Shown here: positions 1 through 64,000 of the stretch, piece by piece | Layout of the letters: the number at the start of each line of letters is the position of its first letter | How positions within the stretch are numbered: the first letter of the stretch is position 1 | Source of the DNA: Pohlia nutans | Taxonomy: Eukaryota; Streptophyta; Bryopsida; Bryales; Mniaceae | Assembly (NCBI GenBank): GCA_022496805.1 | Contig: CM040088.1 | Span: 9,083,001-9,147,000, forward strand | DNA length: 64,000 nucleotides | Direction of reading: 5' to 3' | Made by a program: the position numbers and the translations under genes | Notes under the pieces: generated by a model | The model's input: only the letters and a program-made list of their open reading frames with translations | Database searches by the model: none | Told to the model about the DNA's origin: nothing

Positions 1-28
1 CTTCTCATGTCCATCACAGTCGGCTTTC

Positions 29-603
29 TGAACCCCTAACTGCCTTAGCGTCCATTTTTTGGACGATGTACAGATTTCATCCCTATTTTCTCATCCGTCA
101 TGCAATTTTTCCAGTGTGGATTTTTTACTCTAGATTCTATGGGAAGTTAGCTTCATGAATGTGTGATCCGATTAGAAAGGGGATGATTTGTGAAATTTTA
201 TGCCTCATTTCATGTTGTAGTGATTCACCCAAAATTTCAAAGATTTCAATGTAAAAGTGCTTTTGAAAAAATCAACTCATAAAATTAAGCAACCAAAAAA
301 TCTCCAAAAATCACTACAATTAGAGTATTACATTTCAACCAATCACAACAAATTTCATCTACAAATTGTCAATATCCTATTCGTAATCGAATTACAAAAG
401 AATTTTGAATTTTGAGTTTCAAATTTTATACAAAATATTGGTGATAGTAATCATAGATCTAACCGCATGGATAGAATCAAAAATTCATAATGTACAACTT
501 TTATTCAAACATTAACTTCAAAATATCCCTCTTAGTTGCATTTTATAATGCATCTTTGCAAAACTGCCAAACTTGGAGAGGGCTCTAGGCATTTAGGGGT
601 TAA
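29..603 (+). mobile_element. TTAA-flanked MITE, family A, copy 1
   Basis: The element begins with AACCCCTAACTGCC and ends with TTTAGGGGTTAA, so its termini are inverted copies of CCCCTAA with TTAA at the right edge and a decayed TGAA at the left. The body is non-coding and about 70% AT. It is closely similar along its length to 719-1283 (opposite strand), 31010-32492 (interrupted), 47593-47873 (truncated) and 55861-56430. A four-base TTAA target and a CCC start are typical of piggyBac-type transposons. No transposase is present. Confidence 0.75.
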
Positions 604-718
604 TGCTTGCCAAACATTTCACCTTCTTGTACTGTACAAGGCCTCCCAAACCTTGTTCCTCATCTGTTCCGCACAGGCATAAAAAAAGTGCAGCCACAAT
701 TCTACTAGTTGGTACTGA

Positions 719-1283
719 TTAACCCCTAAACGTCCTCACGTCTCTCCAAATTTGGCAGTTTTGTGAAGATTCATCATGAAATGCAACGCAGACGAATATT
801 TTTGAACTTGATGTATGAATAAAAGTTTTACATTATTAATTTTAGATTCTAACCATACGGTTGGATCTGCAATTGCTATCACCAATATTATTGTATAAAT
901 TTTGAAACTTGAAATTCAAAACTCTTTTGTACAAATAAGATATTGACAATTTGTACATGAAAATTGTTGTGACTGGTTGAAATATAATACTCTAAGTGTA
1001 GTGATTTTTGAAGATTTTTTGTTTGCGTAATTTTATGAGTTGGCTTTTTTAAAGAGCACTTTTACACTTAAATCATCAAAATTTTGGGTGAATCACTTCA
1101 ACATGAAACGAGGCATAGAAATTTCACAAATCATCCCCTTTCTAATCGGATCACACATGCATGAAGCCAACTTTCCATAAAATATATAGTAAAAATCCAC
1201 GCTGCAAAAAGTCAATGACAGATGAGAAATTTGTGTTTGATTCTGTCCATCGTCCACATTCTGGTTGGACGTTTAGGGGTTAA
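719..1283 (-). mobile_element. TTAA-flanked MITE, family A, copy 2 (inverted)
   Basis: This copy has exact TTAA at both edges (719-722 and 1280-1283) and termini CCCCTAAACGTCC / GGACGTTTAGGGG. It is the reverse complement of the copy at 29-603 over its whole length, with a 115-bp spacer between them. A transcript through both could fold into a stem of more than 500 bp. Confidence 0.8.
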
Positions 1284-3104
1284 TCACATGATACCAACTG
1301 AATGACAGTATCACAGTAAGGAATTATCATGTTAAATTTTTGTTTCTGATTCTCACTCTGTAGATGGTTCCAGGATGTGTTTCAGATACACTCACTGTGA
1401 ACGATATCTAGAATATTCCAGATTCCTGGGAACGCATTTTGGCTTGAACCATGAGTATTCTTTTTACAATAGATCTGTGTTCTTCCGATGAAGCCTCTCA
1501 GATGCACAATCATTGGAAACGTAGTAAAACGTGTGTGTAGTGTTGGCTCGCGGAGGTCACTTTCAAATATCACGTAACAATGTGCAAACAAAGATAGGGT
1601 CCAAATAAATCTTTGAAGGTAAATTTTACAAATGATTTACACTAATATAGGATGCTCAAAATTGGTTACAAGAATAAAATGAAAATATTCTCATAATATT
1701 TCTAATTATATTAAGTATTACTTTTAGTTTGTAAGATACTTTTAAATACCTTTTGTTCACACGTGATACTCAAAAGATAGAAAGAGCTGGCACATGCCAG
1801 ATTACACTAGAAAGGTGGTGGAGTTGTTTAGTGCTTGCCAAGATTGAGACGAACCTCGCTCCGTCTGTCATGCTGGTCTGATCTGAGTAAAGTTTGGTAT
1901 AAACGTCGGTGCTTGGCCCTGATTTGGTTCATTTGAAGAGCAAGTTCCCCGTGCAACTCCGTCTCCTTCTCCAGAGCATTCAAATTGCAAGTAATTCAGG
2001 TGACATCAATGAGCGGATGGCAGTTGCTAATGTATCAGTACTGCATCACAATTAAACACACTTCGTTACCCGAAGCCAAGAAGTGCTAACGGAACAATGC
2101 ATTGCTATATTGTAACGTCGATGCAACCCATAACTGTAGAGGTGGCATGCAACCATTGGATAAGAAGGACAAGGTTATTTCCTGTAATCAAGGGCTACTT
2201 TGAAGTTATGATGCCTTTCTATTGTGACCCTTGATTAATCATCGTTGATGAAAGTTGAACAAGATCCAACCATTGATGTTATGTCTAGTAAATAATGTGC
2301 AAGCAACCATTGGTTATGAAAATACGTTGTCTCGCCACTCCTATGCCTCGACAAGGTTATTTCTCATAACTAGGGGCTGCTTGCACGTTGCCTAGTCCAT
2401 TATGGTGGTCTAGAATTAATTATTGCCCGGACGGATAGGAACACCATAGTTTAGTAGCATATTCACTTGCATAATAAATTGATAATGAATCTATGTACAA
2501 CACAATTGTCGAAGGGGGGTCGGCGTCGGCCTTGGCTTGCCCTTACCGATCCCACGAAGCTCCGCGGGGTTGTCAGGTGCGTCCTTTGGAAGGGGGTGCC
2601 CTACTATGAAATAGCTTTTTTAAAAGCACATTCTAGGTATTCCTAGTATTTAATGCCCACCCCTCCTCATATTCCACACATTCCACATTTTACCTCTCAA
2701 AGGTAATGCTCTTACTACTCTTTTTTTGCAAATGACACTAGTTAGGGTTGTAAAGCTCAATATATAGGCATTCTAGAATGTATATGTGATATTGTTTTCA
2801 CCAAAAAAAATTAAAATGCATATCTATGATGATTTAACCTTGTTTTCTTTAATTCTTTGTAGGTGTGCTTGATTGGAGCAAACATCGTGACGTGAAACAA
2901 GTTGAGGTAAACATTATTTTCAAAAATCCGTTTATTTTCGAAAACATCTCATTCTGAATATGTTATTTTCACCTCGAATCATTTAATCTTACTTTTAATT
3001 ACATGTAGTTATGTACAATCGCATTTTGAACATTGAATTTGGATCAAACATGTAGGCATCAATTGCTGAATTTAGTATATTTAGTCATAGGAAATCAAAT
3101 TTCT
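1284..3104. other. Non-coding interval
   Basis: AT-rich DNA without a supported gene. It contains a GC-rich patch at about 2509-2620 whose origin I cannot identify, and a short coding-like stretch at 1828-1980 listed separately. The short open frames here lack splice sites or recognisable protein sequence. Confidence 0.5.
1828..1980 (-). pseudogene. Possible C-terminal coding fragment, unidentified
   Basis: On the minus strand a frame of about 50 codons ends in TAA and reads as a charged, helix-like sequence starting NALEKETELHGELALQ and ending RSEVRLNLGKH. The composition, rich in Glu, Lys, Arg, Leu and Gln, is unlike the surrounding AT-rich shadow frames. An in-frame stop lies just upstream and no clean acceptor is visible, so it may be a relic exon. 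I do not recognise a family. Confidence 0.25.
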
Positions 3105-3645
3105 CATAAATTTCTCTAATTCAAAAAACAAACTCCACATTAGGACCCATAGAGGTTAGGGGCACCCAAAATTCATGTTGAATGTCAAGAATATCTCTTT
3201 AAAGCTACTAAATATAACATAATATACCATACATAATGAAATTTGAAATAGATTTCTGCAATTCGAAAGACAAACTCTACGTTAGGGCCCCTAGAGGTTA
3301 GAGGCACCCAAATTTTATGTTGGGTGTGAAGAATGTCTCTTAAAAGATACTAAATATAGCATAATATACCATACATAATGAATTTTGATGTAGATTTTTG
3401 CAATTTAAAAGACAAACACCAGATTAGGTTAGGGACAACCAAATTTCATGTTCGGTTCCGAGATTTATAGTCAAAGCTGCTAAATTTTGCAAATTTTGCC
3501 ATACATACTCAAAATTGATATAAATTTCCACATTTCAAAAGACAAACAACACGCTTGGGCCCTTAGAGGTTAGGAGCACTCAAAATTCATGTTGGGTTCT
3601 AAGATTTATAATTAAATCTTAGAAAATTTAGCATATTTTGCAATG
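3105..3645. repeat. Four-copy tandem repeat, period about 130-140 bp
   Basis: Four diverged head-to-tail copies share the sub-motifs ACAAACTCCACATTAGG, GAGGTTAGGGGCACCCAAA and ACCATACATAATGAA. The anchor ACAAAC recurs near 3127, 3269, 3409 and 3539. A weaker fifth start may lie near 3828. The array is non-coding. Confidence 0.8.
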
Positions 3646-4364
3646 CACACACGAATTTGCTACGGAGTGTAAATATTATTTATTTTGTGGTGTATGTCTT
3701 CATTTTTACATGAAATGAAGCGTTCTGTTTTGATTTTCTATCATATAGTAATAAAAGAATATTTCACATTATGTTGAATTTTTTAATACATCTCAAATTT
3801 GATATGAATGAATGTGTTGTTGCCATTTAAAAAACAAGAACATATGAAATTTTAGGGGGTAAAATTTTAGAAAAGCGCAAATTTTGCACTATCGTGGCCA
3901 TTGGACAATGCACTTGGTTAAGTACAAAAATTGCCAATTCAATGTTTTTTGCATTTGCTTTATCCATAATTTAATTCAATTTGAGGTGACGAAATTCAAT
4001 TGAAAATCCATAACTTTCACACTGTACATCACGAATTTTCGACCCCACTGATTTTGAACAATTTCAGTGCAAATTCCGATATTTCATGGGTGCGTTCATT
4101 TTTCGCATTGATTCCGCATCTTTGCGTCATTCATTACAACTGCACTAATATGACATTGTGCTCGTATAAGCGGATATAATACTACTTCAACATGATTGAT
4201 AGATCTATTGAAAACGTGAGAATTCTTCACTCTATATAGTTGTCAAATGTTGTGTCTTAATCGTCTTTAAAGCCACATTGATTCAGTGTGTTTTTTGTTC
4301 GACATCATTTTTTCTATATCTAGAATTTCTTTCTTTCGCTATCTAGATTTGGTCAAAATAATTT
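3646..4364. other. Non-coding AT-rich interval
   Basis: No gene, RNA or defined element is visible here. A weak remnant of the preceding tandem repeat may extend to about 3860. Confidence 0.5.
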
Positions 4365-4600
4365 TATTTAAAAAAATAAAAAATAAAATTTCGATGATGA
4401 AGTAAATGAAATCTGCCCGAATTTTTTTCTGCCCTGTCCGAACATTATTTCGGGCTGCTCGGTCCAACTACTAAGGCTGCCCAGACCACGATGGGGCCCA
4501 CCATGGTTTACCCGGGCTCCATCGCCGGTGGCCGGAAATTGAACACGAGACCACCTAACTCCAAACCGTGCTCTAAACCACCACACCACATAGAAGTCTT
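4365..4600 (-). mobile_element. tRNA-derived SINE-like element
   Basis: Read on the minus strand from about 4600, the sequence starts with a tRNA-like head. It has an A-box-like TGGTTTAGAGCACGG and a B-box-like GTGTTCAATTTCC about 30 bp further on, followed by an unrelated GC-rich body and a T/A-rich tail. This order (pol III promoter, body, A-rich end) is that of plant SINEs. The tRNA part is too decayed to be a functional tRNA gene. I could not fix a target-site duplication. Confidence 0.5.
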
Positions 4601-4679
4601 GATGCAAGTCAATGAATTGTTTTAATACTTATAAATGAATGTAACCATTGGCGATTTTTTTGCTATGTATATTTAAATT

Positions 4680-5335
4680 TTTTTTCGAATTTTCTTTTCG
4701 CACTACATCATGCAGGCTTTTTTTTTTCTGTATCTCGAATTTTTTTTTAGAATATTATGATTTTATTTTATTTTTGCCAAAATTGTGATGGCTATGAGTT
4801 GTTTTTTTTTTTCAACGGACTTTGGATGGTTTTAGCGATGTAAAAAAAACTTTTTTTCCAAATTTATTTTACACTAGATCAGGCAGGATTTTTTTCTATA
4901 TCTAGAAAAATTTCAAAAAATTTTAATTTGTTGTTTTGCCAAAATCTTGAAGGCTGTGAGCTGGGTTCTTTTTCCGCAGACTTTGGATGTTTTTAGCAAT
5001 GTAAAAAAAACTTTTTTTCCAAATTCTTTTTGCACTAGATGAAGCAAGTTTTTTTCTATATCTAGAAAAACTTTCAAAATATTATGAATGTTTTTTTTTG
5101 CTAAAATCATGAAGGCTGTGAGCTGTTTTTTTAATTTTCAGCGGATTTTTGGATGTTTTGAGCGATGTAAAAAAAACTTTCTTTCCAAATTTTTTTTGCA
5201 CTACATTATGCAGGCTTTTTTCTATATCTTAAAAAATCTTCAAATAAATTTGAATTTTTTTTGATGAAATCATGATGGCTGAGAGCTTTTTTTTCTTTCA
5301 ATTTGCATATTTTTAGCGATGTTTCAAAACATTTA
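4680..5335. repeat. Four-copy tandem repeat, period about 160-175 bp
   Basis: Diverged tandem copies carry the anchor CACTACATCATGCAGG followed by long T runs, TCTATATCTAGAAAAA and GAAGGCTGTGAGCTG. Anchors lie near 4700, 4872, 5031 and 5201. The array directly abuts the SINE-like element at 4365-4600. The small open frames in it are products of the repeat. Confidence 0.8.
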
Positions 5336-8300
5336 TTTTCCAGTTTTTTCTAATTTTATATTAGAGAAACATTTTTTCCAATTTTTTTTTTTCATTTTAT
5401 GTTTGATTGAACCAAAAATCATTTTTTTCATTGTAAGTTTTTGTATGTTTTTGCAACATTTTTACCACTTTATGACATTTCAACATATATGCCTTTCTGT
5501 TTCAATTGAATTTTTTTGATTGTATGTTAGTGAAACGAGTTGTGGGTCTAATAAATAAATAAATAAAGTTAATCCTTGGATATTCACCTTGAGATAAGTC
5601 ATGAAAGAGAGGTATAAAGAATGAAAGTAAAAAACTAAATTGGACAGTGCATAACTTTGGGATTGAATGAAAAAAAATTAAATGGTCAAAATGTTGTAGC
5701 AAGCAATTAAAAGCTTTTGCAATTTTATTTTTTGAAAAGCTGCTCAAATTGAGTTCAAAGAAAGTCTGATTTTAAACTCAATTTAACCCGTAATGCTTCG
5801 AGAGATCATTTTTTGGTCGATGCCCCCCTTTTATGAACTGCCTCAGACTCAAAAATTAAAAATTTGATTAAATTTATAATCATTTTCTAATAGGAAATCA
5901 AGTATGCTTTCGAACCCAATTCGAATCATGCCAATCCAAGTTAAACTCCACCTAGGGGAACTATTAAAAAAACAACACCTCTACATTGTCTCGTGTTACA
6001 AATTTTACTATTTTGGAAAAGTAATGTTGTTCTTTTTTGTACATCTTTTTTTTTTTTGCTCTTATGTTGAAAAGTACAATTATAACCAATAATACCAAAT
6101 TTTGAATTCTAAAAGTATAAAATGTAATTTTATTGAATTTTTAATGTTAATTGCTTCTAAATTCTATAAATGAAGATCTAAAAATATTTTGGGAAATTAG
6201 ACCGCAAGGATATTTTAAAGAAGATTTTATAAATATTCCAAAAGATTCCAAATAATATAAACTATTTTGAAAATATGCCAAAAGATTATAAAAGATTCCA
6301 ACATATTCCAAAATATTCCAAAATAAAATATTAAAATATTCTTGGTATTTTCCCTATTAATTATATTTCGTCATTAAATCAATTGTTTTAGAACATTAGA
6401 AACTTTTTTTGTTGAGAAGTATGACACCCTATTGCGAAAACACCCTTGAACATGACCTGGAGAAATTTAAGTCACTCATTCTCAAATTAAAAACTTGAAA
6501 TAATTCTCAGCTGATTTTGTTTTGATTGATGCCACTAAATAGCAATGGATTTCATACACATCCACACGGATGTCGTACGATGACCACACGGATATCGTAC
6601 GACGATAATTTGCATTATAAAAGATGTTGAAATCGCACGGATACAATGAAAGGCCTAGATATGATACGTATACGATACCATATCCGCATTCTAGGCAATC
6701 GCATGTTATCTGTATCTTATTAGCCATATAATGTAAATACACAATTAACGCACGAATTCCGTTAAGCACGACTTTCACGCGGAAACAACATTTTTTTCTT
6801 AAACATCGTAAAGACACTTCATTCACATCTTGGTATTACATGTCACTTCCGTATCATAATGACACTTCTAAATCCATGTATGATGTTTGGAATCAGTGTT
6901 TAAAAAAAAGCGCACGGAAACCGTTAAAAATCAGTGGGGTCCAAAATTCCTGATGTAGGTCTAAAAGCTACAAAACGACTTTAGTGCACCCCAAGTCGTT
7001 GAGAGCTTTTTGACGATATAAAAAATGACATTAAAAATTCTCCATATTCCATTTCTCATAATTTAATTTAATTTATTATTGCAAAATTCTTTTAAAAATT
7101 CATAACTTATACGGTGTAGGTCTAAACATGACGAAACGAACTCCATGCATCCCTCCTCATAGAGAGCTTTTTGACGGTACCAAAATTGCAAATAGGGAGT
7201 GCACAGTTTGAGAGATCTCAACATACTAAACAAACAAAACAAACAAACAAACAAACAAGCTATCTTAATGTATAGATTTCTACACGCCGTAAATATCTAG
7301 GAAAGGCTTCTGTAGACAAAATTGAGGATCAAATGTCTAAATATTATTAAATTATATAAGAGCTTTCTTCATTATTTATGACTCTTTCACGATAGGGTGT
7401 CCAAAATATGTAGTGTGACTTTGTATAAGAAGCGAAATTTGGCGGTAAACATTTTCTATTGGTCATTGAAATTGGTTTTTTGGCAAAAAGTAAACCAGAG
7501 TGAAAAGGTATTTGGGATTGTATATATATTAATTTTTTCAGAAATAATATAATATAGTATTTGGACCAAAATATAATACATTGCGTTCGGTGATGCTGTA
7601 GAAGAAATACGTTATTGCCTTAATTGATACGTTTGATTGAAGATATAGTGATGGCAATAATTTTCCTCAATTCCTATAACATAAAGGTATCGTATTCAAA
7701 ATATTCCCAAAATATTCCATGAACAAAGTGAATATTAGAGGTTTATGGCGACAGTTTTTGTTCCTTTACATTAAATGCCCCTTAAAATGGCAAGTTCCTA
7801 GAAATTTTCTCCTGAACTTAATTGGCTAATTGAAACAGAGCTTGTGGTATGGGTGGAATATACATTTGATATGGTTTGCAAATGGATAAAATGACATCAA
7901 TAGGAATGTTCCAAAAGATCCTAAGAATATTCTAAAATAATATAAAATACTTTGAAAAGTTTCCAACAAGATTCCATTTTACTATATTAAAATATTTTTG
8001 GTATTTTCCCTATTAAAAATATTACGTCATTAATTCAATGGTTTTACAACATTAGAAACTTTTTTTTGTTGAAACCTATGACACCCATAATGCGAAAACA
8101 CTCTTATGCTCAATAATATGAAGAACCTTATGATTCTAGAAAACCCTTTTGATTGTTTGTCCATTGAAAAACAATTAAGAATTATAAATGAAAAAACTGA
8201 CAAGAAATCTTCATGCATTGGGTCATCAATGATAGGAGGTTTAACGTCTTCCTAAGAAATTGGTAATGATTTGTGTTTGGTACTTTTTATAACATACACT

Positions 8301-8890
8301 TATAGAATTTTTAAAATTTATCTATATTCACTATCTAAAATAACTCCATTGCATTGTAGCAAATAATGACATAGTAGCGGATGTTTTGTTGAAATAAAAG
8401 TTTAAAGATTTTTTTAATATAAAAGTATAAAAAATCCTCAAAATTTGAAAAACCAAACAATAAATTCTTCATTTAACACACGATCTCTACGGAGAGACGG
8501 AACCTAAAAGTCTTCTCCTATTTTCTAGTAACGACCTCCTCAATAGATAGTGGCTTTTTGGAATTATATATTACGAGATTTTAACAATTTGTTTCAATTT
8601 GGAAGCATTTAATTCTGACCCTGTAGGAAGAAATTGTGGTCAATTTAGCCATGTTTTCACTACCAAAATTAAACAAAATATTCAAATGTAAAATTTTAAC
8701 CAAAATTTATATCGTAGCTACTAAACTACAAAAAATCATGCAAAATTTGACATAGCACCTTGGAGCAACCCAAGAAAAATGAAAATTGAAAAAATAGAAA
8801 AAGAAAAAAGAAGCCAAGCCCGAAGTGCCAACAGAGCCGCTTTCGACTTAAGGGAACATAAACACCAACTGGGAACGAAGAAGCATGGGA
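5336..8890. other. Gene-free AT-rich interval with dispersed repeats
   Basis: No gene is supported. The open frame at 6482-6826 (minus) is repeat-derived: it covers a 22-bp near-duplicate (CACACGGATGTCGTACGATGA) and imperfect GGATACGTATC-type palindromes. A decayed left end of family A (TTAACCCGTAATGC) begins at 5783. Stretches at 6230-6450 and 7905-8115 are direct copies of each other, and 7390-7560 matches 62376-62560 in inverted orientation. Confidence 0.6.
7905..8115. repeat. Dispersed repeat, direct copy of 6230-6450
   Basis: Both copies contain runs of AAAATATTCCAAAAGATTCC-type sequence, then TTTTCCCTATTAA, an ACGTCATTAA-like segment, ACATTAGAAACTTTTTTT and TATGACACCC. They lie about 1.67 kb apart in the same orientation. 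No termini could be defined. Confidence 0.6.
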
Positions 8891-8897
8891 ACACATC

Positions 8898-8906
8898 TTA
8901 GGGTTT
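8898..8906 (-). promoter_or_regulatory. Telo-box upstream of RPL5
   Basis: TTAGGGTTT (AAACCCTAA on the other strand) lies about 120 bp upstream of the RPL5 start codon. Telo-boxes are a known promoter element of plant ribosomal-protein and translation genes. A related TAAGGGTTT occurs at about 8945. Confidence 0.5.
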
Positions 8907-9027
8907 CCCAATCGGACGGCCAGAAAACACCATCAGTTTGGCTGTAAGGGTTTGGCCCTCTCACTAGTTCTCCCTCTTTGAAGCGCCTCCCTTGCGTCGC
9001 TCGTTGCTGCCTGGGAGCTCCTCCATC

Positions 9028-11312
9028 ATGGTTCGTCTCTCACCCTGTTGACAATTCCTTTGCAATGTACACACAAACTTTCAGTTTTTTAATCTTACAG
9101 TTTGCCCCTGTTTTTGTGAAATCACCAGGTGTTCATCAAACCCAACAAGACGAAGGCCTACTTCAAGCGGTTCCAGGTCAAGTACAAACGCAGGAGAGGT
9201 GAGATGGGTTACAATTATGTTTTTCCAAGGATTTCTGGGGTTGATTGTATTGCTGCAATTTTTTTTGAGATTAGGGTTTCGAGCTTGAGGGTATTGATTA
9301 TTTTGCAGCCGGTAAGACCGACTACCGTGCGAGGATCCGGTTGACCACGCAGGACAAAAACAAATACAACACTCCCAAGTACCGTTTCGTCGTGCGATTT
9401 GTATCCTTTGAACTGGAAGGGTTGCGTTGCGCTTTTGTGACAGTGCTCTGGGGATTGCGTCAGTAATATGCTTATTAGGGTTTGGTGAAGGTTTGCTTTC
9501 TAGTTACTTATAGGTCTGAGCTCCGTACTCTGAAGCTTTGAAAATGTTACTGTTCGCTGTGAGTGTGCCTTGACCTATATTCCTCAGACCAACAAGGATA
9601 TTGTTGCGCAAATCACCTACGCCACTCTTGCTGGAGATATTGTGCTTACCGCTGCTTATGCTCATGAGCTTCCTCGGTATGGACTGAAGGGTGGTCTCAC
9701 CAATTACGCTGCTGGTAAGTGGATGATTTATTCAATCTTCAGATGAATGTGAAATGTCTTTTTTTTATCGATACGGTTTGTATATGTCATTTACTTTCTT
9801 TTCCTTCATTCTGCACAGCCTACTGCACTGGCCTCCTTTTGGCTCGCCGTCATTTGAAGAACTTCGAGTTGGATCAGGAGTACGTTGGCAACGAAACGGT
9901 TCGTTTCATTTCACTTTCTGGACTGCTGCAGGGGCGCTAGAATTTCAATACTTGAATGCTGGAATTCGTTCTTTTATGAGGGGCGTCATTCCCGTACCGC
10001 CTTGTATTTTACATTCAAGGGCACTCTTAAAGATATGGACAGGATGTAAATGTTGCGGATAGTGCCTTTCAGAGTGTTGGGACTAGGTTTTGTGTAGGTG
10101 AAAAATGAGTGAATTGTGTGAGCTAATATCAAAAGACCTTTCTTTGCATAATTACCATGCCAACCCTTTTAACTCAACCTAAACACTCTTCTTATTCAAC
10201 TCTTTCTCTATTGTTTTAGAACCGCATGCAGTAGCTCATTGTCTTAGTCTCCTGCAGGCAACTGGTGAGGATTTCAACGTTGAAGAAGGTGAAGGAAAGA
10301 GGCCATTCAGGGCTCTTTTGGATGTGGGTCTGGTGAGGACCACCACTGGAAACCGCGTCTTTGGTGCTCTGAAGGTATTGTAACTCATCCACGATTCGGA
10401 TCTGTATTCAATTTCCTTTGTAGTTCTTGACAGACTGCATTCTGAGGTTCGATCTTGGAATTCCTATCATTATCATTGACTTCACATTACAGAGCAGGTT
10501 CAAGGCTTTCTATTTCCTTTCATGAACAGTTGGCTTAACAGAAATCTTTTTATCTTGATGGTATTCTCTTAGGGTGCTCTTGATGGAGGATTGGATGTCC
10601 CTCACAGCGAGAAGCGATTCCCAGGCTTCAGCAAGGATGACAAGTCCTTGAATGCCGAGACACACCGCAAGTACATTTTGGGTGGTCACGTTGCGGATTA
10701 CATGAGGGTAAATATGTTCATAATTACCTTGATCTTTTCACAACTTGATAACTGTGTGGACTTGTTTATAGCTTTCACTGAGAGTAGCTATTGGATGCAA
10801 CAAAATATGACTCCTCAGTTACTTTCTTTTAGTTTCTCATTTGTAGCCCTACTTGATAAGATTTGCAGTCATCATTGAGAGTTTTAGCTGGAATTGTGCA
10901 TTTGTAAGCAACTCACAGCTGTCCTTGTTGCTGATTGCCAGCTCTTGAAGGAAGATGAGCCTGAGAAGTACCAGTCTCACTTCAGCGGATTTATCAAGGA
11001 AGGTGTGGAGGCCGATGGTCTTGCAGACATGTACACGAAAGTGCACGCTGCTATCCGTGCAGATGCCACTATTCAGAAGACTGAGAAGAAGGCTCCTGCT
11101 GAAAAGAGGAAGTGAGTGTTTTTTCACTTTTCTGCACTTACTTTTTATTCATATTGAACAGATTTTTTAATCCGTATGATTCTTGCAATCTCCTGACTTC
11201 GGAACATGGATTTGTTGTGTTCAGATGGAAGATTCAGAAGTTGACCTATGATGAGCGCCAGGCTGCCTTGGTCAAACGCCTTAACGCCATTAATGGTGAA
11301 GATGAGGAATAG
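9028..11312 (+). CDS. RPL5: 60S ribosomal protein L5 (uL18)
   Basis: This structural protein of the large ribosomal subunit binds 5S rRNA and belongs to the central protuberance. The inferred protein has 293 residues; plant RPL5 has about 300. Coding exons: 9028-9030, 9129-9198, 9309-9400, 9588-9714, 9819-9898, 10258-10374, 10573-10707, 10942-11111, 11225-11312; all junctions are GT-AG and phase-consistent. Recognisable stretches include [21 protein letters not shown]-type [57 protein letters not shown] and GGHVADYM. Exon 1 contributes only the ATG, an arrangement common in ribosomal protein genes. The last intron begins inside AGGAAGTGAGTG; reading through it would create a premature stop, and splicing gives [14 protein letters not shown]. 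The C-terminus is acidic (NGEDEE). A telo-box lies upstream. Identification is secure. Confidence 0.97.
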
Positions 11313-11620
11313 ACATAGATCTGGATGCCTGTCTTTGTGTTTGAAGGACAAGCGTGAACAAGCGAGCATGGCTTGCGGGAAGGGGCCTGGACACCCTGAC
11401 TTGTATCTCTTGCTTCAGTTGTATGCATTTGGGCATTATGAATTCACTTTTGGTCAAATCTCGTGTAAAGAATATCTTCCAGTGTATCAGAAGGTTCCAG
11501 TCTGATGTTTTGGCAGGCTCTCGTAGTTGATTGAGAGAGATTGAATACTCTAATGGATTGTTTAACATTTCTTAGCCCTGTGGTTAACTATGATTCCGAT
11601 TGGTAGAATGTGTTTATGGT
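11313..11620 (+). other. RPL5 3' flank
   Basis: Sequence between the RPL5 stop and the next MITE, presumably the 3' untranslated region. No other gene is seen. Confidence 0.5.
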
Positions 11621-13054
11621 TTAACCCCTAAAGGACCGGAGTGCTTTTCCTCCATAAATACTCAAATGCTGCCATTTTTACTCCCCCATGCAAAAATTCC
11701 AAAAAATTGTTATTTTTTACCTCCTAACCGTAAGATCTTGTCCTAAACTGCTTAAAAAAAATACACAACAAATTTCGTTCATTTTGACCGCACGGATTGC
11801 AAGATAATTGCGTTTGATGGGAAAACACCCCAAAGAAATACATGCCCGAAAATTTCAGATGTTGACCGTGGTTACATCAAGAAAACCTTACTACCAAAAC
11901 CTGTCGCACTTCACTTTCACATTCTATATGATTTTACTTAGTTGTGTACCAAATTTTGTAACGTTTGGAGATGTTTAGGATGTTGAACATCCTGCACATG
12001 TTGAGTGTTTAAATGTTCAGAAAAGACTTGTTTTTGAATTGCAATATTTTTAACTTTTTTAATTTAAAATACAAATCGAAGTGGTGAAATGTAAGTACAT
12101 TCTACCCTCAATAAGGTAGGAGCACCTAATTCCAACAGTGTACCCAAAGCGGATAATTTCTTGACATGGTAGTCATTTTAGAATGTGAATCTAGGTAGAC
12201 TATAGATAGCTTAATAGTTTGGTCAACAAACAATAAGGGCTCTATGACGTGCTTAGATTTGCGTTCTAAAAAGACTACCTTGTGTAGAAATTATCGGCAT
12301 TGGGTACACTGTCAGTATTAGGTGCTCCTACCTTGGTATGGCGAAAAAGAATTTGGAAAAAAAAAAACTCCAAGTTTTAGAAGACATGTAGCATAGTTTC
12401 TAAGAATTTTGGGGGATAGGGGGGAAATAAAAGGGTGGAGGAAGGGAATCGAAGCGCCACCTCACCCAACCCATTCCAATGTTCATAACCTCACTAACTC
12501 TCGAGGTGGACTGCCATGTGGCAATCTTTCATTGGATGAATTTTAATTTTAATTTTAATTTAAAAAATGATTTTAAATTTCAAATTGTTTAAATAATATA
12601 TTTAAAATTAAAATTTGAACTTTTAATAAAAAATAATACTTTTAAAATAAAAAATAAAAAATATCAATTTGAAATAATAATTATATCTATAAAAAGTTAA
12701 TTTTTAAATTTTTAATGTATTAATTTTAAAGTTTTTAATGAGTTTGGAAAATGGGGTGGTTTTCTGCCCCCCACAATCCATCCCATTTTCCACACTTGGC
12801 CCATCTTGTTGCACCCCCCCAAAATTCAACTATTTCTCTATTGCCCCGCTGCCCTTTCTCTCGAAAAAAACACATTTCTCCTCATAACTTCCACATATGG
12901 TATCGGAATTCAAAAGAAAAGAATCTCCATTATCGTGGCACACTTGGGAATGCACCATTAAATTTTCTTCAAAATTCGATTAAAAATGTGTTCACCGGAA
13001 CCTACCCGGTTCTCTAAATGTCCTAGTTAGAACACTTGGTCCTTTAGGGGTTAA
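11621..13054. mobile_element. Long TTAA-flanked non-autonomous element (1.43 kb)
   Basis: Exact TTAA at both edges (11621-11624, 13051-13054) encloses termini CCCCTAAAGGACCGGAGTG and its inverted partner ACTTGGTCCTTTAGGGG. It is the longest undisturbed member of the TTAA group here. Its middle is very AT-rich (12540-12740) and carries a second, foldback element at 12113-12334. The 88-codon frame at 12751-13017 has no recognisable protein sequence. It begins about 300 bp after the RPL5 stop. Confidence 0.7.
12113..12334. mobile_element. Foldback MITE nested in a TTAA element
   Basis: Two arms of about 85 bp are inverted copies of each other at roughly 80% identity, starting AAGGTAGGAGCACCTAAT and ending with the reverse complement, around a loop of about 50 bp. 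Shared internal motifs are ACAGTGTACCCAA and GATAATTTCT. No clear target duplication could be fixed. It is a separate family from its host element. Confidence 0.7.
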
Positions 13055-13681
13055 ATTACCCATCATTGTCTTCAATCTCGTCGAAGATTTTGGGGTCAAT
13101 ATATGTCAAATACTATGTTTTTTTTTGTTGATCATAAAACCCTACTAGAACAGAGTGGGCTTCTTGAATCAACAATTGCATATGGTCTTCTTTTCAATCC
13201 ACTCCACGGAAAGAGTAAAATTAGAAAAATTTAACTAACTCAATTCTATTTCACCCTTTGAAGTTTCAGACACTACTTCCTCCACAAAATTTCAATGACA
13301 CCAAACAATAAGCGGTTATTTTCACCTAATCAATAATGCATGAAACTCACAATTGTTTACCATATTCACTTATACAACATTTACGGCTTATAGCATTGTC
13401 AAACAATTGGGAGGATCCACCCGTCTACTTTGTAGATGGGTACCAAAGAGAAATGCTCATAGACGTGACAATCACTGTAGAAAGCATGCATGGTACTTCT
13501 TTATTCAAGAGTGCTGGTGCTGCTCAAATAGAATCTACAGTCTTTTGCAAGGGTGTTGTTTTGCACAAGAATGTGTTATGCAACTTCGTAGATAATTTAA
13601 CACTAGAACTTATTAATTTCATCTTATGATAACGTACAGATGGACAGAGTCTAGCTAGGAGGGTGAGAGTCCAAACATTAG
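13055..13681. other. Non-coding interval
   Basis: No supported gene. The overlapping short frames near 13340-13630 show no conserved protein sequence. Confidence 0.5.
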
Positions 13682-14002
13682 ATAACCCTTAAAGGTCCTT
13701 GGGGATAGTAGATACGTTACCGTATATTTGACATTTATTGTAAGTAGAAAGTTCCGAATTGAGATCCTAATAGCTTTTAAGACCATGTAGACATGAATTT
13801 TAACTTCACTTTTGATATGAAACTCATAGGAGGTGTAAAACCATTCTAAATACAATGAAATATGAAACTCATAGGAGGTGTAGAACCATTCTAAATACAA
13901 TGAAATATGAAACTCATAGGAGGTGTAGAACCATTCTAAATACAATGAAATACGGCCGTATAATACTGGCCGGAATGGGCAATCTGGACCTTTAAGGGTT
14001 AA
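13682..14002. mobile_element. TTAA-flanked MITE abutting the NMO stop codon
   Basis: Termini ACCCTTAAAGGTCC and GGACCTTTAAGGGT are exact inverted copies; the right edge is TTAA and the left a decayed ATAA. It ends 11 bp from the stop codon of the nitronate monooxygenase gene, so it likely forms part of that gene's 3' untranslated region. It contains the three-copy 45-bp repeat at 13817-13951. Confidence 0.75.
13817..13951. repeat. 45-bp repeat, three tandem copies
   Basis: The unit beginning ATGAAACTCATAGGAGGTGT occurs three times head to tail at 13817, 13862 and 13907. Copies 2 and 3 are identical and copy 1 differs at one base, so the expansion is recent. The repetitive minus-strand frame across it is a by-product. 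Confidence 0.95.
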
Positions 14003-14012
14003 GCATTCCAAC

Positions 14013-17000
14013 TTACACCATGGTACCCAGTTGGGAGAGGAGAGTAGCACGAGATTTGACCAAGCCTGACAGCCGCTGCTCTATGATGGCCTGCGCCTCC
14101 TCCAGGATTCCATTTACCACTTGGGCTGCAGGAAGGATTTCCTTGATGAGAGCGGATCCAGTGCCTCCATACATCGCCATGCTGTCTACATCGCCCTCTG
14201 TCGTTGCGTTTGGAGCAAACCCAGATAACCTCGTAATGTCCACCGTCTGCCATCCGACAAGTCCCTCGTTATGATGATGATAATCATCAACAATTCACAA
14301 CTGCTGTGCAATTTAGTCAGTCCCAAAGCTTTTGCAACCCCGAGATTGTACTTGTTGGATTACCAAAACAAAGCTGCTGGCCTATGGCTGCTGTATCCTG
14401 TGCATGATGTTAAGGAGAGGTTGTCTGAATCGAAAAGGGTGACAACATTGTATCAAAGGTCACAGTGATCTTGCAAAGGCTCCTTTCTGTATCATGGGGA
14501 AGCCTTTGTATGATCACTCGGGAGACCTCTCCGTGAATCATGGCAAACATTCTCTTTATGGAGTCTGAATGTAATTTTGCTGAAAACCATGTAGAATGCT
14601 CACTTTTCCAAATACCAAAGACTGGCCAATTACAGGCTGGTGATTCTCATTCTCTTCGGCGCCAACTTTGTGCTTCCATGTTTCAAAGAAGGGAGTTCGA
14701 AGAACACGGCTGCCACCCGGCCAAGCAGCTCTCCCAAATATATCTGGAAACTCCGTGCCGTCTGTGCCAGCGTTTACCACCTGCTGCTTGTAGAGTGGAT
14801 GTGCGTTTGCCTCCACTGTTGCCAGAAACCTGCCGATCAACACACTCGTAACATTCTTGAGTATTAGTTGTCGAGAACAGCACCAACTAAGAGTTCAATC
14901 CAGAACAAAGTCCTGCCAAATTAGTGCAAATCAAAGCTCTTACAGACTCACATGTGAAGACAATGGCTCCTTGGCTTCAGGAGCTATCAGTTTGCAAAAA
15001 CAAGGTGTCAAGAATTCCATTTCATCTCAACACGGGTTCTCTAGAACAGGCTAGGAGTGAGCCTTAAGCATGTTCTATCAGATTAGTTGAAAGCATTGAA
15101 ATGGTGACTGATTACCATTTCATCTTGAAACGGTTTAGATTAATATATTAGAGGACTGCCAATTCAGCTCAAATCGAGCTAAATGATCTAGGTAATTAAT
15201 TACCAGTTTAGGGTAAACGAGTTAGGATAATCTATTAGACTGCCAATTCAGCTCAAGTCCAGCTAAAGGTTCCTAGAACTACCTAGAGGTTTTGAGCAAA
15301 TTAAAATACAGTTGTGATTAAATTTGATGTGGAGAATACTGCTATGGTTACAGAATGTAGGTCTGCCAATTCAGCTCGAGTCAAGCTAAAGTGCTTCCAG
15401 AAGCACCTAGAGAATACGAGGCACATTAGGAACAATTGAACTCGATTCGAGTTGATTTCCAATTTATTATGTACAGTTGAAATTACAATAAAACTGGAGA
15501 ACGCTGCTCAAAGTTACAGGATAAAAATTAATATTCACGAACTGTATGATACCCTCTCAGAAAGATACAAAGCTGCAATTCCGACCAGCACATTACACAG
15601 CACATTTATTCATTGATTGAATTGAGCAAGCCACTGTCAAGCATGTGTAAACCGAGAAGTGGAAGTACCTGGTTCCCATGCAAACCCCCTGAGCACCAAG
15701 AGCAAGGGCAGCAACGTAGCCACGGCCATCAACAATGCCCCCAGCAGCTATGACCGGGATTTTGTACGCCCGGATGGCATCCACTACACTTGGCAGCAGC
15801 GTCCACAACCCTGTCTGCGTAACCCTATTTAGTGAGCATACAGTCTCTTCCCGAAATCCAACATTCAAGGCATTGTGCATGGATGCAAGTGTTGAAGAAG
15901 GTAGAGGATACGAAACCCAGTGGTTTTTGAAGTGGATACCAAAAGCAGGTGACTTTTTTAAGTGACACTTGCTTTTGATAGTCACCTAAAACAAAACTAC
16001 TAAACCCGTTGGGGACATGGCTATTCACTAACCCTTGCTACCAGCAACAATTTTTTTCCTCCAATACTCTTGATTGGCCTTCAATTAAAGTTGGGTGTAA
16101 ACATGAGTTTGCTAAGTGTCTATGATCATTGATCTTTGAATGGAAGTGGAGTCGTCTACTGTCCCTTCAATGGTGGTCTAGAACCTCCATTCTGAAAGAT
16201 TGCATAAGAAATCATCATAAATTGAGTTTAAGGAATTTGATCTCAAAAGAGTTTGGCTATTGTAGCACCCAAAGTGATCTCTCTATATGCTTGATCTCGC
16301 AATGAAAGCACACTCCTACAAACTTAGCTCAAATTTTGAAAGGAGAGCTTTTGCTGTCACGGGGTAACAAGGATCGACTTACTCTGCTAATGATATGTCC
16401 ACCAGCTTCAAATCCTTGGCAAATGATTGCATCCACTCCCGCTTCAGCTGCCTTTAAGGCTTCCGCCACTGACCCCACCTGCTCCACATTAACACAATCA
16501 ATGACTAATTTGTACTCTAGAGGATCCTGAGGAGGAAACCCTAGCACACTAAAGAGTTTCTTCCTCCAGGTCCAATGCATTGAAAAACCCCAAAATAAAG
16601 ACCCCCCACTGAAAGACCCTCAAAATCACAAACCCTACATAGTAAATAAGTAGGGTTTGTGATAAGGTTAGAACGGCGTGTGCAAACCATCCAGCTTAGA
16701 GTCTAACAAAAAAAATCTACGGATGGATGGGGTGTTCTAGGGGTTGATCTCATTGACCTTTGGTTTTTATAAATCCACTAGGGTCCGTCAGCTTCAAGAA
16801 TGCCACTCCTGTCCCCAATTTTGGTCACACTAAGACTTGCAACCCTAATTGGGGTTGCCCACCAAGACTGTCGAGATCCAGCGACAGCCACATGATAAAG
16901 AAATTTTCACAAGAAACTCTAAAATCACATGAGGGAGCGTCAGAGCTCTCGACTTCTAGTGCAAGCTTTCCCTTGTCCCAATTATACTAGCCTGCGTAGG

Positions 17001-18875
17001 GTTTTCAAATGGCGTTTCAGAATGGCCTCTAGTTGTGGAGCAGAAAGCTCGCACAATTCCTATAGAAAGCTGTGTAACTGAAGAATGTAACTGGAGCATG
17101 GGATATATGTATGACCTGATGGAGGACCTTGACCCCCGCGGCGTGGGCTTCGTCCACACGCTCTTTCGGAAACTCCCCGAAGTACACTTGCAGAAACGCA
17201 ATCTTCTCAGCGTAGATGTGTGGCAACATCTCTTCATAAGGAAACGCAAGCACAATGGCCACGCCGAACGGCTTGCTCGTCAGCTCCCGGGTGCGCGCCA
17301 CCACCGCTCTCAGTGCCTCTGGCTAGCTCAATTCAATCCAAGCCACCACAAACACTATATCTCAGGGTACAGCCCTCACTGCGATTCCAGCAAAGTACTC
17401 TGCTCCTCCAAATCCATATGCACACATAGTTTACACCATGGGCTTGTGAAACCCCATCTTCGTTAACCCTTAAAGGACATGGCTCTCCTGATTCCCACAC
17501 CCACAATCTCTTTTAAACTCCATTTTAAGCGTTATCATCTTTTTTAATTTACTTTGGTTCCATTCTAAAGAAGTATAGATGCTCTAAATATGTTCGTTTT
17601 TGGCATTTAAAAACCCCCATTTGGTTCAACGGAGTAGAAATTATGAGCACGATTCTCCACCCCAAAAAAGTAAGCCCGTGGAGCTTAGTATGTCCTTTGA
17701 GAGCTAACCCAGTAAAGGCTGCGTTTTGAGGAACCGGAACCCAACTGATAACTAAACCTCGTATCTAAACTGATCCTAGGTTTTAAAGCTCAAGGTTTCA
17801 GGTGGACACCTCAGAACCCATCATCAGGAGCACTTGAAAGTCCTAGTTTTCCAAAGCTCTCGGCGCTTGAACGGAATAGTTTTCAGAGTTTGAGCCACTC
17901 TGAAATCCGCCATTACATTAGCTAATATGACCATAGTGAACGATGAAGAGGAACTCTGATGCATCCTCTGACAAATAATATTTGACACTGAATGAATTCA
18001 AAGACCAATTGGCCACCTCAAAACCCATCGTCAGGAGCACTTGATCAAGTCTTAATTTGCAAAGCTCGACTAGGCACTTGCAAAGTACAAGTTTTACAGT
18101 ATTTGGAGCACTTGAATGTCACATTTTGGACGCTTCTGAAATCCGCCGTTCAATTAGCTCATATGACCATAGTGAAGGATGAAGCGGAACCATGGTGCAT
18201 CCTCCGACTTAAAAAGTTTGACACTGGATGCATTCAAATACCAGTGGGCCACCTCAAAACACATCTTCAGAAGCACATGAAAATTCCGATTACCGAAGCT
18301 CTACGCACTTGAACATAATAGTTTTCCGAGTTTTGAGCACTTGAAACCCGCCATTAAATTAGCTCATATGACGATGAAGAGGAGCTATGATGCATGCTCT
18401 GACAAAAAGATTGAAACTGAATGAATTCAAAGACCAGTTGGCCACCTCAAAACCCATCGTCAGGAGCACTTTAAAGTTCTAAATTTACAAGTCACTCGAA
18501 AGTACAAGTTTTACAGAGTTTTGAGCACTTGAAAATATAATACATTTCCGAGTTTAGAGCACTTGAATGTCACCTCTGAAACGACGAATATGACCATAGT
18601 GAGCGATGAAGCGGAACTGTATATGATGCATCCTAACTTCTGGCTTAACAGTTTGGCAGCAGTGGAGGGAATTCAAAGAGCAATTGGTGATGAGGGGGGA
18701 GACGATGAATTGCAATTAAGTAGGTAACCTGAGAAGGGGCCCGAAGCAATCCCAATCCGCCGGCGTTGGCCACAGCGGCCACGAGGTCGGGACCCGTGAT
18801 GTCGGGTCCCATGGGTGCCACCACGATGCCGTTGCGCAACCCCAGGATGCCGCCCCACTGCGATGACGCCGCCAT
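14013..18875 (-). CDS. Nitronate monooxygenase (2-nitropropane dioxygenase family)
   Basis: This is an FMN-dependent TIM-barrel enzyme that oxidises nitronates to carbonyl compounds and nitrite. The predicted protein has 351 residues. Exons on the minus strand: 18875-18729, 17322-17116, 16478-16383, 15814-15669, 14829-14604, 14246-14013; all phases agree. Diagnostic stretches in order: NGIVVAPMGPDITGP at the N-terminus, GGLGLLRAP, PFGVAIVLAFPYEE, AHAAGVKVLHQVGSV, GVDAIICQGFEAGGH (the conserved AGGH segment), IPVIAAGGIVDGRG, ALGAQGVCMGTRFLAT and EANAHPLYKQQVV, followed by the plant-type C-terminal region with DIFGRAAWPGG. No targeting peptide is obvious. Intron 1 (1.4 kb) carries a MITE and a four-copy tandem array; intron 4 holds three spaced copies of a motif starting CTGCCAATTCAGCTC (15156, 15240, 15363). 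The reading frame is intact. Confidence 0.93.
17463..17707. mobile_element. TTAA-type MITE in intron 1 of the NMO gene
   Basis: It starts TTAACCCTTAAAGGACATG and ends GTCCTTTGAGAGCTAA, a decayed inverted terminus. The body matches 48935-49173 in reverse orientation (shared CCCACACCCACAATCTCTTT and AAACTCCATTTTAA). Confidence 0.65.
17803..18690. repeat. Four-copy satellite-like array in intron 1 of the NMO gene
   Basis: Copies begin near 17803, 18011, 18247 and 18440 with GGCCACCTCAAAACCCATCG or a variant, and are about 190-250 bp long. Other shared motifs are CAGGAGCACTTGAA, TTAGCTCATATGACC and GAATTCAAAGACCA. The array runs to within about 40 bp of the exon 1 donor. Confidence 0.85.
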
Positions 18876-20118
18876 GGCTTCAGTTAGCTAACTTAGTTGC
18901 CGATCCACGTACTATCCAACACGGTTTGTTTTCCTGGGCAATTGCAACAGTACTGTATGTTCGATCTCTCTCTCTCTCTCACTCACACACCGGTTCTTCA
19001 CTCTCAGATTCTCTAACTAGTCACAGCGTCAGTGATCGAGACTGTTACAGTGAAAAAGTTGGGTTGGAATTATGTGCGTTTGGCGAGGAGAAGCCTCGCA
19101 CACAGCTTCCACATCACCATCCTTGTTTGACAAGGTTCAACAGTCGTCATTTCATTTCATTTCATCTCATCTCAGAGCGCATGCGCACCCTTCTCCAAAT
19201 TTACTCCTCACTGCAGGATATTTTCATCTCGTTAATTTTTTCCTCCCCAACCCACAAATACTGTATCTCACCTTGTCGTTACATTCTACAACACTACGTA
19301 TCTCACCTTGTCATTACATTCTATATGCACCCCTACTGCTTCATTTGATTTTTTATTGATACACTAACTTTCCCTGGAACTAGAGTGAAAGATGACACTT
19401 GCCATCATATGAGGGAATTTAGTAGGAGTTAAGCAAGTAAAACGAACTCAAGATGTGAAAACAAAGAGCATCCAAGAGCATTAGAGAGAATCTTGGAAAC
19501 TTTAGTAGGGGTATAAAGTTTAGGGCTTAACAATGTTATGTTGCACAATCCTAAACAAATGTCAGATTGTCATGTGTTCCGAGAGAGAGAGTAACGCGGG
19601 CCATAGGTCCGTATGAGTTAAGCATTTGTTGGGGATAGTGATACTAGATACGTCATTAGGATCTATATAGTGCATGCCATGTGTTCTAACACAAGTCCCC
19701 ACGCCATTAATTATTTTCAAACTTGCTAACATAATGGCAACTTGGTTTAGAGGAGTTTATTGTGACATTGATATATCTTGCAAATCTAACGTCCCAAAGT
19801 GCATGTACATGTGTTGCCAAAAACCTTTATCCAAAATATGTAGAAAAAGGGTGGATACAGGCGTAGGGTGCACATTCTCTTATACACGGTACTTGTAGAC
19901 ACCTATTGTAATTCCAACTCATTCAACTGAGTATCCAACTATAAAAGAGTAATTCCACCGGTGAAGTTTGTATCTCTCTTTTTGAACCTCATATATCAAA
20001 CCAAACCTAAATTTTTCCAGCTAAAAGGAGTTTGGATAGTATCTAAAAGCAATATATGAACTAGGAGTGCTTTGGTTCACAATTTTTTTTTCTCAAGTCA
20101 AATCTGGATCTCAATTTT
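18876..20118. other. NMO upstream region
   Basis: This interval should hold the NMO promoter. It contains a CT microsatellite at 18965-18983, a CATTT repeat at 19148-19175, and a short duplication with TATCTCACCTTGTC (19264 and 19299). No gene is seen. Confidence 0.5.
19373..19545 (-). repeat. Dispersed repeat, inverted copy of 36912-37083
   Basis: About 170 bp match the reverse complement of 36912-37083, with shared motifs AAAGATGACACTTGCCATCA, GAGCATCCAAGAG and AAACTTTAGTAGGGGTA. Termini and target duplication were not resolved. Confidence 0.7.
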
Positions 20119-20945
20119 TAACCCCTAACCGTCCCGTCGTTCATATTTTGGACGTTTTTTGGGGTACATTCATCTTCAAAGAGCTATAACTTTTGCAAAA
20201 AGTGTCAGATTTAAATGAAATTTTAAAAAAAAAACCCCCTCATGATGTATGAAATGAGTGGTAACAATTTCAAATCAATCTGAGGTGTATTGCATTTTTG
20301 GTGATCATTTGAAAGTAGGGGTCTTTTTTTTTGGACAGTTTTGTGCATTTTGATGAGTGCAACTTCGGGGGCTTGTATCTCCTTCATCCCATGTCTGTTT
20401 TCAATAAAAAAAATAAAATCATTGGGTTAGATTTCCCTTGAAGTCTAGTTATCATGATAAAATTTTCATGTCAATCCATGTTGTTCTGAATTTTTGGGAG
20501 TCATTTTAGTGCACGGGTCTAGTTTGGACACTTCTTGCTTTTTGGGTCGAATCGGTCACTTTTCGGGCTACTTTTTGACATTGCAAGGCCATTTTACGGC
20601 ACATTAAAAAAAATTAATGAGTTTTTTTTGGTACCAATGTGTTTATATGATGAGTTTGAACTACTTTATAGTTCAAAGTTTTTTCATTTGAGTAATTTTG
20701 AAAACGAATTTCACCTCTAACTGTGTTGCTAGGAAAATTTCAGCATCCTTTCTTTACACTAAAACACTATGATCTTGCAATCTATATGGCCAAATGACTC
20801 CAAATTTGATCCACATAATCTACAACATGTATATTAAAAGATTTTACGATTTAGATTCCTATACCTCAGTTACATTTAGACATATAACACATCAAAAGCA
20901 ATGATGATTTTAAGCCCAAAAAAACTAGGGACGCTTAGGGGTTAA
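20119..20945. mobile_element. TTAA-flanked MITE (827 bp)
   Basis: TTAA lies at both edges with termini CCCCTAACCGTCCC and GGGACGCTTAGGGG. The interior has no coding capacity and no second copy in the window. Confidence 0.7.
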
Positions 20946-21094
20946 CAAGAAATTTGAGGATAGTAGCGGTCGGTGGGAATGCTCTGAGGTGTACATAGGG
21001 GGGGTTTCAAGCCGCACCCTATAGCCGCTCATTCCAAAACTTGTACACTCATGCATACAAACAAAGAGATTTTCACCCTCAATATATCTTGAGC

Positions 21095-21370
21095 CCGGGG
21101 AAGTCACTGTCAAGAATTTTGATAACTATGAGAGAACAAATATAGGGTGTCTTTTATTCATTTGAGATAAAAATTATAAATTTATAGAAGTAATATAGGG
21201 TGTTAGAAAACCAATTATGAAATAGTTTAGGAATATTCCTAGAATATATATGGAATATACCCTACATATACTATAAATACTATAATATTCCAATTATTTC
21301 ATAGCCCCCCATTAAATACCTTTTGAACGCTCATATGAATCCAAAATTTACACTAAGTGACTTCCCCGAG
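21095..21370. mobile_element. MITE with 9-bp target duplication (Mutator-like), copy 1
   Basis: Terminal inverted repeats read CGGGGAAGTCACT at the left and AGTGACTTCCCCG at the right. The element is flanked by perfect 9-bp direct repeats ATCTTGAGC at 21086-21094 and 21371-21379. It is highly similar to 62877-63140. A 9-bp duplication is typical of Mutator-like elements; an 8-bp hAT-type reading is possible. Confidence 0.85.
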
Positions 21371-21895
21371 ATCTTGAGCATTTTTTGACCAAATAAAAAA
21401 AACACTCCATTTTTTATTACATCTCAAGAGAATTTCAAAGAGCCTAAGCTCATTTTTTTAACTCCAAGCAATTTGTATGCTATGAACATTTGAAGATTAA
21501 CCATTCTTTACTTGGAGTCTATTGTTTTTTTATGATTGTGAAGACAATAGGAACCCTCGAGTCTTGAATTTACCACCTCGCAAATTGAAGCTCTTATGAT
21601 TAAATGAGACCACATGTCAAGCCCCTGCCATACCAGTTCTATTGTGAAGAGGCTCACTTGTGTGTATGAAGCAACAACAAACTTGAGGTATCTTTGTACC
21701 ATTTGATGTCAACGGGGGGAATTGATCTCCTCATCTTGTAGTTACATGTCAAAAGGATTAGCTTTCATTTATCATTCAAGATCCCATCTTTTAGATCTCG
21801 AAGACATGGTGTCACACTAGATGTACCGTTCATTTACTCTGTTCATTATGTATTGCAACACTCTGATTAAGGATTGAGTACAGTGTCTTTTATTA

Positions 21896-22227
21896 AACTA
21901 CACTAAATTGAATGGCGTATTTTGTGTCCAAGTAGAATTGATGTCTTTTACCATATTTTGTTCAAAGGTGAAGAGAAATAGTGTCCCTTGACACTACATA
22001 AGAGTTCATCACTTGTCATCGTCACTTTCATTGGAAGTGCCATGTTCTTTCCAAGTAATGAGAGTAACATGAGGTGGCATGCCATATTTATTATAAAGTT
22101 GCCATATGTCATTGGAATACTACATTCAATTTTTTTCTTACAAGGACACTATATCTCCCTAAAATTAAATAGTCTCTGCGTTTACAAATAGTGTCCCGGG
22201 ACACTAAATACACCATTCAGTGTAGTG
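21896..22227. mobile_element. CACTA-like short element
   Basis: The right end reads inward as CACTACACTGAATGGTGTAT. The left end is a decayed match (ACTACACTAAATTGAATGG), and both are followed by a GTGTCC motif. AGTGTCCCGGGACACT near the right end is a palindrome. CACTA termini suggest an En/Spm-type non-autonomous element. No transposase is seen. Confidence 0.5.
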
Positions 22228-22717
22228 AATTTTTAAAACAAATTGTCACCAATTACAAAGAGATTTTAATCCAACTAAGTGAGTTGTATTTAGATAGTAT
22301 ATGAAAAAGTTATAAGGATTTAAAAATTCTTTTTGGTAGATGATCTAAAACAAACATGAGTTATGATATTAATGTTGTATAGATTTTCAGATTCAATATG
22401 TAATTATCGTCGAAGGTTGTCCTTATACGAAATGACCCTGTGTAAATTAGGCCAAATTATTATAGTAAATAAAAATGTAAGAACGCCTCGGAGAAGAACG
22501 CTAGAGTCAAATGTAGTTTATAAATGATCAAATTGTTCTTGTTGATAGTGGAAAACAAATGAATCTCATTCAAGTTTTTCTTGTGAAGTTGTATAAATGG
22601 TATATCCCTCGGTATATCCACATCATTGAGTTAATCCCTAATTTGATTAGACAACTAGAATAATTATGGTCACAACTGATTTTTTTAGCTACCATTTTCA
22701 AATAGATTTTTGTTTTA
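22228..22717. other. Non-coding AT-rich interval
   Basis: No gene or defined element is seen between the CACTA-like element and the Helitron 5' end. Confidence 0.5.
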
Positions 22718-22761
22718 TCATACTACTAAAATCACAAGCCCCTCCTGAAAAAGTCAGCTGT

Positions 22762-22841
22762 ACTTTTACTTTTACTTTTACTTTTTTTTTTGCTTTTTTA
22801 CTTTTACTTTTTTACTTTTACTTTTACTTTTACTTTTACTG
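22762..22841. repeat. ACTTTT hexamer microsatellite
   Basis: More than ten copies of ACTTTT, interrupted by T runs, lie just inside the proposed Helitron 5' end. The same hexamer reappears before the T run at 23591. Confidence 0.9.
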
Positions 22842-22982
22842 TAGCTTTTCAGTGAGCCGTTTTGAAATTTGAACGTTGAGTTTGTGTGTGTATCAATTTC
22901 AAGTGTATGTTACAATTGTGCTTACCCAAAACATATATGAAACTCTTGATTACAATTTTGAAGCTCTTGATTACACTTTTGA

Positions 22983-23314
22983 GTTGTGAATTGAAAATTG
23001 CAAATTGTGAGTTGAGATTTGAAAATTGTGAGTTGTGAAATCAAAATTGTGAGTTGTGAGTTGTAAAATTGGAAGTTGGAAGTTGGAGTTTGGAGTTGGA
23101 GTTGGTTGATGTGATCTTGGAGGTTGGAAGTTGAGAGTTGGAGTTAGAGTTGTGAATTGAAAATTGCAAATTGTGAGTTGAGATTTGAAAATTGTGAGTT
23201 GTGAAGACAAAATTGTGAGTTGTGAGTTGTAAAATTGGAAGTTGGAAGTTGGAGTTTGGAGTTGGAGTTGGTTGATGTGATCTTGGAGGTTGGAAGTTGA
23301 GAGTTGGAGTTGGA
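22983..23314. repeat. 166-bp tandem duplication of G/T/A-rich sequence
   Basis: Two near-identical 166-bp copies (22983-23148 and 23149-23314) are built from short units such as GTTGTGAGTTG and GGAAGTTGGAAGTTGG. Minus-strand frames rich in Ser, Asn, Gln and Thr arise from these units and are not judged to be genes. Confidence 0.9.
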
Positions 23315-23589
23315 GTTGGAGTTGCAAAGTTCAAGAAATTTGTTCAAGCAATTTGAGGTGAGATTGCAATTTTTTGGTGATTTTTGATTTTGGGTAATCA
23401 TAAAATCAAGTTTTCAAACATTCGTCTTCAAATCAAGTTGACATTGAGTGAAAATTGAGTGCAAAAACACCAAAAACGAACCAAAAAACAAGCAAAGCAA
23501 AATGTTGAAAAACGAGCACAGCTGCTGTTCGCAGTTCTGTGCTGTCCGCAGTTCTGTGCTGTCCGCAAAACAGAAACTTTTACTTTTAC

Positions 23590-23590
<1 letters not shown>

Positions 23591-23647
<57 letters not shown>
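23591..23647. repeat. Uninterrupted run of 57 T
   Basis: A homopolymer of 57 T lies about 660 bp upstream of the Helitron gene. The length may partly reflect assembly error. Confidence 0.9.
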
Positions 23648-24310
23648 CCTGGCTGCAGCTCTGTGCATATTGCAGGGAAAAAAAAATTGAAATTTTTTGA
23701 AATTTTTTGAATTAATTTTCTTAAAATGATTTACTTATTTGTTTATTATTATTTTATTTCTGGACACGGTTTTGTACAATGCATATTTTGGGAAAAAAAT
23801 AATTTAAGTCACTCTTTTAAGTTTTAAATTTTTAATCATGTTCTTTTTAATATTTTACTTCGAGAGGAAGTGGATGTTTTGATGAAATTGTTGGATAAGT
23901 ATAGTTTTGAAATTTGGTAAGTGAAAATTTAAACTAAGTTTTCAAATATGATTTCAAAATGAAATTCCATGTTGGAATGCAAAAACTTCAAAACCTTATT
24001 TTAATTTATTTTTTGAATTGTAGTGCATTGAAGGTAAACTTTTTGGAGTGGAGAGCAACTTTTTTGGAGCAAAGCTATTTGAGGTACTATCAAGAGCCTT
24101 TTTTTGAGTTTTGAAATGGTTTTTGTTTTTGTTTTGGTATTGGTTTTGGTTATGGTTTATTAAATATTTTGTGGAGTTTGAGATTTCGGGTAGGGTTTTT
24201 CATCGTTTTATTAAAACCTTTTTTATCTTAAAAAATCTTTTTATCTTTGTGGAATTTAGAATTTACGATAGGATCTTCACTATCCTATCCTAAATTCTAC
24301 TTTTTAGAGA

Positions 24311-27300
24311 ATGGCTCGTGCTTTGTCTACCATTGATAATTTTGTTGATGTCAATGTTTATAGTGTTGGATCAATGTGCATTCAATGCTCAAAATGTTTG
24401 GCGTTTCGTTTTAAGAAAGAAAAGAATACCATTTGTTGTTACAATGGCAAAATTGCCAATGAACATATTAATCACCCCATTGTCCATCCAATGCTCAACG
24501 AGCTTTATACGGGCACAACACCTAAATCTCGAGATTTTCTCAAATCCATTCGAAAATATAATCAAGCTTTTGCATTTACAAGTATGCGAAGTAAATTTCA
24601 ATCCGGCCAAGTTGAAGGTAGAGGGGTATATACTTTTCGTGTAAACGGAGAGTTATGTCATCACATTGGAAATTTACAACCCGATTTAGACCAAGACGCT
24701 AAATTTGCACAAATTTATTTCTTGGATGATGATTTACAAACAAATCGCCGTATGGAGATTTTTGATGATCTTCATTGTGATATTATTAATAACATTCAAG
24801 AAGTTTTAGAATCCATTAATGCGTTGGTTCGTGGTTTCAAGTCTTCGCGTGATGTTCTTCAAAGGGGACAAAATATGGGGCTCCGTATCTCCGGTGAAGT
24901 TCCTTTTGGAGAACATCCCCGTCGCTATAATCGCCAAGTAGTTCCAGAAGTTGCTGCTGTTGTTCTTGACGAACAATACATGAATTTTGGTAGAGATATT
25001 ATTCTTCACCAACATGGTGGAGGTTTGCAACGTATAAAAGAAGTTCATCCAGCTTACGATGCTTTATCTTATCCATTGTTGTTTCCTGACGGACAATGTG
25101 GGTGGTCACCGACTTTTAAAGCAGATACTGGAGTGACTTTAAAGTCATATGTCCAGTATTTGCTTCAAAAGCGGCCGGAATCCAATGTATTACACAAGGC
25201 TGGTAGATTATTCCAGCAATATGTAGTGGATCAATATCTACGTGTAGAACATGAAAATTTACTTTTCATTAGACATCATCAAACCGAACTTCGTGCAGAA
25301 TGCTATCAGGGGGTCGTGGATGCTTTACAGGGAGACAATACGGCACGCATTGGGCGACGTATTGTCTTACCTGCAACATTCATTGGTTCCCCCCGGTACA
25401 TGCAAAAACTCTTTCATGATAGCATGGTTTTAGTTAGAGTTTTAGGAAAGCCCGATTTGTTTGTGACAATGACATGTAATCCGACCTGGCCTGAGATTCT
25501 TGATGAGCTTGAGCCAGGTCAAAGTCCTCCTGATCGTCCAGATATTGTCGTGCGTGTTTTTGAGCTTAAGCTAAGAGCGTTGATGGATGAGATTACAAAG
25601 AAGAATGTCATGGGAGAGACCATTGCTTTTTGTTACACTATTGAGTTTCAAAAACGTGGTCTTCCTCATGCTCACATTCTTCTTTGGTTGAAAGACAAGG
25701 TCAATGATTGTGACCTTGTAGATAAGATAGTATGTTCGGAGATTCCCGATTTAGAGAGACAACCGCAATTGTATGCCGCGGTTGCCAAGCACATGATGCA
25801 TGGACCATGTGGTTTGGACAATCCCAATTGTCCATGCATGGAAGACAATAGATGTACAAAGGATTATCCGATGCAAGCTCGAGATAACACCGAGGTGGAT
25901 GGTGACGGTCATGTTTTGTACCGCCGTCGAAACCACGGTCGATACATCGAAAAACGCGTACGTGGACAAATCGTCCATTTAGATAATCGATGGGTTGTGC
26001 CATACAATCCATATTTGATAGGTCGGTTTAATTGTCATATCAATGTGGAAATTTGCAGTTCGGTAAAAACTGTCAAATATCTCCACAAGTATATTTTTAA
26101 AGGTCCAGATCGTGGAGTTGTGGAAATAGATGAAGTTATAGATGAAGTTAAGGATTTCTTGGAGGGCCGTTATGTGGCCGCTCAAGAAGCATGTTGGAGG
26201 CTTTTTGGTTTTGAAACCAACAATAAGAGCCATAGTATTTGTCGTTTACCGGTTCACCTTCCTGGTCAACAATATGTTACTTTTGAGGAAGGAACATCTT
26301 TGCAGTCGGTGATTGATCAAAATGTTGAGACTAGACTCACCAAGTTTTTTGAGCTCAATTGCCGCATTCGTGCCTTAATTGCTTCTGGCAATCAAGGCAA
26401 TCACATGCTTCTTCGTTACATGGATCTTCCACTCTATTACAAGTGGGATGTGAAGAATAACATGTGGGAAAGAAGACAACGTAAGATAAAAGTTTTTGGT
26501 CGGATAAATATGGTTCCCGTAGGTACCGAAGTATTTTACTTGCGTTTGTTGTTGACTCATGTTGAGGCACCAACTTCATTTGAGGACCTACTTTGTTTTC
26601 ATGATACGGTGTATCCAACGTACAAAGCCGCCAGTATTGCAAGAGGACTTTTACACGATGATACCGAGTGGGAAAATTGTTTGCAAGAGGCAACTGTCAT
26701 TGCGTTGCCTAAACAAATTCGGAGGTTGTTTGCAACACTTCTTGTGTTTGGACAACCGCTAGATCCTCTTGGTTTACTAAAGACACATCTTGACGCTATG
26801 TCTGATGATTGGCGCAATGATCAAAATCGCTATTGCAAAGCGATTTTGAGCATTGAGGAATATTTGTCATCATCAGATAAACATCTTACAGATTTTTTTA
26901 ATATCGAAGAATTGAATGAGTTAGGTTATTCAAACATTGTTGATGTTGGCAGTGATGCCAATGACAACATTGATTCTGATAATCAAAATTGTACATTTCT
27001 AGAAGAGGATGTAGGAAAGCTCAACGATGAACAATACATTGTTTTCAATGCGGTAACTACTGCCGTTTTGAATTCCGATTCTCCAAATAAGCTTTTCTTT
27101 TTAGATGGTCCCGGTGGTACAGGTAAGACTTTTTTGTATAATACCATATTAGGTTATCTTCGCGGTCGTAGTGTTAAGTGTATGGCAATGGCAACAAGTG
27201 GAATTGCCGCATGCCTTTTGGATGAAGGGCGAACGGCACATTCATCTCTTGCTATTCCATTACAATTGCATGATGCATCGATTTGTAGCATTAGTGCCCA

Positions 27301-28360
27301 ATCTACATTAGGTCAAAGCTTACGTGAAGTACAATTGATTGTACTTGATGAAGCTTGTGCGGGCCATCGTTATATGTTTGAAGCTATAGACAGATCGTTG
27401 CGAGATATACGCGGTGTAGATAGTCCAAATGGCGGTGTTGTAGTTTTATATGGCGGTGATTTTCGCCAAACTTTGCCTGTAGTTGTACGTGGAGGTCGCA
27501 AGCAGACTGTTCAAGCTTGCTTGCGACATTCATATTTATTTCCATTAATGCAACATTTTCATTTGACCACTAACATGCGTTTGCAAAGTCAACCGGACTT
27601 TCAAAAGTTTTTGTTAGATATTGGTGAGGGCAAAACCGGTCCAAAAGTAGATCTACCGCTGGGATTGGTTGCTCCTGGAAATTCTTTAGATGGTCTCATT
27701 GATGCTATATTTGATGATCCGGTTGATTTCTCTGAGCGCGTTATTTTGGCTGTCCGAAATGATGATGCCCAAGAAATCAACCGAAGAATCACCGATCGCA
27801 TACCTGGTGATGTGCATCAATGTTTTAGTGCTGATTTTGTCCACGAAAATGATGAGCATGCCCATCATTATCCAGTAGAGTTTTTGAATTCTTTACAATT
27901 GAGCGGTTTGCCTCCTCACCAATTAAGTCTTAAATGTGGCCAATATTTGATGTTGCTAAGGAACTTGAATCCGGCAAAAGGTTTGTGCAATGGTAGTCGT
28001 TTGCGTCTTTTGCAAGTGTCTCCGAGTGTATTGCTATGTGAAATTGTAGAAGGTCGCTATCGTAGCCAAGAGGTATTGATTCCTAGAATCACACATCATT
28101 GCAACGATAGCCGCTTGCCATTCACACTTTGCCGGAGACAATTTCCTGTCACTGGCGCTTTTGCCATGACAATCAACAAATCGCAGGGCCAATCATATGA
28201 TCGAGTCGGCATTTATCTTCGCAATGAAGTATTTAGCCATGGTCAATTATATGTGGCATTGTCTCGTGGTAGACATCCTGCAAACATTAAGGTTGCCAAT
28301 GACAACAATGAAGCCGTGGGAACGGTGAAAAACGTTGTCTATCATGAGGTTTTTACATGA
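24311..28360 (+). CDS. Helitron RepHel protein (HUH endonuclease plus PIF1-like helicase)
   Basis: The protein has 1349 residues in a single exon without internal stops. It combines the rolling-circle initiator and helicase needed to mobilise Helitrons. The N-terminus has a zinc-binding-like CIQCSKC and ICCYNGK. The Helitron N-domain follows (LVRVLGKPDLFVTMTCNP, about 375-395). The HUH motif is GLPHAHILLWL with His453 and His455, and the paired catalytic tyrosines are Tyr590 and Tyr594 in KYLHKYIFKG. The PIF1-like helicase starts with Walker A GPGGTGKT at 933-940. It continues with LIVLDEACAGHRYMFEAIDR (Walker B DEA), LYGGDFRQTLPVV and, near the end, NKSQGQSYDRVGIYL and GQLYVALSRGRHP. All key residues are present, so the copy looks potentially functional. 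The start ATG follows an in-frame AT-rich leader. No OTU or other accessory domain is seen. Confidence 0.97.
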   Translation: MARALSTIDNFVDVNVYSVGSMCIQCSKCLAFRFKKEKNTICCYNGKIANEHINHPIVHPMLNELYTGTTPKSRDFLKSIRKYNQAFAFTSMRSKFQSGQVEGRGVYTFRVNGELCHHIGNLQPDLDQDAKFAQIYFLDDDLQTNRRMEIFDDLHCDIINNIQEVLESINALVRGFKSSRDVLQRGQNMGLRISGEVPFGEHPRRYNRQVVPEVAAVVLDEQYMNFGRDIILHQHGGGLQRIKEVHPAYDALSYPLLFPDGQCGWSPTFKADTGVTLKSYVQYLLQKRPESNVLHKAGRLFQQYVVDQYLRVEHENLLFIRHHQTELRAECYQGVVDALQGDNTARIGRRIVLPATFIGSPRYMQKLFHDSMVLVRVLGKPDLFVTMTCNPTWPEILDELEPGQSPPDRPDIVVRVFELKLRALMDEITKKNVMGETIAFCYTIEFQKRGLPHAHILLWLKDKVNDCDLVDKIVCSEIPDLERQPQLYAAVAKHMMHGPCGLDNPNCPCMEDNRCTKDYPMQARDNTEVDGDGHVLYRRRNHGRYIEKRVRGQIVHLDNRWVVPYNPYLIGRFNCHINVEICSSVKTVKYLHKYIFKGPDRGVVEIDEVIDEVKDFLEGRYVAAQEACWRLFGFETNNKSHSICRLPVHLPGQQYVTFEEGTSLQSVIDQNVETRLTKFFELNCRIRALIASGNQGNHMLLRYMDLPLYYKWDVKNNMWERRQRKIKVFGRINMVPVGTEVFYLRLLLTHVEAPTSFEDLLCFHDTVYPTYKAASIARGLLHDDTEWENCLQEATVIALPKQIRRLFATLLVFGQPLDPLGLLKTHLDAMSDDWRNDQNRYCKAILSIEEYLSSSDKHLTDFFNIEELNELGYSNIVDVGSDANDNIDSDNQNCTFLEEDVGKLNDEQYIVFNAVTTAVLNSDSPNKLFFLDGPGGTGKTFLYNTILGYLRGRSVKCMAMATSGIAACLLDEGRTAHSSLAIPLQLHDASICSISAQSTLGQSLREVQLIVLDEACAGHRYMFEAIDRSLRDIRGVDSPNGGVVVLYGGDFRQTLPVVVRGGRKQTVQACLRHSYLFPLMQHFHLTTNMRLQSQPDFQKFLLDIGEGKTGPKVDLPLGLVAPGNSLDGLIDAIFDDPVDFSERVILAVRNDDAQEINRRITDRIPGDVHQCFSADFVHENDEHAHHYPVEFLNSLQLSGLPPHQLSLKCGQYLMLLRNLNPAKGLCNGSRLRLLQVSPSVLLCEIVEGRYRSQEVLIPRITHHCNDSRLPFTLCRRQFPVTGAFAMTINKSQGQSYDRVGIYLRNEVFSHGQLYVALSRGRHPANIKVANDNNEAVGTVKNVVYHEVFT

Positions 28361-28943
28361 CATTGTCATATAAGTTCCTCTAAATATTTACACTTGAATC
28401 AGGTGGATGGGAAAGTTAAGAGTTTGTTTCAAACTCTGCATGTTTAGGGTTCATGCACGCTTTGGCGACGTCCCCTTCCATCCATCTATATTCTTTTGGT
28501 GTCCATCATGATGTCATTGTCTCAATTGAGACATTTTATTTATTACTATATTACTATATCAATAAATACAACCAAATCATTCTATAAGCATTTTTGGTAT
28601 TTATATTTGAATGCCTCTGCATTTTAATGTGTGCATGTTTGTATCAATCATTGTATACACTTTCATTGTCATTGACTAAAATTGTTATGGATATTTAAAA
28701 CCAAGTAAAAATGCCCTAGCAATCTACCTACAAAGTTAGGCATTGAACTTCTTTAAAAAAATTTATAATAAACACTCACAAAAATGTGGTTTTTGAAAAA
28801 CCTTCTACACAATTTTTTTTCCTTCCTGCTAGATAAAAACCCCCCTAGAGAGCCCAAATCCAAAGTCGGAATTCAAAAATAATGATTATTTTGGGAGATA
28901 TTAACTCACTGTTAATAGATTCTGCCCAAATTACAGTTTCATC

Positions 28944-29108
28944 CACTGCGGATGAAGAAACAGTGAGCGGATGAAAAAACAGTCCGTGGATGAAAAAACA
29001 GTCCGCGGATGAAAAACCAGTCCGCGGATGAAAAAATTAGTCCGTAGATGAGAAAACAATCCATGGATGGAAAAACTGTCCGTGGATGAAAAATTGTCCA
29101 CGGATGAC
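28944..29108. repeat. 19-bp minisatellite near the Helitron 3' end
   Basis: About nine variant copies of a unit CAGTCCGCGGATGAAAAAA lie 580 bp downstream of the RepHel stop and about 190 bp before the 3' terminus. Confidence 0.9.
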
Positions 29109-29271
29109 TATGCCTAAGTGCTAAGGATTATTATCACTAATATCAATAACTAACACTTAATGTTTGTAGCCCGCTCCATCTATACTCTTCCAATCTTCTA
29201 TAAAATTTTCAAATGAGTATTTTTTAAAATATTTTGTAGTATGGAAAATGCATTAAAATGGTTGCTCTAAT

Positions 29272-29299
29272 GCGTTGCAAAGCAAGCGCCAACCGCTAG
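29272..29299 (+). other. Helitron 3' terminal hairpin and CTAG end
   Basis: GCGTTGC and GCAAGCGC pair over seven bases with one bulge around a three-base loop, followed ten bases later by CTAG and a host T. This is the classical 3' end where Helitron replication terminates. Confidence 0.75.
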
Positions 29300-30388
29300 T
29301 TTATATAAAAAATCTACTAGGTAAAAATCTACTATATTGTAGGGTATTGAATATAATGTCAAGTATTTTATATCAAACTCAAAACAATTGGTTCTACATT
29401 GAGCATGAAATCACCCATAAACATCTTTCAAAATTACAATAGTGACTCTTCAAATGTTCACTATAAACAAATAGTTGAAATTTAGAATGTGAGCTTAGGC
29501 CTTGTAGAAAGCTAAAGTGATTTCATACAAGATTAACTGGAGTTATTTGCTCAATTGGGTTAACTTTTGAGGAGAATATTCAAGGTTGAAATTTGGCCTT
29601 CTCTCGTTTTCTTGGTATTGAAATTTGTCCACCAAGGTAAATCTAAACAACTTTTATTTATGTTGCTATTTAACTGTTGCAGTCTAGAGGTCTTAGGTTT
29701 ACAAAAACTACATTTACAAGTGTGAGAGAGCTTGAGTGAATTGCTACTCCAAATGCAAACCAATGCTATACGTACATAATGCCAAATTATGATTTTGAGG
29801 CTATGTAGTATTCTAGTTGATGGATGAAAAGTAAAAGATTATTCTGCATAGCGTTGTTGTTTAATGTGTTTAATGAAAACCCTTATATCAATCAAAAGTA
29901 CAAGATTATTCCGCATAGCATTGTTGTTTAATGTGTTTAATGAAAACCCTTATATCAATCAAAAGTACATCAAGAGAATGTTTGTGGTTCATCCCACTTA
30001 TTAGGGGTGGTCCATTTTTTTGCAACGAATTCCTTACTTGTTTTTCAAATTTTATTTATTTATTTTATGATTCAATGGAAGAGCTTGGTCTATGACAGTG
30101 AAAATGTTTTGTGCAAATTTTAGCCAAGTGGCTACAAAAAAAAATTTGATGCTAATTTTTACTCATTTATGAGGGAATTAGCCACTAAACTACTTTTTGC
30201 TAATAGTGCGTGCTCCTTTGATGTGTCCTTATAGAGTTGGACCTTGTATTGTGTGTCATTGTGCAATGGGTTCTTGTTCCTAGTGTAAGCAAATGATTGG
30301 GTGTAAATTTTGGCCTTTGGAATTAGTTCCACATGCACTATTAGCAAAAAGTAGTGTACTTCTCCCAATATGGTGAAATCGGCCAATT
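29300..30388. other. Non-coding interval
   Basis: No gene is supported. It contains a 67-bp direct duplication at 29836-29969 (unit starts AGATTATTCTGCATAGCG). Confidence 0.5.
29836..29969. repeat. 67-bp tandem duplication
   Basis: Two copies beginning at 29836 and 29903 differ at only a few bases and end with TCAATCAAAAGTACA. Confidence 0.9.
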
Positions 30389-30926
30389 TTATCCCTTTGA
30401 CGCACCTGCATCCATATAATAAACGATGAATAAATTGTAAGCCTTCTCTTGACTACATCCTGTACAATTTTTCACCCATCTAAATTTTCCTTGGTTCTTG
30501 TGCTAGTTGACTACCATTTGTACAATATGGATCTTCAAAATAGGATATTGTGATTTTCTTTTGAATGACAAAATTAGTTTATATTAAATTTCATTCTTAG
30601 TTCAAAAAGTGAGACCTTAACAATGATTTTCCAAAATAAGTACAATCAAAAAAATAAAAATCATACCATCTCATAGTGCATATTATTCCAAAGTTGTTAT
30701 AAATTCTTTTAATAAAAAATTGCTAATTTGTGGTTTTAAAGTGAATTTAAAAAGAAAACCTTGCAAAATTAATTAAAAACCATTAATTTTTTAAATATAA
30801 ATCCAACCGTACATATGTGATCTACACATTGAGATTTGTAACTTTTCTTTATGCATCAACTCCATTTTTGTGATTCATCAAAAAAATTATAACACATCTT
30901 TGAAAATATGGACGTTAAATGGTTAT
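30389..30926 (-). mobile_element. Decayed TTAA-type MITE, family D
   Basis: The body matches 50703-51247 in reverse orientation (shared GCGTCCATATAAT-type terminus, AGAACCAAGG, TTAGTTCAAAAAGTGAGACC). Both flanks now read TTAT instead of TTAA. Confidence 0.6.
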
Positions 30927-31504
30927 ACTATATATAATAATTTGCTACAAAAGTTCCAATGGTCCTTTGTCCGGTGGACACTGGGTCATTGTCATTATGA
31001 ACAAACACTTTAACCCCTAAGTGCCTGAGCATTCATTTTTTGGACCATGTACAAATTTTATCCGTAATATCTCATCCGTCATGCACTTTTTACAGCATGG
31101 ATTTTTTATTGTAGATTCTATGGGAAGTTAGCTTCATGCATATGTGATCCGATTAGAAAGGGGATGATTTGTGAAATTTTTATGCCTCATTTCATGTTGT
31201 AGTGATTCACCCAAAATTTTGAAGATTTCAGTGTAAAAGTGCTCTAAAAAAAGTCAACTTATAAAATTAAGCAACCAAAAAATCTCCAAAAATCACTACA
31301 CTTAGAGTATTACATTTCAACCAATCACAAAAAAATTCATCTGTAGATTGTCAATATCTTATTCGTAATTGAATTACAAAATAATTTTGAATTTCACGTT
31401 TCAAATTTTATACAAAATTATTGGTAATAGCAATCATGGATCTAACCGTATGGATAGAATCTAAAATTCATAATGAACAACTTTTATTCACATATCAAGT
31501 TCAA

Positions 31505-32399
31505 GAGACAGAGAGAGGAACTCTGACTCGTAGGGCCAGCGTGAATGAAGAGTCTGTTGGGGGAAGTGCTACCAACTTGGCCACCAGGACCAAGTTGGCG
31601 CATGCTACCCTTAATGCCCTCTTTCGAGAGTAGACTCTATAGTCACAAAGTAACAAGTAACAAATAACAAGAAGGAAGTAAAAATGGTATTTTGTCTGGA
31701 ATTTACTGATTATGTGGGAAGATATGCGTTGGATGGTCACTCCTTTGAGTTGGAGTATAGTGCGAGAAGTCGAAAGAGTCTGTATTAGGTGGTCCGGGTT
31801 CGATTCCTGCGTGGCCCCAAGGTTTAATCCATATGGCGTTGTTTCATATTCTGGGTTAAGTGTGTGATACTTGGATCCTTTTTCTGTGTTTTTAGGGTAA
31901 AATTGGTAATGTTTGTTTATTTTCTATTCGTCTTTTGGTGAGTATAATGTATTGTAGGTATTTGATGGCATTAGTGTGTATGCTTTTTAGTGCTCTATTT
32001 ATTAGATGTAAATCGACTTTGATATGTAGTTGGTTGTTGAGTATATGTTTTATGTTTTTGTGTATTGCCCCTCGGGCTCCGGCGGTAGCTACAAATAAAG
32101 GGGCGACTATCCATCCTCGGTTTGCTATGTCTCTCATGAGGGGCTCATATTTTGTCTGTTTATTTGTAATACTTTCCAGTGGGAATCTATCGTGGCAGTA
32201 TGTGAATTCTACGAATTGTATTATGATGGATGGTTGTGGTTCTGTTGGGTGTGGTGCATCATGTGGATGGTTTAGTACTAGCAGCATGTCTGGGCGTAGT
32301 TTTGCATTACTTTGGCATTGTTGTGTGGAACAAGTGCATAGGAGTAGCCATGGTGGGACTGTATTTTCAGAGGTTTGGTTTTGACTTTTTCCGGCATTT
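31505..32399 (-). mobile_element. 5'-truncated LINE with 11-bp target duplication
   Basis: The 895-bp insertion is flanked by ATCAAGTTCAA at 31494-31504 and 32400-32410. On the minus strand it encodes the tail of a retrotransposon protein, then about 390 bp of 3' untranslated sequence ending in a CT-rich stretch (CCTCTCTCTGTCTC) without poly(A). Loss of the 5' part with a target duplication is typical of target-primed reverse transcription. A CCAACTTGG / CCAAGTTGG hairpin lies at 31572-31598. Confidence 0.75.
31892..32399 (-). pseudogene. C-terminal restriction-like endonuclease part of a LINE protein
   Basis: The minus-strand frame, open at its 5' side, ends at a stop at 31892. It contains RPDMLLVLNHP and, further on, IIIQFVEFTYCHDRF followed by KQTKYEPLMRDIANRGW and FVATAGARGAIHKN. 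The order PD, hydrophobic strand, E-x-TYC, Lys and a terminal GARG fits a PD-(D/E)XK restriction-like endonuclease at the C-terminus of RLE-type non-LTR elements. Reverse transcriptase is lost by 5' truncation. The assignment to a LINE clade is not possible from this piece; the endonuclease call is motif-based. Confidence 0.55.
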
Positions 32400-32492
32400 A
32401 TCAAGTTCAAAATATCCCTCTAGGTTGCATTTTATAATGCATCTTTGCAAAACTGCTAAATTTGGAGAGGGCCCTAGACATTTAGGGGTTAA

Positions 32493-32862
32493 TCACGCCG
32501 GCCTCGACAAAGACTAGAGTTTCTATCTATCTATCTAATTTGCTACAAATGTATTAAAAAATCTAGAATATTTCTCGAAAATTGTGTATCAAATATTCAC
32601 ATCTATGGCAATTTTGCTAGAGATTCTGAAATTCCTCACCTTCACTGATCCATAACCTCAATTTTAATTTATTTTTGGTTTGTAGAGGCCTCCAATCCTT
32701 CTCTAGGGAGATTCTCACCGACAGCACGGATCGCTTGGCTCTTCTCTAATGTCGTGTGCATTCCTCAGGGTTTGCTCATTGGCTCGATGTTTTGAGATTC
32801 TGAGTGGTGAGGATTTTGAGCTGCAGTTATAAAATCCATGTGGGTGTGTAGAGAAATCGCAA
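32493..32862 (+). other. SCPL upstream region
   Basis: Probable promoter and leader of the carboxypeptidase gene. A TCTA microsatellite lies at about 32520-32537. No other feature is recognised. Confidence 0.45.
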
Positions 32863-35800
32863 ATGGCGACTTCTTTTCTGAAATTAGGTCAAGTGATCTT
32901 GCTGTGTGTATTGCAAGCACGATTCGCCGATAGTAGTGAAGACCAAATCCCAAGGGAATCGCTGCCGACAAGGTCAGGCTACCTTGATGTGAACACCGCC
33001 ACCGCATCCCGTCTCTTCTACGCTTACTATGAAGCGCTCGAGGCCACCGACGCGCTTTCCAAAACGCCCGTCCTTCTGTGGTTACAGGTACCAATTCCTC
33101 TGTTTCTTTCTTTCTCTCCTGTTTGTTTGGTGCAGCATTGAAACTTCCCTAAATAAGAATCGAACCAGTTTTGCATTTTCGTGAGTGAATGGAACACAAC
33201 CCAATTTGTTTCGTAATTTTTGGAGTTGTATTGAATGAATTATGAATTTTCAAAGTCACTATGATATATATATTTCCTAGATTGAAACCATGCACTCTAC
33301 TATGCTTAGTATGAGAAGGTTAAAATCAAGGCTATGGAATCTTAGCTAAGGAATCTTAGCTAAGGAAGTGGATACTATTTGCGTTTTAACCAATACTGCC
33401 TCTGTCCGGGAATAATTGTCCCGGTTATTGGCATTTTTTTCCCCTAGTTTTTGTCCTATGTTTTATACTTCGAACGTGAGTCCTGTCCACTTCAAACGGG
33501 GTGGACAATGAGAGTGACACAAAAACTACATAACACTATTAAAAGATAGACCATTTTCGAGTACTGAGACGGTTTTTTTGGGAAAAAAAAGCTCTAAGTT
33601 AAAACACGCCAAAAACTATAGGGAGTATGTAGGAGTGTGCTTCATTGGGAGATGCATAAAATCTCAGGAGAGATCACTTTGGGTCCTACAAGAGATCAAA
33701 GTTTTCTCACTCAATTAGAGTTATCCCGTAACTCAAAAAGTTTTCAATCAGGTTTGGAACTTGAAATATGTTGAAACTTTTTGAGTTAAAAAGATAACTT
33801 CTATGAGAGCACTATTGAGGGACAGTAGACAACCCCAATTTCCATTCCATGATGAGTGGCAATATATAGACATTAGAAAAGTGATACTACACCTAACTTC
33901 CTTGTTGGAGGCCAACCAAGCGTATTTGAATAGATGAGTTGCAGTCGGTAACAGGTTTTAGTATTGAGCATTTTTTCTTTTGCTGTTTTGTGTTTGTGAT
34001 GTGCAGGGGGGTCCTGGTTGTTCAGGACTGATAGGAAACTTCGGAGAGTTAGGGCCATGGCGAGTCGGAGAGGACATGAAGCTGCACAAGAACTCCAATC
34101 CATGGAACAGGCGCTTTGGGTTGCTGTTCATTGACAGTCCAGCAGGCACAGGGTTCAGCATAGCGCCCTCTCCGGACGCCATTGTGACGAACCAGCACGA
34201 CGTAGCACGGGACCTGTATGAAGCGCTGGTGATGTTTTTCACCGACTCGGCATATACCGCGCGGCCTCTGTACATCACGGGAGAGAGCTATGGCGGCAAG
34301 TATATCCCTGCTTTAGGGTACTACATTGTGTTTAACAACGCCCTGCAACTGAGGTTGAAGAGTGAGCCTCCTCTCTTTGAGCTTCAGGGCGTGGCCATTG
34401 GCAATGGCCTCGTTCATCCTGTTGTACAAGTTCAGACGTATGGATCCACTGCCTTTTATATGGGCCTCATCGATCAAGCGCAGCAGCAATTGCTCGACAA
34501 CCTCGCCAAACAGGTATCCATGTCTCACCCATTTTTACTTGAGACAGTTTTATCATTCTTTTTGCTGTTACTATTAGAACCATCCTTGTGTTTTTCACTT
34601 TGAAACAAGTGTATTTGGTAATTCAATGGAGTACACTCTATCCTTTTAGACTAATTGTTGCTCCCTGTGCCTGGAAATAACTGTCCTAGTTTTTGCCGTC
34701 TCAGTACTCCAAAAATGGTCTATGTTTAATAGTAGTATGTAGTTTTTGTGTCACTCTCATTGTCTGCCCCGTTTGAAGTGGACAGGGCTCTTGTTTGAAG
34801 TATAGAACATAGGATAAATATTGCAAAAAAAAATGGCCAAAAACTAGACAATTATTTCCGGACAGAGGAAGTACTAGAGTATGAAACTCAACTTTAATCA
34901 AATTTGAGTTTTATGATTCAATCTTCTTCTTTTGGGTCACAAAAAGGATTGGAGAAGCCTCTAGTAATTTTGGATGTACATTTGGATTTGCATGGTTGCA
35001 ATTAGTTTAGTGGGATATATTAGTTTCTTAAACAACGTTAGAAGGTGGATGAACTCATTATTGTGAACATTATCTCTCTTTTTGGATACCTCCAATGTAA
35101 AAGCATCGAGTTTGTAGGGGGTTTGATTAGTTTAAAAGGTAGGGTGTACTCCATTAACTGATCAAATACATGTATTTCTAGAAGGTCAAAGTAAAAACAC
35201 AAGATGAAAAGATAGGGATGGACTTGAAGGATTTCTCTATTAGATGTTCTTGTGTACAGTTTCGATGGTTGAGATGATGTCTGAAAGCTGCAGTTTTGTA
35301 ATTATGTGGTGTTGCCGTTTTCAGTCGGTGGATTGCATATTGAAGGAGGACTGGCTTGGAGCTATAGCGCTGCGAAGCAATCTCACGAGTTCCCTTTATA
35401 GATGGAGTGGGTTAGCTACTTTGGAGGATATCAGGAAATCTATCGATTACTTCACATCTGCAAACGGCACAGACTACCTCACAGCATTCGTCAATCTGGA
35501 CACGGTGAAACAAGCACTCGGTGCAGATGTGAACATCACTTGGTCTCAGTGCGACGATCTTGTAGATGAGAAGATGCAGGTTTGTCTTTTTTGTTTCCAC
35601 AGTTGCTTCTGTAGCCAAATTTCTCATACGTTCATTACGCGTCTGTAAAAACAGGAAGATTTGTTCATGTCTGTTAACCCTCTAAGGACATTTCCCAATT
35701 TAGAAAGAAAGGGGTATTTTTGAGTTTTAACCTCAAAATATAGAACTAGTTTACATTCTAAAAATGTAGGTACATACTATTCTTGTCACGAATGATGCCT

Positions 35801-36462
35801 GTAAAAAAATTCATAAGCTCATTAACTTTCTTCAGTATTAGCAATTCATGTCAAAGCGGCTTGGTATGTCTTTTAAGGGTTAAAGATGTTGCAGAGTTTT
35901 TAGATTATTTCAGGAGCTTTTAAACATCATAAAGAAAATTCTTCCCCATTCAACGTCACAAAGTCCACCCCATGAATACATGAGGAAAATTTTCTTAGGA
36001 TCATTACACAGCCATATGCAACATGGGGAAGAATTTCTTTACGATGTTGTCTAAAAGTAAATGAAATAGTCTAATTTTTACTGTTCGTATGTTTGTGTGT
36101 GATCACTGTGGGATGCTTTTTGTGAGCAGGGTGACATCATGAAGAGCACCAAGTGGATGGTAGAGGCGTTACTGGAAAAGCTTCCCGTGCTGCTCTATCA
36201 AGGGCAGTTTGACATCCAAGATGGCGTGGCGTCAAGTGAGGCATGGATGCGGACTATTGTGTGGGAATCTGTGGAGAGCTTCTGGGCTTCGGAAAGGAAA
36301 GTGTGGAAGGAGGCGGGGAGGCTTGCTGGCTACATCCGAACTCATGGCAACCTTGCACATGTGGTGGTGGCAGGAGCTGGTCATTTGGCTCCAACTGACC
36401 AGAATTTACACACACAGCGAATGATTGAGGCCTGGGTATCTGGAAAGCTAGCATCTCTGTAA
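32863..36462 (+). CDS. Serine carboxypeptidase-like protein (SCPL50/CPVL type)
   Basis: A secreted or vacuolar S10-family hydrolase of 439 residues that would remove C-terminal amino acids; some relatives act as acyltransferases. Exons: 32863-33087, 34007-34513, 35325-35579, 36130-36462, all phase 0. An N-terminal hydrophobic stretch (about residues 5-20) looks like a signal peptide. The oxyanion region is GGPGCSG from residue 76. The catalytic triad is visible: Ser169 in TGESYGGKY, Asp357 in YQGQFDIQDG and His414 in GAGHLAPTDQ. The His segment has APTDQ rather than the commoner MVP. Introns 1 and 2 each hold a Stowaway-like MITE and intron 3 a TTAA-type MITE, yet the frame is intact. It converges with the unidentified minus-strand gene downstream. 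Confidence 0.95.
33394..33627. mobile_element. Stowaway-like MITE in SCPL intron 1
   Basis: Flanked by TA on both sides, it starts CTGCCTCTGTCCGGGAATAA and ends CTATAGGGAG, close to the CTCCCTC-type termini of plant Tc1/mariner Stowaway elements. It is related to 34661-34873 in reverse orientation. Confidence 0.75.
34661..34873. mobile_element. Stowaway-like MITE in SCPL intron 2
   Basis: It starts CTCCCTGTGCCTGGAAATAA and ends with an inverted counterpart TTATTTCCGGACAGAGGAAG followed by TA. The body, including GTGTCACTCTCATTGTC, is the inverse of the copy in intron 1. Confidence 0.75.
35674..35883. mobile_element. TTAA-flanked MITE in SCPL intron 3
   Basis: TTAA at both edges encloses CCCTCTAAGGACAT and ATGTCTTTTAAGGG. 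The body resembles 43556-43723 in reverse orientation (TTTTGAGTTTTAACCTCAAA, ATGTAGGTACAT). Confidence 0.75.
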
Positions 36463-36599
36463 TCCTGTATATGTTCTATATATAATTTTTTCCAGAATAT
36501 TCTTAGTAATCTTAGTAGCAGTTTACTTCGTTGCACCAGACTGATTTGATCTAACAGCGCAACCTCTCCTTCACCCATCAGATCGATATCAGTTTGGCT

Positions 36600-38831
36600 G
36601 GTTTTCACTTCATGAAAAGTGTCCCTTCGTTGAGCCTTTTCATCACATTCTTTAGCAGTTGTGAGAAATTCTTCGTCACTATAGATGGAAACCAAAAAAA
36701 TAACTCAAAAGTTTAACATTCGTTGTAGAGAGCACTCAGTGAGTGATTGTGCTTTTGATACCTCCCACTTGAGGTGAGTTCAAGATTGTGCACCAAAAAG
36801 AGGTTTTGCAAGAATGTTGTGTTCAGTAGAAAGCCGGAAACAACACATGAATTTCTGAAATCATCAAAATAATAAGGTATCCTGTAATTTGTTTTCCATT
36901 GCAAGTAAGATTTGTCATAAAATTGTTAAGCTCTAGACTTTGTACCCCTACTAAAGTTTCCAAAATTCTCTCCAATACTCTTGGATGCTCTTTGTTTTCA
37001 CATCTTGATTTTGTCTTACTTGCTTGATTCCTACTAAATTCCCTCATATGATGGCAAGTGTCATCTTTCACTCTAGTTCCAAGAAAAATTAGGGGGTTGC
37101 AGAACCCTACTCTTATAGAATGTAATGTTGAAACCAGCTTTCAAGTCTTATAACTAGGAGTAAAATATAATAACTGCTAGGTTGAGCTTCTTATTCAACA
37201 TGGTTATTGTGTCTTTGTGTCTGTGTGCCTTGCAAGTAGATCTGCATTTGAATTTCCCACCATTAAAAAAAAAATTATGTCCGGCTTACTTTTCTTCCCT
37301 TTTGACATAAATCTGCATACTGGCGTAACAGTTATTCGGCACCACTCCTTCGATCTCCCAACGTAATATTCTTTAGCAGTTGTAAGAGCTCATCATTCTC
37401 CACTATTCGATAACATATTCCATGCATGGTGCTCAGTGAGCAACCAGCGCCTATCTTCTTCCTGCAACTTTTGGTATCTTCCACCTCAAGATTGTGCACC
37501 AAAAGAATTTGAATTCCTTTTCTAGAGGTACTGAGAATCTGGATTCCTTTTTAAAGTATTGAGTTGGCAATTCATGAATTGCTATAAATCTGATCATCTG
37601 AAGCACCTTGGGTTCAGATGTGATTGACACAGATGTTGGTCTTGATCTTGACACAGAAGTAACAAGCGATCGAATTCGGACTCCAAATGCTGTTGTATTC
37701 AACGGAACAGTAAAGGCCAAGATCTCAGGCTTCCTATCAACAGCACAGTAATTGGGTTAATCCGGTGATTAAACAAAGTTAAACCAGCCCCGAATTCAGT
37801 TTAGATCACATGCTTTTCTACTTCTTTTGGGGGCACAAAATCACAATTGAAGATAATGATGATATATATACTCCATTGCACAGTGTCGTGCCGCCTGTTG
37901 TATACTCCGGATGCCATTGAATTATCACATGATACTTCGGCTGCAAGTTACCCCATCCGTACTCCAGGCACTCGAATCTCTCCCAAATTGTCACGCTCAA
38001 TAATGGCCGCCAGGGTTACTGTAACTACAGTCCAGTAGATTCGATCCCGGTCAATCATGTAATTGAGGGAAAAAAACTGACGATGATCGTGCCCATCCAC
38101 TTGTCAACATATCATTTGGATATGCTTATTCATCATCATTTATGAGCTCATAACACCATGAGATCATGAAACCCTGCAACAGGCATGCAGCACACAGATA
38201 TTAAAACTGAGCAGTGTAATAACCCATGTAACAGGTTCGAAGAATCATCACCGATCTGTTCCGCCATTGAAATAAAATTCAAAAGTAGAAAAGAAATGGC
38301 AATCGTACCCTCCACTTGTTGATCAACCAGATCTCTCATTAAACGCCTCTTCATCATTATATAAGCGCAACACCATGAGATGATGAAACACTGCAACAAA
38401 CACACACAAAAAAAATGTGGGAATCTACAGTCAGGAATCCATCAGTGTGGTGAAAAAATAATAAACAATGTAACAGACTTGAAAATCATCTGGTGTTGGT
38501 CGTCACAGGTGACACTGCAAAGTGGCAAAGCAATCTGCCTGAACTGATCATCCATCCCAATGCAATGGCTGACATCGATACACCCGCTACATAAAGCGTC
38601 TACCAACACTTTGCCTGAAAAGAGACGTCCATTATTCATGGATAAGTGAGGCGCTTCGTTGACTTGACCTCAACTATTGTTTTCCCCCAATGCAAAAGCA
38701 AGCAAGACAAAAGCACACGACGCCTGGATAACACTCTAGCCAAAAATCAAGAAACGGCTAAACCCTAAACCCTAAAATCGACTCCAACCTTCGCCTGTGG
38801 ACAAAGCTCCCCGTAAATGGAAGTGCGACAT
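36600..38831 (-). CDS. Unidentified multi-exon gene
   Basis: I do not recognise the product. Phase-consistent minus-strand exons can be read as 38831-38789, 38614-38475, 38390-38309, 38024-37952 and 37733-37607. They give a protein starting MSHFHLRGALSTGEGKVLVD, with CIGMDDQFRQIALPLCS, LMRDLVDQQVEVTVTLAAI, RDNLGEIRVPGVRMG and KPEILAFTVPLNTTAFGVR. Four junctions keep frame, which argues for a real gene. The donor of exon 2 (CT|GTTACA) is weak. The exon at 38390 has a partial copy near 38180, which carries an in-frame stop. The 3' part is also duplicated: segments near 37330-37510 and 36600-36800 both contain a QLLKN-type coding stretch, so the true last exon is unresolved. Intron 1 has a telo-box. 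The whole could be a decaying gene. Confidence 0.4.
36912..37083 (+). repeat. Dispersed repeat, inverted copy of 19373-19545
   Basis: The 170-bp match includes CTTGGATGCTCTTTG and TGATGGCAAGTGTCATCTTT. It lies within the 3' part of the unidentified minus-strand gene. Confidence 0.7.
38758..38777. promoter_or_regulatory. Telo-box tandem in the first intron of the unidentified gene
   Basis: Two complete AAACCCT units and a partial third (CTAAACCCTAAACCC) begin about 11 bp after the proposed first donor site of the minus-strand gene. In plants such motifs are promoter or first-intron elements of growth-related genes. Confidence 0.5.
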
Positions 38832-39266
38832 GATCCACTGGACACTTGTTCGTTTCTGCAATAGAATGTTTGCTGTCTGCTTCCAAAAACACCGAAAACA
38901 GGGGCGAAAAGATACCGAAAACAGGGGCTACAAAACTCTAAGCCCCGCTGTAAACTGGGATTCAAAATTGAATGCGCTTCATCGTCTTCATAGTCGGAGA
39001 GAAACTAGGGATCCCTCGCGCAAATTCGAGGCACGCCGATGCAATGCAGCACGGTGAAGCTTCGGCTTCCAACGGACCCACGCAGCGTGGCGCTCAACGA
39101 GGAAGGAGGGCCGGGTTGATACCCGGCAGATTCATGCCCCCGCCGGTTCAGGGTGTTGGATGAGGGTTACTCGTCCATCTGGTTTGACTTTATGCATCGA
39201 TCATCCTTTGATTGGAAACGCGTGTATGTTCTTCATGTGGGTGCGTGGTTCCGGGCCCTTTGCTTA
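38832..39266. other. Upstream region; possible short coding exon
   Basis: This is the probable promoter of the minus-strand gene. A plus-strand frame at 39044-39163 is GC-rich (MQHGEASASNGPTQRGAQRG, ending in AGLIPGRFMPPPVQGVG). It could be the first exon of a divergent gene cut off by the Harbinger insertion, but no continuation was found beyond the element. Confidence 0.25.
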
Positions 39267-39840
39267 GGGCTTGTTTACACCAAGGAAGTTTGGGTTGGAG
39301 CCCAAAGAGGTGGAGGGCTTTGATTGGAAGGTAGGCATGGTACCTCGCTTTTGGGTTTACACCAAATCAAAGTTGGGTTGTAGCTCAAATTTTTTTCAGT
39401 GGATGAAAATCCTTGCTGGAATCCTAGTTGGCCGAAATGAATAGTGATTTCCTGGACCTACGGGTAGTTTTTGTTGGGAAGGTCTCGGAGGTACCCAACC
39501 CCGAATTCCAGGAGGAAATTCAGGGAATTTTTTTTCGGTCATTCATATATATTTGTTTATTGATTGTTTCTAGGATGTTTTTGGCCTGATTTTTTTTGAG
39601 GATTTTTTTTGTTTGCACTATTACCGTTAGGTGGAAGTTACCGTTTACTACCATAGGTAGAAATTACCGTAGGAAGTGCAACGTCTCATTCTTTTGGAGC
39701 TTAAAATACAATTTTTTTTTTGGAGTTTGTAATTGTTGATTGAAAAGGAGAAGGCATTTGCTCACTTCTTCACCTCTTTAGATTGCTTGTGTATTGTGGT
39801 TGTTGTGTTTTTCTCATTTTTTTTTCTAATTAGTTGTGCA

Positions 39841-41343
39841 ATGGAAGGGGGGTATGCTCAAGTTGTTGAGTCAAGTGAGCCTCAAATTTATAGTCAGAAT
39901 TCAGCTTGGATGATGAGCTCCTCTTCTATTCCTCAATTTCAGACCCACGGTCCATCATTGAAAGTTCCAAGTGCATTTCAAAATGTGGGCAATAGTTTCT
40001 CTCAATCTCCGCATGTTAGATTGTCATATAGTGACAATGAGGTGCAAGAAGTTGGATATCAACCTCCATCTCAAATTTCTTCACACAATCAACAATTTTT
40101 ACAGTCTTCCAATTTTTTGCAGCCACCATTTTTCTCACAGCCCAAGGTTTTTAGGGATGTTGGCAAGAGTGTATTGCTAGAAGTGAAGAAGGAAGGAGAA
40201 TCGAAGGTTGTTCCTAAGAAGCGAGGTAGAGGTCCAACAAAGTCCAAAGGAGGGGAGAAGGAAGCAAAGAAGAGCAAGAAATTTGAAGAGAAGGCATGTT
40301 TTGAAGAAGGTGAGAAGGATGACAATGATGAGAGCTTACACTGGAAAGATGAAGAAGTAGAGACATTGATTGCTGTGCGTGGAGAATTGGCCCAAGAATT
40401 TTCGAAAGCAGCCAAAAAACAAGGTATGTGCTCAATTTATAGATTACAGCTTCAATATTTAGAAATATTGATGATTTTTTTACTTAGTGCAAAATGTTTG
40501 TCCAAAACCGAGGTGCCTTTTGGTGCCTTTGCCTGACGGGCTGAAAAGGGCCAATTGGGCCCTGTATGAGGCCCCCCCTTTCCCCCCCATTAAATCTTTA
40601 GACTAGTCGCGGCTTGGGCAAAAGCAAGCCACCGTCCGGGTTTGAACCGGGGACCTCTTGCCTCCAAGTAGGCACCCAAGGTTCATCCACCTAACTCAAT
40701 ACTCTTCTCACATCCCAATGTACAATCAATGCATAATTCCATTCTTATTTGATTTTTCAGTGAGGTTGTATGTGCTGGAATGTAAATTTCATTGCCACTT
40801 AGAGGCCTTTAGAGTGTTCTTTTCTTGTTTTTTCATCTTTCAAATGTTTATGAAGTATGTGTGTTATTCAATAAGCATTCTAAACATGTGGTGAATGTAA
40901 ATTTTGAAGGTCAAAATGCATGGTTGAAGGTTGAAGCTCGTATGGCAGCATCAATTCGAGGATGTTCTCGAACCGCTATAGCTTGCAAGAAGAAATACGG
41001 AGGTATTCTCACCCAATACAGGAATCATAAGCGGCATGATGAGGTTTCAGGCAATGACCGCCATGAGCATTCTAAATGGTTTGAACAAATGGATTTGTGG
41101 AATGGAACAAGAGCAAGCGTAAGTAACCAAATTCCAGCAAGTGCTCAAGAGAGTATTCAAGAGTCACCTACACCTGAGAAATCTGTTCAAATAGGTGAAA
41201 AAAAAACCAAGGCAGATAGACTAGAAGGATTTCTAGAATCCGTAGTGAAAAATAGCACAGACATGATTGAGAGCTTCAAATCTACTTCTACATTGCTTAG
41301 TATGATGGAAGCTCACATGGCAGCTTTAGTAAATAAATTCTAA
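39841..41343 (+). CDS. PIF/Harbinger Myb/trihelix-like ORF1 protein
   Basis: The second protein of Harbinger elements binds DNA and helps bring the transposase to the nucleus and the element ends. Two exons, 39841-40423 and 40910-41343, give 338 residues; the split Gly codon matches at the junction. The N-terminal half is Ser/Gln-rich and of low complexity. A basic nuclear-localisation-like stretch follows (PKKRGRGPTKSKGGEKEAKK). Next comes a trihelix/SANT-type domain beginning LHWKDEEVETLIAVR and continuing over the intron with AWLKVEARMAASIRGCSRTA and CKKKYGGILTQYR. The C-terminus is helical (DRLEGFLESVVKNSTDMIES). The intron contains a SINE-like insertion. An upstream in-frame extension to 39733 lacks an ATG. 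Confidence 0.88.
40520..40735 (-). mobile_element. tRNA-derived SINE-like element in the Harbinger ORF1 intron
   Basis: On the minus strand a tRNA-like head reads TGGATGAACCTTGGGTG (A-box region), then a well-formed T-arm CCCCGGTTCAAACCCGG containing the B-box GGTTCAAACCC. A GC-rich body follows. It resembles the SINE-like element at 4365-4600 in layout but not in sequence. The boundaries are approximate. Confidence 0.55.
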
Positions 41344-41348
41344 GACTA

Positions 41349-42767
41349 TTACATACTCATATCACTATCCGTATCATCAAAAACAATTGTAGAATTTTTT
41401 TGCAAGTGATATTTCCATAGGGCTTTGGCTATGGACACATGTGAATCAGTTGCTTCTTGAAGTAAAATGGATTCTTCTTCATCTTCTTTGATCAAAAAAA
41501 GGTTTTCAGCCTCTCCATAATCCTCTTCCGCAATTGTAATTGGTTCTTTTCTTCCAATTCCTATCCTTCTTCTCACTTCAGCAATTGCAGTCCTCTCTCC
41601 CCTCAATTCTTGTCCAGCTGCTATTTGTCCTTCAATTTCTCTTCTTTCCAAATCTTCTTTAGCAACTTTGATCCATTCCCGATCAAACACATCTGCCGAG
41701 ATAATGCAAATATTGTGTAAAATAATACAACTAGCAACCACGTCCGGCACATATTTCAATGGACATTCCATACGCTTCATAATGATCCTCCACCTACACT
41801 TCAAAATTCCAAAAGCTCGCTCCACGCACATACGAGTAGAACTTTGAATGAAGTTCCAATGCGCTTTATATGCCGGAAGAGAAACATCCACTCCTCCTTT
41901 GAAAGGACAATACATCCATGGCCTTACAGGATAAGCGGCATCTCCAATCAGCTTGTAAGGTAGTAATTTTCCCTCAATGCATTTTCTACCCACTTTTGTA
42001 AGTTTAAAAACTGTACAATCATGCATGCTCCCGGCCCATCCAAACTCATAGTCCCAAAAAATGCAATTTGTATCAACTATGCCTTGCAACAATGCAGAGT
42101 GAAAAGATTTCCGACAATAATAATCTTCACCCCCATTTACTGGTGCTATAATTGGTATATGAGATCCATCTATAGCTCCCACTACATATGGAATGCCATG
42201 TAATGCTTCAAAGTCCTTTGCTAATTCCCGAAATTTATATTCACTTGGAAACGTCACAAATTTCTTTTGAAGATGTAATCTCACCATTCTACAAAAGTCC
42301 CTTACTATCTTTGAAACAGTGCTTTTGGCTACTCCAAATAAATCACCAACAATTTGCAATCCATTTCCACTTCCAAGCCTCACCAATGACATTGCCACTC
42401 TTCTCTCTACTGTAATAGAATTTCTATAATTTGTATCTTGTTTCCTCAAAAAAGGACCCAATTCCTCACAAAGATATTGAAAGGTAGCATGTGAAACTCT
42501 AGTTCTTTCCCGAAACATTAACTCCGTGTAAGAGCCCATCAAATGTCTGTCACAAAATCCCTCTTGCCTATCAATGCTCCACACACCTCTCTCTTTTCTA
42601 TTCCACAAGCCACACAAAGTCACAACCAAAGCTGAATTTTGCAATTCAAAGCCCAAAATGAGGGCTTGCATGCTCAAAACATGTTGAATCAACATATAAA
42701 AGCACCAATACATAGCTAGTACCACTAGAGCTCGTTCTCTTCTTTCCATGATGCCAAAAATCATCAT
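41349..42767 (-). CDS. PIF/Harbinger DDE transposase (HARBI1-like, DDE_4)
   Basis: The transposase cuts and joins the element ends. From the first ATG at 42767 the protein has 472 residues in one exon. A helix-turn-helix-like region is visible at VAMSLVRLGSGNGLQIVGD and LFGVAKSTVSKIVRDFC. The catalytic acidic residues fit GAIDGSHIPI (first Asp), LIGDAAYPVRPWM (second Asp) and RMCVERAFGILKCRWRI (Glu), all in the expected order, and VVASCIILHNICI is the usual C-terminal block. The tail is acidic (FDDTDSDMSM). The frame is open to 42806, but that extension has no ATG. With both proteins, termini and target duplication intact, the copy could be autonomous. Confidence 0.95.
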   Translation of the reverse strand: MMIFGIMERRERALVVLAMYWCFYMLIQHVLSMQALILGFELQNSALVVTLCGLWNRKERGVWSIDRQEGFCDRHLMGSYTELMFRERTRVSHATFQYLCEELGPFLRKQDTNYRNSITVERRVAMSLVRLGSGNGLQIVGDLFGVAKSTVSKIVRDFCRMVRLHLQKKFVTFPSEYKFRELAKDFEALHGIPYVVGAIDGSHIPIIAPVNGGEDYYCRKSFHSALLQGIVDTNCIFWDYEFGWAGSMHDCTVFKLTKVGRKCIEGKLLPYKLIGDAAYPVRPWMYCPFKGGVDVSLPAYKAHWNFIQSSTRMCVERAFGILKCRWRIIMKRMECPLKYVPDVVASCIILHNICIISADVFDREWIKVAKEDLERREIEGQIAAGQELRGERTAIAEVRRRIGIGRKEPITIAEEDYGEAENLFLIKEDEEESILLQEATDSHVSIAKALWKYHLQKNSTIVFDDTDSDMSM

Positions 42768-43082
42768 AAACGGCCAAAATTTGAGAGAGATTGAACAAAA
42801 CAGCACTCAAAGATGTAGGGCAGCATTGACTACAAAAGATTCTATGAGTATGGGGTAAATTAAAAAAAACTTCTATGGATAACTCTACTTTAAAAATTCA
42901 GCCCAAGTGCACAATGGGCCATGACTCAACTCTCTTGGTTTACACCAAATGTTTGGGCCACTACCTACTTATAAGTCCCTTGTTTCAAGCATGGTACCCC
43001 ACTTACAATGGTCTCATCCCTTGAACAAAGTACCACTTGTGTTCATGGGTTGGAGCCCAAGTTTTTTGGTGTAAACAGGCCC

Positions 43083-44423
43083 TTAGACACGGGGTCTTTC
43101 AGTTCCAAATTGGGTAAGTTACTATGATGTTTGGGGCTTTTTTTTCTTTTATAGCGTTGGAGCATCCATTTTTATAAGGGGGTGGAGATGTGATGAACAA
43201 GCCATTGCAGTAGGACCTCAACTTTAAATCCACTTGATGTTAATGCAAGCACTATTCACCTATGCGTCCTATTTTCTGAAATTTTCATTTCGAGCATCCT
43301 AGGGATTTTTTTTTGGCAATTTTTTTTGCAAATTTGAGGCCGACGGTTTCAATATAATCCACAAGGACCCTCTCAGGAATTTTAATCCATTGGAAGAAGG
43401 GATTATCTTTTAAGGTGGGCCCCAACATGCACAAAATAGGGGGCAAGTTTTGTCTTATTGCATTAACATCGAGAGGGGATTTAAAGCCGTCATTTGCTTG
43501 CCCATCACTAGTTCTATGAACTATTTTAACTCTTAATTTTCTCAATTTTCAAGACCATGAATTGTTAATAATGAAGAAATATTTTTATGATTTATTTTGT
43601 TAGGCATCATTAGTGACAAGAATAACATGTACCTACATTTTTGGAATGAAAATTACTGCTATATTTTGAGGTTAAAACTCAAAAATACTCCTCTCTTTCT
43701 AAATATCCTATAAGGGTTGATGAGGTTTACCAAACTGGTAACTATAGTCGGGAAAAGAGAGGCAGGTACAGGAACTCAGCGTGGATGAATATGGATGAAC
43801 ACTGGACTTTTCATCCACTATTGTAGAGGCTGGGTGTTCCATTCTTCTTCGTCTTCTTCAGAAGCGCTGGAAATGGGTGGGCCATTCAAAGTTGCTGTGC
43901 AGCATGCCGGTTGACGGAATGTGAGCTAATAACTCAATTCTGCGGTGGTGGTTTTTATTTAGCATTTGGGTTTCAGATTCGCTCGCATGATTCCCATCCT
44001 GCTCCAACGTCCCTTTGCTCTCCAGGCAACAAACACTCCTTCGCCTTTACCATATTCTCCAAAATCCTCACATTCTTCTCATTTCAAAGAGCCAAGCCTG
44101 CACGCCATTTGCTTGGAATCCCCCCCCTCATTTAAAGATCCACGCACTTGGGGTTAGGCTGGTGTTGGTCGAATTCGTCCTGTCGAAATCACGACGGAGA
44201 TTTGTTGGTGCTTGTGTGCTTGTTGCATTGTGTGATAGAAGTTCGTTTCTTTCTTGTCTGTGAGTGGAGTGTGGTCGATCTGTTGAGGAAGTGCATTTGC
44301 AACGTCGTGCATTTGGAGCTTTGGCTATGGCGAAGCAATGGAAATAGAGAGGTCTGCTTTTAGTTTTAGTTTTGGAACAGAGTGTGGAGACATTAGTTCA
44401 GAGGATTGGAACCAGCGTTTGCA
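43083..44423 (+). other. Interval upstream of RABF1
   Basis: Contains a decayed G-family MITE (43556-43723) and the promoter and leader of RABF1. The overlapping frames at 43911-44363 show no conserved protein sequence. Confidence 0.45.
43556..43723 (-). mobile_element. Decayed MITE remnant related to 35674-35883
   Basis: Reverse-orientation similarity to the SCPL intron 3 element, with TGAGGTTAAAACTCAAAAAT and a degenerate end CCTATAAGGGTTGA. The left boundary is unclear. Confidence 0.5.
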
Positions 44424-46770
44424 ATGGGCTGTGCAGCTTCTTCTCCTGGTGCTTATCTCAACCTTTGTTATACCCTTTTCATGGATCGACCTTCTGCTTT
44501 AGGCGCTTCATGAATATCTACCGTTCTGTCCTTTTTCCTTCCTTTGTTGTGAATTATTCATGGATCTCTGTGAAAGACTCTTTGTGGCCTTATTATTTCA
44601 GATTTGAACGTGTGGTTGCGGTTCGGGACTGTGGTTAGTGTCGGTAGTCACTTGAAGGTTTGGTTTTTGAAATGGGACTGGGGACGCTTTGAAATAACCC
44701 TCTTGCAATAAAGATTTTAATGATGTTTACTTGTTTGTGACAGCCGCAGTGAAAGGCTCTGGGCGTTTGCAGACGAGCACAAACTGTCAGGCCGAGGTTT
44801 TAGATTCCAAGAATCTGCGCATCAAAGTACGTTCACGTGGTTGTTAGCATTCTGGAAAATGTGGCTGACTGAGAGTTTTGGAGTAAACACCTTACATCAT
44901 TGTTTTGTTGGGCTGATTTGCAGCTAGTCCTGTTGGGTGACTCCGGCGTTGGAAAGAGCTGCATTGTCTTACGGTTTGTGCGTGGGCAGTTTGACCCGTC
45001 GTCCAAGGTTTGTTAGTTTCTGAACTAGATACTCGGGATTATGCTATGATTTGTTTAGTTTGAAATTCCTGTAAATGTTGGAAGTGTATTTTCAATAGTT
45101 TCATCTTCATACACTCACTGTCTTTCTGCTCTGAACAGGTGACGGTTGGCGCGTCGTTCCTCTCTCAAACAATTGCCTTGCAAGACTCTACTAACGTGAA
45201 ATATGAAATTTGGGACACAGCAGGGCAAGAGCGGTACGTCATCTTCTTTTCCTTTCTTTTCGCCATTTATTGCTTTTCTTTTCTGGTTTTCTTGTTGCCA
45301 CAACTTTTATTTCCAATACTGTAGTATCAATAACACTCCATCCACCCAATTTTTTGGCTGGAATTTTTTTTATATATATTTTCAATGACAAAAATACTTT
45401 TACGGAGATTTGTGGTGCGATGTCAGGAACAAAATTAAAAAAACATCTGACGTAGTATGTTGATCTCTGCCTTGTAAAATTACAATGTTATGTTATCCGG
45501 AACTGGGTGCTATAGGAGTTCTGTGAGTCTTCTTTGGGTGATTGTTGTTGATTTTTACAGTAGGATGTGTATTTGACAAAAACGTTAATATTGTACTGTC
45601 TAACAGATATGCTTCGTTAGCCCCCTTATACTACAGGGGTGCAGCTGCGGCGGTTGTAGTTTATGACATAACTAACCCGGAAACATTCTTGAAAGCTCAG
45701 TTCTGGGTCAAGGTTCGTTGCACAAACTAAACTGCTTTTGCTAAAACCGAAGAATTTCTATGTAATTGTATTGAATCGTAATGCTACTTGAAGATCGTTT
45801 TCTGCTTTTATCCTCTACACATAGAGCATTAACTGTCCTTTTTCACCTTCCACAACAGGAGCTGCAGAAGCATGGAAATCCTGACATTGTAATGGCCTTA
45901 GTGGGAAATAAAGCCGACCTTGAAAGTCAACGTGCAGTTACTCGTGAAGTAAGTAAATCGTTAACCATTGTTTTATTCAGTTTACGAAGATCCAGGTTCC
46001 ACTCTTGGAAGAAAATGCTAACGTAAAGAGTTTCATTCCTTTGCAGGAAGCACAGGATTATGCCGACAGTAATGGCATGTTCTTCATTGAAACGTCAGCT
46101 AAAACTTCCGACAATGTGAACCAACTCTTTGAGGTAAATTTCCTGTCATCTTGTCAACGTGACCCTTTTTTTCTTTGACTCTGCACTCACTTCTGCATTG
46201 ACCTGGGATCGTGTAGATAGGACCTAGGTCTATCAGCCATAGTGTCGGTGCCCATTGTTTAATCACCTCTTAAATTTAAAGTAGAATAGAAAGTCCACTA
46301 TGGAAGCTAGGTCTTAACTAAAATATAGGGTATGGTTACCTCGTTCTATAGATCCAGTTTGTTATTTTCCTTGAAGCTTCCCACATGATATTATTTCAAC
46401 TCCTTTAAATGTGGCAGTGGCCACTTTTAGTCATCCGGGCACTTGGGGGTTAAAATAAGCACCGTTTTGCTTCCATTTGAGATTTGAGCAGCACATGTAG
46501 TAAATTGAGTCAGCTATATGACTGGACTATAAAGCCACTTTTTATTCTGACACTAGTGCCTGGCAGCAATGCACTGAGGGCGATATTGCCAGGAAGCCCA
46601 AGCATCCACGTCTGTACAGCCGGTCCACGAGAAATTCTTTGTCCAAGGTTCATCAGTTTCGCAGAATTCACCCCACCTCCCACCGGGCCTGAAATGAAAT
46701 GGTTGTGTTATTTTGACAGGAGATTGCCAAGAGGTTACCTCGGGGACAATCCAGCTTGTCAAGGCATTGA
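44424..46770 (+). CDS. RABF1: Rab5-like GTPase RABF1 (ARA6 type)
   Basis: A plant-specific Rab5 relative that acts in endosomal and plasma-membrane trafficking. Exons: 44424-44448, 44744-44826, 44924-45007, 45139-45233, 45607-45712, 45859-45948, 46047-46133, 46720-46770; the product has 206 residues (Arabidopsis ARA6 about 202). The N-terminus MGCAASSP provides Gly2 for myristoylation and Cys3 for palmitoylation, and the C-terminus ([12 protein letters not shown]) lacks prenylation cysteines, which together define the ARA6 subgroup. The P-loop is GDSGVGKS (41-48), switch I KVTVGASF, and switch [10 protein letters not shown] with catalytic Gln94. GNKADL and ETSAK are the guanine-binding motifs. 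The frame is intact and identification is firm. Confidence 0.97.
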
Positions 46771-47045
46771 ACACATTCTCTAGAGCATTTGTTTCTGTTA
46801 CTACCGAATGCCAGAGTTTGGTGATTTGTAGCTACTACTCCACATTGTCAATAGTGAACAGTCTGTGCTGCTTTTCAGCTGCTTTTTGTTTTGTATATAT
46901 TTATATGATAATAAACTTCGCCCTTTGTTGGATCTCTCTTGCATCAAATGCCGCAGAGGCCAATATCAGGGTTTTACAAACCTTGTGTTCTTTCAATGTG
47001 ATTGTATGATTATTTCAATCCTTTGTTTGTGTTGACTCCATATTT
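46771..47045 (+). other. RABF1 3' flank
   Basis: Probable 3' untranslated region; no other feature. A TTAA-type right end (CTTGGGGGTTAA) lies in the preceding RABF1 intron at about 46442-46453, without a recognisable left partner. Confidence 0.4.
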
Positions 47046-47500
47046 GAGTTAACCGAAAACAGAACACGAGTTTCAAGGCCCAATATTCAAGGCCCAATAT
47101 TCAAGGAAATGGAAATCAATGCTCTCATTGAGTGTAACCGACCAAGAAAAACTCCCCTTTTCCTTGGTCTTCGCCTACTATAATCCTAAAATGGAGAAGA
47201 ATATGTAGAAACCGGAAAGTGGGAAGGTTGGGTGAAGGTTGTTGGAAGCAGCTTGCAAGCTGCTTCTTGAAAATTGTCAGACAAAAAGGACCTCCCAAAT
47301 GCCTTCCAGTTGAGCCAACGATGCTCTGACAGCCAAAATCCATGTTCAACTAGTTTTGCCGACCAAAAAAACGGCAAAACTAGTTGAACATGTAATCTAT
47401 CTATGGATTTAGTACAACCATGCCAGTAGAATCGGTTGCCCTTGACTCACCTTCAACTCACCTTACCTAAGGGGAGTTTTAGCTTCTTTTCGGTTAACTC
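47046..47500. mobile_element. Foldback-type element with GAGTTAACCGAAAA termini
   Basis: The left end GAGTTAACCGAAAA and right end TTTTCGGTTAACTC are perfect inverted repeats of 14 bp. Inside lie a second inverted pair (AAAACTCCCCTT near 47145 and AAGGGGAGTTTT at 47469), a 22-bp palindrome at 47245-47266 and a perfect 21-bp hairpin at 47341-47392. A target duplication is not clear. Confidence 0.55.
47341..47392. other. Perfect 21-bp hairpin
   Basis: CATGTTCAACTAGTTTTGCC plus G is followed after a 10-base loop (ACCAAAAAAA) by its exact reverse complement. There is no T tract, so a terminator role is unlikely. It sits inside the foldback element. Confidence 0.9.
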
Positions 47501-47592
47501 TATTATCACTGAGTTTCTGTTGTTTCTGAGTTTCTAGATGTGTTTGAAGAGGCATTTAGAAAGATTCAGTGCTTTTATCATGAATCGAACTC

Positions 47593-47873
47593 TTAACCCC
47601 TAATCGTCCAACCGTTCAGAAAGTGTACCAGAATCAAACACAATGTACCGAATCAAACACAGTTTTCTCATCCGTCATTGACATTTAGCATCGTGAATTT
47701 TTTATTATATATTGCTTGAGAGGTTAGCTTCATGCATGTTTGATCCGATTAGAAAGGGGATGATTTGTGAAATTCTTATGCCTTGTTTCATGTTGTAGTG
47801 ATTCACCCAATTTTTCTTAAGATTTCAATGTAAAAGTGCTCTTAAAAAGTCAACTCATAAAATTAAGCAACCA
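47593..47873 (+). mobile_element. TTAA-type MITE, family A, 3'-truncated
   Basis: Starts TTAACCCCTAATCGTCC and follows family A through GATCCGATTAGAAAGGGG to AAAATTAAGCAACCA, then stops abruptly where other copies continue for about 290 bp. Confidence 0.75.
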
Positions 47874-48276
47874 ACTGCGGATTTGATGTCCACAACCGTC
47901 TCAAAAGTGGGTTTCAGAGAAGCTACTTCCATTGATGGAGATGCTTTATTGTTGACAGAACCTGGCATGTGATGCACTTGTGTTCTTCCATGACACTTTC
48001 AATGTGCAGTTGGAACGGGAAGTTTCTCAAGAAAACCAGCTAAAATCCATTATTTTACAAAAGCAACCGGTTTTAGACAAGAATCCATCCGGTTATTACC
48101 CATGATTCACCTAGGTAGCACCCAAGTATCACAAGTTTTATCCAGATTTTAGCCTAAAACTATGAGTTTTAATCAGTAATTTGGCAATTCCATTTGGCTG
48201 ATTTTACACTAACTGCCAGATCTCCCTATACATTGGTTGGCAGTTGCCACCTAACTTAGACCAAGGATTCATGGTT
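47874..48276. other. Non-coding interval
   Basis: No gene is seen. The last 20-30 bases (CCAAGGATTCATGG) match the left part of the element at 57860-58101. Confidence 0.45.
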
Positions 48277-48783
48277 TTAACCCCTAAAAGCTCGAGGGGT
48301 ATTGGACAAAACATAGATGTGTTATAATATGTGCCTTTCATATATTTGATGAAGTTTGATTCAATAAAAAAAAATGTAGGGCATCACCTCTACAAATTAT
48401 CCATACGGTCAAACTTCCAAAAAAAACTTTAGATATTTTTTTAATTCAAATTGCGTTGAAAAGTAGACTTGATACAATATTTCAAAAGATTTTTATTTTT
48501 TTTTCAATTTTTTTGGAGCAACCCGTTAGAAACGAGCAACAACCAAAAAACGGTCTCTTGGGAGTTTCAGATTTAAAATGAAAAATTCAATAAATCATAT
48601 TGTGAAAAACATAATTTAGATGGGACCAAATTTTGTACCATCAAAATCAATAAAGAATATTGTACATGTGGTGGTTAAAAAACATATCAATTTGAAGTAA
48701 AAGAGGTCTACATAGGATCAACTTTAAAATACTAAAAAAAAACATGATACCCAATTTGGGCTTTCTGGTCCTTTAAGGGTTAA
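48277..48783. mobile_element. TTAA-flanked element, probably composite (family E)
   Basis: TTAA at both edges with CCCCTAAAAGCTCG at the left and GGTCCTTTAAGGG at the right. Only the part from about 48570 onward matches the E element at 57860-58101. The short match just left of 48277 suggests that an E copy was itself entered by another TTAA element. Confidence 0.6.
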
Positions 48784-48934
48784 AAAAGTAGGTAGTTGTT
48801 TACAAACTCATTTTCATGTTTTCAGGAGTAAGTTCATTTTCGTCTAATTAAAAATTGACAGAAAATGAGATTTCAAAGTACCAACTACTTTTGCCCTTTC
48901 TTATTGGTCCTACTCCAGTGGTAGAAGTATTCGC

Positions 48935-49173
48935 TTAACCCTTAAAGGAACCAAGCCCCACGGGTTCTATTGTATTTTGGGAGAATCTTGCTCATAACTT
49001 CTACTCCCTTGCACAAAATGAGGTTTTTTAAATGCCAAACCAAGCACCTTTGAGAGATCTACACTTCTTTAGAATAGAACCAACATAAATTAAAAAGAGA
49101 ATCATGATTAAAATGGAGTTTGAAAGAGATTGTGGGTGTGGAATCAAAATAGCATATGTCCTCTAATAGTTAA
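48935..49173 (-). mobile_element. TTAA-flanked MITE, family F
   Basis: TTAA on both sides; CCCTTAAAGGAACC at the left and GTCCTCTAATAG at the right. The body is the reverse complement of the intronic copy at 17463-17707. Confidence 0.7.
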
Positions 49174-50702
49174 TGAACATTTAACTTTCTAAAAGCCACT
49201 CTAAAATTCTTAGTTGAACAAGCGTTTCAAAAGGCTTCATCTCTTGTTTATCCTTTTTTGCTTCTTATTGTTGTCATCATAATCATTAACATATTTTAAT
49301 CCCTAATTGCCTAAGCACATTTGACCAAGACAAGGGAAGCAATTTTGTATGATTTCCACAACTTTTTCCTATTTGAATTGTGAAGAAAGATTGTAGCAAT
49401 GATTTGGTACTTGCCATTTTCATCGGGGGGGGGGGGGGGGAGGGGGCACTGGCGAAAATTGTAGAAATAACGTGCAATAAAAATAGAGTCTAATATATTC
49501 ATTGTAAATAAATTTTGCAAAAAATGTACATATAATATAGGGGGTTTTAAAATAGTGAAAACGCTTATGTGTAAAACACATATAATGGCCTCTTTTATCT
49601 AGTCAATACATGTAAAATAGCGTGGAAACAATTACTAGGGGTAGCATGTCTATGATAGGGTTGGTGCTAGTGGATGAAAAGAGGTAATTTTTTGTTGAAA
49701 AAGCTTGCATGGATGACTTCACAAGCTGGCTAGCTTGAACATTACTGAACCAACGTATCCAATGTGGAGTTAATGTTCTCTACCCACGTGCCGGGAGGGA
49801 AAATTTTAGCGTGTAGTTTGAATTGCAATCTTTTTTCCAATTTTCTTGGGGTATAGTCAAAAGAATTGGTTACTTGGGATATAAGAAAAAGAATGCAGTA
49901 TAAGTAAAATAGGGTATTTTTAAATGATTCCCCAAAAAATTATAATTACTCATAGGGTGTATTAAAATACAAGCATTTCCCTTTTATTTTGAAAATACCA
50001 TACCTTATAATCTTTTCTGCAAGGTAAATAGCCCCCTGATAAATAGATCCTAAGCGCACGTGTATGCAAAATATTAGAGGGAGTGCACCCTCTGAGCCAT
50101 TTAGTATAGTTGGTGGACAAGGTTCGCACTTTTGTGTCAAATAAATAAACGTTCAAAAAATGGAATATTTGATAATATTCCCTTTTCACCATACCAAAAA
50201 GAATTCCCAAGATTTTTGGCATTATTTTGCTTTTGGAATTTTTTTTTTGCCAATCTTGCCTTCCACCTACGGTATACATGTGGATTTTCAAAAATAATTT
50301 GGATTTTTTGTTATTCATTTTTGAAATAAACTATATCATTATAAATTTTAATATCAAAAATACATTTTTAATTTGAATTTTGGTATGATTGGCTAAAAAG
50401 GGAGATTTGTGATATGTTCAAATTGAGAAATTCATTTCCCATTTCTGTTTTTACAAAAGTATCTAAATTTTGCTATTATAACGATTAAAATCAAGATCTT
50501 GATAGCTTAAATGAGAGTTGTATTGCATTATTTAGTATATTCTATACAAGTCATTTTTTCAAGACTATGTAACTTACAATCTTATTTAGTTTAAATTATA
50601 AAACTCTTCATTTCTATGGGCGTATACAAATTATAAATGAAATATGATTTATTGGACTACATAAATATACATGTATCCAAAGTTTGGCAATGCCATCCTA
50701 CT
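49174..50702. other. Non-coding AT-rich interval
   Basis: No gene is supported. A possible extra MITE left end (TTAATCCCTAATTGCC) occurs at 49296 and a run of G at about 49425-49440. The frames at 49946-50329 show no protein similarity I can recognise. Confidence 0.45.
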
Positions 50703-51247
50703 TTAACCCTTTAACGTCTCGATTCAACATTGTTTTCAAAGAAGCGTAATTAAATGTTTAATGAAAACCAAAATGGAGTTGATGTACAAAGCAAAGTTGT
50801 AAATGTCAATGTGAAGATCACATTTGTAAAGTTGGATTTATCATATTATTTATTGTTTATTTATTTTTAATTTTTGAAGGTTTTCTCTTGAAATTCAATT
50901 AAAAATCTAAAATTAACACAAAAAAATCTCAAAAATCTCAACAAAATTGGAATAACATGCGCTATGAGATGGATTGGTTTCCATTATTTGATTGTACTTA
51001 TTTTGGAAAATCATGTTTGAGGTCTCACTTTTTGAACTAAGAATGAAACTTGACATAAACCGATTGTGTTATTTTCCTAAAAATCATAATAACCTATTTT
51101 GAAGATCTAAACCATTCAAAGGATAGTCAACTTGCTCAAGAACCAAGGGTAATTTGGTAGATGAAAAATGTCCAATCTGAATGAGATTCGAACAACTTTA
51201 ATCTGTTCGTCGTCCATTATATGGACGCTGGCGCGCTAAAGGGTTAA
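50703..51247 (+). mobile_element. TTAA-flanked MITE, family D
   Basis: Exact TTAA edges with CCCTTTAACGTCTC and GGACGCTGGCGCGCTAAAGGG. The body matches the decayed inverted copy at 30389-30926. Confidence 0.75.
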
Positions 51248-51929
51248 AATTCTCTTAGTAATAATTTCTACCAATTTCATACACTCACAAATGGAATAGT
51301 ATTACTTTAAATATTGTAATATTTTATCGGTTCTTACAAAATAATTATTTAATTTCCAAAAATAAACACCATAGCTTCTATACAAAAATTATACTATTTT
51401 CGAAAATACAATTTTTTTCAATACACTATTCTAAATATATGTATATAATTAATTAAATTTAAAAAATACATTTGGAGTAAAAATTTAATTATTATCGTAA
51501 CTTAAAAGCTAAAATATAAATTAATTCCAAAAAATTAAAATTTTAAAAATTTGAAAATTGGTTTTTCCGTGAAGAAAACATTTTAGTATGTAAAAAAGGA
51601 ATCTTGAGTAATATTTATTGTGCCAAAATTACAAAAATGGAAATTGTTCGACACATCAACTATTAATCTATAGTAGATAAACAAATGTCTAATAAGTCCA
51701 ATAGCTATAATATCTAAAATTTTAAACTTTTGAGAAATTTTCATTCAGTTTTTCCTCTTTATACATATACATCCAAAAGAAATTGAAGTTTTAAAAAGTA
51801 ATACACTATAAATAGAAGACAATGTTGACACATCAATGTTGCATAACTAATGCAAAATCGAAAAACTAGTTGCAATAACTAAAGGGAAATATTCACAAAT
51901 ATATTTTTCAATATTAGGAGGTGTCATAG
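51248..51929. other. Very AT-rich non-coding interval
   Basis: Nothing beyond AT-rich sequence is recognised. Confidence 0.5.
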
Positions 51930-52118
51930 TTTGAGATTGTGAAGCAACTGTCCTCATCAACTTTGAGTTTGAGATTGTGATGCAACTGTCCACATCAACT
52001 TTGAGTTTGAGATTGTGATGCAACTGTCTACATCAATTTAGAGTTTGGGATTGTAATGCAACTATCCACATCAACTTTGACCTTGGGATTATGATGTGAT
52101 TGTCCAGACAACTTTGGA
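51930..52118. repeat. 38-bp minisatellite, five copies
   Basis: The unit starts TTTGAGATTGTGATGCAACT and continues with GTCCACATCAACTTTGAG. Copies begin at 51930, 51968, 52006, 52044 and 52082, with the last ones more diverged. Confidence 0.95.
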
Positions 52119-53235
52119 TTTAAAAAAAATAAAAAATAAAAAATATATATTCTTAAAATCTAATTTCAAATCACTATGTAGGGGCCTCAAAAGACTCTAA
52201 TCACTCCATTATTGAGCTAATGTCCCATAGCAAAAGGACAAGAGAGACCACCAGTCCCTCCTAACTACCTTTTCAACAACCCTAATCTTGGCGGTTAGTC
52301 ACCACTAACTGTAACTCTCCCGCCTACCCTAATTCAAACAAAAACATGATTATAACTTTTGTACCCATGGCATCAATGACAAAAAAGAACATTGTTATGA
52401 CTTTTGAACTCCATGGCCTCAATGACAAGAAGAAACATGGTTATGACTTTTGAACCCCATCGCATCAACAATGGAAATAAATATGGTTAGTCATTATAAT
52501 TTTTGAACACAAGCCCAATCTTACTTAAGGCCCACTTTATACTTGGGGCGGGATTGAGGGCCGGCCCAAACTCTTCAAATTTCAATCAGAAGGTTCGCTC
52601 GATTCTTTCACATCCGACCCAAGGGCTTTATACTAAGGCCGGGCCGGAACGAGCAATTTTTCCTATGTGGCGTCCTATGTGGCATGATTCTGGCGCCAAA
52701 TCTTTGGGCCGGTTTGATGAAATCAGGACAACGTTTTTCTTGGCTCAAACTCCAAACTTAGGCCAGATTGAATCGGGCCGACCTTTCATCCAGCCCAAGT
52801 CTGTGTATATAAAGTTTGGTTATTTGGTTACTTGGTTACTTGATTACTAGCTACTACTCTAGAGGATAGACACTATAGTAATAAAATAATAATAATTAAA
52901 AAAAAAAATTATAAATTTGGGAATGGCATAATCGTGGTCAAATGAAAACATCGCGATGACGCGCAAGAAGCTCACGTTGTCGGACACTCACTCTCTTCGC
53001 TTGCCTTCCCGTGACCTAATCTTCATCTTCTTCATCGTCGGAGCTTTTTCTCATGCTCCCGATCGCCATCGTCACGGCGATCGCTAGCTCCACCAGCTCC
53101 CTATTCCTTTCGCATTCGTCTTCTCATCTCTAGGATCGCACTCGTTTTATCCAGCTCCCTCGGGGTAGCAAGCAAGCACCAAGCCTAGCGTTTGTTTGTT
53201 TACACCCTCTGTTTCGGGGGTTTGATTTCCACACC
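52119..53235 (+). other. SPC22 upstream region with a GC-rich repeat-like block
   Basis: The block 52530-52800 has many GGGCC/GGCCC motifs in otherwise AT-rich DNA and may be a degenerate element. The remaining 430 bp hold the SPC22 promoter and leader. No other gene is seen. Confidence 0.45.
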
Positions 53236-55087
53236 ATGTATTCATGGATTCTGCGCCTCAACACGGTGCTCACATTGAGCGTCACGGTGCTGGCTGCTCT
53301 CTGCGCGGTGGCTTCCATGACGGATAACTTGCATCGCCCCACGCCCTCGGTCGAATTGGAGGTCTTCTTTCTCACTTAGGGTTTTTTTTTTTTCCCTGGA
53401 GAATAATCAGCTGGTCGTTGCTTTAATTACAAGGTCGTGAATTATGAGCTTGACTGGACGTTAATACATGGGCTGTGGCAGGTTTTGAGTGTTGGACCTT
53501 TGGAAAGACTACGCAACGGCGATGACAAGGTATTGTCTACTTCTTGGATTAGTTGTTAGAGTTTGACTCCTAAGCGTCCCCTGTGTATTTTCTGTAATGT
53601 AGGAAAATTGGACCCCCTGCTGCAAATCATCTGTTTATGTGAAAATGACTTCAGTTTGACACGATCGACACTGTTGATCTTGTAGTATAGAACAAGAGCT
53701 TTAAAACGATGTATTGCAATCAGAAAACCGAGGTAAAATGAGAAATTGTCACCGTTGCAAAGTTCAGTGATGCAGATGGCCATATTGGGCGTTTTAGACG
53801 CTTAGGGGTTAATGTTCATTTGTTTCCTGTATGTCAGTGCTGTGTTGAGCTTCTATGGGTGTATAATTCATCTCGTGTGGCATTCTTTTGAGTGCAGGTT
53901 TCTTTGTTACTGAGCATTAAGGCAGACCTGGAGTCTGTGTTCACCTGGAACACCAAACAGGTATGGATTATTTATTCTTGATTTTTGTCCGTCTTGTTTG
54001 ATAGCACTCTTGTTAGTAGAGTTTTTAATTACTGTTATTCTTCAGTTAACAAGGAAGAACGTAAATGTTTGAGAGGTCTGATAGGGCATAACATTCTTGC
54101 TGAGGCACCCTCGTAATTGGCATGAAAAGCAACTTGTTTTGCAAAGTTGAGCTCAATTTAAACAAGTGAGCTTTTGGAGCCAATGAGTTATTTCTTCACA
54201 TGTGATATTATGTCAGAGCTTTGATTTTACTTTGATTTGGCACGACATATCTCTAAGTGACTCTTAGTTGGCACTGTTCTCAGAACGTGCCATGCCAAGA
54301 ATGTGAACCGAAAGTAATTAGTCATAACGATGAAGTGTCGTACTCCTGGCGTTGACATTGTTTTTTAAGTTACAGTATTGGGCATAACTAGTTAATTCTA
54401 GGGTTTCTGCTCCATGTACTCTGCTCCATATGTCTTGGAAGTGATCATCTTTAATTGCTATTTTGGGGATGTATTTTATTCGTGAGACTTATATGTGGTC
54501 GACTCTTCTCTTGGTCAGCTTTTCGTGTTTGTAGCAGCCGAGTATTGGAATCCTGAAAAGGGGGGATTTAATCAGGTACAAGTTACCTCACTCTAATTCT
54601 GCTACATTCCTTTTTAATAGCATTTCTCCAAATTATTATGCCAATTCTGTACACTATTGTAAGCTCAAGTTTTGCCCCTGTTTTTAAGTCCTCAATTTCT
54701 TCGTCGAAATGCAGATTTCTTTGTGGGACACAATTATCGAGAAGAAAGAAAACGCGAAGATCAATCAGCAAGTCAGAACCAAGCTCTTGAGGAAAGCAAC
54801 TAGAGTTGGATATTTCACATACCCCTTCCAAGTAAGCTTGAAAATCTTCTGCTCATTATTGTCGTGCGCACAATAGAACAGAATGGTTTGATTGTTGAAA
54901 CAGCCAGTTCTCAGTCACGTTTCGCTGAAATACTAACATGGTTTGATGTGTTTCCGTGCAGGGTAAAGACTTGAAAGGCCGTGAGTTCAACTTAACAATG
55001 TATTGGAACGTGATGCCAATCACTGGTGTCTTTATTACAGACAAAGTAGTTATTCCAGGGTTCCAACTTCCAACTTCATATAATTAG
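53236..55087 (+). CDS. SPC22: Signal peptidase complex subunit 3 (SPC22/23)
   Basis: An ER-membrane subunit of the signal peptidase complex that supports removal of signal peptides. Exons: 53236-53361, 53482-53529, 53898-53960, 54519-54575, 54715-54831, 54962-55087; the protein has 178 residues (plant homologues about 167). One transmembrane segment lies near residues 8-28 (TVLTLSVTVLAALCAVAS), followed by a lumenal domain. Diagnostic parts are SLLLSIKADLESVFTWNTKQ, LFVFVAAEYWNPEKGGFNQ, SLWDTII, GKDLKGREFNLTMYWNVMPI and the C-terminus VVIPGFQLPTSYN. All introns are GT-AG and phase 0. Intron 2 contains a TTAA-type MITE. Confidence 0.95.
53563..53812. mobile_element. TTAA-type MITE in SPC22 intron 2
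   Basis: Right edge TTAA with GACGCTTAGGGG; left edge TTGA with CTCCTAAGCGTCC. The 250-bp element occupies most of the intron. Confidence 0.7.
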
Positions 55088-55860
55088 CATTTTGTCAATA
55101 AAAGAGACTTTAAAGATCCTGGAGTCAGTATGTGCTTGCAGTTTGTATACAAGATGAGGGTTGCAGATTCATGGATACATCAAATGCGATGCTCCCTTGC
55201 GTTAAATTTTCATTGGTGGCGTCCATCTTAGAAAATTCATGGATGACTACAATTATCTCCTGTGTTCCAAGTAGGGATTTTTATTAATTTTTACTGCCGT
55301 AGAAATCATTGCAGCTTCCATGACTTGGGTACAATAGAGTTGTGCTTTAACTCATGCAACTTTTTCTCAATCTGGATAAGGTAAATGATAAACCTGGAGT
55401 CCGTGGGGAACTGGGCACTGCTCTGCATTATATAATAGACTAGGTTGGCCCTTATTGAAATTTGGCATGATGATTTCTGCAGTGAATGTGTCGTGAAAAG
55501 CGTGCGTGCAAGGCTTGTATTATATTACTTTTTTGTCAAAATGAAAGCTCACATGGAATGGAAAGGTCTAGTAAATTCAATTTCTATTTATTTTTTAATC
55601 TAATTACACTTATGTGAAGGTAACTACTGGAAAAAATTATTAAAAAAAACAAATTGCAAAACATCACCATGGATGAAAAATTGTACAATGATTTTGTACA
55701 TCATCCAAAAAAAGGATGCTTGGGTTGTTAGGGGTTAATCCTTTACCGCCCAACTTTGTTTCGGAGAAACTATAGATTTTTGGTGATTTTTTTCAAAACT
55801 CTCTATTTTGAAATTAGGGGTACTATTAATAGTATTCAACCGTATAAATAGAAGCATAGC
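55088..55860. other. SPC22 3' flank with a MITE fragment
   Basis: Holds the probable 3' untranslated region and, at about 55660-55738, a fragment ending GTTGTTAGGGGTTAA that resembles the family A 5' terminus in reverse. No gene is seen. Confidence 0.45.
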
Positions 55861-56430
55861 TTAATCCCTAAACGTCTTCACCTCTTTCCAAATTCGGTTG
55901 TTTTACAAAGATGCATTATAAAATGCAACTAAGAGGGATATTTTGAGCTTGATGTAAGAATAAAGTTGTACATTATAAATTTTAGGTTCTATCCATACAG
56001 TTAGATTTGCGATTACTATCACCAATATTTTTGTATAAAATTTGAAATTCAAATTATTTTGTAATTCAATTACAAATAAGATATTGACAATATGTGGATG
56101 AGTTTTGTTGAGATGGGTTGAAATGTATCACTCTCTAAGTGTAGTAATTTTTCAAGATTTTTTGGTTGCCTAATTTTATGAGTTCATTTTTACAAGAGCA
56201 CATATACACTGAAATCTTTAAATTTTTTGATGAATCACTACAACATGAAATGAGGCATACAAATTTCACAAATCATCCCCTTTCTAATCCGATCACACAT
56301 GCATGAAGCTATCTTGCCATAGAATTTTGTAGTATTTTTGTTCCTTGCAGAAAGTGCATGACGGATGAGAAAACGTGGATGAATTCCGTACATAGTCCAA
56401 AAAATGAACAATTGGACAGTTAGGGATTAA
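55861..56430 (-). mobile_element. TTAA-flanked MITE, family A variant
   Basis: Full-length family A copy in reverse orientation. Both termini carry the same change, TTAATCCCTAAAC at the left and GTTAGGGATTAA at the right, instead of TTAACCCC. Confidence 0.8.
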
Positions 56431-57502
56431 TCAAACAAGTGTCGGTTAAACCTTGGTAAGATCGCACCGTTGAATTTGAGTTAAATTTTCAAAATTGAAA
56501 GTGAAAAAGGTTCAACAATGACCTATGTCAACACCTCTCCATTACACTCTTTCATGTCAAGAACAGACTCACACATAATTATTGTGAATTTTATAAGTAA
56601 GAGTGACTTATCCATATACGGTTTAGGATAAAATTTATACATATAAATATGAGTTGGTACATTGGTCAAGATCATAACACATACACTAATGGAACATGAA
56701 CAAGAGAACACAATCCAAAAAATAAAACAAGATAACAATCTTCCAAACACAAGAAATACCACATTGTACATGTGATGTATTTGTAAGTACTTCCTATATT
56801 TTGAGATATTTGCAATGTTTTGTAGATAGGTGTTTTGATAGCTTCACAACTCCAAATCAAGAATTTCTTTTTAAAGGGTGTGCATGAGATAAATCCCTAC
56901 AAGTGAACTTCAAACATTGATGCTTGGTTTGGAGTAGATCTTACAGTAGTTTGCAAAAACATGGCTCAGTGACCACAATGTGGTTGCGTGTACTGTAAAG
57001 CGTTATAAAGGTGATATTCATGGGTGAGGTTTCATAACACTGTAGAGAAACTGCAAATAAAATAATTCAACTCTCCAACCCAGCTGAAGTTAGAGAAAAT
57101 GCTCTGCAATTCCTGTGATCCCCTGATAGATGCTTGAGATTCGGAGGTGTAACAGTGGGCCTCTAAAGAATGTTATGTTCAACACATAGTAGTGTGAGGA
57201 CATTTATTAATTCCTTAATCAGGGCTGCGGCAAACAACCCTTCTAACACTGTCGCTAAGAGCAAGTGGAATTCAAAAACAGAGGAGCACCATGCCAAGAA
57301 AATCATCACAAGAAACAGTGACTATTAGTCCACTATGCTTGATAAATTAAATTAAATTCAGTACCTCATTACCACAAATGCGGTACCTCATATAAGAGAT
57401 ACTTCTCATACACAAGAGAAGGACGCGTCTCTCAAAGAATGTATTTTGACCGTTTGATAGTGTAAACAACTATCAATACATCAATCAATACTTCCCAGGC
57501 AG
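56431..57502. other. Non-coding interval downstream of HisRS
   Basis: No gene is supported; the part nearest 57502 should be the HisRS 3' untranslated region. Confidence 0.45.
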
Positions 57503-60500
57503 CTATGAAAGTGAAAGTGCGATGAGCTCATCCACTGTCTTGTCTGTCGTATCCCGCGCACCCAAGTCCCTCACGTTTACTTTCCCTTGCTCCCATTCGG
57601 TTGGACCCAGAACTATCAAGCGCTTAGCCTTCAGCGTGTCGCATTGTTTAAATACCCTGTGAGATACACTAATATATTAGACACACTAATAACATGAGCA
57701 TGTATGTGTAAGCTTCATCAATCCAACCAACCCAACCAACCCAATCGGATTGTCAGCAGATGATACACTGGGAAGAGAGATGTTCTGTGTTCACCTGAAT
57801 ATGTCTATTTTTCACCTGTGCTACAATGAAAGGTACATATATCTGCACTTATGCTGCTCATTAGCCCCTAAAGGACCAAGGATTCATGGTTTTAAAATGA
57901 CAAGTTTAATTGATCATGTTCTGAAAAATAGAATTCAGATGGGTACAACATTTATATCGTCAGAATCAATGAAGAACATTGTATGTGTTGGTCAAAAAAA
58001 CCAAAAAAATTGAACAAAAGAAACTCCACATAAGATTTACTCAAAAATGCTAAAAAAAAACATGAGGTCCAATTCGGGCTTCTTGGCCCTTTAGGGGTTA
58101 AGCAGCTGAGTAATGTTGGGATAAGCTGAGGGAAGACGATGCAAGGAGCACTTACCACCTCATTTTCTTGTCCTTCTCAATGACAAGTTCAACAACCCGA
58201 CCAGCATTGCGCAAGCGTGAGGCAACTCCAGCTGCTTGCGCCTTGAGTGAATCCTCCAAAGTAAATACAACGTCATCAACGGCGTGAGGGAACACAGGAA
58301 GCAACCCTTTCTCCATCAGAAGCTGCATGAACCCAGCAAGGGTCAGTACATTCCTTATGCTCGAGCCAAGCTCTTCACTCAAGTTCCAAGGTAGATGAAA
58401 ACTACCTACACTAGAATATCCCCATCTTGAACACTGACTCACTGAGATTTGTAGCCACAAAATCAAAAATCCGTTCATGACAACTGAAGTATATTCCGGG
58501 TATCATTGCCTTCATAATAGTATTGAACATAAAATTAAGATTAAGCAGTACTCAAGCTGTAGAGGGCTACTGATTTTGAAGTTAAGGTTCAACTTTCCAT
58601 CTAGCTCTCTAAGGTACACAAGAAGAATGTCTACAAGGTTGATATCTGCTTTTAAATAGTGCAAGAGAAACCCTAAACAGTAGAACGTGGAAATGCTTCC
58701 TGACCTCAACAATAACAGCATCTCCAAAACCAAATCCACATGCAGGTGTGTCTTGGCCTCCATAGGTGGAGAGTAGCCTGTCATAACGACCACCTCCGCA
58801 TATAGCTCGCAATTTCTTGTCCTTATCAAAACCCTGGAACATAGCCAACATTAGCACATATTCCCCAAAATGGACCAAAATTGACGATGACAATAAAAAC
58901 ATACTAGGGGTCAGTGCAAAAAACAAAAATTTGAGGGTGGGGGGGAATCTAGGCCAGCTCTTCCGGCGTGGTTCAATTTCGGAGGGAATCTAGGGAGAAT
59001 CTGGCGAAATTTTGCCCCAAAAATTCCGCTGAACCTCACCTCAAACACAGTTCCGGTGTAGTATGCTAGGCCTCTCACCACTGAGGCATCAAACCGTAGC
59101 CAATCCTGGATACCGTAACCCTCTGCTAACACAAATAGTTGTTTCAGTTCTGCCACTGCACCACTGTTTGCCCCTATTAAAGCTGCAACCACCAGATAAG
59201 AAGTCAATGAAAGTCTTTAAATTATGTTTGAAGTAAAATTAACTATATATCGTTAGTACTCTGTAAGAACAAAACAGAATCAATACATGGTCCACTATGA
59301 TAACATTGAAGTCGCTTTGTCAACCACATCGAGATATTGCAGCCCTGCAAATCTGTCAATTAAACTTCAAACATGCACATCCAGCGGCAGCGTTGATTTA
59401 ACTCACATTGAAATCACATTAGAAGCATTACCTTCAAGATCATCAAAAGATTGAAGCGTAAGTGCTCGCAAGATTCCCTCAATGGCTTCACTGGGAACGC
59501 CAACTCTATCCAGCTCACTCTCGATTTCCTTCCTTGGTAGTTTATCCAACTGACACAAATATCGACAAAAGATAGTGAGCGTATACAAACTCCCTCTCGA
59601 AGAAATTGAAGATTTCCTGAAGCGCAAGAAACAAACGTGCAAGAAAATGTGGAAAAAAACTGATTTCAAGAAGTAAAAGATGCATATATATATTATACCT
59701 TGTCAACAATCACGCATACAGCTGCAAAGGAATCAGGCTGGATATTGTACGTCTCAAGAACTGCTTGCAGCACCTGCCTTGAATCAGGGACGTGATGTTT
59801 GTAAGTTTAACACATCGATCCAGCTTTTAACGACTGACAACTTCACCGTCAGAGATAACCATGACATGACAGTGCTGCAATTTTCAAGAGGGTGGACACA
59901 TCATACTGACGTCCAGATTGTTGACACTTACAGATCTGCAGGAGCCGCATGTGAAAGACATTCAAGTATTCACACATCCCTTCAACTCGAGAAAATAAAG
60001 GTTTGACAGCGGGATTATTTTTACTGAACCAATTATCAGGATTGCAAAGTTCTAAACCAATAATACCAGTTCAACTTATGAGCATAAAAGAGCACAAACC
60101 TTTCGATTTGAAACTTTAATTCCAACGTCATTAGATGTAATGCCAAGCCTTGTGAAAAACATTACGATGGCTGATAAGAGCTCAGCCTCGGCCTAAAACA
60201 AAAGAACAAAAAAGAATTTTAAATCCCAAGTCCAGACTGTCTTCAGAGCTCTTGTATATGCTTGGACACAATGTATCAAGATGCACCGACAGTCCAAAAG
60301 GCAATCCTTGTCATCCCTGTAAAAGTCTACAGAAAATCAGGTTCGTATCATTTTTGATATATTTATATTAAAAACCATAAAACAAAGTACATCCAAAATC
60401 GTTATGTTTGTAGAACATGGTGCAAAAGAACCAATTAAACAACGTAGTAAACAACATTGATAGGGTTCACGAAGCTTGCCTCAACTCCGGGAACACCAAT

Positions 60501-61475
60501 AATGTCCATGTTCCACTGATAGTGCTCCCTACGACGTCCTCGAGTCGTATTCTCATACCGCCAACACTGGCCAATAGCGAACCACTTCAAAGGAAATGAC
60601 TGAGCTCTCCTGCCAAGCAAAAACTTAAATTCGTCAAAAATAATCCAATCCTCAAGATTCACATGATCTAAATCCAGAAAAAGAAAATACGGTGAGAAAA
60701 AGGAGAATGAAGATTGATTCAAGAAAAACGGACCCTTTCTGCAGAACAAGGCGGGCCAAAGAAGGTGTTAGCTCAGGTCGCAACGCCACCTTTCTTCCAC
60801 CTTTGTCCTCAAAATTGTAGAGCTGCATTGATGAAGTGACATATGTCATTAGTAGATTTAGAAATTCATCATACTTTTCTGTAGGTAACCACTAGGGACT
60901 GACGGTACTCAATATAAATCCCAGCCTTCAAAATGAATGACCTACGCCTTCAAAATAGAAATGCATGCAACAATTCTTTCCTAGATATTCAATGCCCTCA
61001 CTACACTACAGTTGAGAAGTTCAGTACCTGCTCAACGATTTCTTCACCAGCTTTACGGGTGTAAAGCTCCTCGGACTCTACCATCGGGAAGTCAACTTCT
61101 TCAAATGCAAATAATCTGGATACCTACACCACCAAAGAGTGGACATCATTTTCTGTAAGCCCTAAAATTTGAATGACCAAGAAAAATAAATCTGATGAAA
61201 GATTTCCCATACATGCCAAAAACAGAAATATCGATGCAAGTCAAACCGCCCAACCTGTCTGAAATTGTCGAATAGCCATGTACGCATGCGCATATCATCG
61301 GGTGGAAAATCTCTGGTCCCCTTGCAAGGATCAGTTGTGATCATGAGGGCACTGGACCCCTTATTTCCTTTCATATTACCTTTCTTTTCTTTGGCAACAA
61401 CTGCTGGACTTCCTGACATTGCGGGACTTCTTGACATGGCTCTGATCCCAGGAGATTGTCGAAGAGTCCAAAATT
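57503..61475 (-). CDS. Histidyl-tRNA synthetase (class II, plant organellar type)
   Basis: Charges tRNA-His. Coding exons on the minus strand: 61475-61255 (first ATG 61437), 61123-61028, 60822-60734, 60609-60480, 60192-60100, 59773-59699, 59549-59432, 59182-59040, 58833-58705, 58322-58156, 57656-57503; 458 residues from that ATG, with consistent phases. Class II features are [41 protein letters not shown] (motif 1 region), [10 protein letters not shown] and [14 protein letters not shown] (motif 2), [10 protein letters not shown] (HisA), [14 protein letters not shown] and [12 protein letters not shown] (motif 3). The HGTP anticodon-binding domain follows. The closest remembered relative is the Arabidopsis organellar enzyme. 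An upstream leader exon (about 62050-61994) may add a transit peptide, but I could not make it join in frame. Intron 4 uses a GC donor. Intron 10 carries a MITE. Confidence 0.93.
57860..58101. mobile_element. TTAA-type MITE in the last HisRS intron
   Basis: Right edge TTAA with TTGGCCCTTTAGGGG, left edge TTAG with CCCCTAAAGGACCAAGG. Family E, matching 48570-48783 in the same orientation. Confidence 0.75.
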
Positions 61476-61496
61476 CTGCACAAGAGCACAATTATC

Positions 61497-61516
61497 AAAC
61501 CCTAAACCCTAAACCC
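61497..61516. promoter_or_regulatory. Telo-box triplet at the 5' end of HisRS
   Basis: Three tandem AAACCCT units lie 20 bp upstream of the first identified coding exon, in the putative first intron or promoter. Telo-boxes are typical of plant translation genes. Confidence 0.6.
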
Positions 61517-62805
61517 TCTATTAAATATTCACTCAGCTCATCACACCATGAGACCTCTCCGACCTGTAAATACATGCGAACTGCCCCTGCTGTGGTATTA
61601 CTCCCCATACAAAAAATCAAACAGATTCCACTCAGACAGACCTCTTTAACATGGCCTTTCTAGAATTGATCCTGCACACTTGTGACACTATCATTGATTA
61701 CTTGGCACACATTCAAAGTCATTTTTTCGGGTGTCAGTCCTAACTCATCCCCGACCCAGGGCTTCCCAAATTCTCCAGGCAGCATTAGAGAAGGGAAAAT
61801 AAAATAATACGGAGTAATAATGATAATAAAAGACCCGGAAGAGGACAAATCAGAGCTGATCCATTACGAGAAAAGAGTAGCGCTAAGGTTTAGGGCTTTG
61901 CAAAGAGGGGGTGGATTTCGGAGCACAGGTGACGGAATGAGGAGGCGAAAAAAGCACAGAGAAGAGCAGAGGACGGCGACTTACATGAAGTTGGAGTTCG
62001 ATCGAGCAGTGCGGGAAAAAATGCGATGATTGTGCTGCAGCAACATAGAGAAGGTGGTAAGGCAAAAACAAGGTCTCTTGGATCGATGCTGACAATGTCC
62101 TCCGCCCTTGACGACGATGATGCTCGTGCTGTTAGTGCTCATAGGCCCCCTTTCTCAAACTCTTTGGCGCCTATCACCGTGATCCATCCATACCTCCTTA
62201 ATATCAACTTCTCTAATATCACACCCTTTATCCTCTCACCCAATCTTGGTGAATGGTTTAATGTGAACTATCCTATGTGTGCCACTCCATGGTCATTATG
62301 TACCAGAGCTTTACATTTGGAATTATGATATGTATATCACTAGTACATAGTGGCACAAATAGCCATAAGAGAACATTTTGGTCCAAAAATTATTTTATAT
62401 TATTGTTTTAATTATTTATATACATACAATCTTAGAATACCTTTTCACTGTAGTTAACTTTTTGCCAAAAAACTAATTTCAATGATCGATAGAAAATGTT
62501 TACTGCCACATTTCGCTTGTTATGCAATGTCACACTACACATTTTGGACGCCCTACCATAAAACACCCCAATAGTACAGAAGAATGCACAAAAGTCAAAT
62601 CAACAAGCCAGAGTAATTTTAAATGGCAGGAAGACGGGCACTCTCCACTTGCACATAGTTGACCGAAAGCATAATTTTGTGCCGCAACGACTCTGCTGAG
62701 TGTGCACGACATTTTGGGATGGTGCTCACGGACGTGACGAATATTATTGGAATCTCCTATGTGTCACAGGCTCAATTGGATCCTAAATAGGCCCCGCTCA
62801 TTCAG
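61517..62805. other. HisRS 5' region and non-coding DNA
   Basis: Holds the putative HisRS leader exon with a good donor (CTTCAT|GTAAGT at about 61993) and the promoter. The stretch 62376-62560 is a reverse-orientation copy of 7390-7560. No other gene is seen. Confidence 0.45.
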
Positions 62806-63299
62806 AGGTGAAGACCCTGGATGCACAAGCTGCTCGTAGAAGTCTTTCACAGAGGGGAGCATTTGGGGATATTAACCTGGGGAAGTCACTGTCAAAAATT
62901 TAAATAACTATAAGAGAACAAATATAGGATGTCTTTTATTCATTTGAGATAAAAATTATAAATTTATAGAAGTAATATAGGGTGCTATAAAACCAATTTA
63001 GAAATATTCTTGGAATACATATGGAATATGCCCTAAATATACTATAAATAGTATAATATTCCAATTATTTCATAGCCCCCATTAAATACCCTTTGTACGC
63101 TCATATGTACCCAAAATTTATACTAAGTGACTTCCCCGAGGATATTAATATAGACCTTCGTGTTGATGGGCGATTGTATCCAATGGATACTCAAACACAA
63201 CAACCACCAGCATTCACAAGCACCACGCAGTACCTTGAATTTCTTTGTGAAGGTGAGAGTGGCATGTTGGATTACATAGAGCACTTAGAAACACAAACG
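62806..63299 (+). pseudogene. Unidentified coding exon split by a MITE
   Basis: After a candidate acceptor (TTCAG at 62801-62805), 62808-62876 reads VKTLDAQAARRSLSQRGAFG then DIN. If the MITE and one target copy are removed, the same frame continues from 63141 as DINIDLRVDGRLYPMDTQTQ and then QPPAFTSTTQYLEFLCEGES. A strong donor (GAAG|GTGAGA) occurs at 63252, a weaker one at 63299. I do not recognise the protein. With the MITE in place the product would be altered or truncated, unless the MITE is spliced out. Confidence 0.5.
62877..63140. mobile_element. MITE with 9-bp target duplication (Mutator-like), copy 2
   Basis: Second copy of the element at 21095-21370, with termini TGGGGAAGTCACT and AGTGACTTCCCCG. 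It is flanked by GATATTAAC (62868-62876) and GATATTAAT (63141-63149), one mismatch. It lies inside a coding exon. Confidence 0.88.
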
Positions 63300-64000
63300 G
63301 TATCAGTGTCGATAGTAGTGTCATCACACTACAGTGTAGAATTGTAACTTATGAAATTGAGCTTCAGCAACCGCATGTTCTCTACCATTGCTTTGAAGCC
63401 AAGGCATGAAAGCTTGTATGTGAGCGGAGAAAAAAGAACGGAAAGCGGAGAGCGGAAAACTCCCATCCAATTATTCGAATTTGAAAGAAACGAACCTCTA
63501 TGACTCCAAAGTTTTGAGAATTGTATTAAGAAAATTTGAATTTTCTTCGTGAAAAAGGCATGAATGACCATGGAAATTAATCTAAATTCACGTTCACAAA
63601 TCTATAATCATGTGACCTTTGTGACCATGTAACCTTATAACCGTGTGACTATGTAACCTTATAAGCGTGTGACCATCTATTTGTGTGCAACCACTTGACC
63701 TTGTAACCAAGTAATCATGTGTCCATGTGACCGTATGACTCAAAGACCTTATAACCGAGCATGTAGAAAAAACCCTATACTACGTAGTTATAAATCAAAT
63801 TGTCGAGTGCGTAAAAAAAACTTTACCAGATAATAAGCATTTACTGCATTAACTAATTACTTATCGTGTAACTACCAAATGAAGCACATTGATTTTAACA
63901 TGTTGAATCCCTAAACATGATTAAGTTATTGTAAATCTCTAAACGTCACTTCTATTGCTCAAAGCCTATGGACCTGGCTATACTTCCCCACCTTCATTAG
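63300..64000. other. Non-coding end of window
   Basis: Contains irregular repeats of GTGACCATGTAACCTTATAA type at about 63609-63760. No gene is seen. Confidence 0.5.
63609..63760. repeat. Degenerate short-unit repeat
   Basis: About ten variants of a 15-20 bp unit with GTGACC, ATGTAACC and TTATAA, too diverged for a fixed period. Confidence 0.7.

What the first reader, a model, noticed from the sequence alone, without database searches (positions are those of the whole stretch)
29..58101. A swarm of TTAA-flanked CCCCTAA-terminated MITEs in a plant
At least 15 short elements share TTAA edges and termini of type CCCCTAAANGTCC or CCCTTAAAGGNCC, yet their interiors form several unrelated families: A (29, 719, 31010, 47593, 55861), D (30389, 50703), E (48277, 57860), F (17463, 48935), G (35674, 43556) and single elements (11621, 13682, 20119, 53563). 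They occupy introns of NMO, SCPL, SPC22 and HisRS. TTAA targets with a CCC terminus are the signature of piggyBac; Kolobok and Sola3 also use TTAA. From general knowledge piggyBac is rare or unreported in most land plants. The common ends suggest one source of transposase for many unrelated interiors.
Basis: partly seen in the sequence, partly recalled or inferred. Interest (0 to 1): 0.75.

Follow-up and report, generated by a model that had tools for sequence, protein, structure and literature searches.

The report
piggyBac jumping genes in a moss
Short mobile DNA pieces scattered through this moss genome are leftovers of piggyBac transposons, a family known mainly from animals, and the same genome still carries full-length copies with unbroken transposase genes that could have moved them.

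Summary
The window has 27 copies of the shared end motif against 0-2 in shuffles and about 18 short elements, 14 with both ends fixed. The host is a moss: a window gene is 76-79% identical to Physcomitrium and Ceratodon. The genome has at least 116 piggyBac (DDE_Tnp_1_7) matches, 78 without a stop in the matched stretch. Full-length elements of 5.0-9.1 kb have TTAA + CCC ends; one pair is 99.4% identical and diverges within a base of the TTAA. Family A MITE Ab matches both ends of a 9.1-kb element with an uninterrupted transposase. Two homeologous empty sites in the window show a single TTAA where chromosome C3 carries a MITE; four more lie elsewhere. 'One source' needs amending: A, D2 and S1 ends match one transposase lineage, while one end of E2 matches another. 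These are MITEs of a distinct piggyBac clade that looks recently active: a new member of a known kind, in a host for which ten literature searches listed no description.

The parts
29..603 (-). Family A MITE (Aa)
   Evidence: Ends TGAA/TTAA, 2 of 17 mismatches; left end matches autonomous ends L021, L024 and L016e over 96-123 bp at 75-77%; no match at its other end
719..1283 (+). Family A MITE (Ab), perfect 17-bp TIRs
   Evidence: TTAA on both sides; both ends match the 9,103-bp autonomous element L016e, 30 bp at 90% and 111 columns at 73%
11621..13054 (.). AAAGGACC-type element (B), 1434 bp, with other repeats inside
   Evidence: Identical 17-bp TIRs, TTAA on both sides
13682..14002 (.). AAAGGTCC-type MITE (C), near NMO exons
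   Evidence: ATAA/TTAA, 1 mismatch in 17
17463..17707 (+). Family F MITE (F1)
   Evidence: TTAA/TTAG; aligned to F2 in inverted orientation at 78%
20118..20945 (+). Element S1, 828 bp
   Evidence: TTAA on both sides; full copy L020:1193-2007 at 86.5%; left end matches L016e over 37 bp at 84%
30388..30926 (-). Family D MITE (D1), decayed ends
   Evidence: Aligned to D2 at 74%; ends TTTA/ATAA, 11 of 17 mismatches
31010..32492 (-). Family A MITE (Ac), interrupted by an insert of about 880 bp
   Evidence: TTAA on both sides; insert with 12-bp target repeat
35674..35883 (+). Family G MITE (G1) between serine carboxypeptidase exons
   Evidence: TTAA on both sides, 3 of 17 mismatches; exons
43526..43720 (-). 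Family G MITE (G2), approximate ends
   Evidence: 84% to G1 over 154 columns; end positions
47593..47874 (-). Truncated family A MITE (Ad)
   Evidence: TTAA end at 47593 matches L016e over 125 bp at 65%; no right end seen
48277..48611 (+). Family H element nested in E1; right border approximate
   Evidence: Copies in L019 and L020; E2 shows the unoccupied TTTTAA site
48255..48783 (+). Family E MITE (E1) carrying H; left end eroded and approximate
   Evidence: 76% to E2 over 213 columns; right end TTAACCCTTAAAGGACC
48935..49173 (-). Family F MITE (F2); its TTAA at 49028-49031 is an empty site
   Evidence: The homeologous C3 copy carries a 583-bp TTAA-edged MITE there
50703..51247 (+). Family D MITE (D2)
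   Evidence: TTAA on both sides; right end matches L016e over 48 bp, 77%, E 7e-7
53563..53812 (.). Element S2, 250 bp
   Evidence: TTGA/TTAA, 3 of 17 mismatches
55861..56430 (+). Family A MITE (Ae)
   Evidence: TTAA on both sides; shared with the C3 homeologue
57215..57218 (.). Empty site: single TTAA
   Evidence: C3 carries a 546-bp family D MITE with TTAA on both sides here
57861..58101 (+). Family E MITE (E2)
   Evidence: TTAG/TTAA; right end matches L019 over 32 bp at 84%; 42 genome matches listed, 40 of 7,739 first-look candidates scored

Best explanation
The short elements are non-autonomous MITEs of the piggyBac superfamily in a moss. Full-length piggyBac elements in the same genome encode a DDD transposase. 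That enzyme binds the CCC(C)TAAANGNCC-type ends, cuts the element out and joins it into a TTAA tetranucleotide, which ends up on both sides. Deleted or captured DNA carrying compatible ends is moved in trans, which gives many unrelated interiors. Probably at least two transposase lineages have done this: the L016/L021/L024 lineage for families A, D and S1, and the L015/L019 lineage for the AAGGACC-type family E. Shown here: the ends, TTAA targets, empty sites, uninterrupted transposases, fold, and subterminal DNA shared at both ends (Ab) or one end (D2, S1, E2). Inferred: that the proteins are active now, that they act in trans, and that excision is seamless.
For: Transposases: 116 of 116 scored matches pass the Pfam cut-off, 78 without a stop in the matched stretch (my count). 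Nine uninterrupted frames share the three catalytic Asp positions in 8 of 9 and a C-terminal Cys/His cluster. Sequence matches piggyBat at 1.5e-32 and T. ni piggyBac at 2.6e-25. The model (pLDDT 86) has piggyBac 6x67 as top fold hit, E 5.7e-25. Elements: pairs of TTAA + CCC ends in 13 of 20 fetched loci; two copies 99.37% identical over 5,038 columns diverge within a base of the TTAA. Links: Ab matches both ends of the 9,103-bp L016e; the best D2, S1 and E2 end matches are better than those of all 1,700 shuffled ends. Targets: two homeologous empty sites in the window and four elsewhere without indels at the junction. Constraint: dN/dS 0.09-0.13 in four of six divergent pairs, the other two being saturated.
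Against: P0005 has Asn where the second catalytic Asp stands, so an unbroken frame need not be active; 38 of 116 matches hold stops. D2, S1 and E2 match an autonomous element beyond the TIR at one end only; the E1 match (E 0.002) and the second-end match of Ae (E 2.5e-4) lie within the range of shuffles, of which 46 of 1,700 reach 1e-3. F1, F2, G1, B, C and H show no match at 0.01 to the 13 autonomous elements, and S2 only E 0.005. The window MITEs compared within 46.4-61 kb are all also on C3, so these copies are older than the duplication. Three of the four non-homeologous empty sites show a one-base variant of TTAA. No expression data were available.
Confidence: 0.95

Rival explanations
1. 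The MITEs belong to another TTAA-targeting superfamily (Kolobok or Sola3), and the CCC ends are coincidence.
For: TTAA targets alone do not single out piggyBac (recalled). No search for Kolobok or Sola3 proteins was made.
Against: Full-length elements with these ends encode DDE_Tnp_1_7 transposases. Family A shares about 80-125 bp beyond the TTAA with them.
Confidence: 0.03
2. A single transposase lineage mobilised all families.
For: All ends share TTAACCC-type starts, and A, D2 and S1 match one lineage. The case for a second lineage rests on one end of E2; the E1 match is within the shuffle range.
Against: E2's right end matches only L019 and L015 among 13 elements, 32 bp at 84% and 78%, best E 3.5e-5, reached by none of 1,700 shuffles. 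That lineage (P0002) stands far from the others in the tree.
Confidence: 0.2
3. The elements are old, dead relics and the unbroken transposases are idle or domesticated.
For: Window MITEs compared are shared by two homeologous chromosomes. 38 of 116 matches carry stops, and P0005 has a catalytic change.
Against: Transposases sit inside TTAA-bounded elements in several near-identical copies (98.6-99.4%). Two MITE insertions differ between homeologues.
Confidence: 0.15
4. The piggyBac genes are contamination from an animal in the sample.
For: The organism-named homologues among the 120 listed in each search are animal proteins.
Against: All 116 matches lie on contigs C1-C22, and those from which I fetched loci are 12-52 Mb long. 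The elements share ends with MITEs near moss genes. They are 30-34% identical to the named animal proteins listed and group apart from them.
Confidence: 0.01

Closest known systems
piggyBac of Trichoplusia ni and piggyBat of Myotis (piggyBac superfamily)
   Same: DDE_Tnp_1_7 domain, catalytic Asp triad, C-terminal Cys/His cluster, CCC ends, TTAA target, matching fold
   Different: 20-22% identity in the fold alignment. Moss elements are 5.0-9.1 kb, against 2472 bp for T. ni piggyBac (PMC10803768, start of abstract in the listing). Four of the nine proteins have 400-620 residues, with Arg-Gly-rich or acidic stretches, before the catalytic domain.
CMITEs, piggyBac-derived MITEs of Acropora corals (PMC2872659, passages read)
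   Same: Short elements with TTAA duplications and CC[C/T]T-type ends, tied to piggyBac-like autonomous elements by shared TIRs
   Different: Animal host. Here subterminal DNA beyond the TIR also matches an autonomous element, and two transposase lineages are probably involved.
PiggyMac and other domesticated piggyBac transposases (PMC8086355, passages read)
   Same: A His before the first Cys pair of the C-terminal domain, as described for the PiggyMac-type arrangement; my reading of alignment A1
   Different: The moss proteins sit in mobile, TTAA-bounded, multi-copy elements.

Membership tests
piggyBac superfamily (full-length elements) | DDE_Tnp_1_7 transposase domain | tested here: met
   9 of 9 proteins, 256-279 bits against a cut-off of 22.4; 116 of 116 scored genome matches over the cut-off
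piggyBac superfamily (full-length elements) | Catalytic Asp triad D268/D346/D447 of T. ni | tested here: met
   D205, D308 and D424 of P0003; all three in 8 of 9 proteins, P0005 having Asn at the second; T. ni residues from passages of PMC7351741
piggyBac superfamily (full-length elements) | piggyBac fold | tested here: met
   Model of one protein (P0003), pLDDT 86.3, pTM 0.81; top Foldseek hits 6x67 and 9c0f
piggyBac superfamily (full-length elements) | TIRs starting CCC/CCY next to TTAA | tested here: met
   13 of 20 fetched loci show the pair; of the other 7, three show one end in the fetched stretch (L018, L023, L028) and four no pair (L013, L022, L025, L026)
piggyBac superfamily (full-length elements) | TTAA target duplication | tested here: met
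   Empty sites for three full-length elements without indel at the junction (L021, L019, L014); the empty copies read TTGA, TTAA and TTAG
piggyBac superfamily (full-length elements) | C-terminal cysteine-rich domain | tested here: met
   H509, C521, C524, C532, C535, C545 and H550 of P0003 invariant in 9 rows; zinc binding not tested
piggyBac superfamily (full-length elements) | Seamless excision | not testable with these tools
   Empty sites cannot be told from never-occupied sites
piggyBac-derived MITEs (window elements) | TTAA target duplication | tested here: met
   Two homeologous empty sites in the window for MITEs on C3 and one for a D copy in L019, whose empty copy reads TAAA; TTAA on both sides in 8 of 14 window elements
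piggyBac-derived MITEs, family A | Ends shared with an autonomous piggyBac element beyond the TIR | tested here: met
   Both ends for Ab; one end for Aa, Ac and Ad; one end plus a weak second for Ae
piggyBac-derived MITEs, other families | Ends shared with an autonomous piggyBac element beyond the TIR | tested here: inconclusive
   One end above the shuffles for D2, S1 and E2; none for F1, F2, G1, B, C and H; S2 and E1 within the shuffle range; G2 not put in
Kolobok or Sola3 MITEs | Autonomous partner with that superfamily's transposase | not tested
   No Kolobok or Sola3 search was made; the partners found carry piggyBac transposase

The most novel reading that the evidence does not exclude
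Mosses carry their own deep piggyBac clade, with large elements (5-9 kb) and transposases that often bear long Arg-Gly-rich amino-terminal extensions. It is still transposing, and at least two diverged lineages of it have each spawned MITE swarms, possibly thousands of copies (7,739 unconfirmed first-look candidates for family E alone), in and near moss genes. It would be a native plant transposon with piggyBac-type traceless excision.
Probability: 0.4. Interest if true: 0.65.

Novelty: new member of a known kind. Interest (0 to 1): 0.55.

Why it matters
piggyBac is widely used in genome engineering because it can leave without a scar (abstract of PMC7351741), and the plant uses named in the passages I read are of the moth element (PMC5505980). 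A moss with dozens of native copies free of stops in the catalytic domain would offer enzymes already adapted to plant cells. It would also extend the well-described range of piggyBac into land plants and give a tractable case of how a transposase lineage supports several unrelated MITE families. The two homeologous chromosomes make insertion timing directly testable.

Tried and rejected
Host: I first guessed a fern (Azolla) from genome size and contig number. The carboxypeptidase search showed a moss. The matK hits were not used for naming, so the species is unknown.

Single source: A, D2 and S1 fit one lineage, but one end of E2 fits another, so it was rejected as a full account. On rechecking, the second lineage rests on E2 alone; I therefore raised the odds of a single source to 0.2 and lowered the novel case to 0.4.

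Element at 48277 taken as a plain family E member: rejected. It is a different family (H) nested in E.

Automatic joined-flank hits: of 158 joined queries, 27 rows passed the filter. I accept four elements after reading the alignments. The others are mostly one-flank self-matches in the window, wrong end pairs, or alignments without a clear TTAA (L020_1193 against L012, L027_2609_7691 against L020). One of the two matches of the L019 full-length element has only 21 bases on its left side (L027); the other (L020) covers both sides.

No reciprocal case: no window MITE compared was found missing from C3 within 46.4-61 kb. The two window insertions absent from C3 there that I read were not TTAA elements.

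Ten joined flanks of family E copies found no empty site in the held sequences.

Copy numbers for families other than E, and a genome count of the TIR pattern, were not obtained. The genome search machine answered 3 requests and reported busy on the rest.
Full report
WHAT IS IN THE WINDOW. Five 17-bp variants of the reported end motif, with up to 3 mismatches, occur 27 times on both strands; ten dinucleotide shuffles give 0-2. A self-comparison confirms the families A, D, E, F and G. I count 18 elements. For 14 I fixed both ends: 8 have TTAA on both sides, 5 differ by one base on one side, and D1 differs on both. The exceptions are the G element at 43556 (really about 43526-43720), the truncated A element at 47593, and 48277, which is a separate family (H) inside an E element.

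THE HOST IS A MOSS. The assembly has 698 Mb in 332 contigs. Three carboxypeptidase exons of the window, joined as one 361-aa query, have their best organism-named hits in Ceratodon (79%) and Physcomitrium (76%), then conifers (at most 58%), liverworts (49-54%) and ferns (48-52%), in the 120 of 737 hits listed. The species is not identified.

AUTONOMOUS PARTNERS EXIST. Searching the own genome for DDE_Tnp_1_7 gave 1305 first-look candidates. All 116 that were scored pass the cut-off, best E 1.6e-81, and 78 of 116 show no stop in the matched stretch (my count). I fetched 20 loci. Thirteen of 20 show a pair of TTAA + CCC ends around the transposase, giving elements of 5,035-9,103 bp. In three more (L018, L023, L028) one end was seen; in L013, L022, L025 and L026 I found no pair. 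Non-allelic copies align from TTAA to TTAA, to within a base, and then diverge: L010/L020 99.37% over 5,038 columns, L009/L012 95.6%, L015/L019 89.7%.

THE PROTEIN. Nine uninterrupted frames of 442-1102 aa matched only this one Pfam family. They share D205, D308 (Asn in P0005), D424 and D427 of P0003, and a C-terminal Cys/His cluster. By sequence the only solved relatives at E 0.01 are piggyBat (1.5e-32) and T. ni piggyBac (2.6e-25). The model of P0003, from a 42-row alignment, has pLDDT 86.3 and finds the piggyBac strand-transfer complex 6x67 first, E 5.7e-25, TM 0.63/0.72. Nine pairs were compared for selection. Four divergent pairs gave dN/dS 0.09-0.13, two were saturated, and three near-identical pairs gave 1.49, 0.88 and undefined on few changes. 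The dS values of 1.4 and 2.2 in two of the four are rough.

RELATIVES. The closest proteins are unnamed (sources jgi, lgn and ena): up to 65% over 87% of the query, with one fragment of 80% over half of it. The organism-named ones listed are animal and 30-34% identical (120 of 248 and 120 of 228 listed). No named plant protein was listed. In a quick tree of 46 hand-picked rows, the 9 moss proteins and 19 unnamed rows form one group with SH-aLRT 100, apart from 8 animal and 10 other unnamed rows. The moss rows fall in several places in it, with P0002 far from the rest on a long branch. The hosts of the unnamed rows are unknown.

LINKING MITES TO TRANSPOSASES. I compared 34 MITE ends (17 of the 18 elements; G2 was left out) with 26 autonomous ends (13 elements). 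At its CTAACTGCC-type end, family A matches L016e, L021 and L024 over 83-125 bp, down to E 8e-23. At the other end Ab matches L016e over 30 bp (90%, E 5e-6) and Ae weakly (83%, E 2.5e-4); Aa and Ac show nothing there, and Ad has no second end. D2 matches L016e over 48 bp (E 7e-7) and S1 over 37 bp (E 2e-6), each at one end. E2 matches only L019 and L015 at one end (32 bp, best E 3.5e-5); E1 does so at E 0.002. As a control, 1,700 shuffled ends that kept their 17-bp TIR reached 1e-3 in 46 cases, 1e-4 in 8 and 3.5e-5 in none. So the links of A are firm, those of D2 and S1 good, that of E2 moderate, and those of E1, S2 and Ae's second end within chance. F1, F2, G1, B, C and H gave nothing at 0.01.

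TARGET SITE. Chromosome C3 has a homeologous copy of window 46.4-61 kb at 83-96% identity. Two TTAA-edged MITEs are on C3 and absent from the window: a 546-bp D element where the window has a single TTAA at 57215-57218, and a 583-bp AAAGGACC-type element where the window has TTAA at 49028-49031 inside F2. Four further cases come from repeats elsewhere: full-length L021 against L013 (93.5% over 124 bp), full-length L019 against L027 and L020, full-length L014 against its neighbour, and a D element in L019 against L020. All lack an indel at the junction; the empty copies read TTGA, TTAA, TTAG and TAAA in turn. As a contrast, a window insertion at 47045-47497 absent from C3 has other ends and only a few bases duplicated.

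AGE AND NUMBER. Ad, E1/H, F2, D2, S2, Ae and E2 are all also on C3, so these are older than that duplication. The two MITEs present on C3 alone may be younger, and the 99.4% pair points to recent movement. Family E has 7,739 first-look candidates; 40 were scored, 85-100% identical in their main rows. Of the ten fetched places, 7 have TTAA on both sides (one with a decayed left end), and two pairs of places share flanks. Total copy number is therefore not established.

PRINT. Ten searches of an open-access library listed no description of piggyBac in a moss. Subscription journals and Repbase were not searched. I read passages only: PMC6890710 (fern repeat table), PMC10619864 (the word piggybacking), PMC10794571, PMC10004981, PMC2874221, PMC5505980 (states that piggyBac had yet to be tested in P. 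patens), PMC2872659, PMC8086355, PMC7351741 and PMC4309413. PMC10803768 was seen in a listing only.

Noticed in passing
24308-28357 (+): A 1350-aa open frame with Helitron_like_N and PIF1 helicase domains: a Helitron-type replicase/helicase without internal stop.
   Followed up: partly
39733-42806: A Harbinger-like transposase (DDE_Tnp_4, minus strand, 41352-42806) beside a Myb/SANT-type frame on the other strand (40813-41340), the usual two-gene layout of PIF/Harbinger (layout recalled).
   Followed up: no
47045-47497: A MITE of another type (ends GAGTTAACCGAAAA, about 3-bp duplication) in the window and absent from the C3 homeologue.
   Followed up: partly
31505-32399: An insert of about 880 bp with a 12-bp target repeat (TATCAAGTTCAA) inside a family A MITE; it looks like a retroposed sequence, possibly tRNA-derived (not tested).
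   Followed up: no
49420-50095: A 676-bp window insertion absent from C3, with GCCATTT on both sides and a long G run at its left end.
   Followed up: no
L048, L049 (C3:9526500-9542500): A second chromosome carries this gene region at 83-96% identity, suggesting a recent whole-genome or segmental duplication.
   Followed up: partly
L016, L018, L023, L028: This group of piggyBac elements (9.1 kb in L016) carries large arrays of a 40-bp tandem repeat on both sides of the transposase.
   Followed up: no
small contigs C26-C329: More than 50 small contigs carry a matK match of the same score without a stop, so many of the assembly's small contigs are probably plastid DNA.
   Followed up: no
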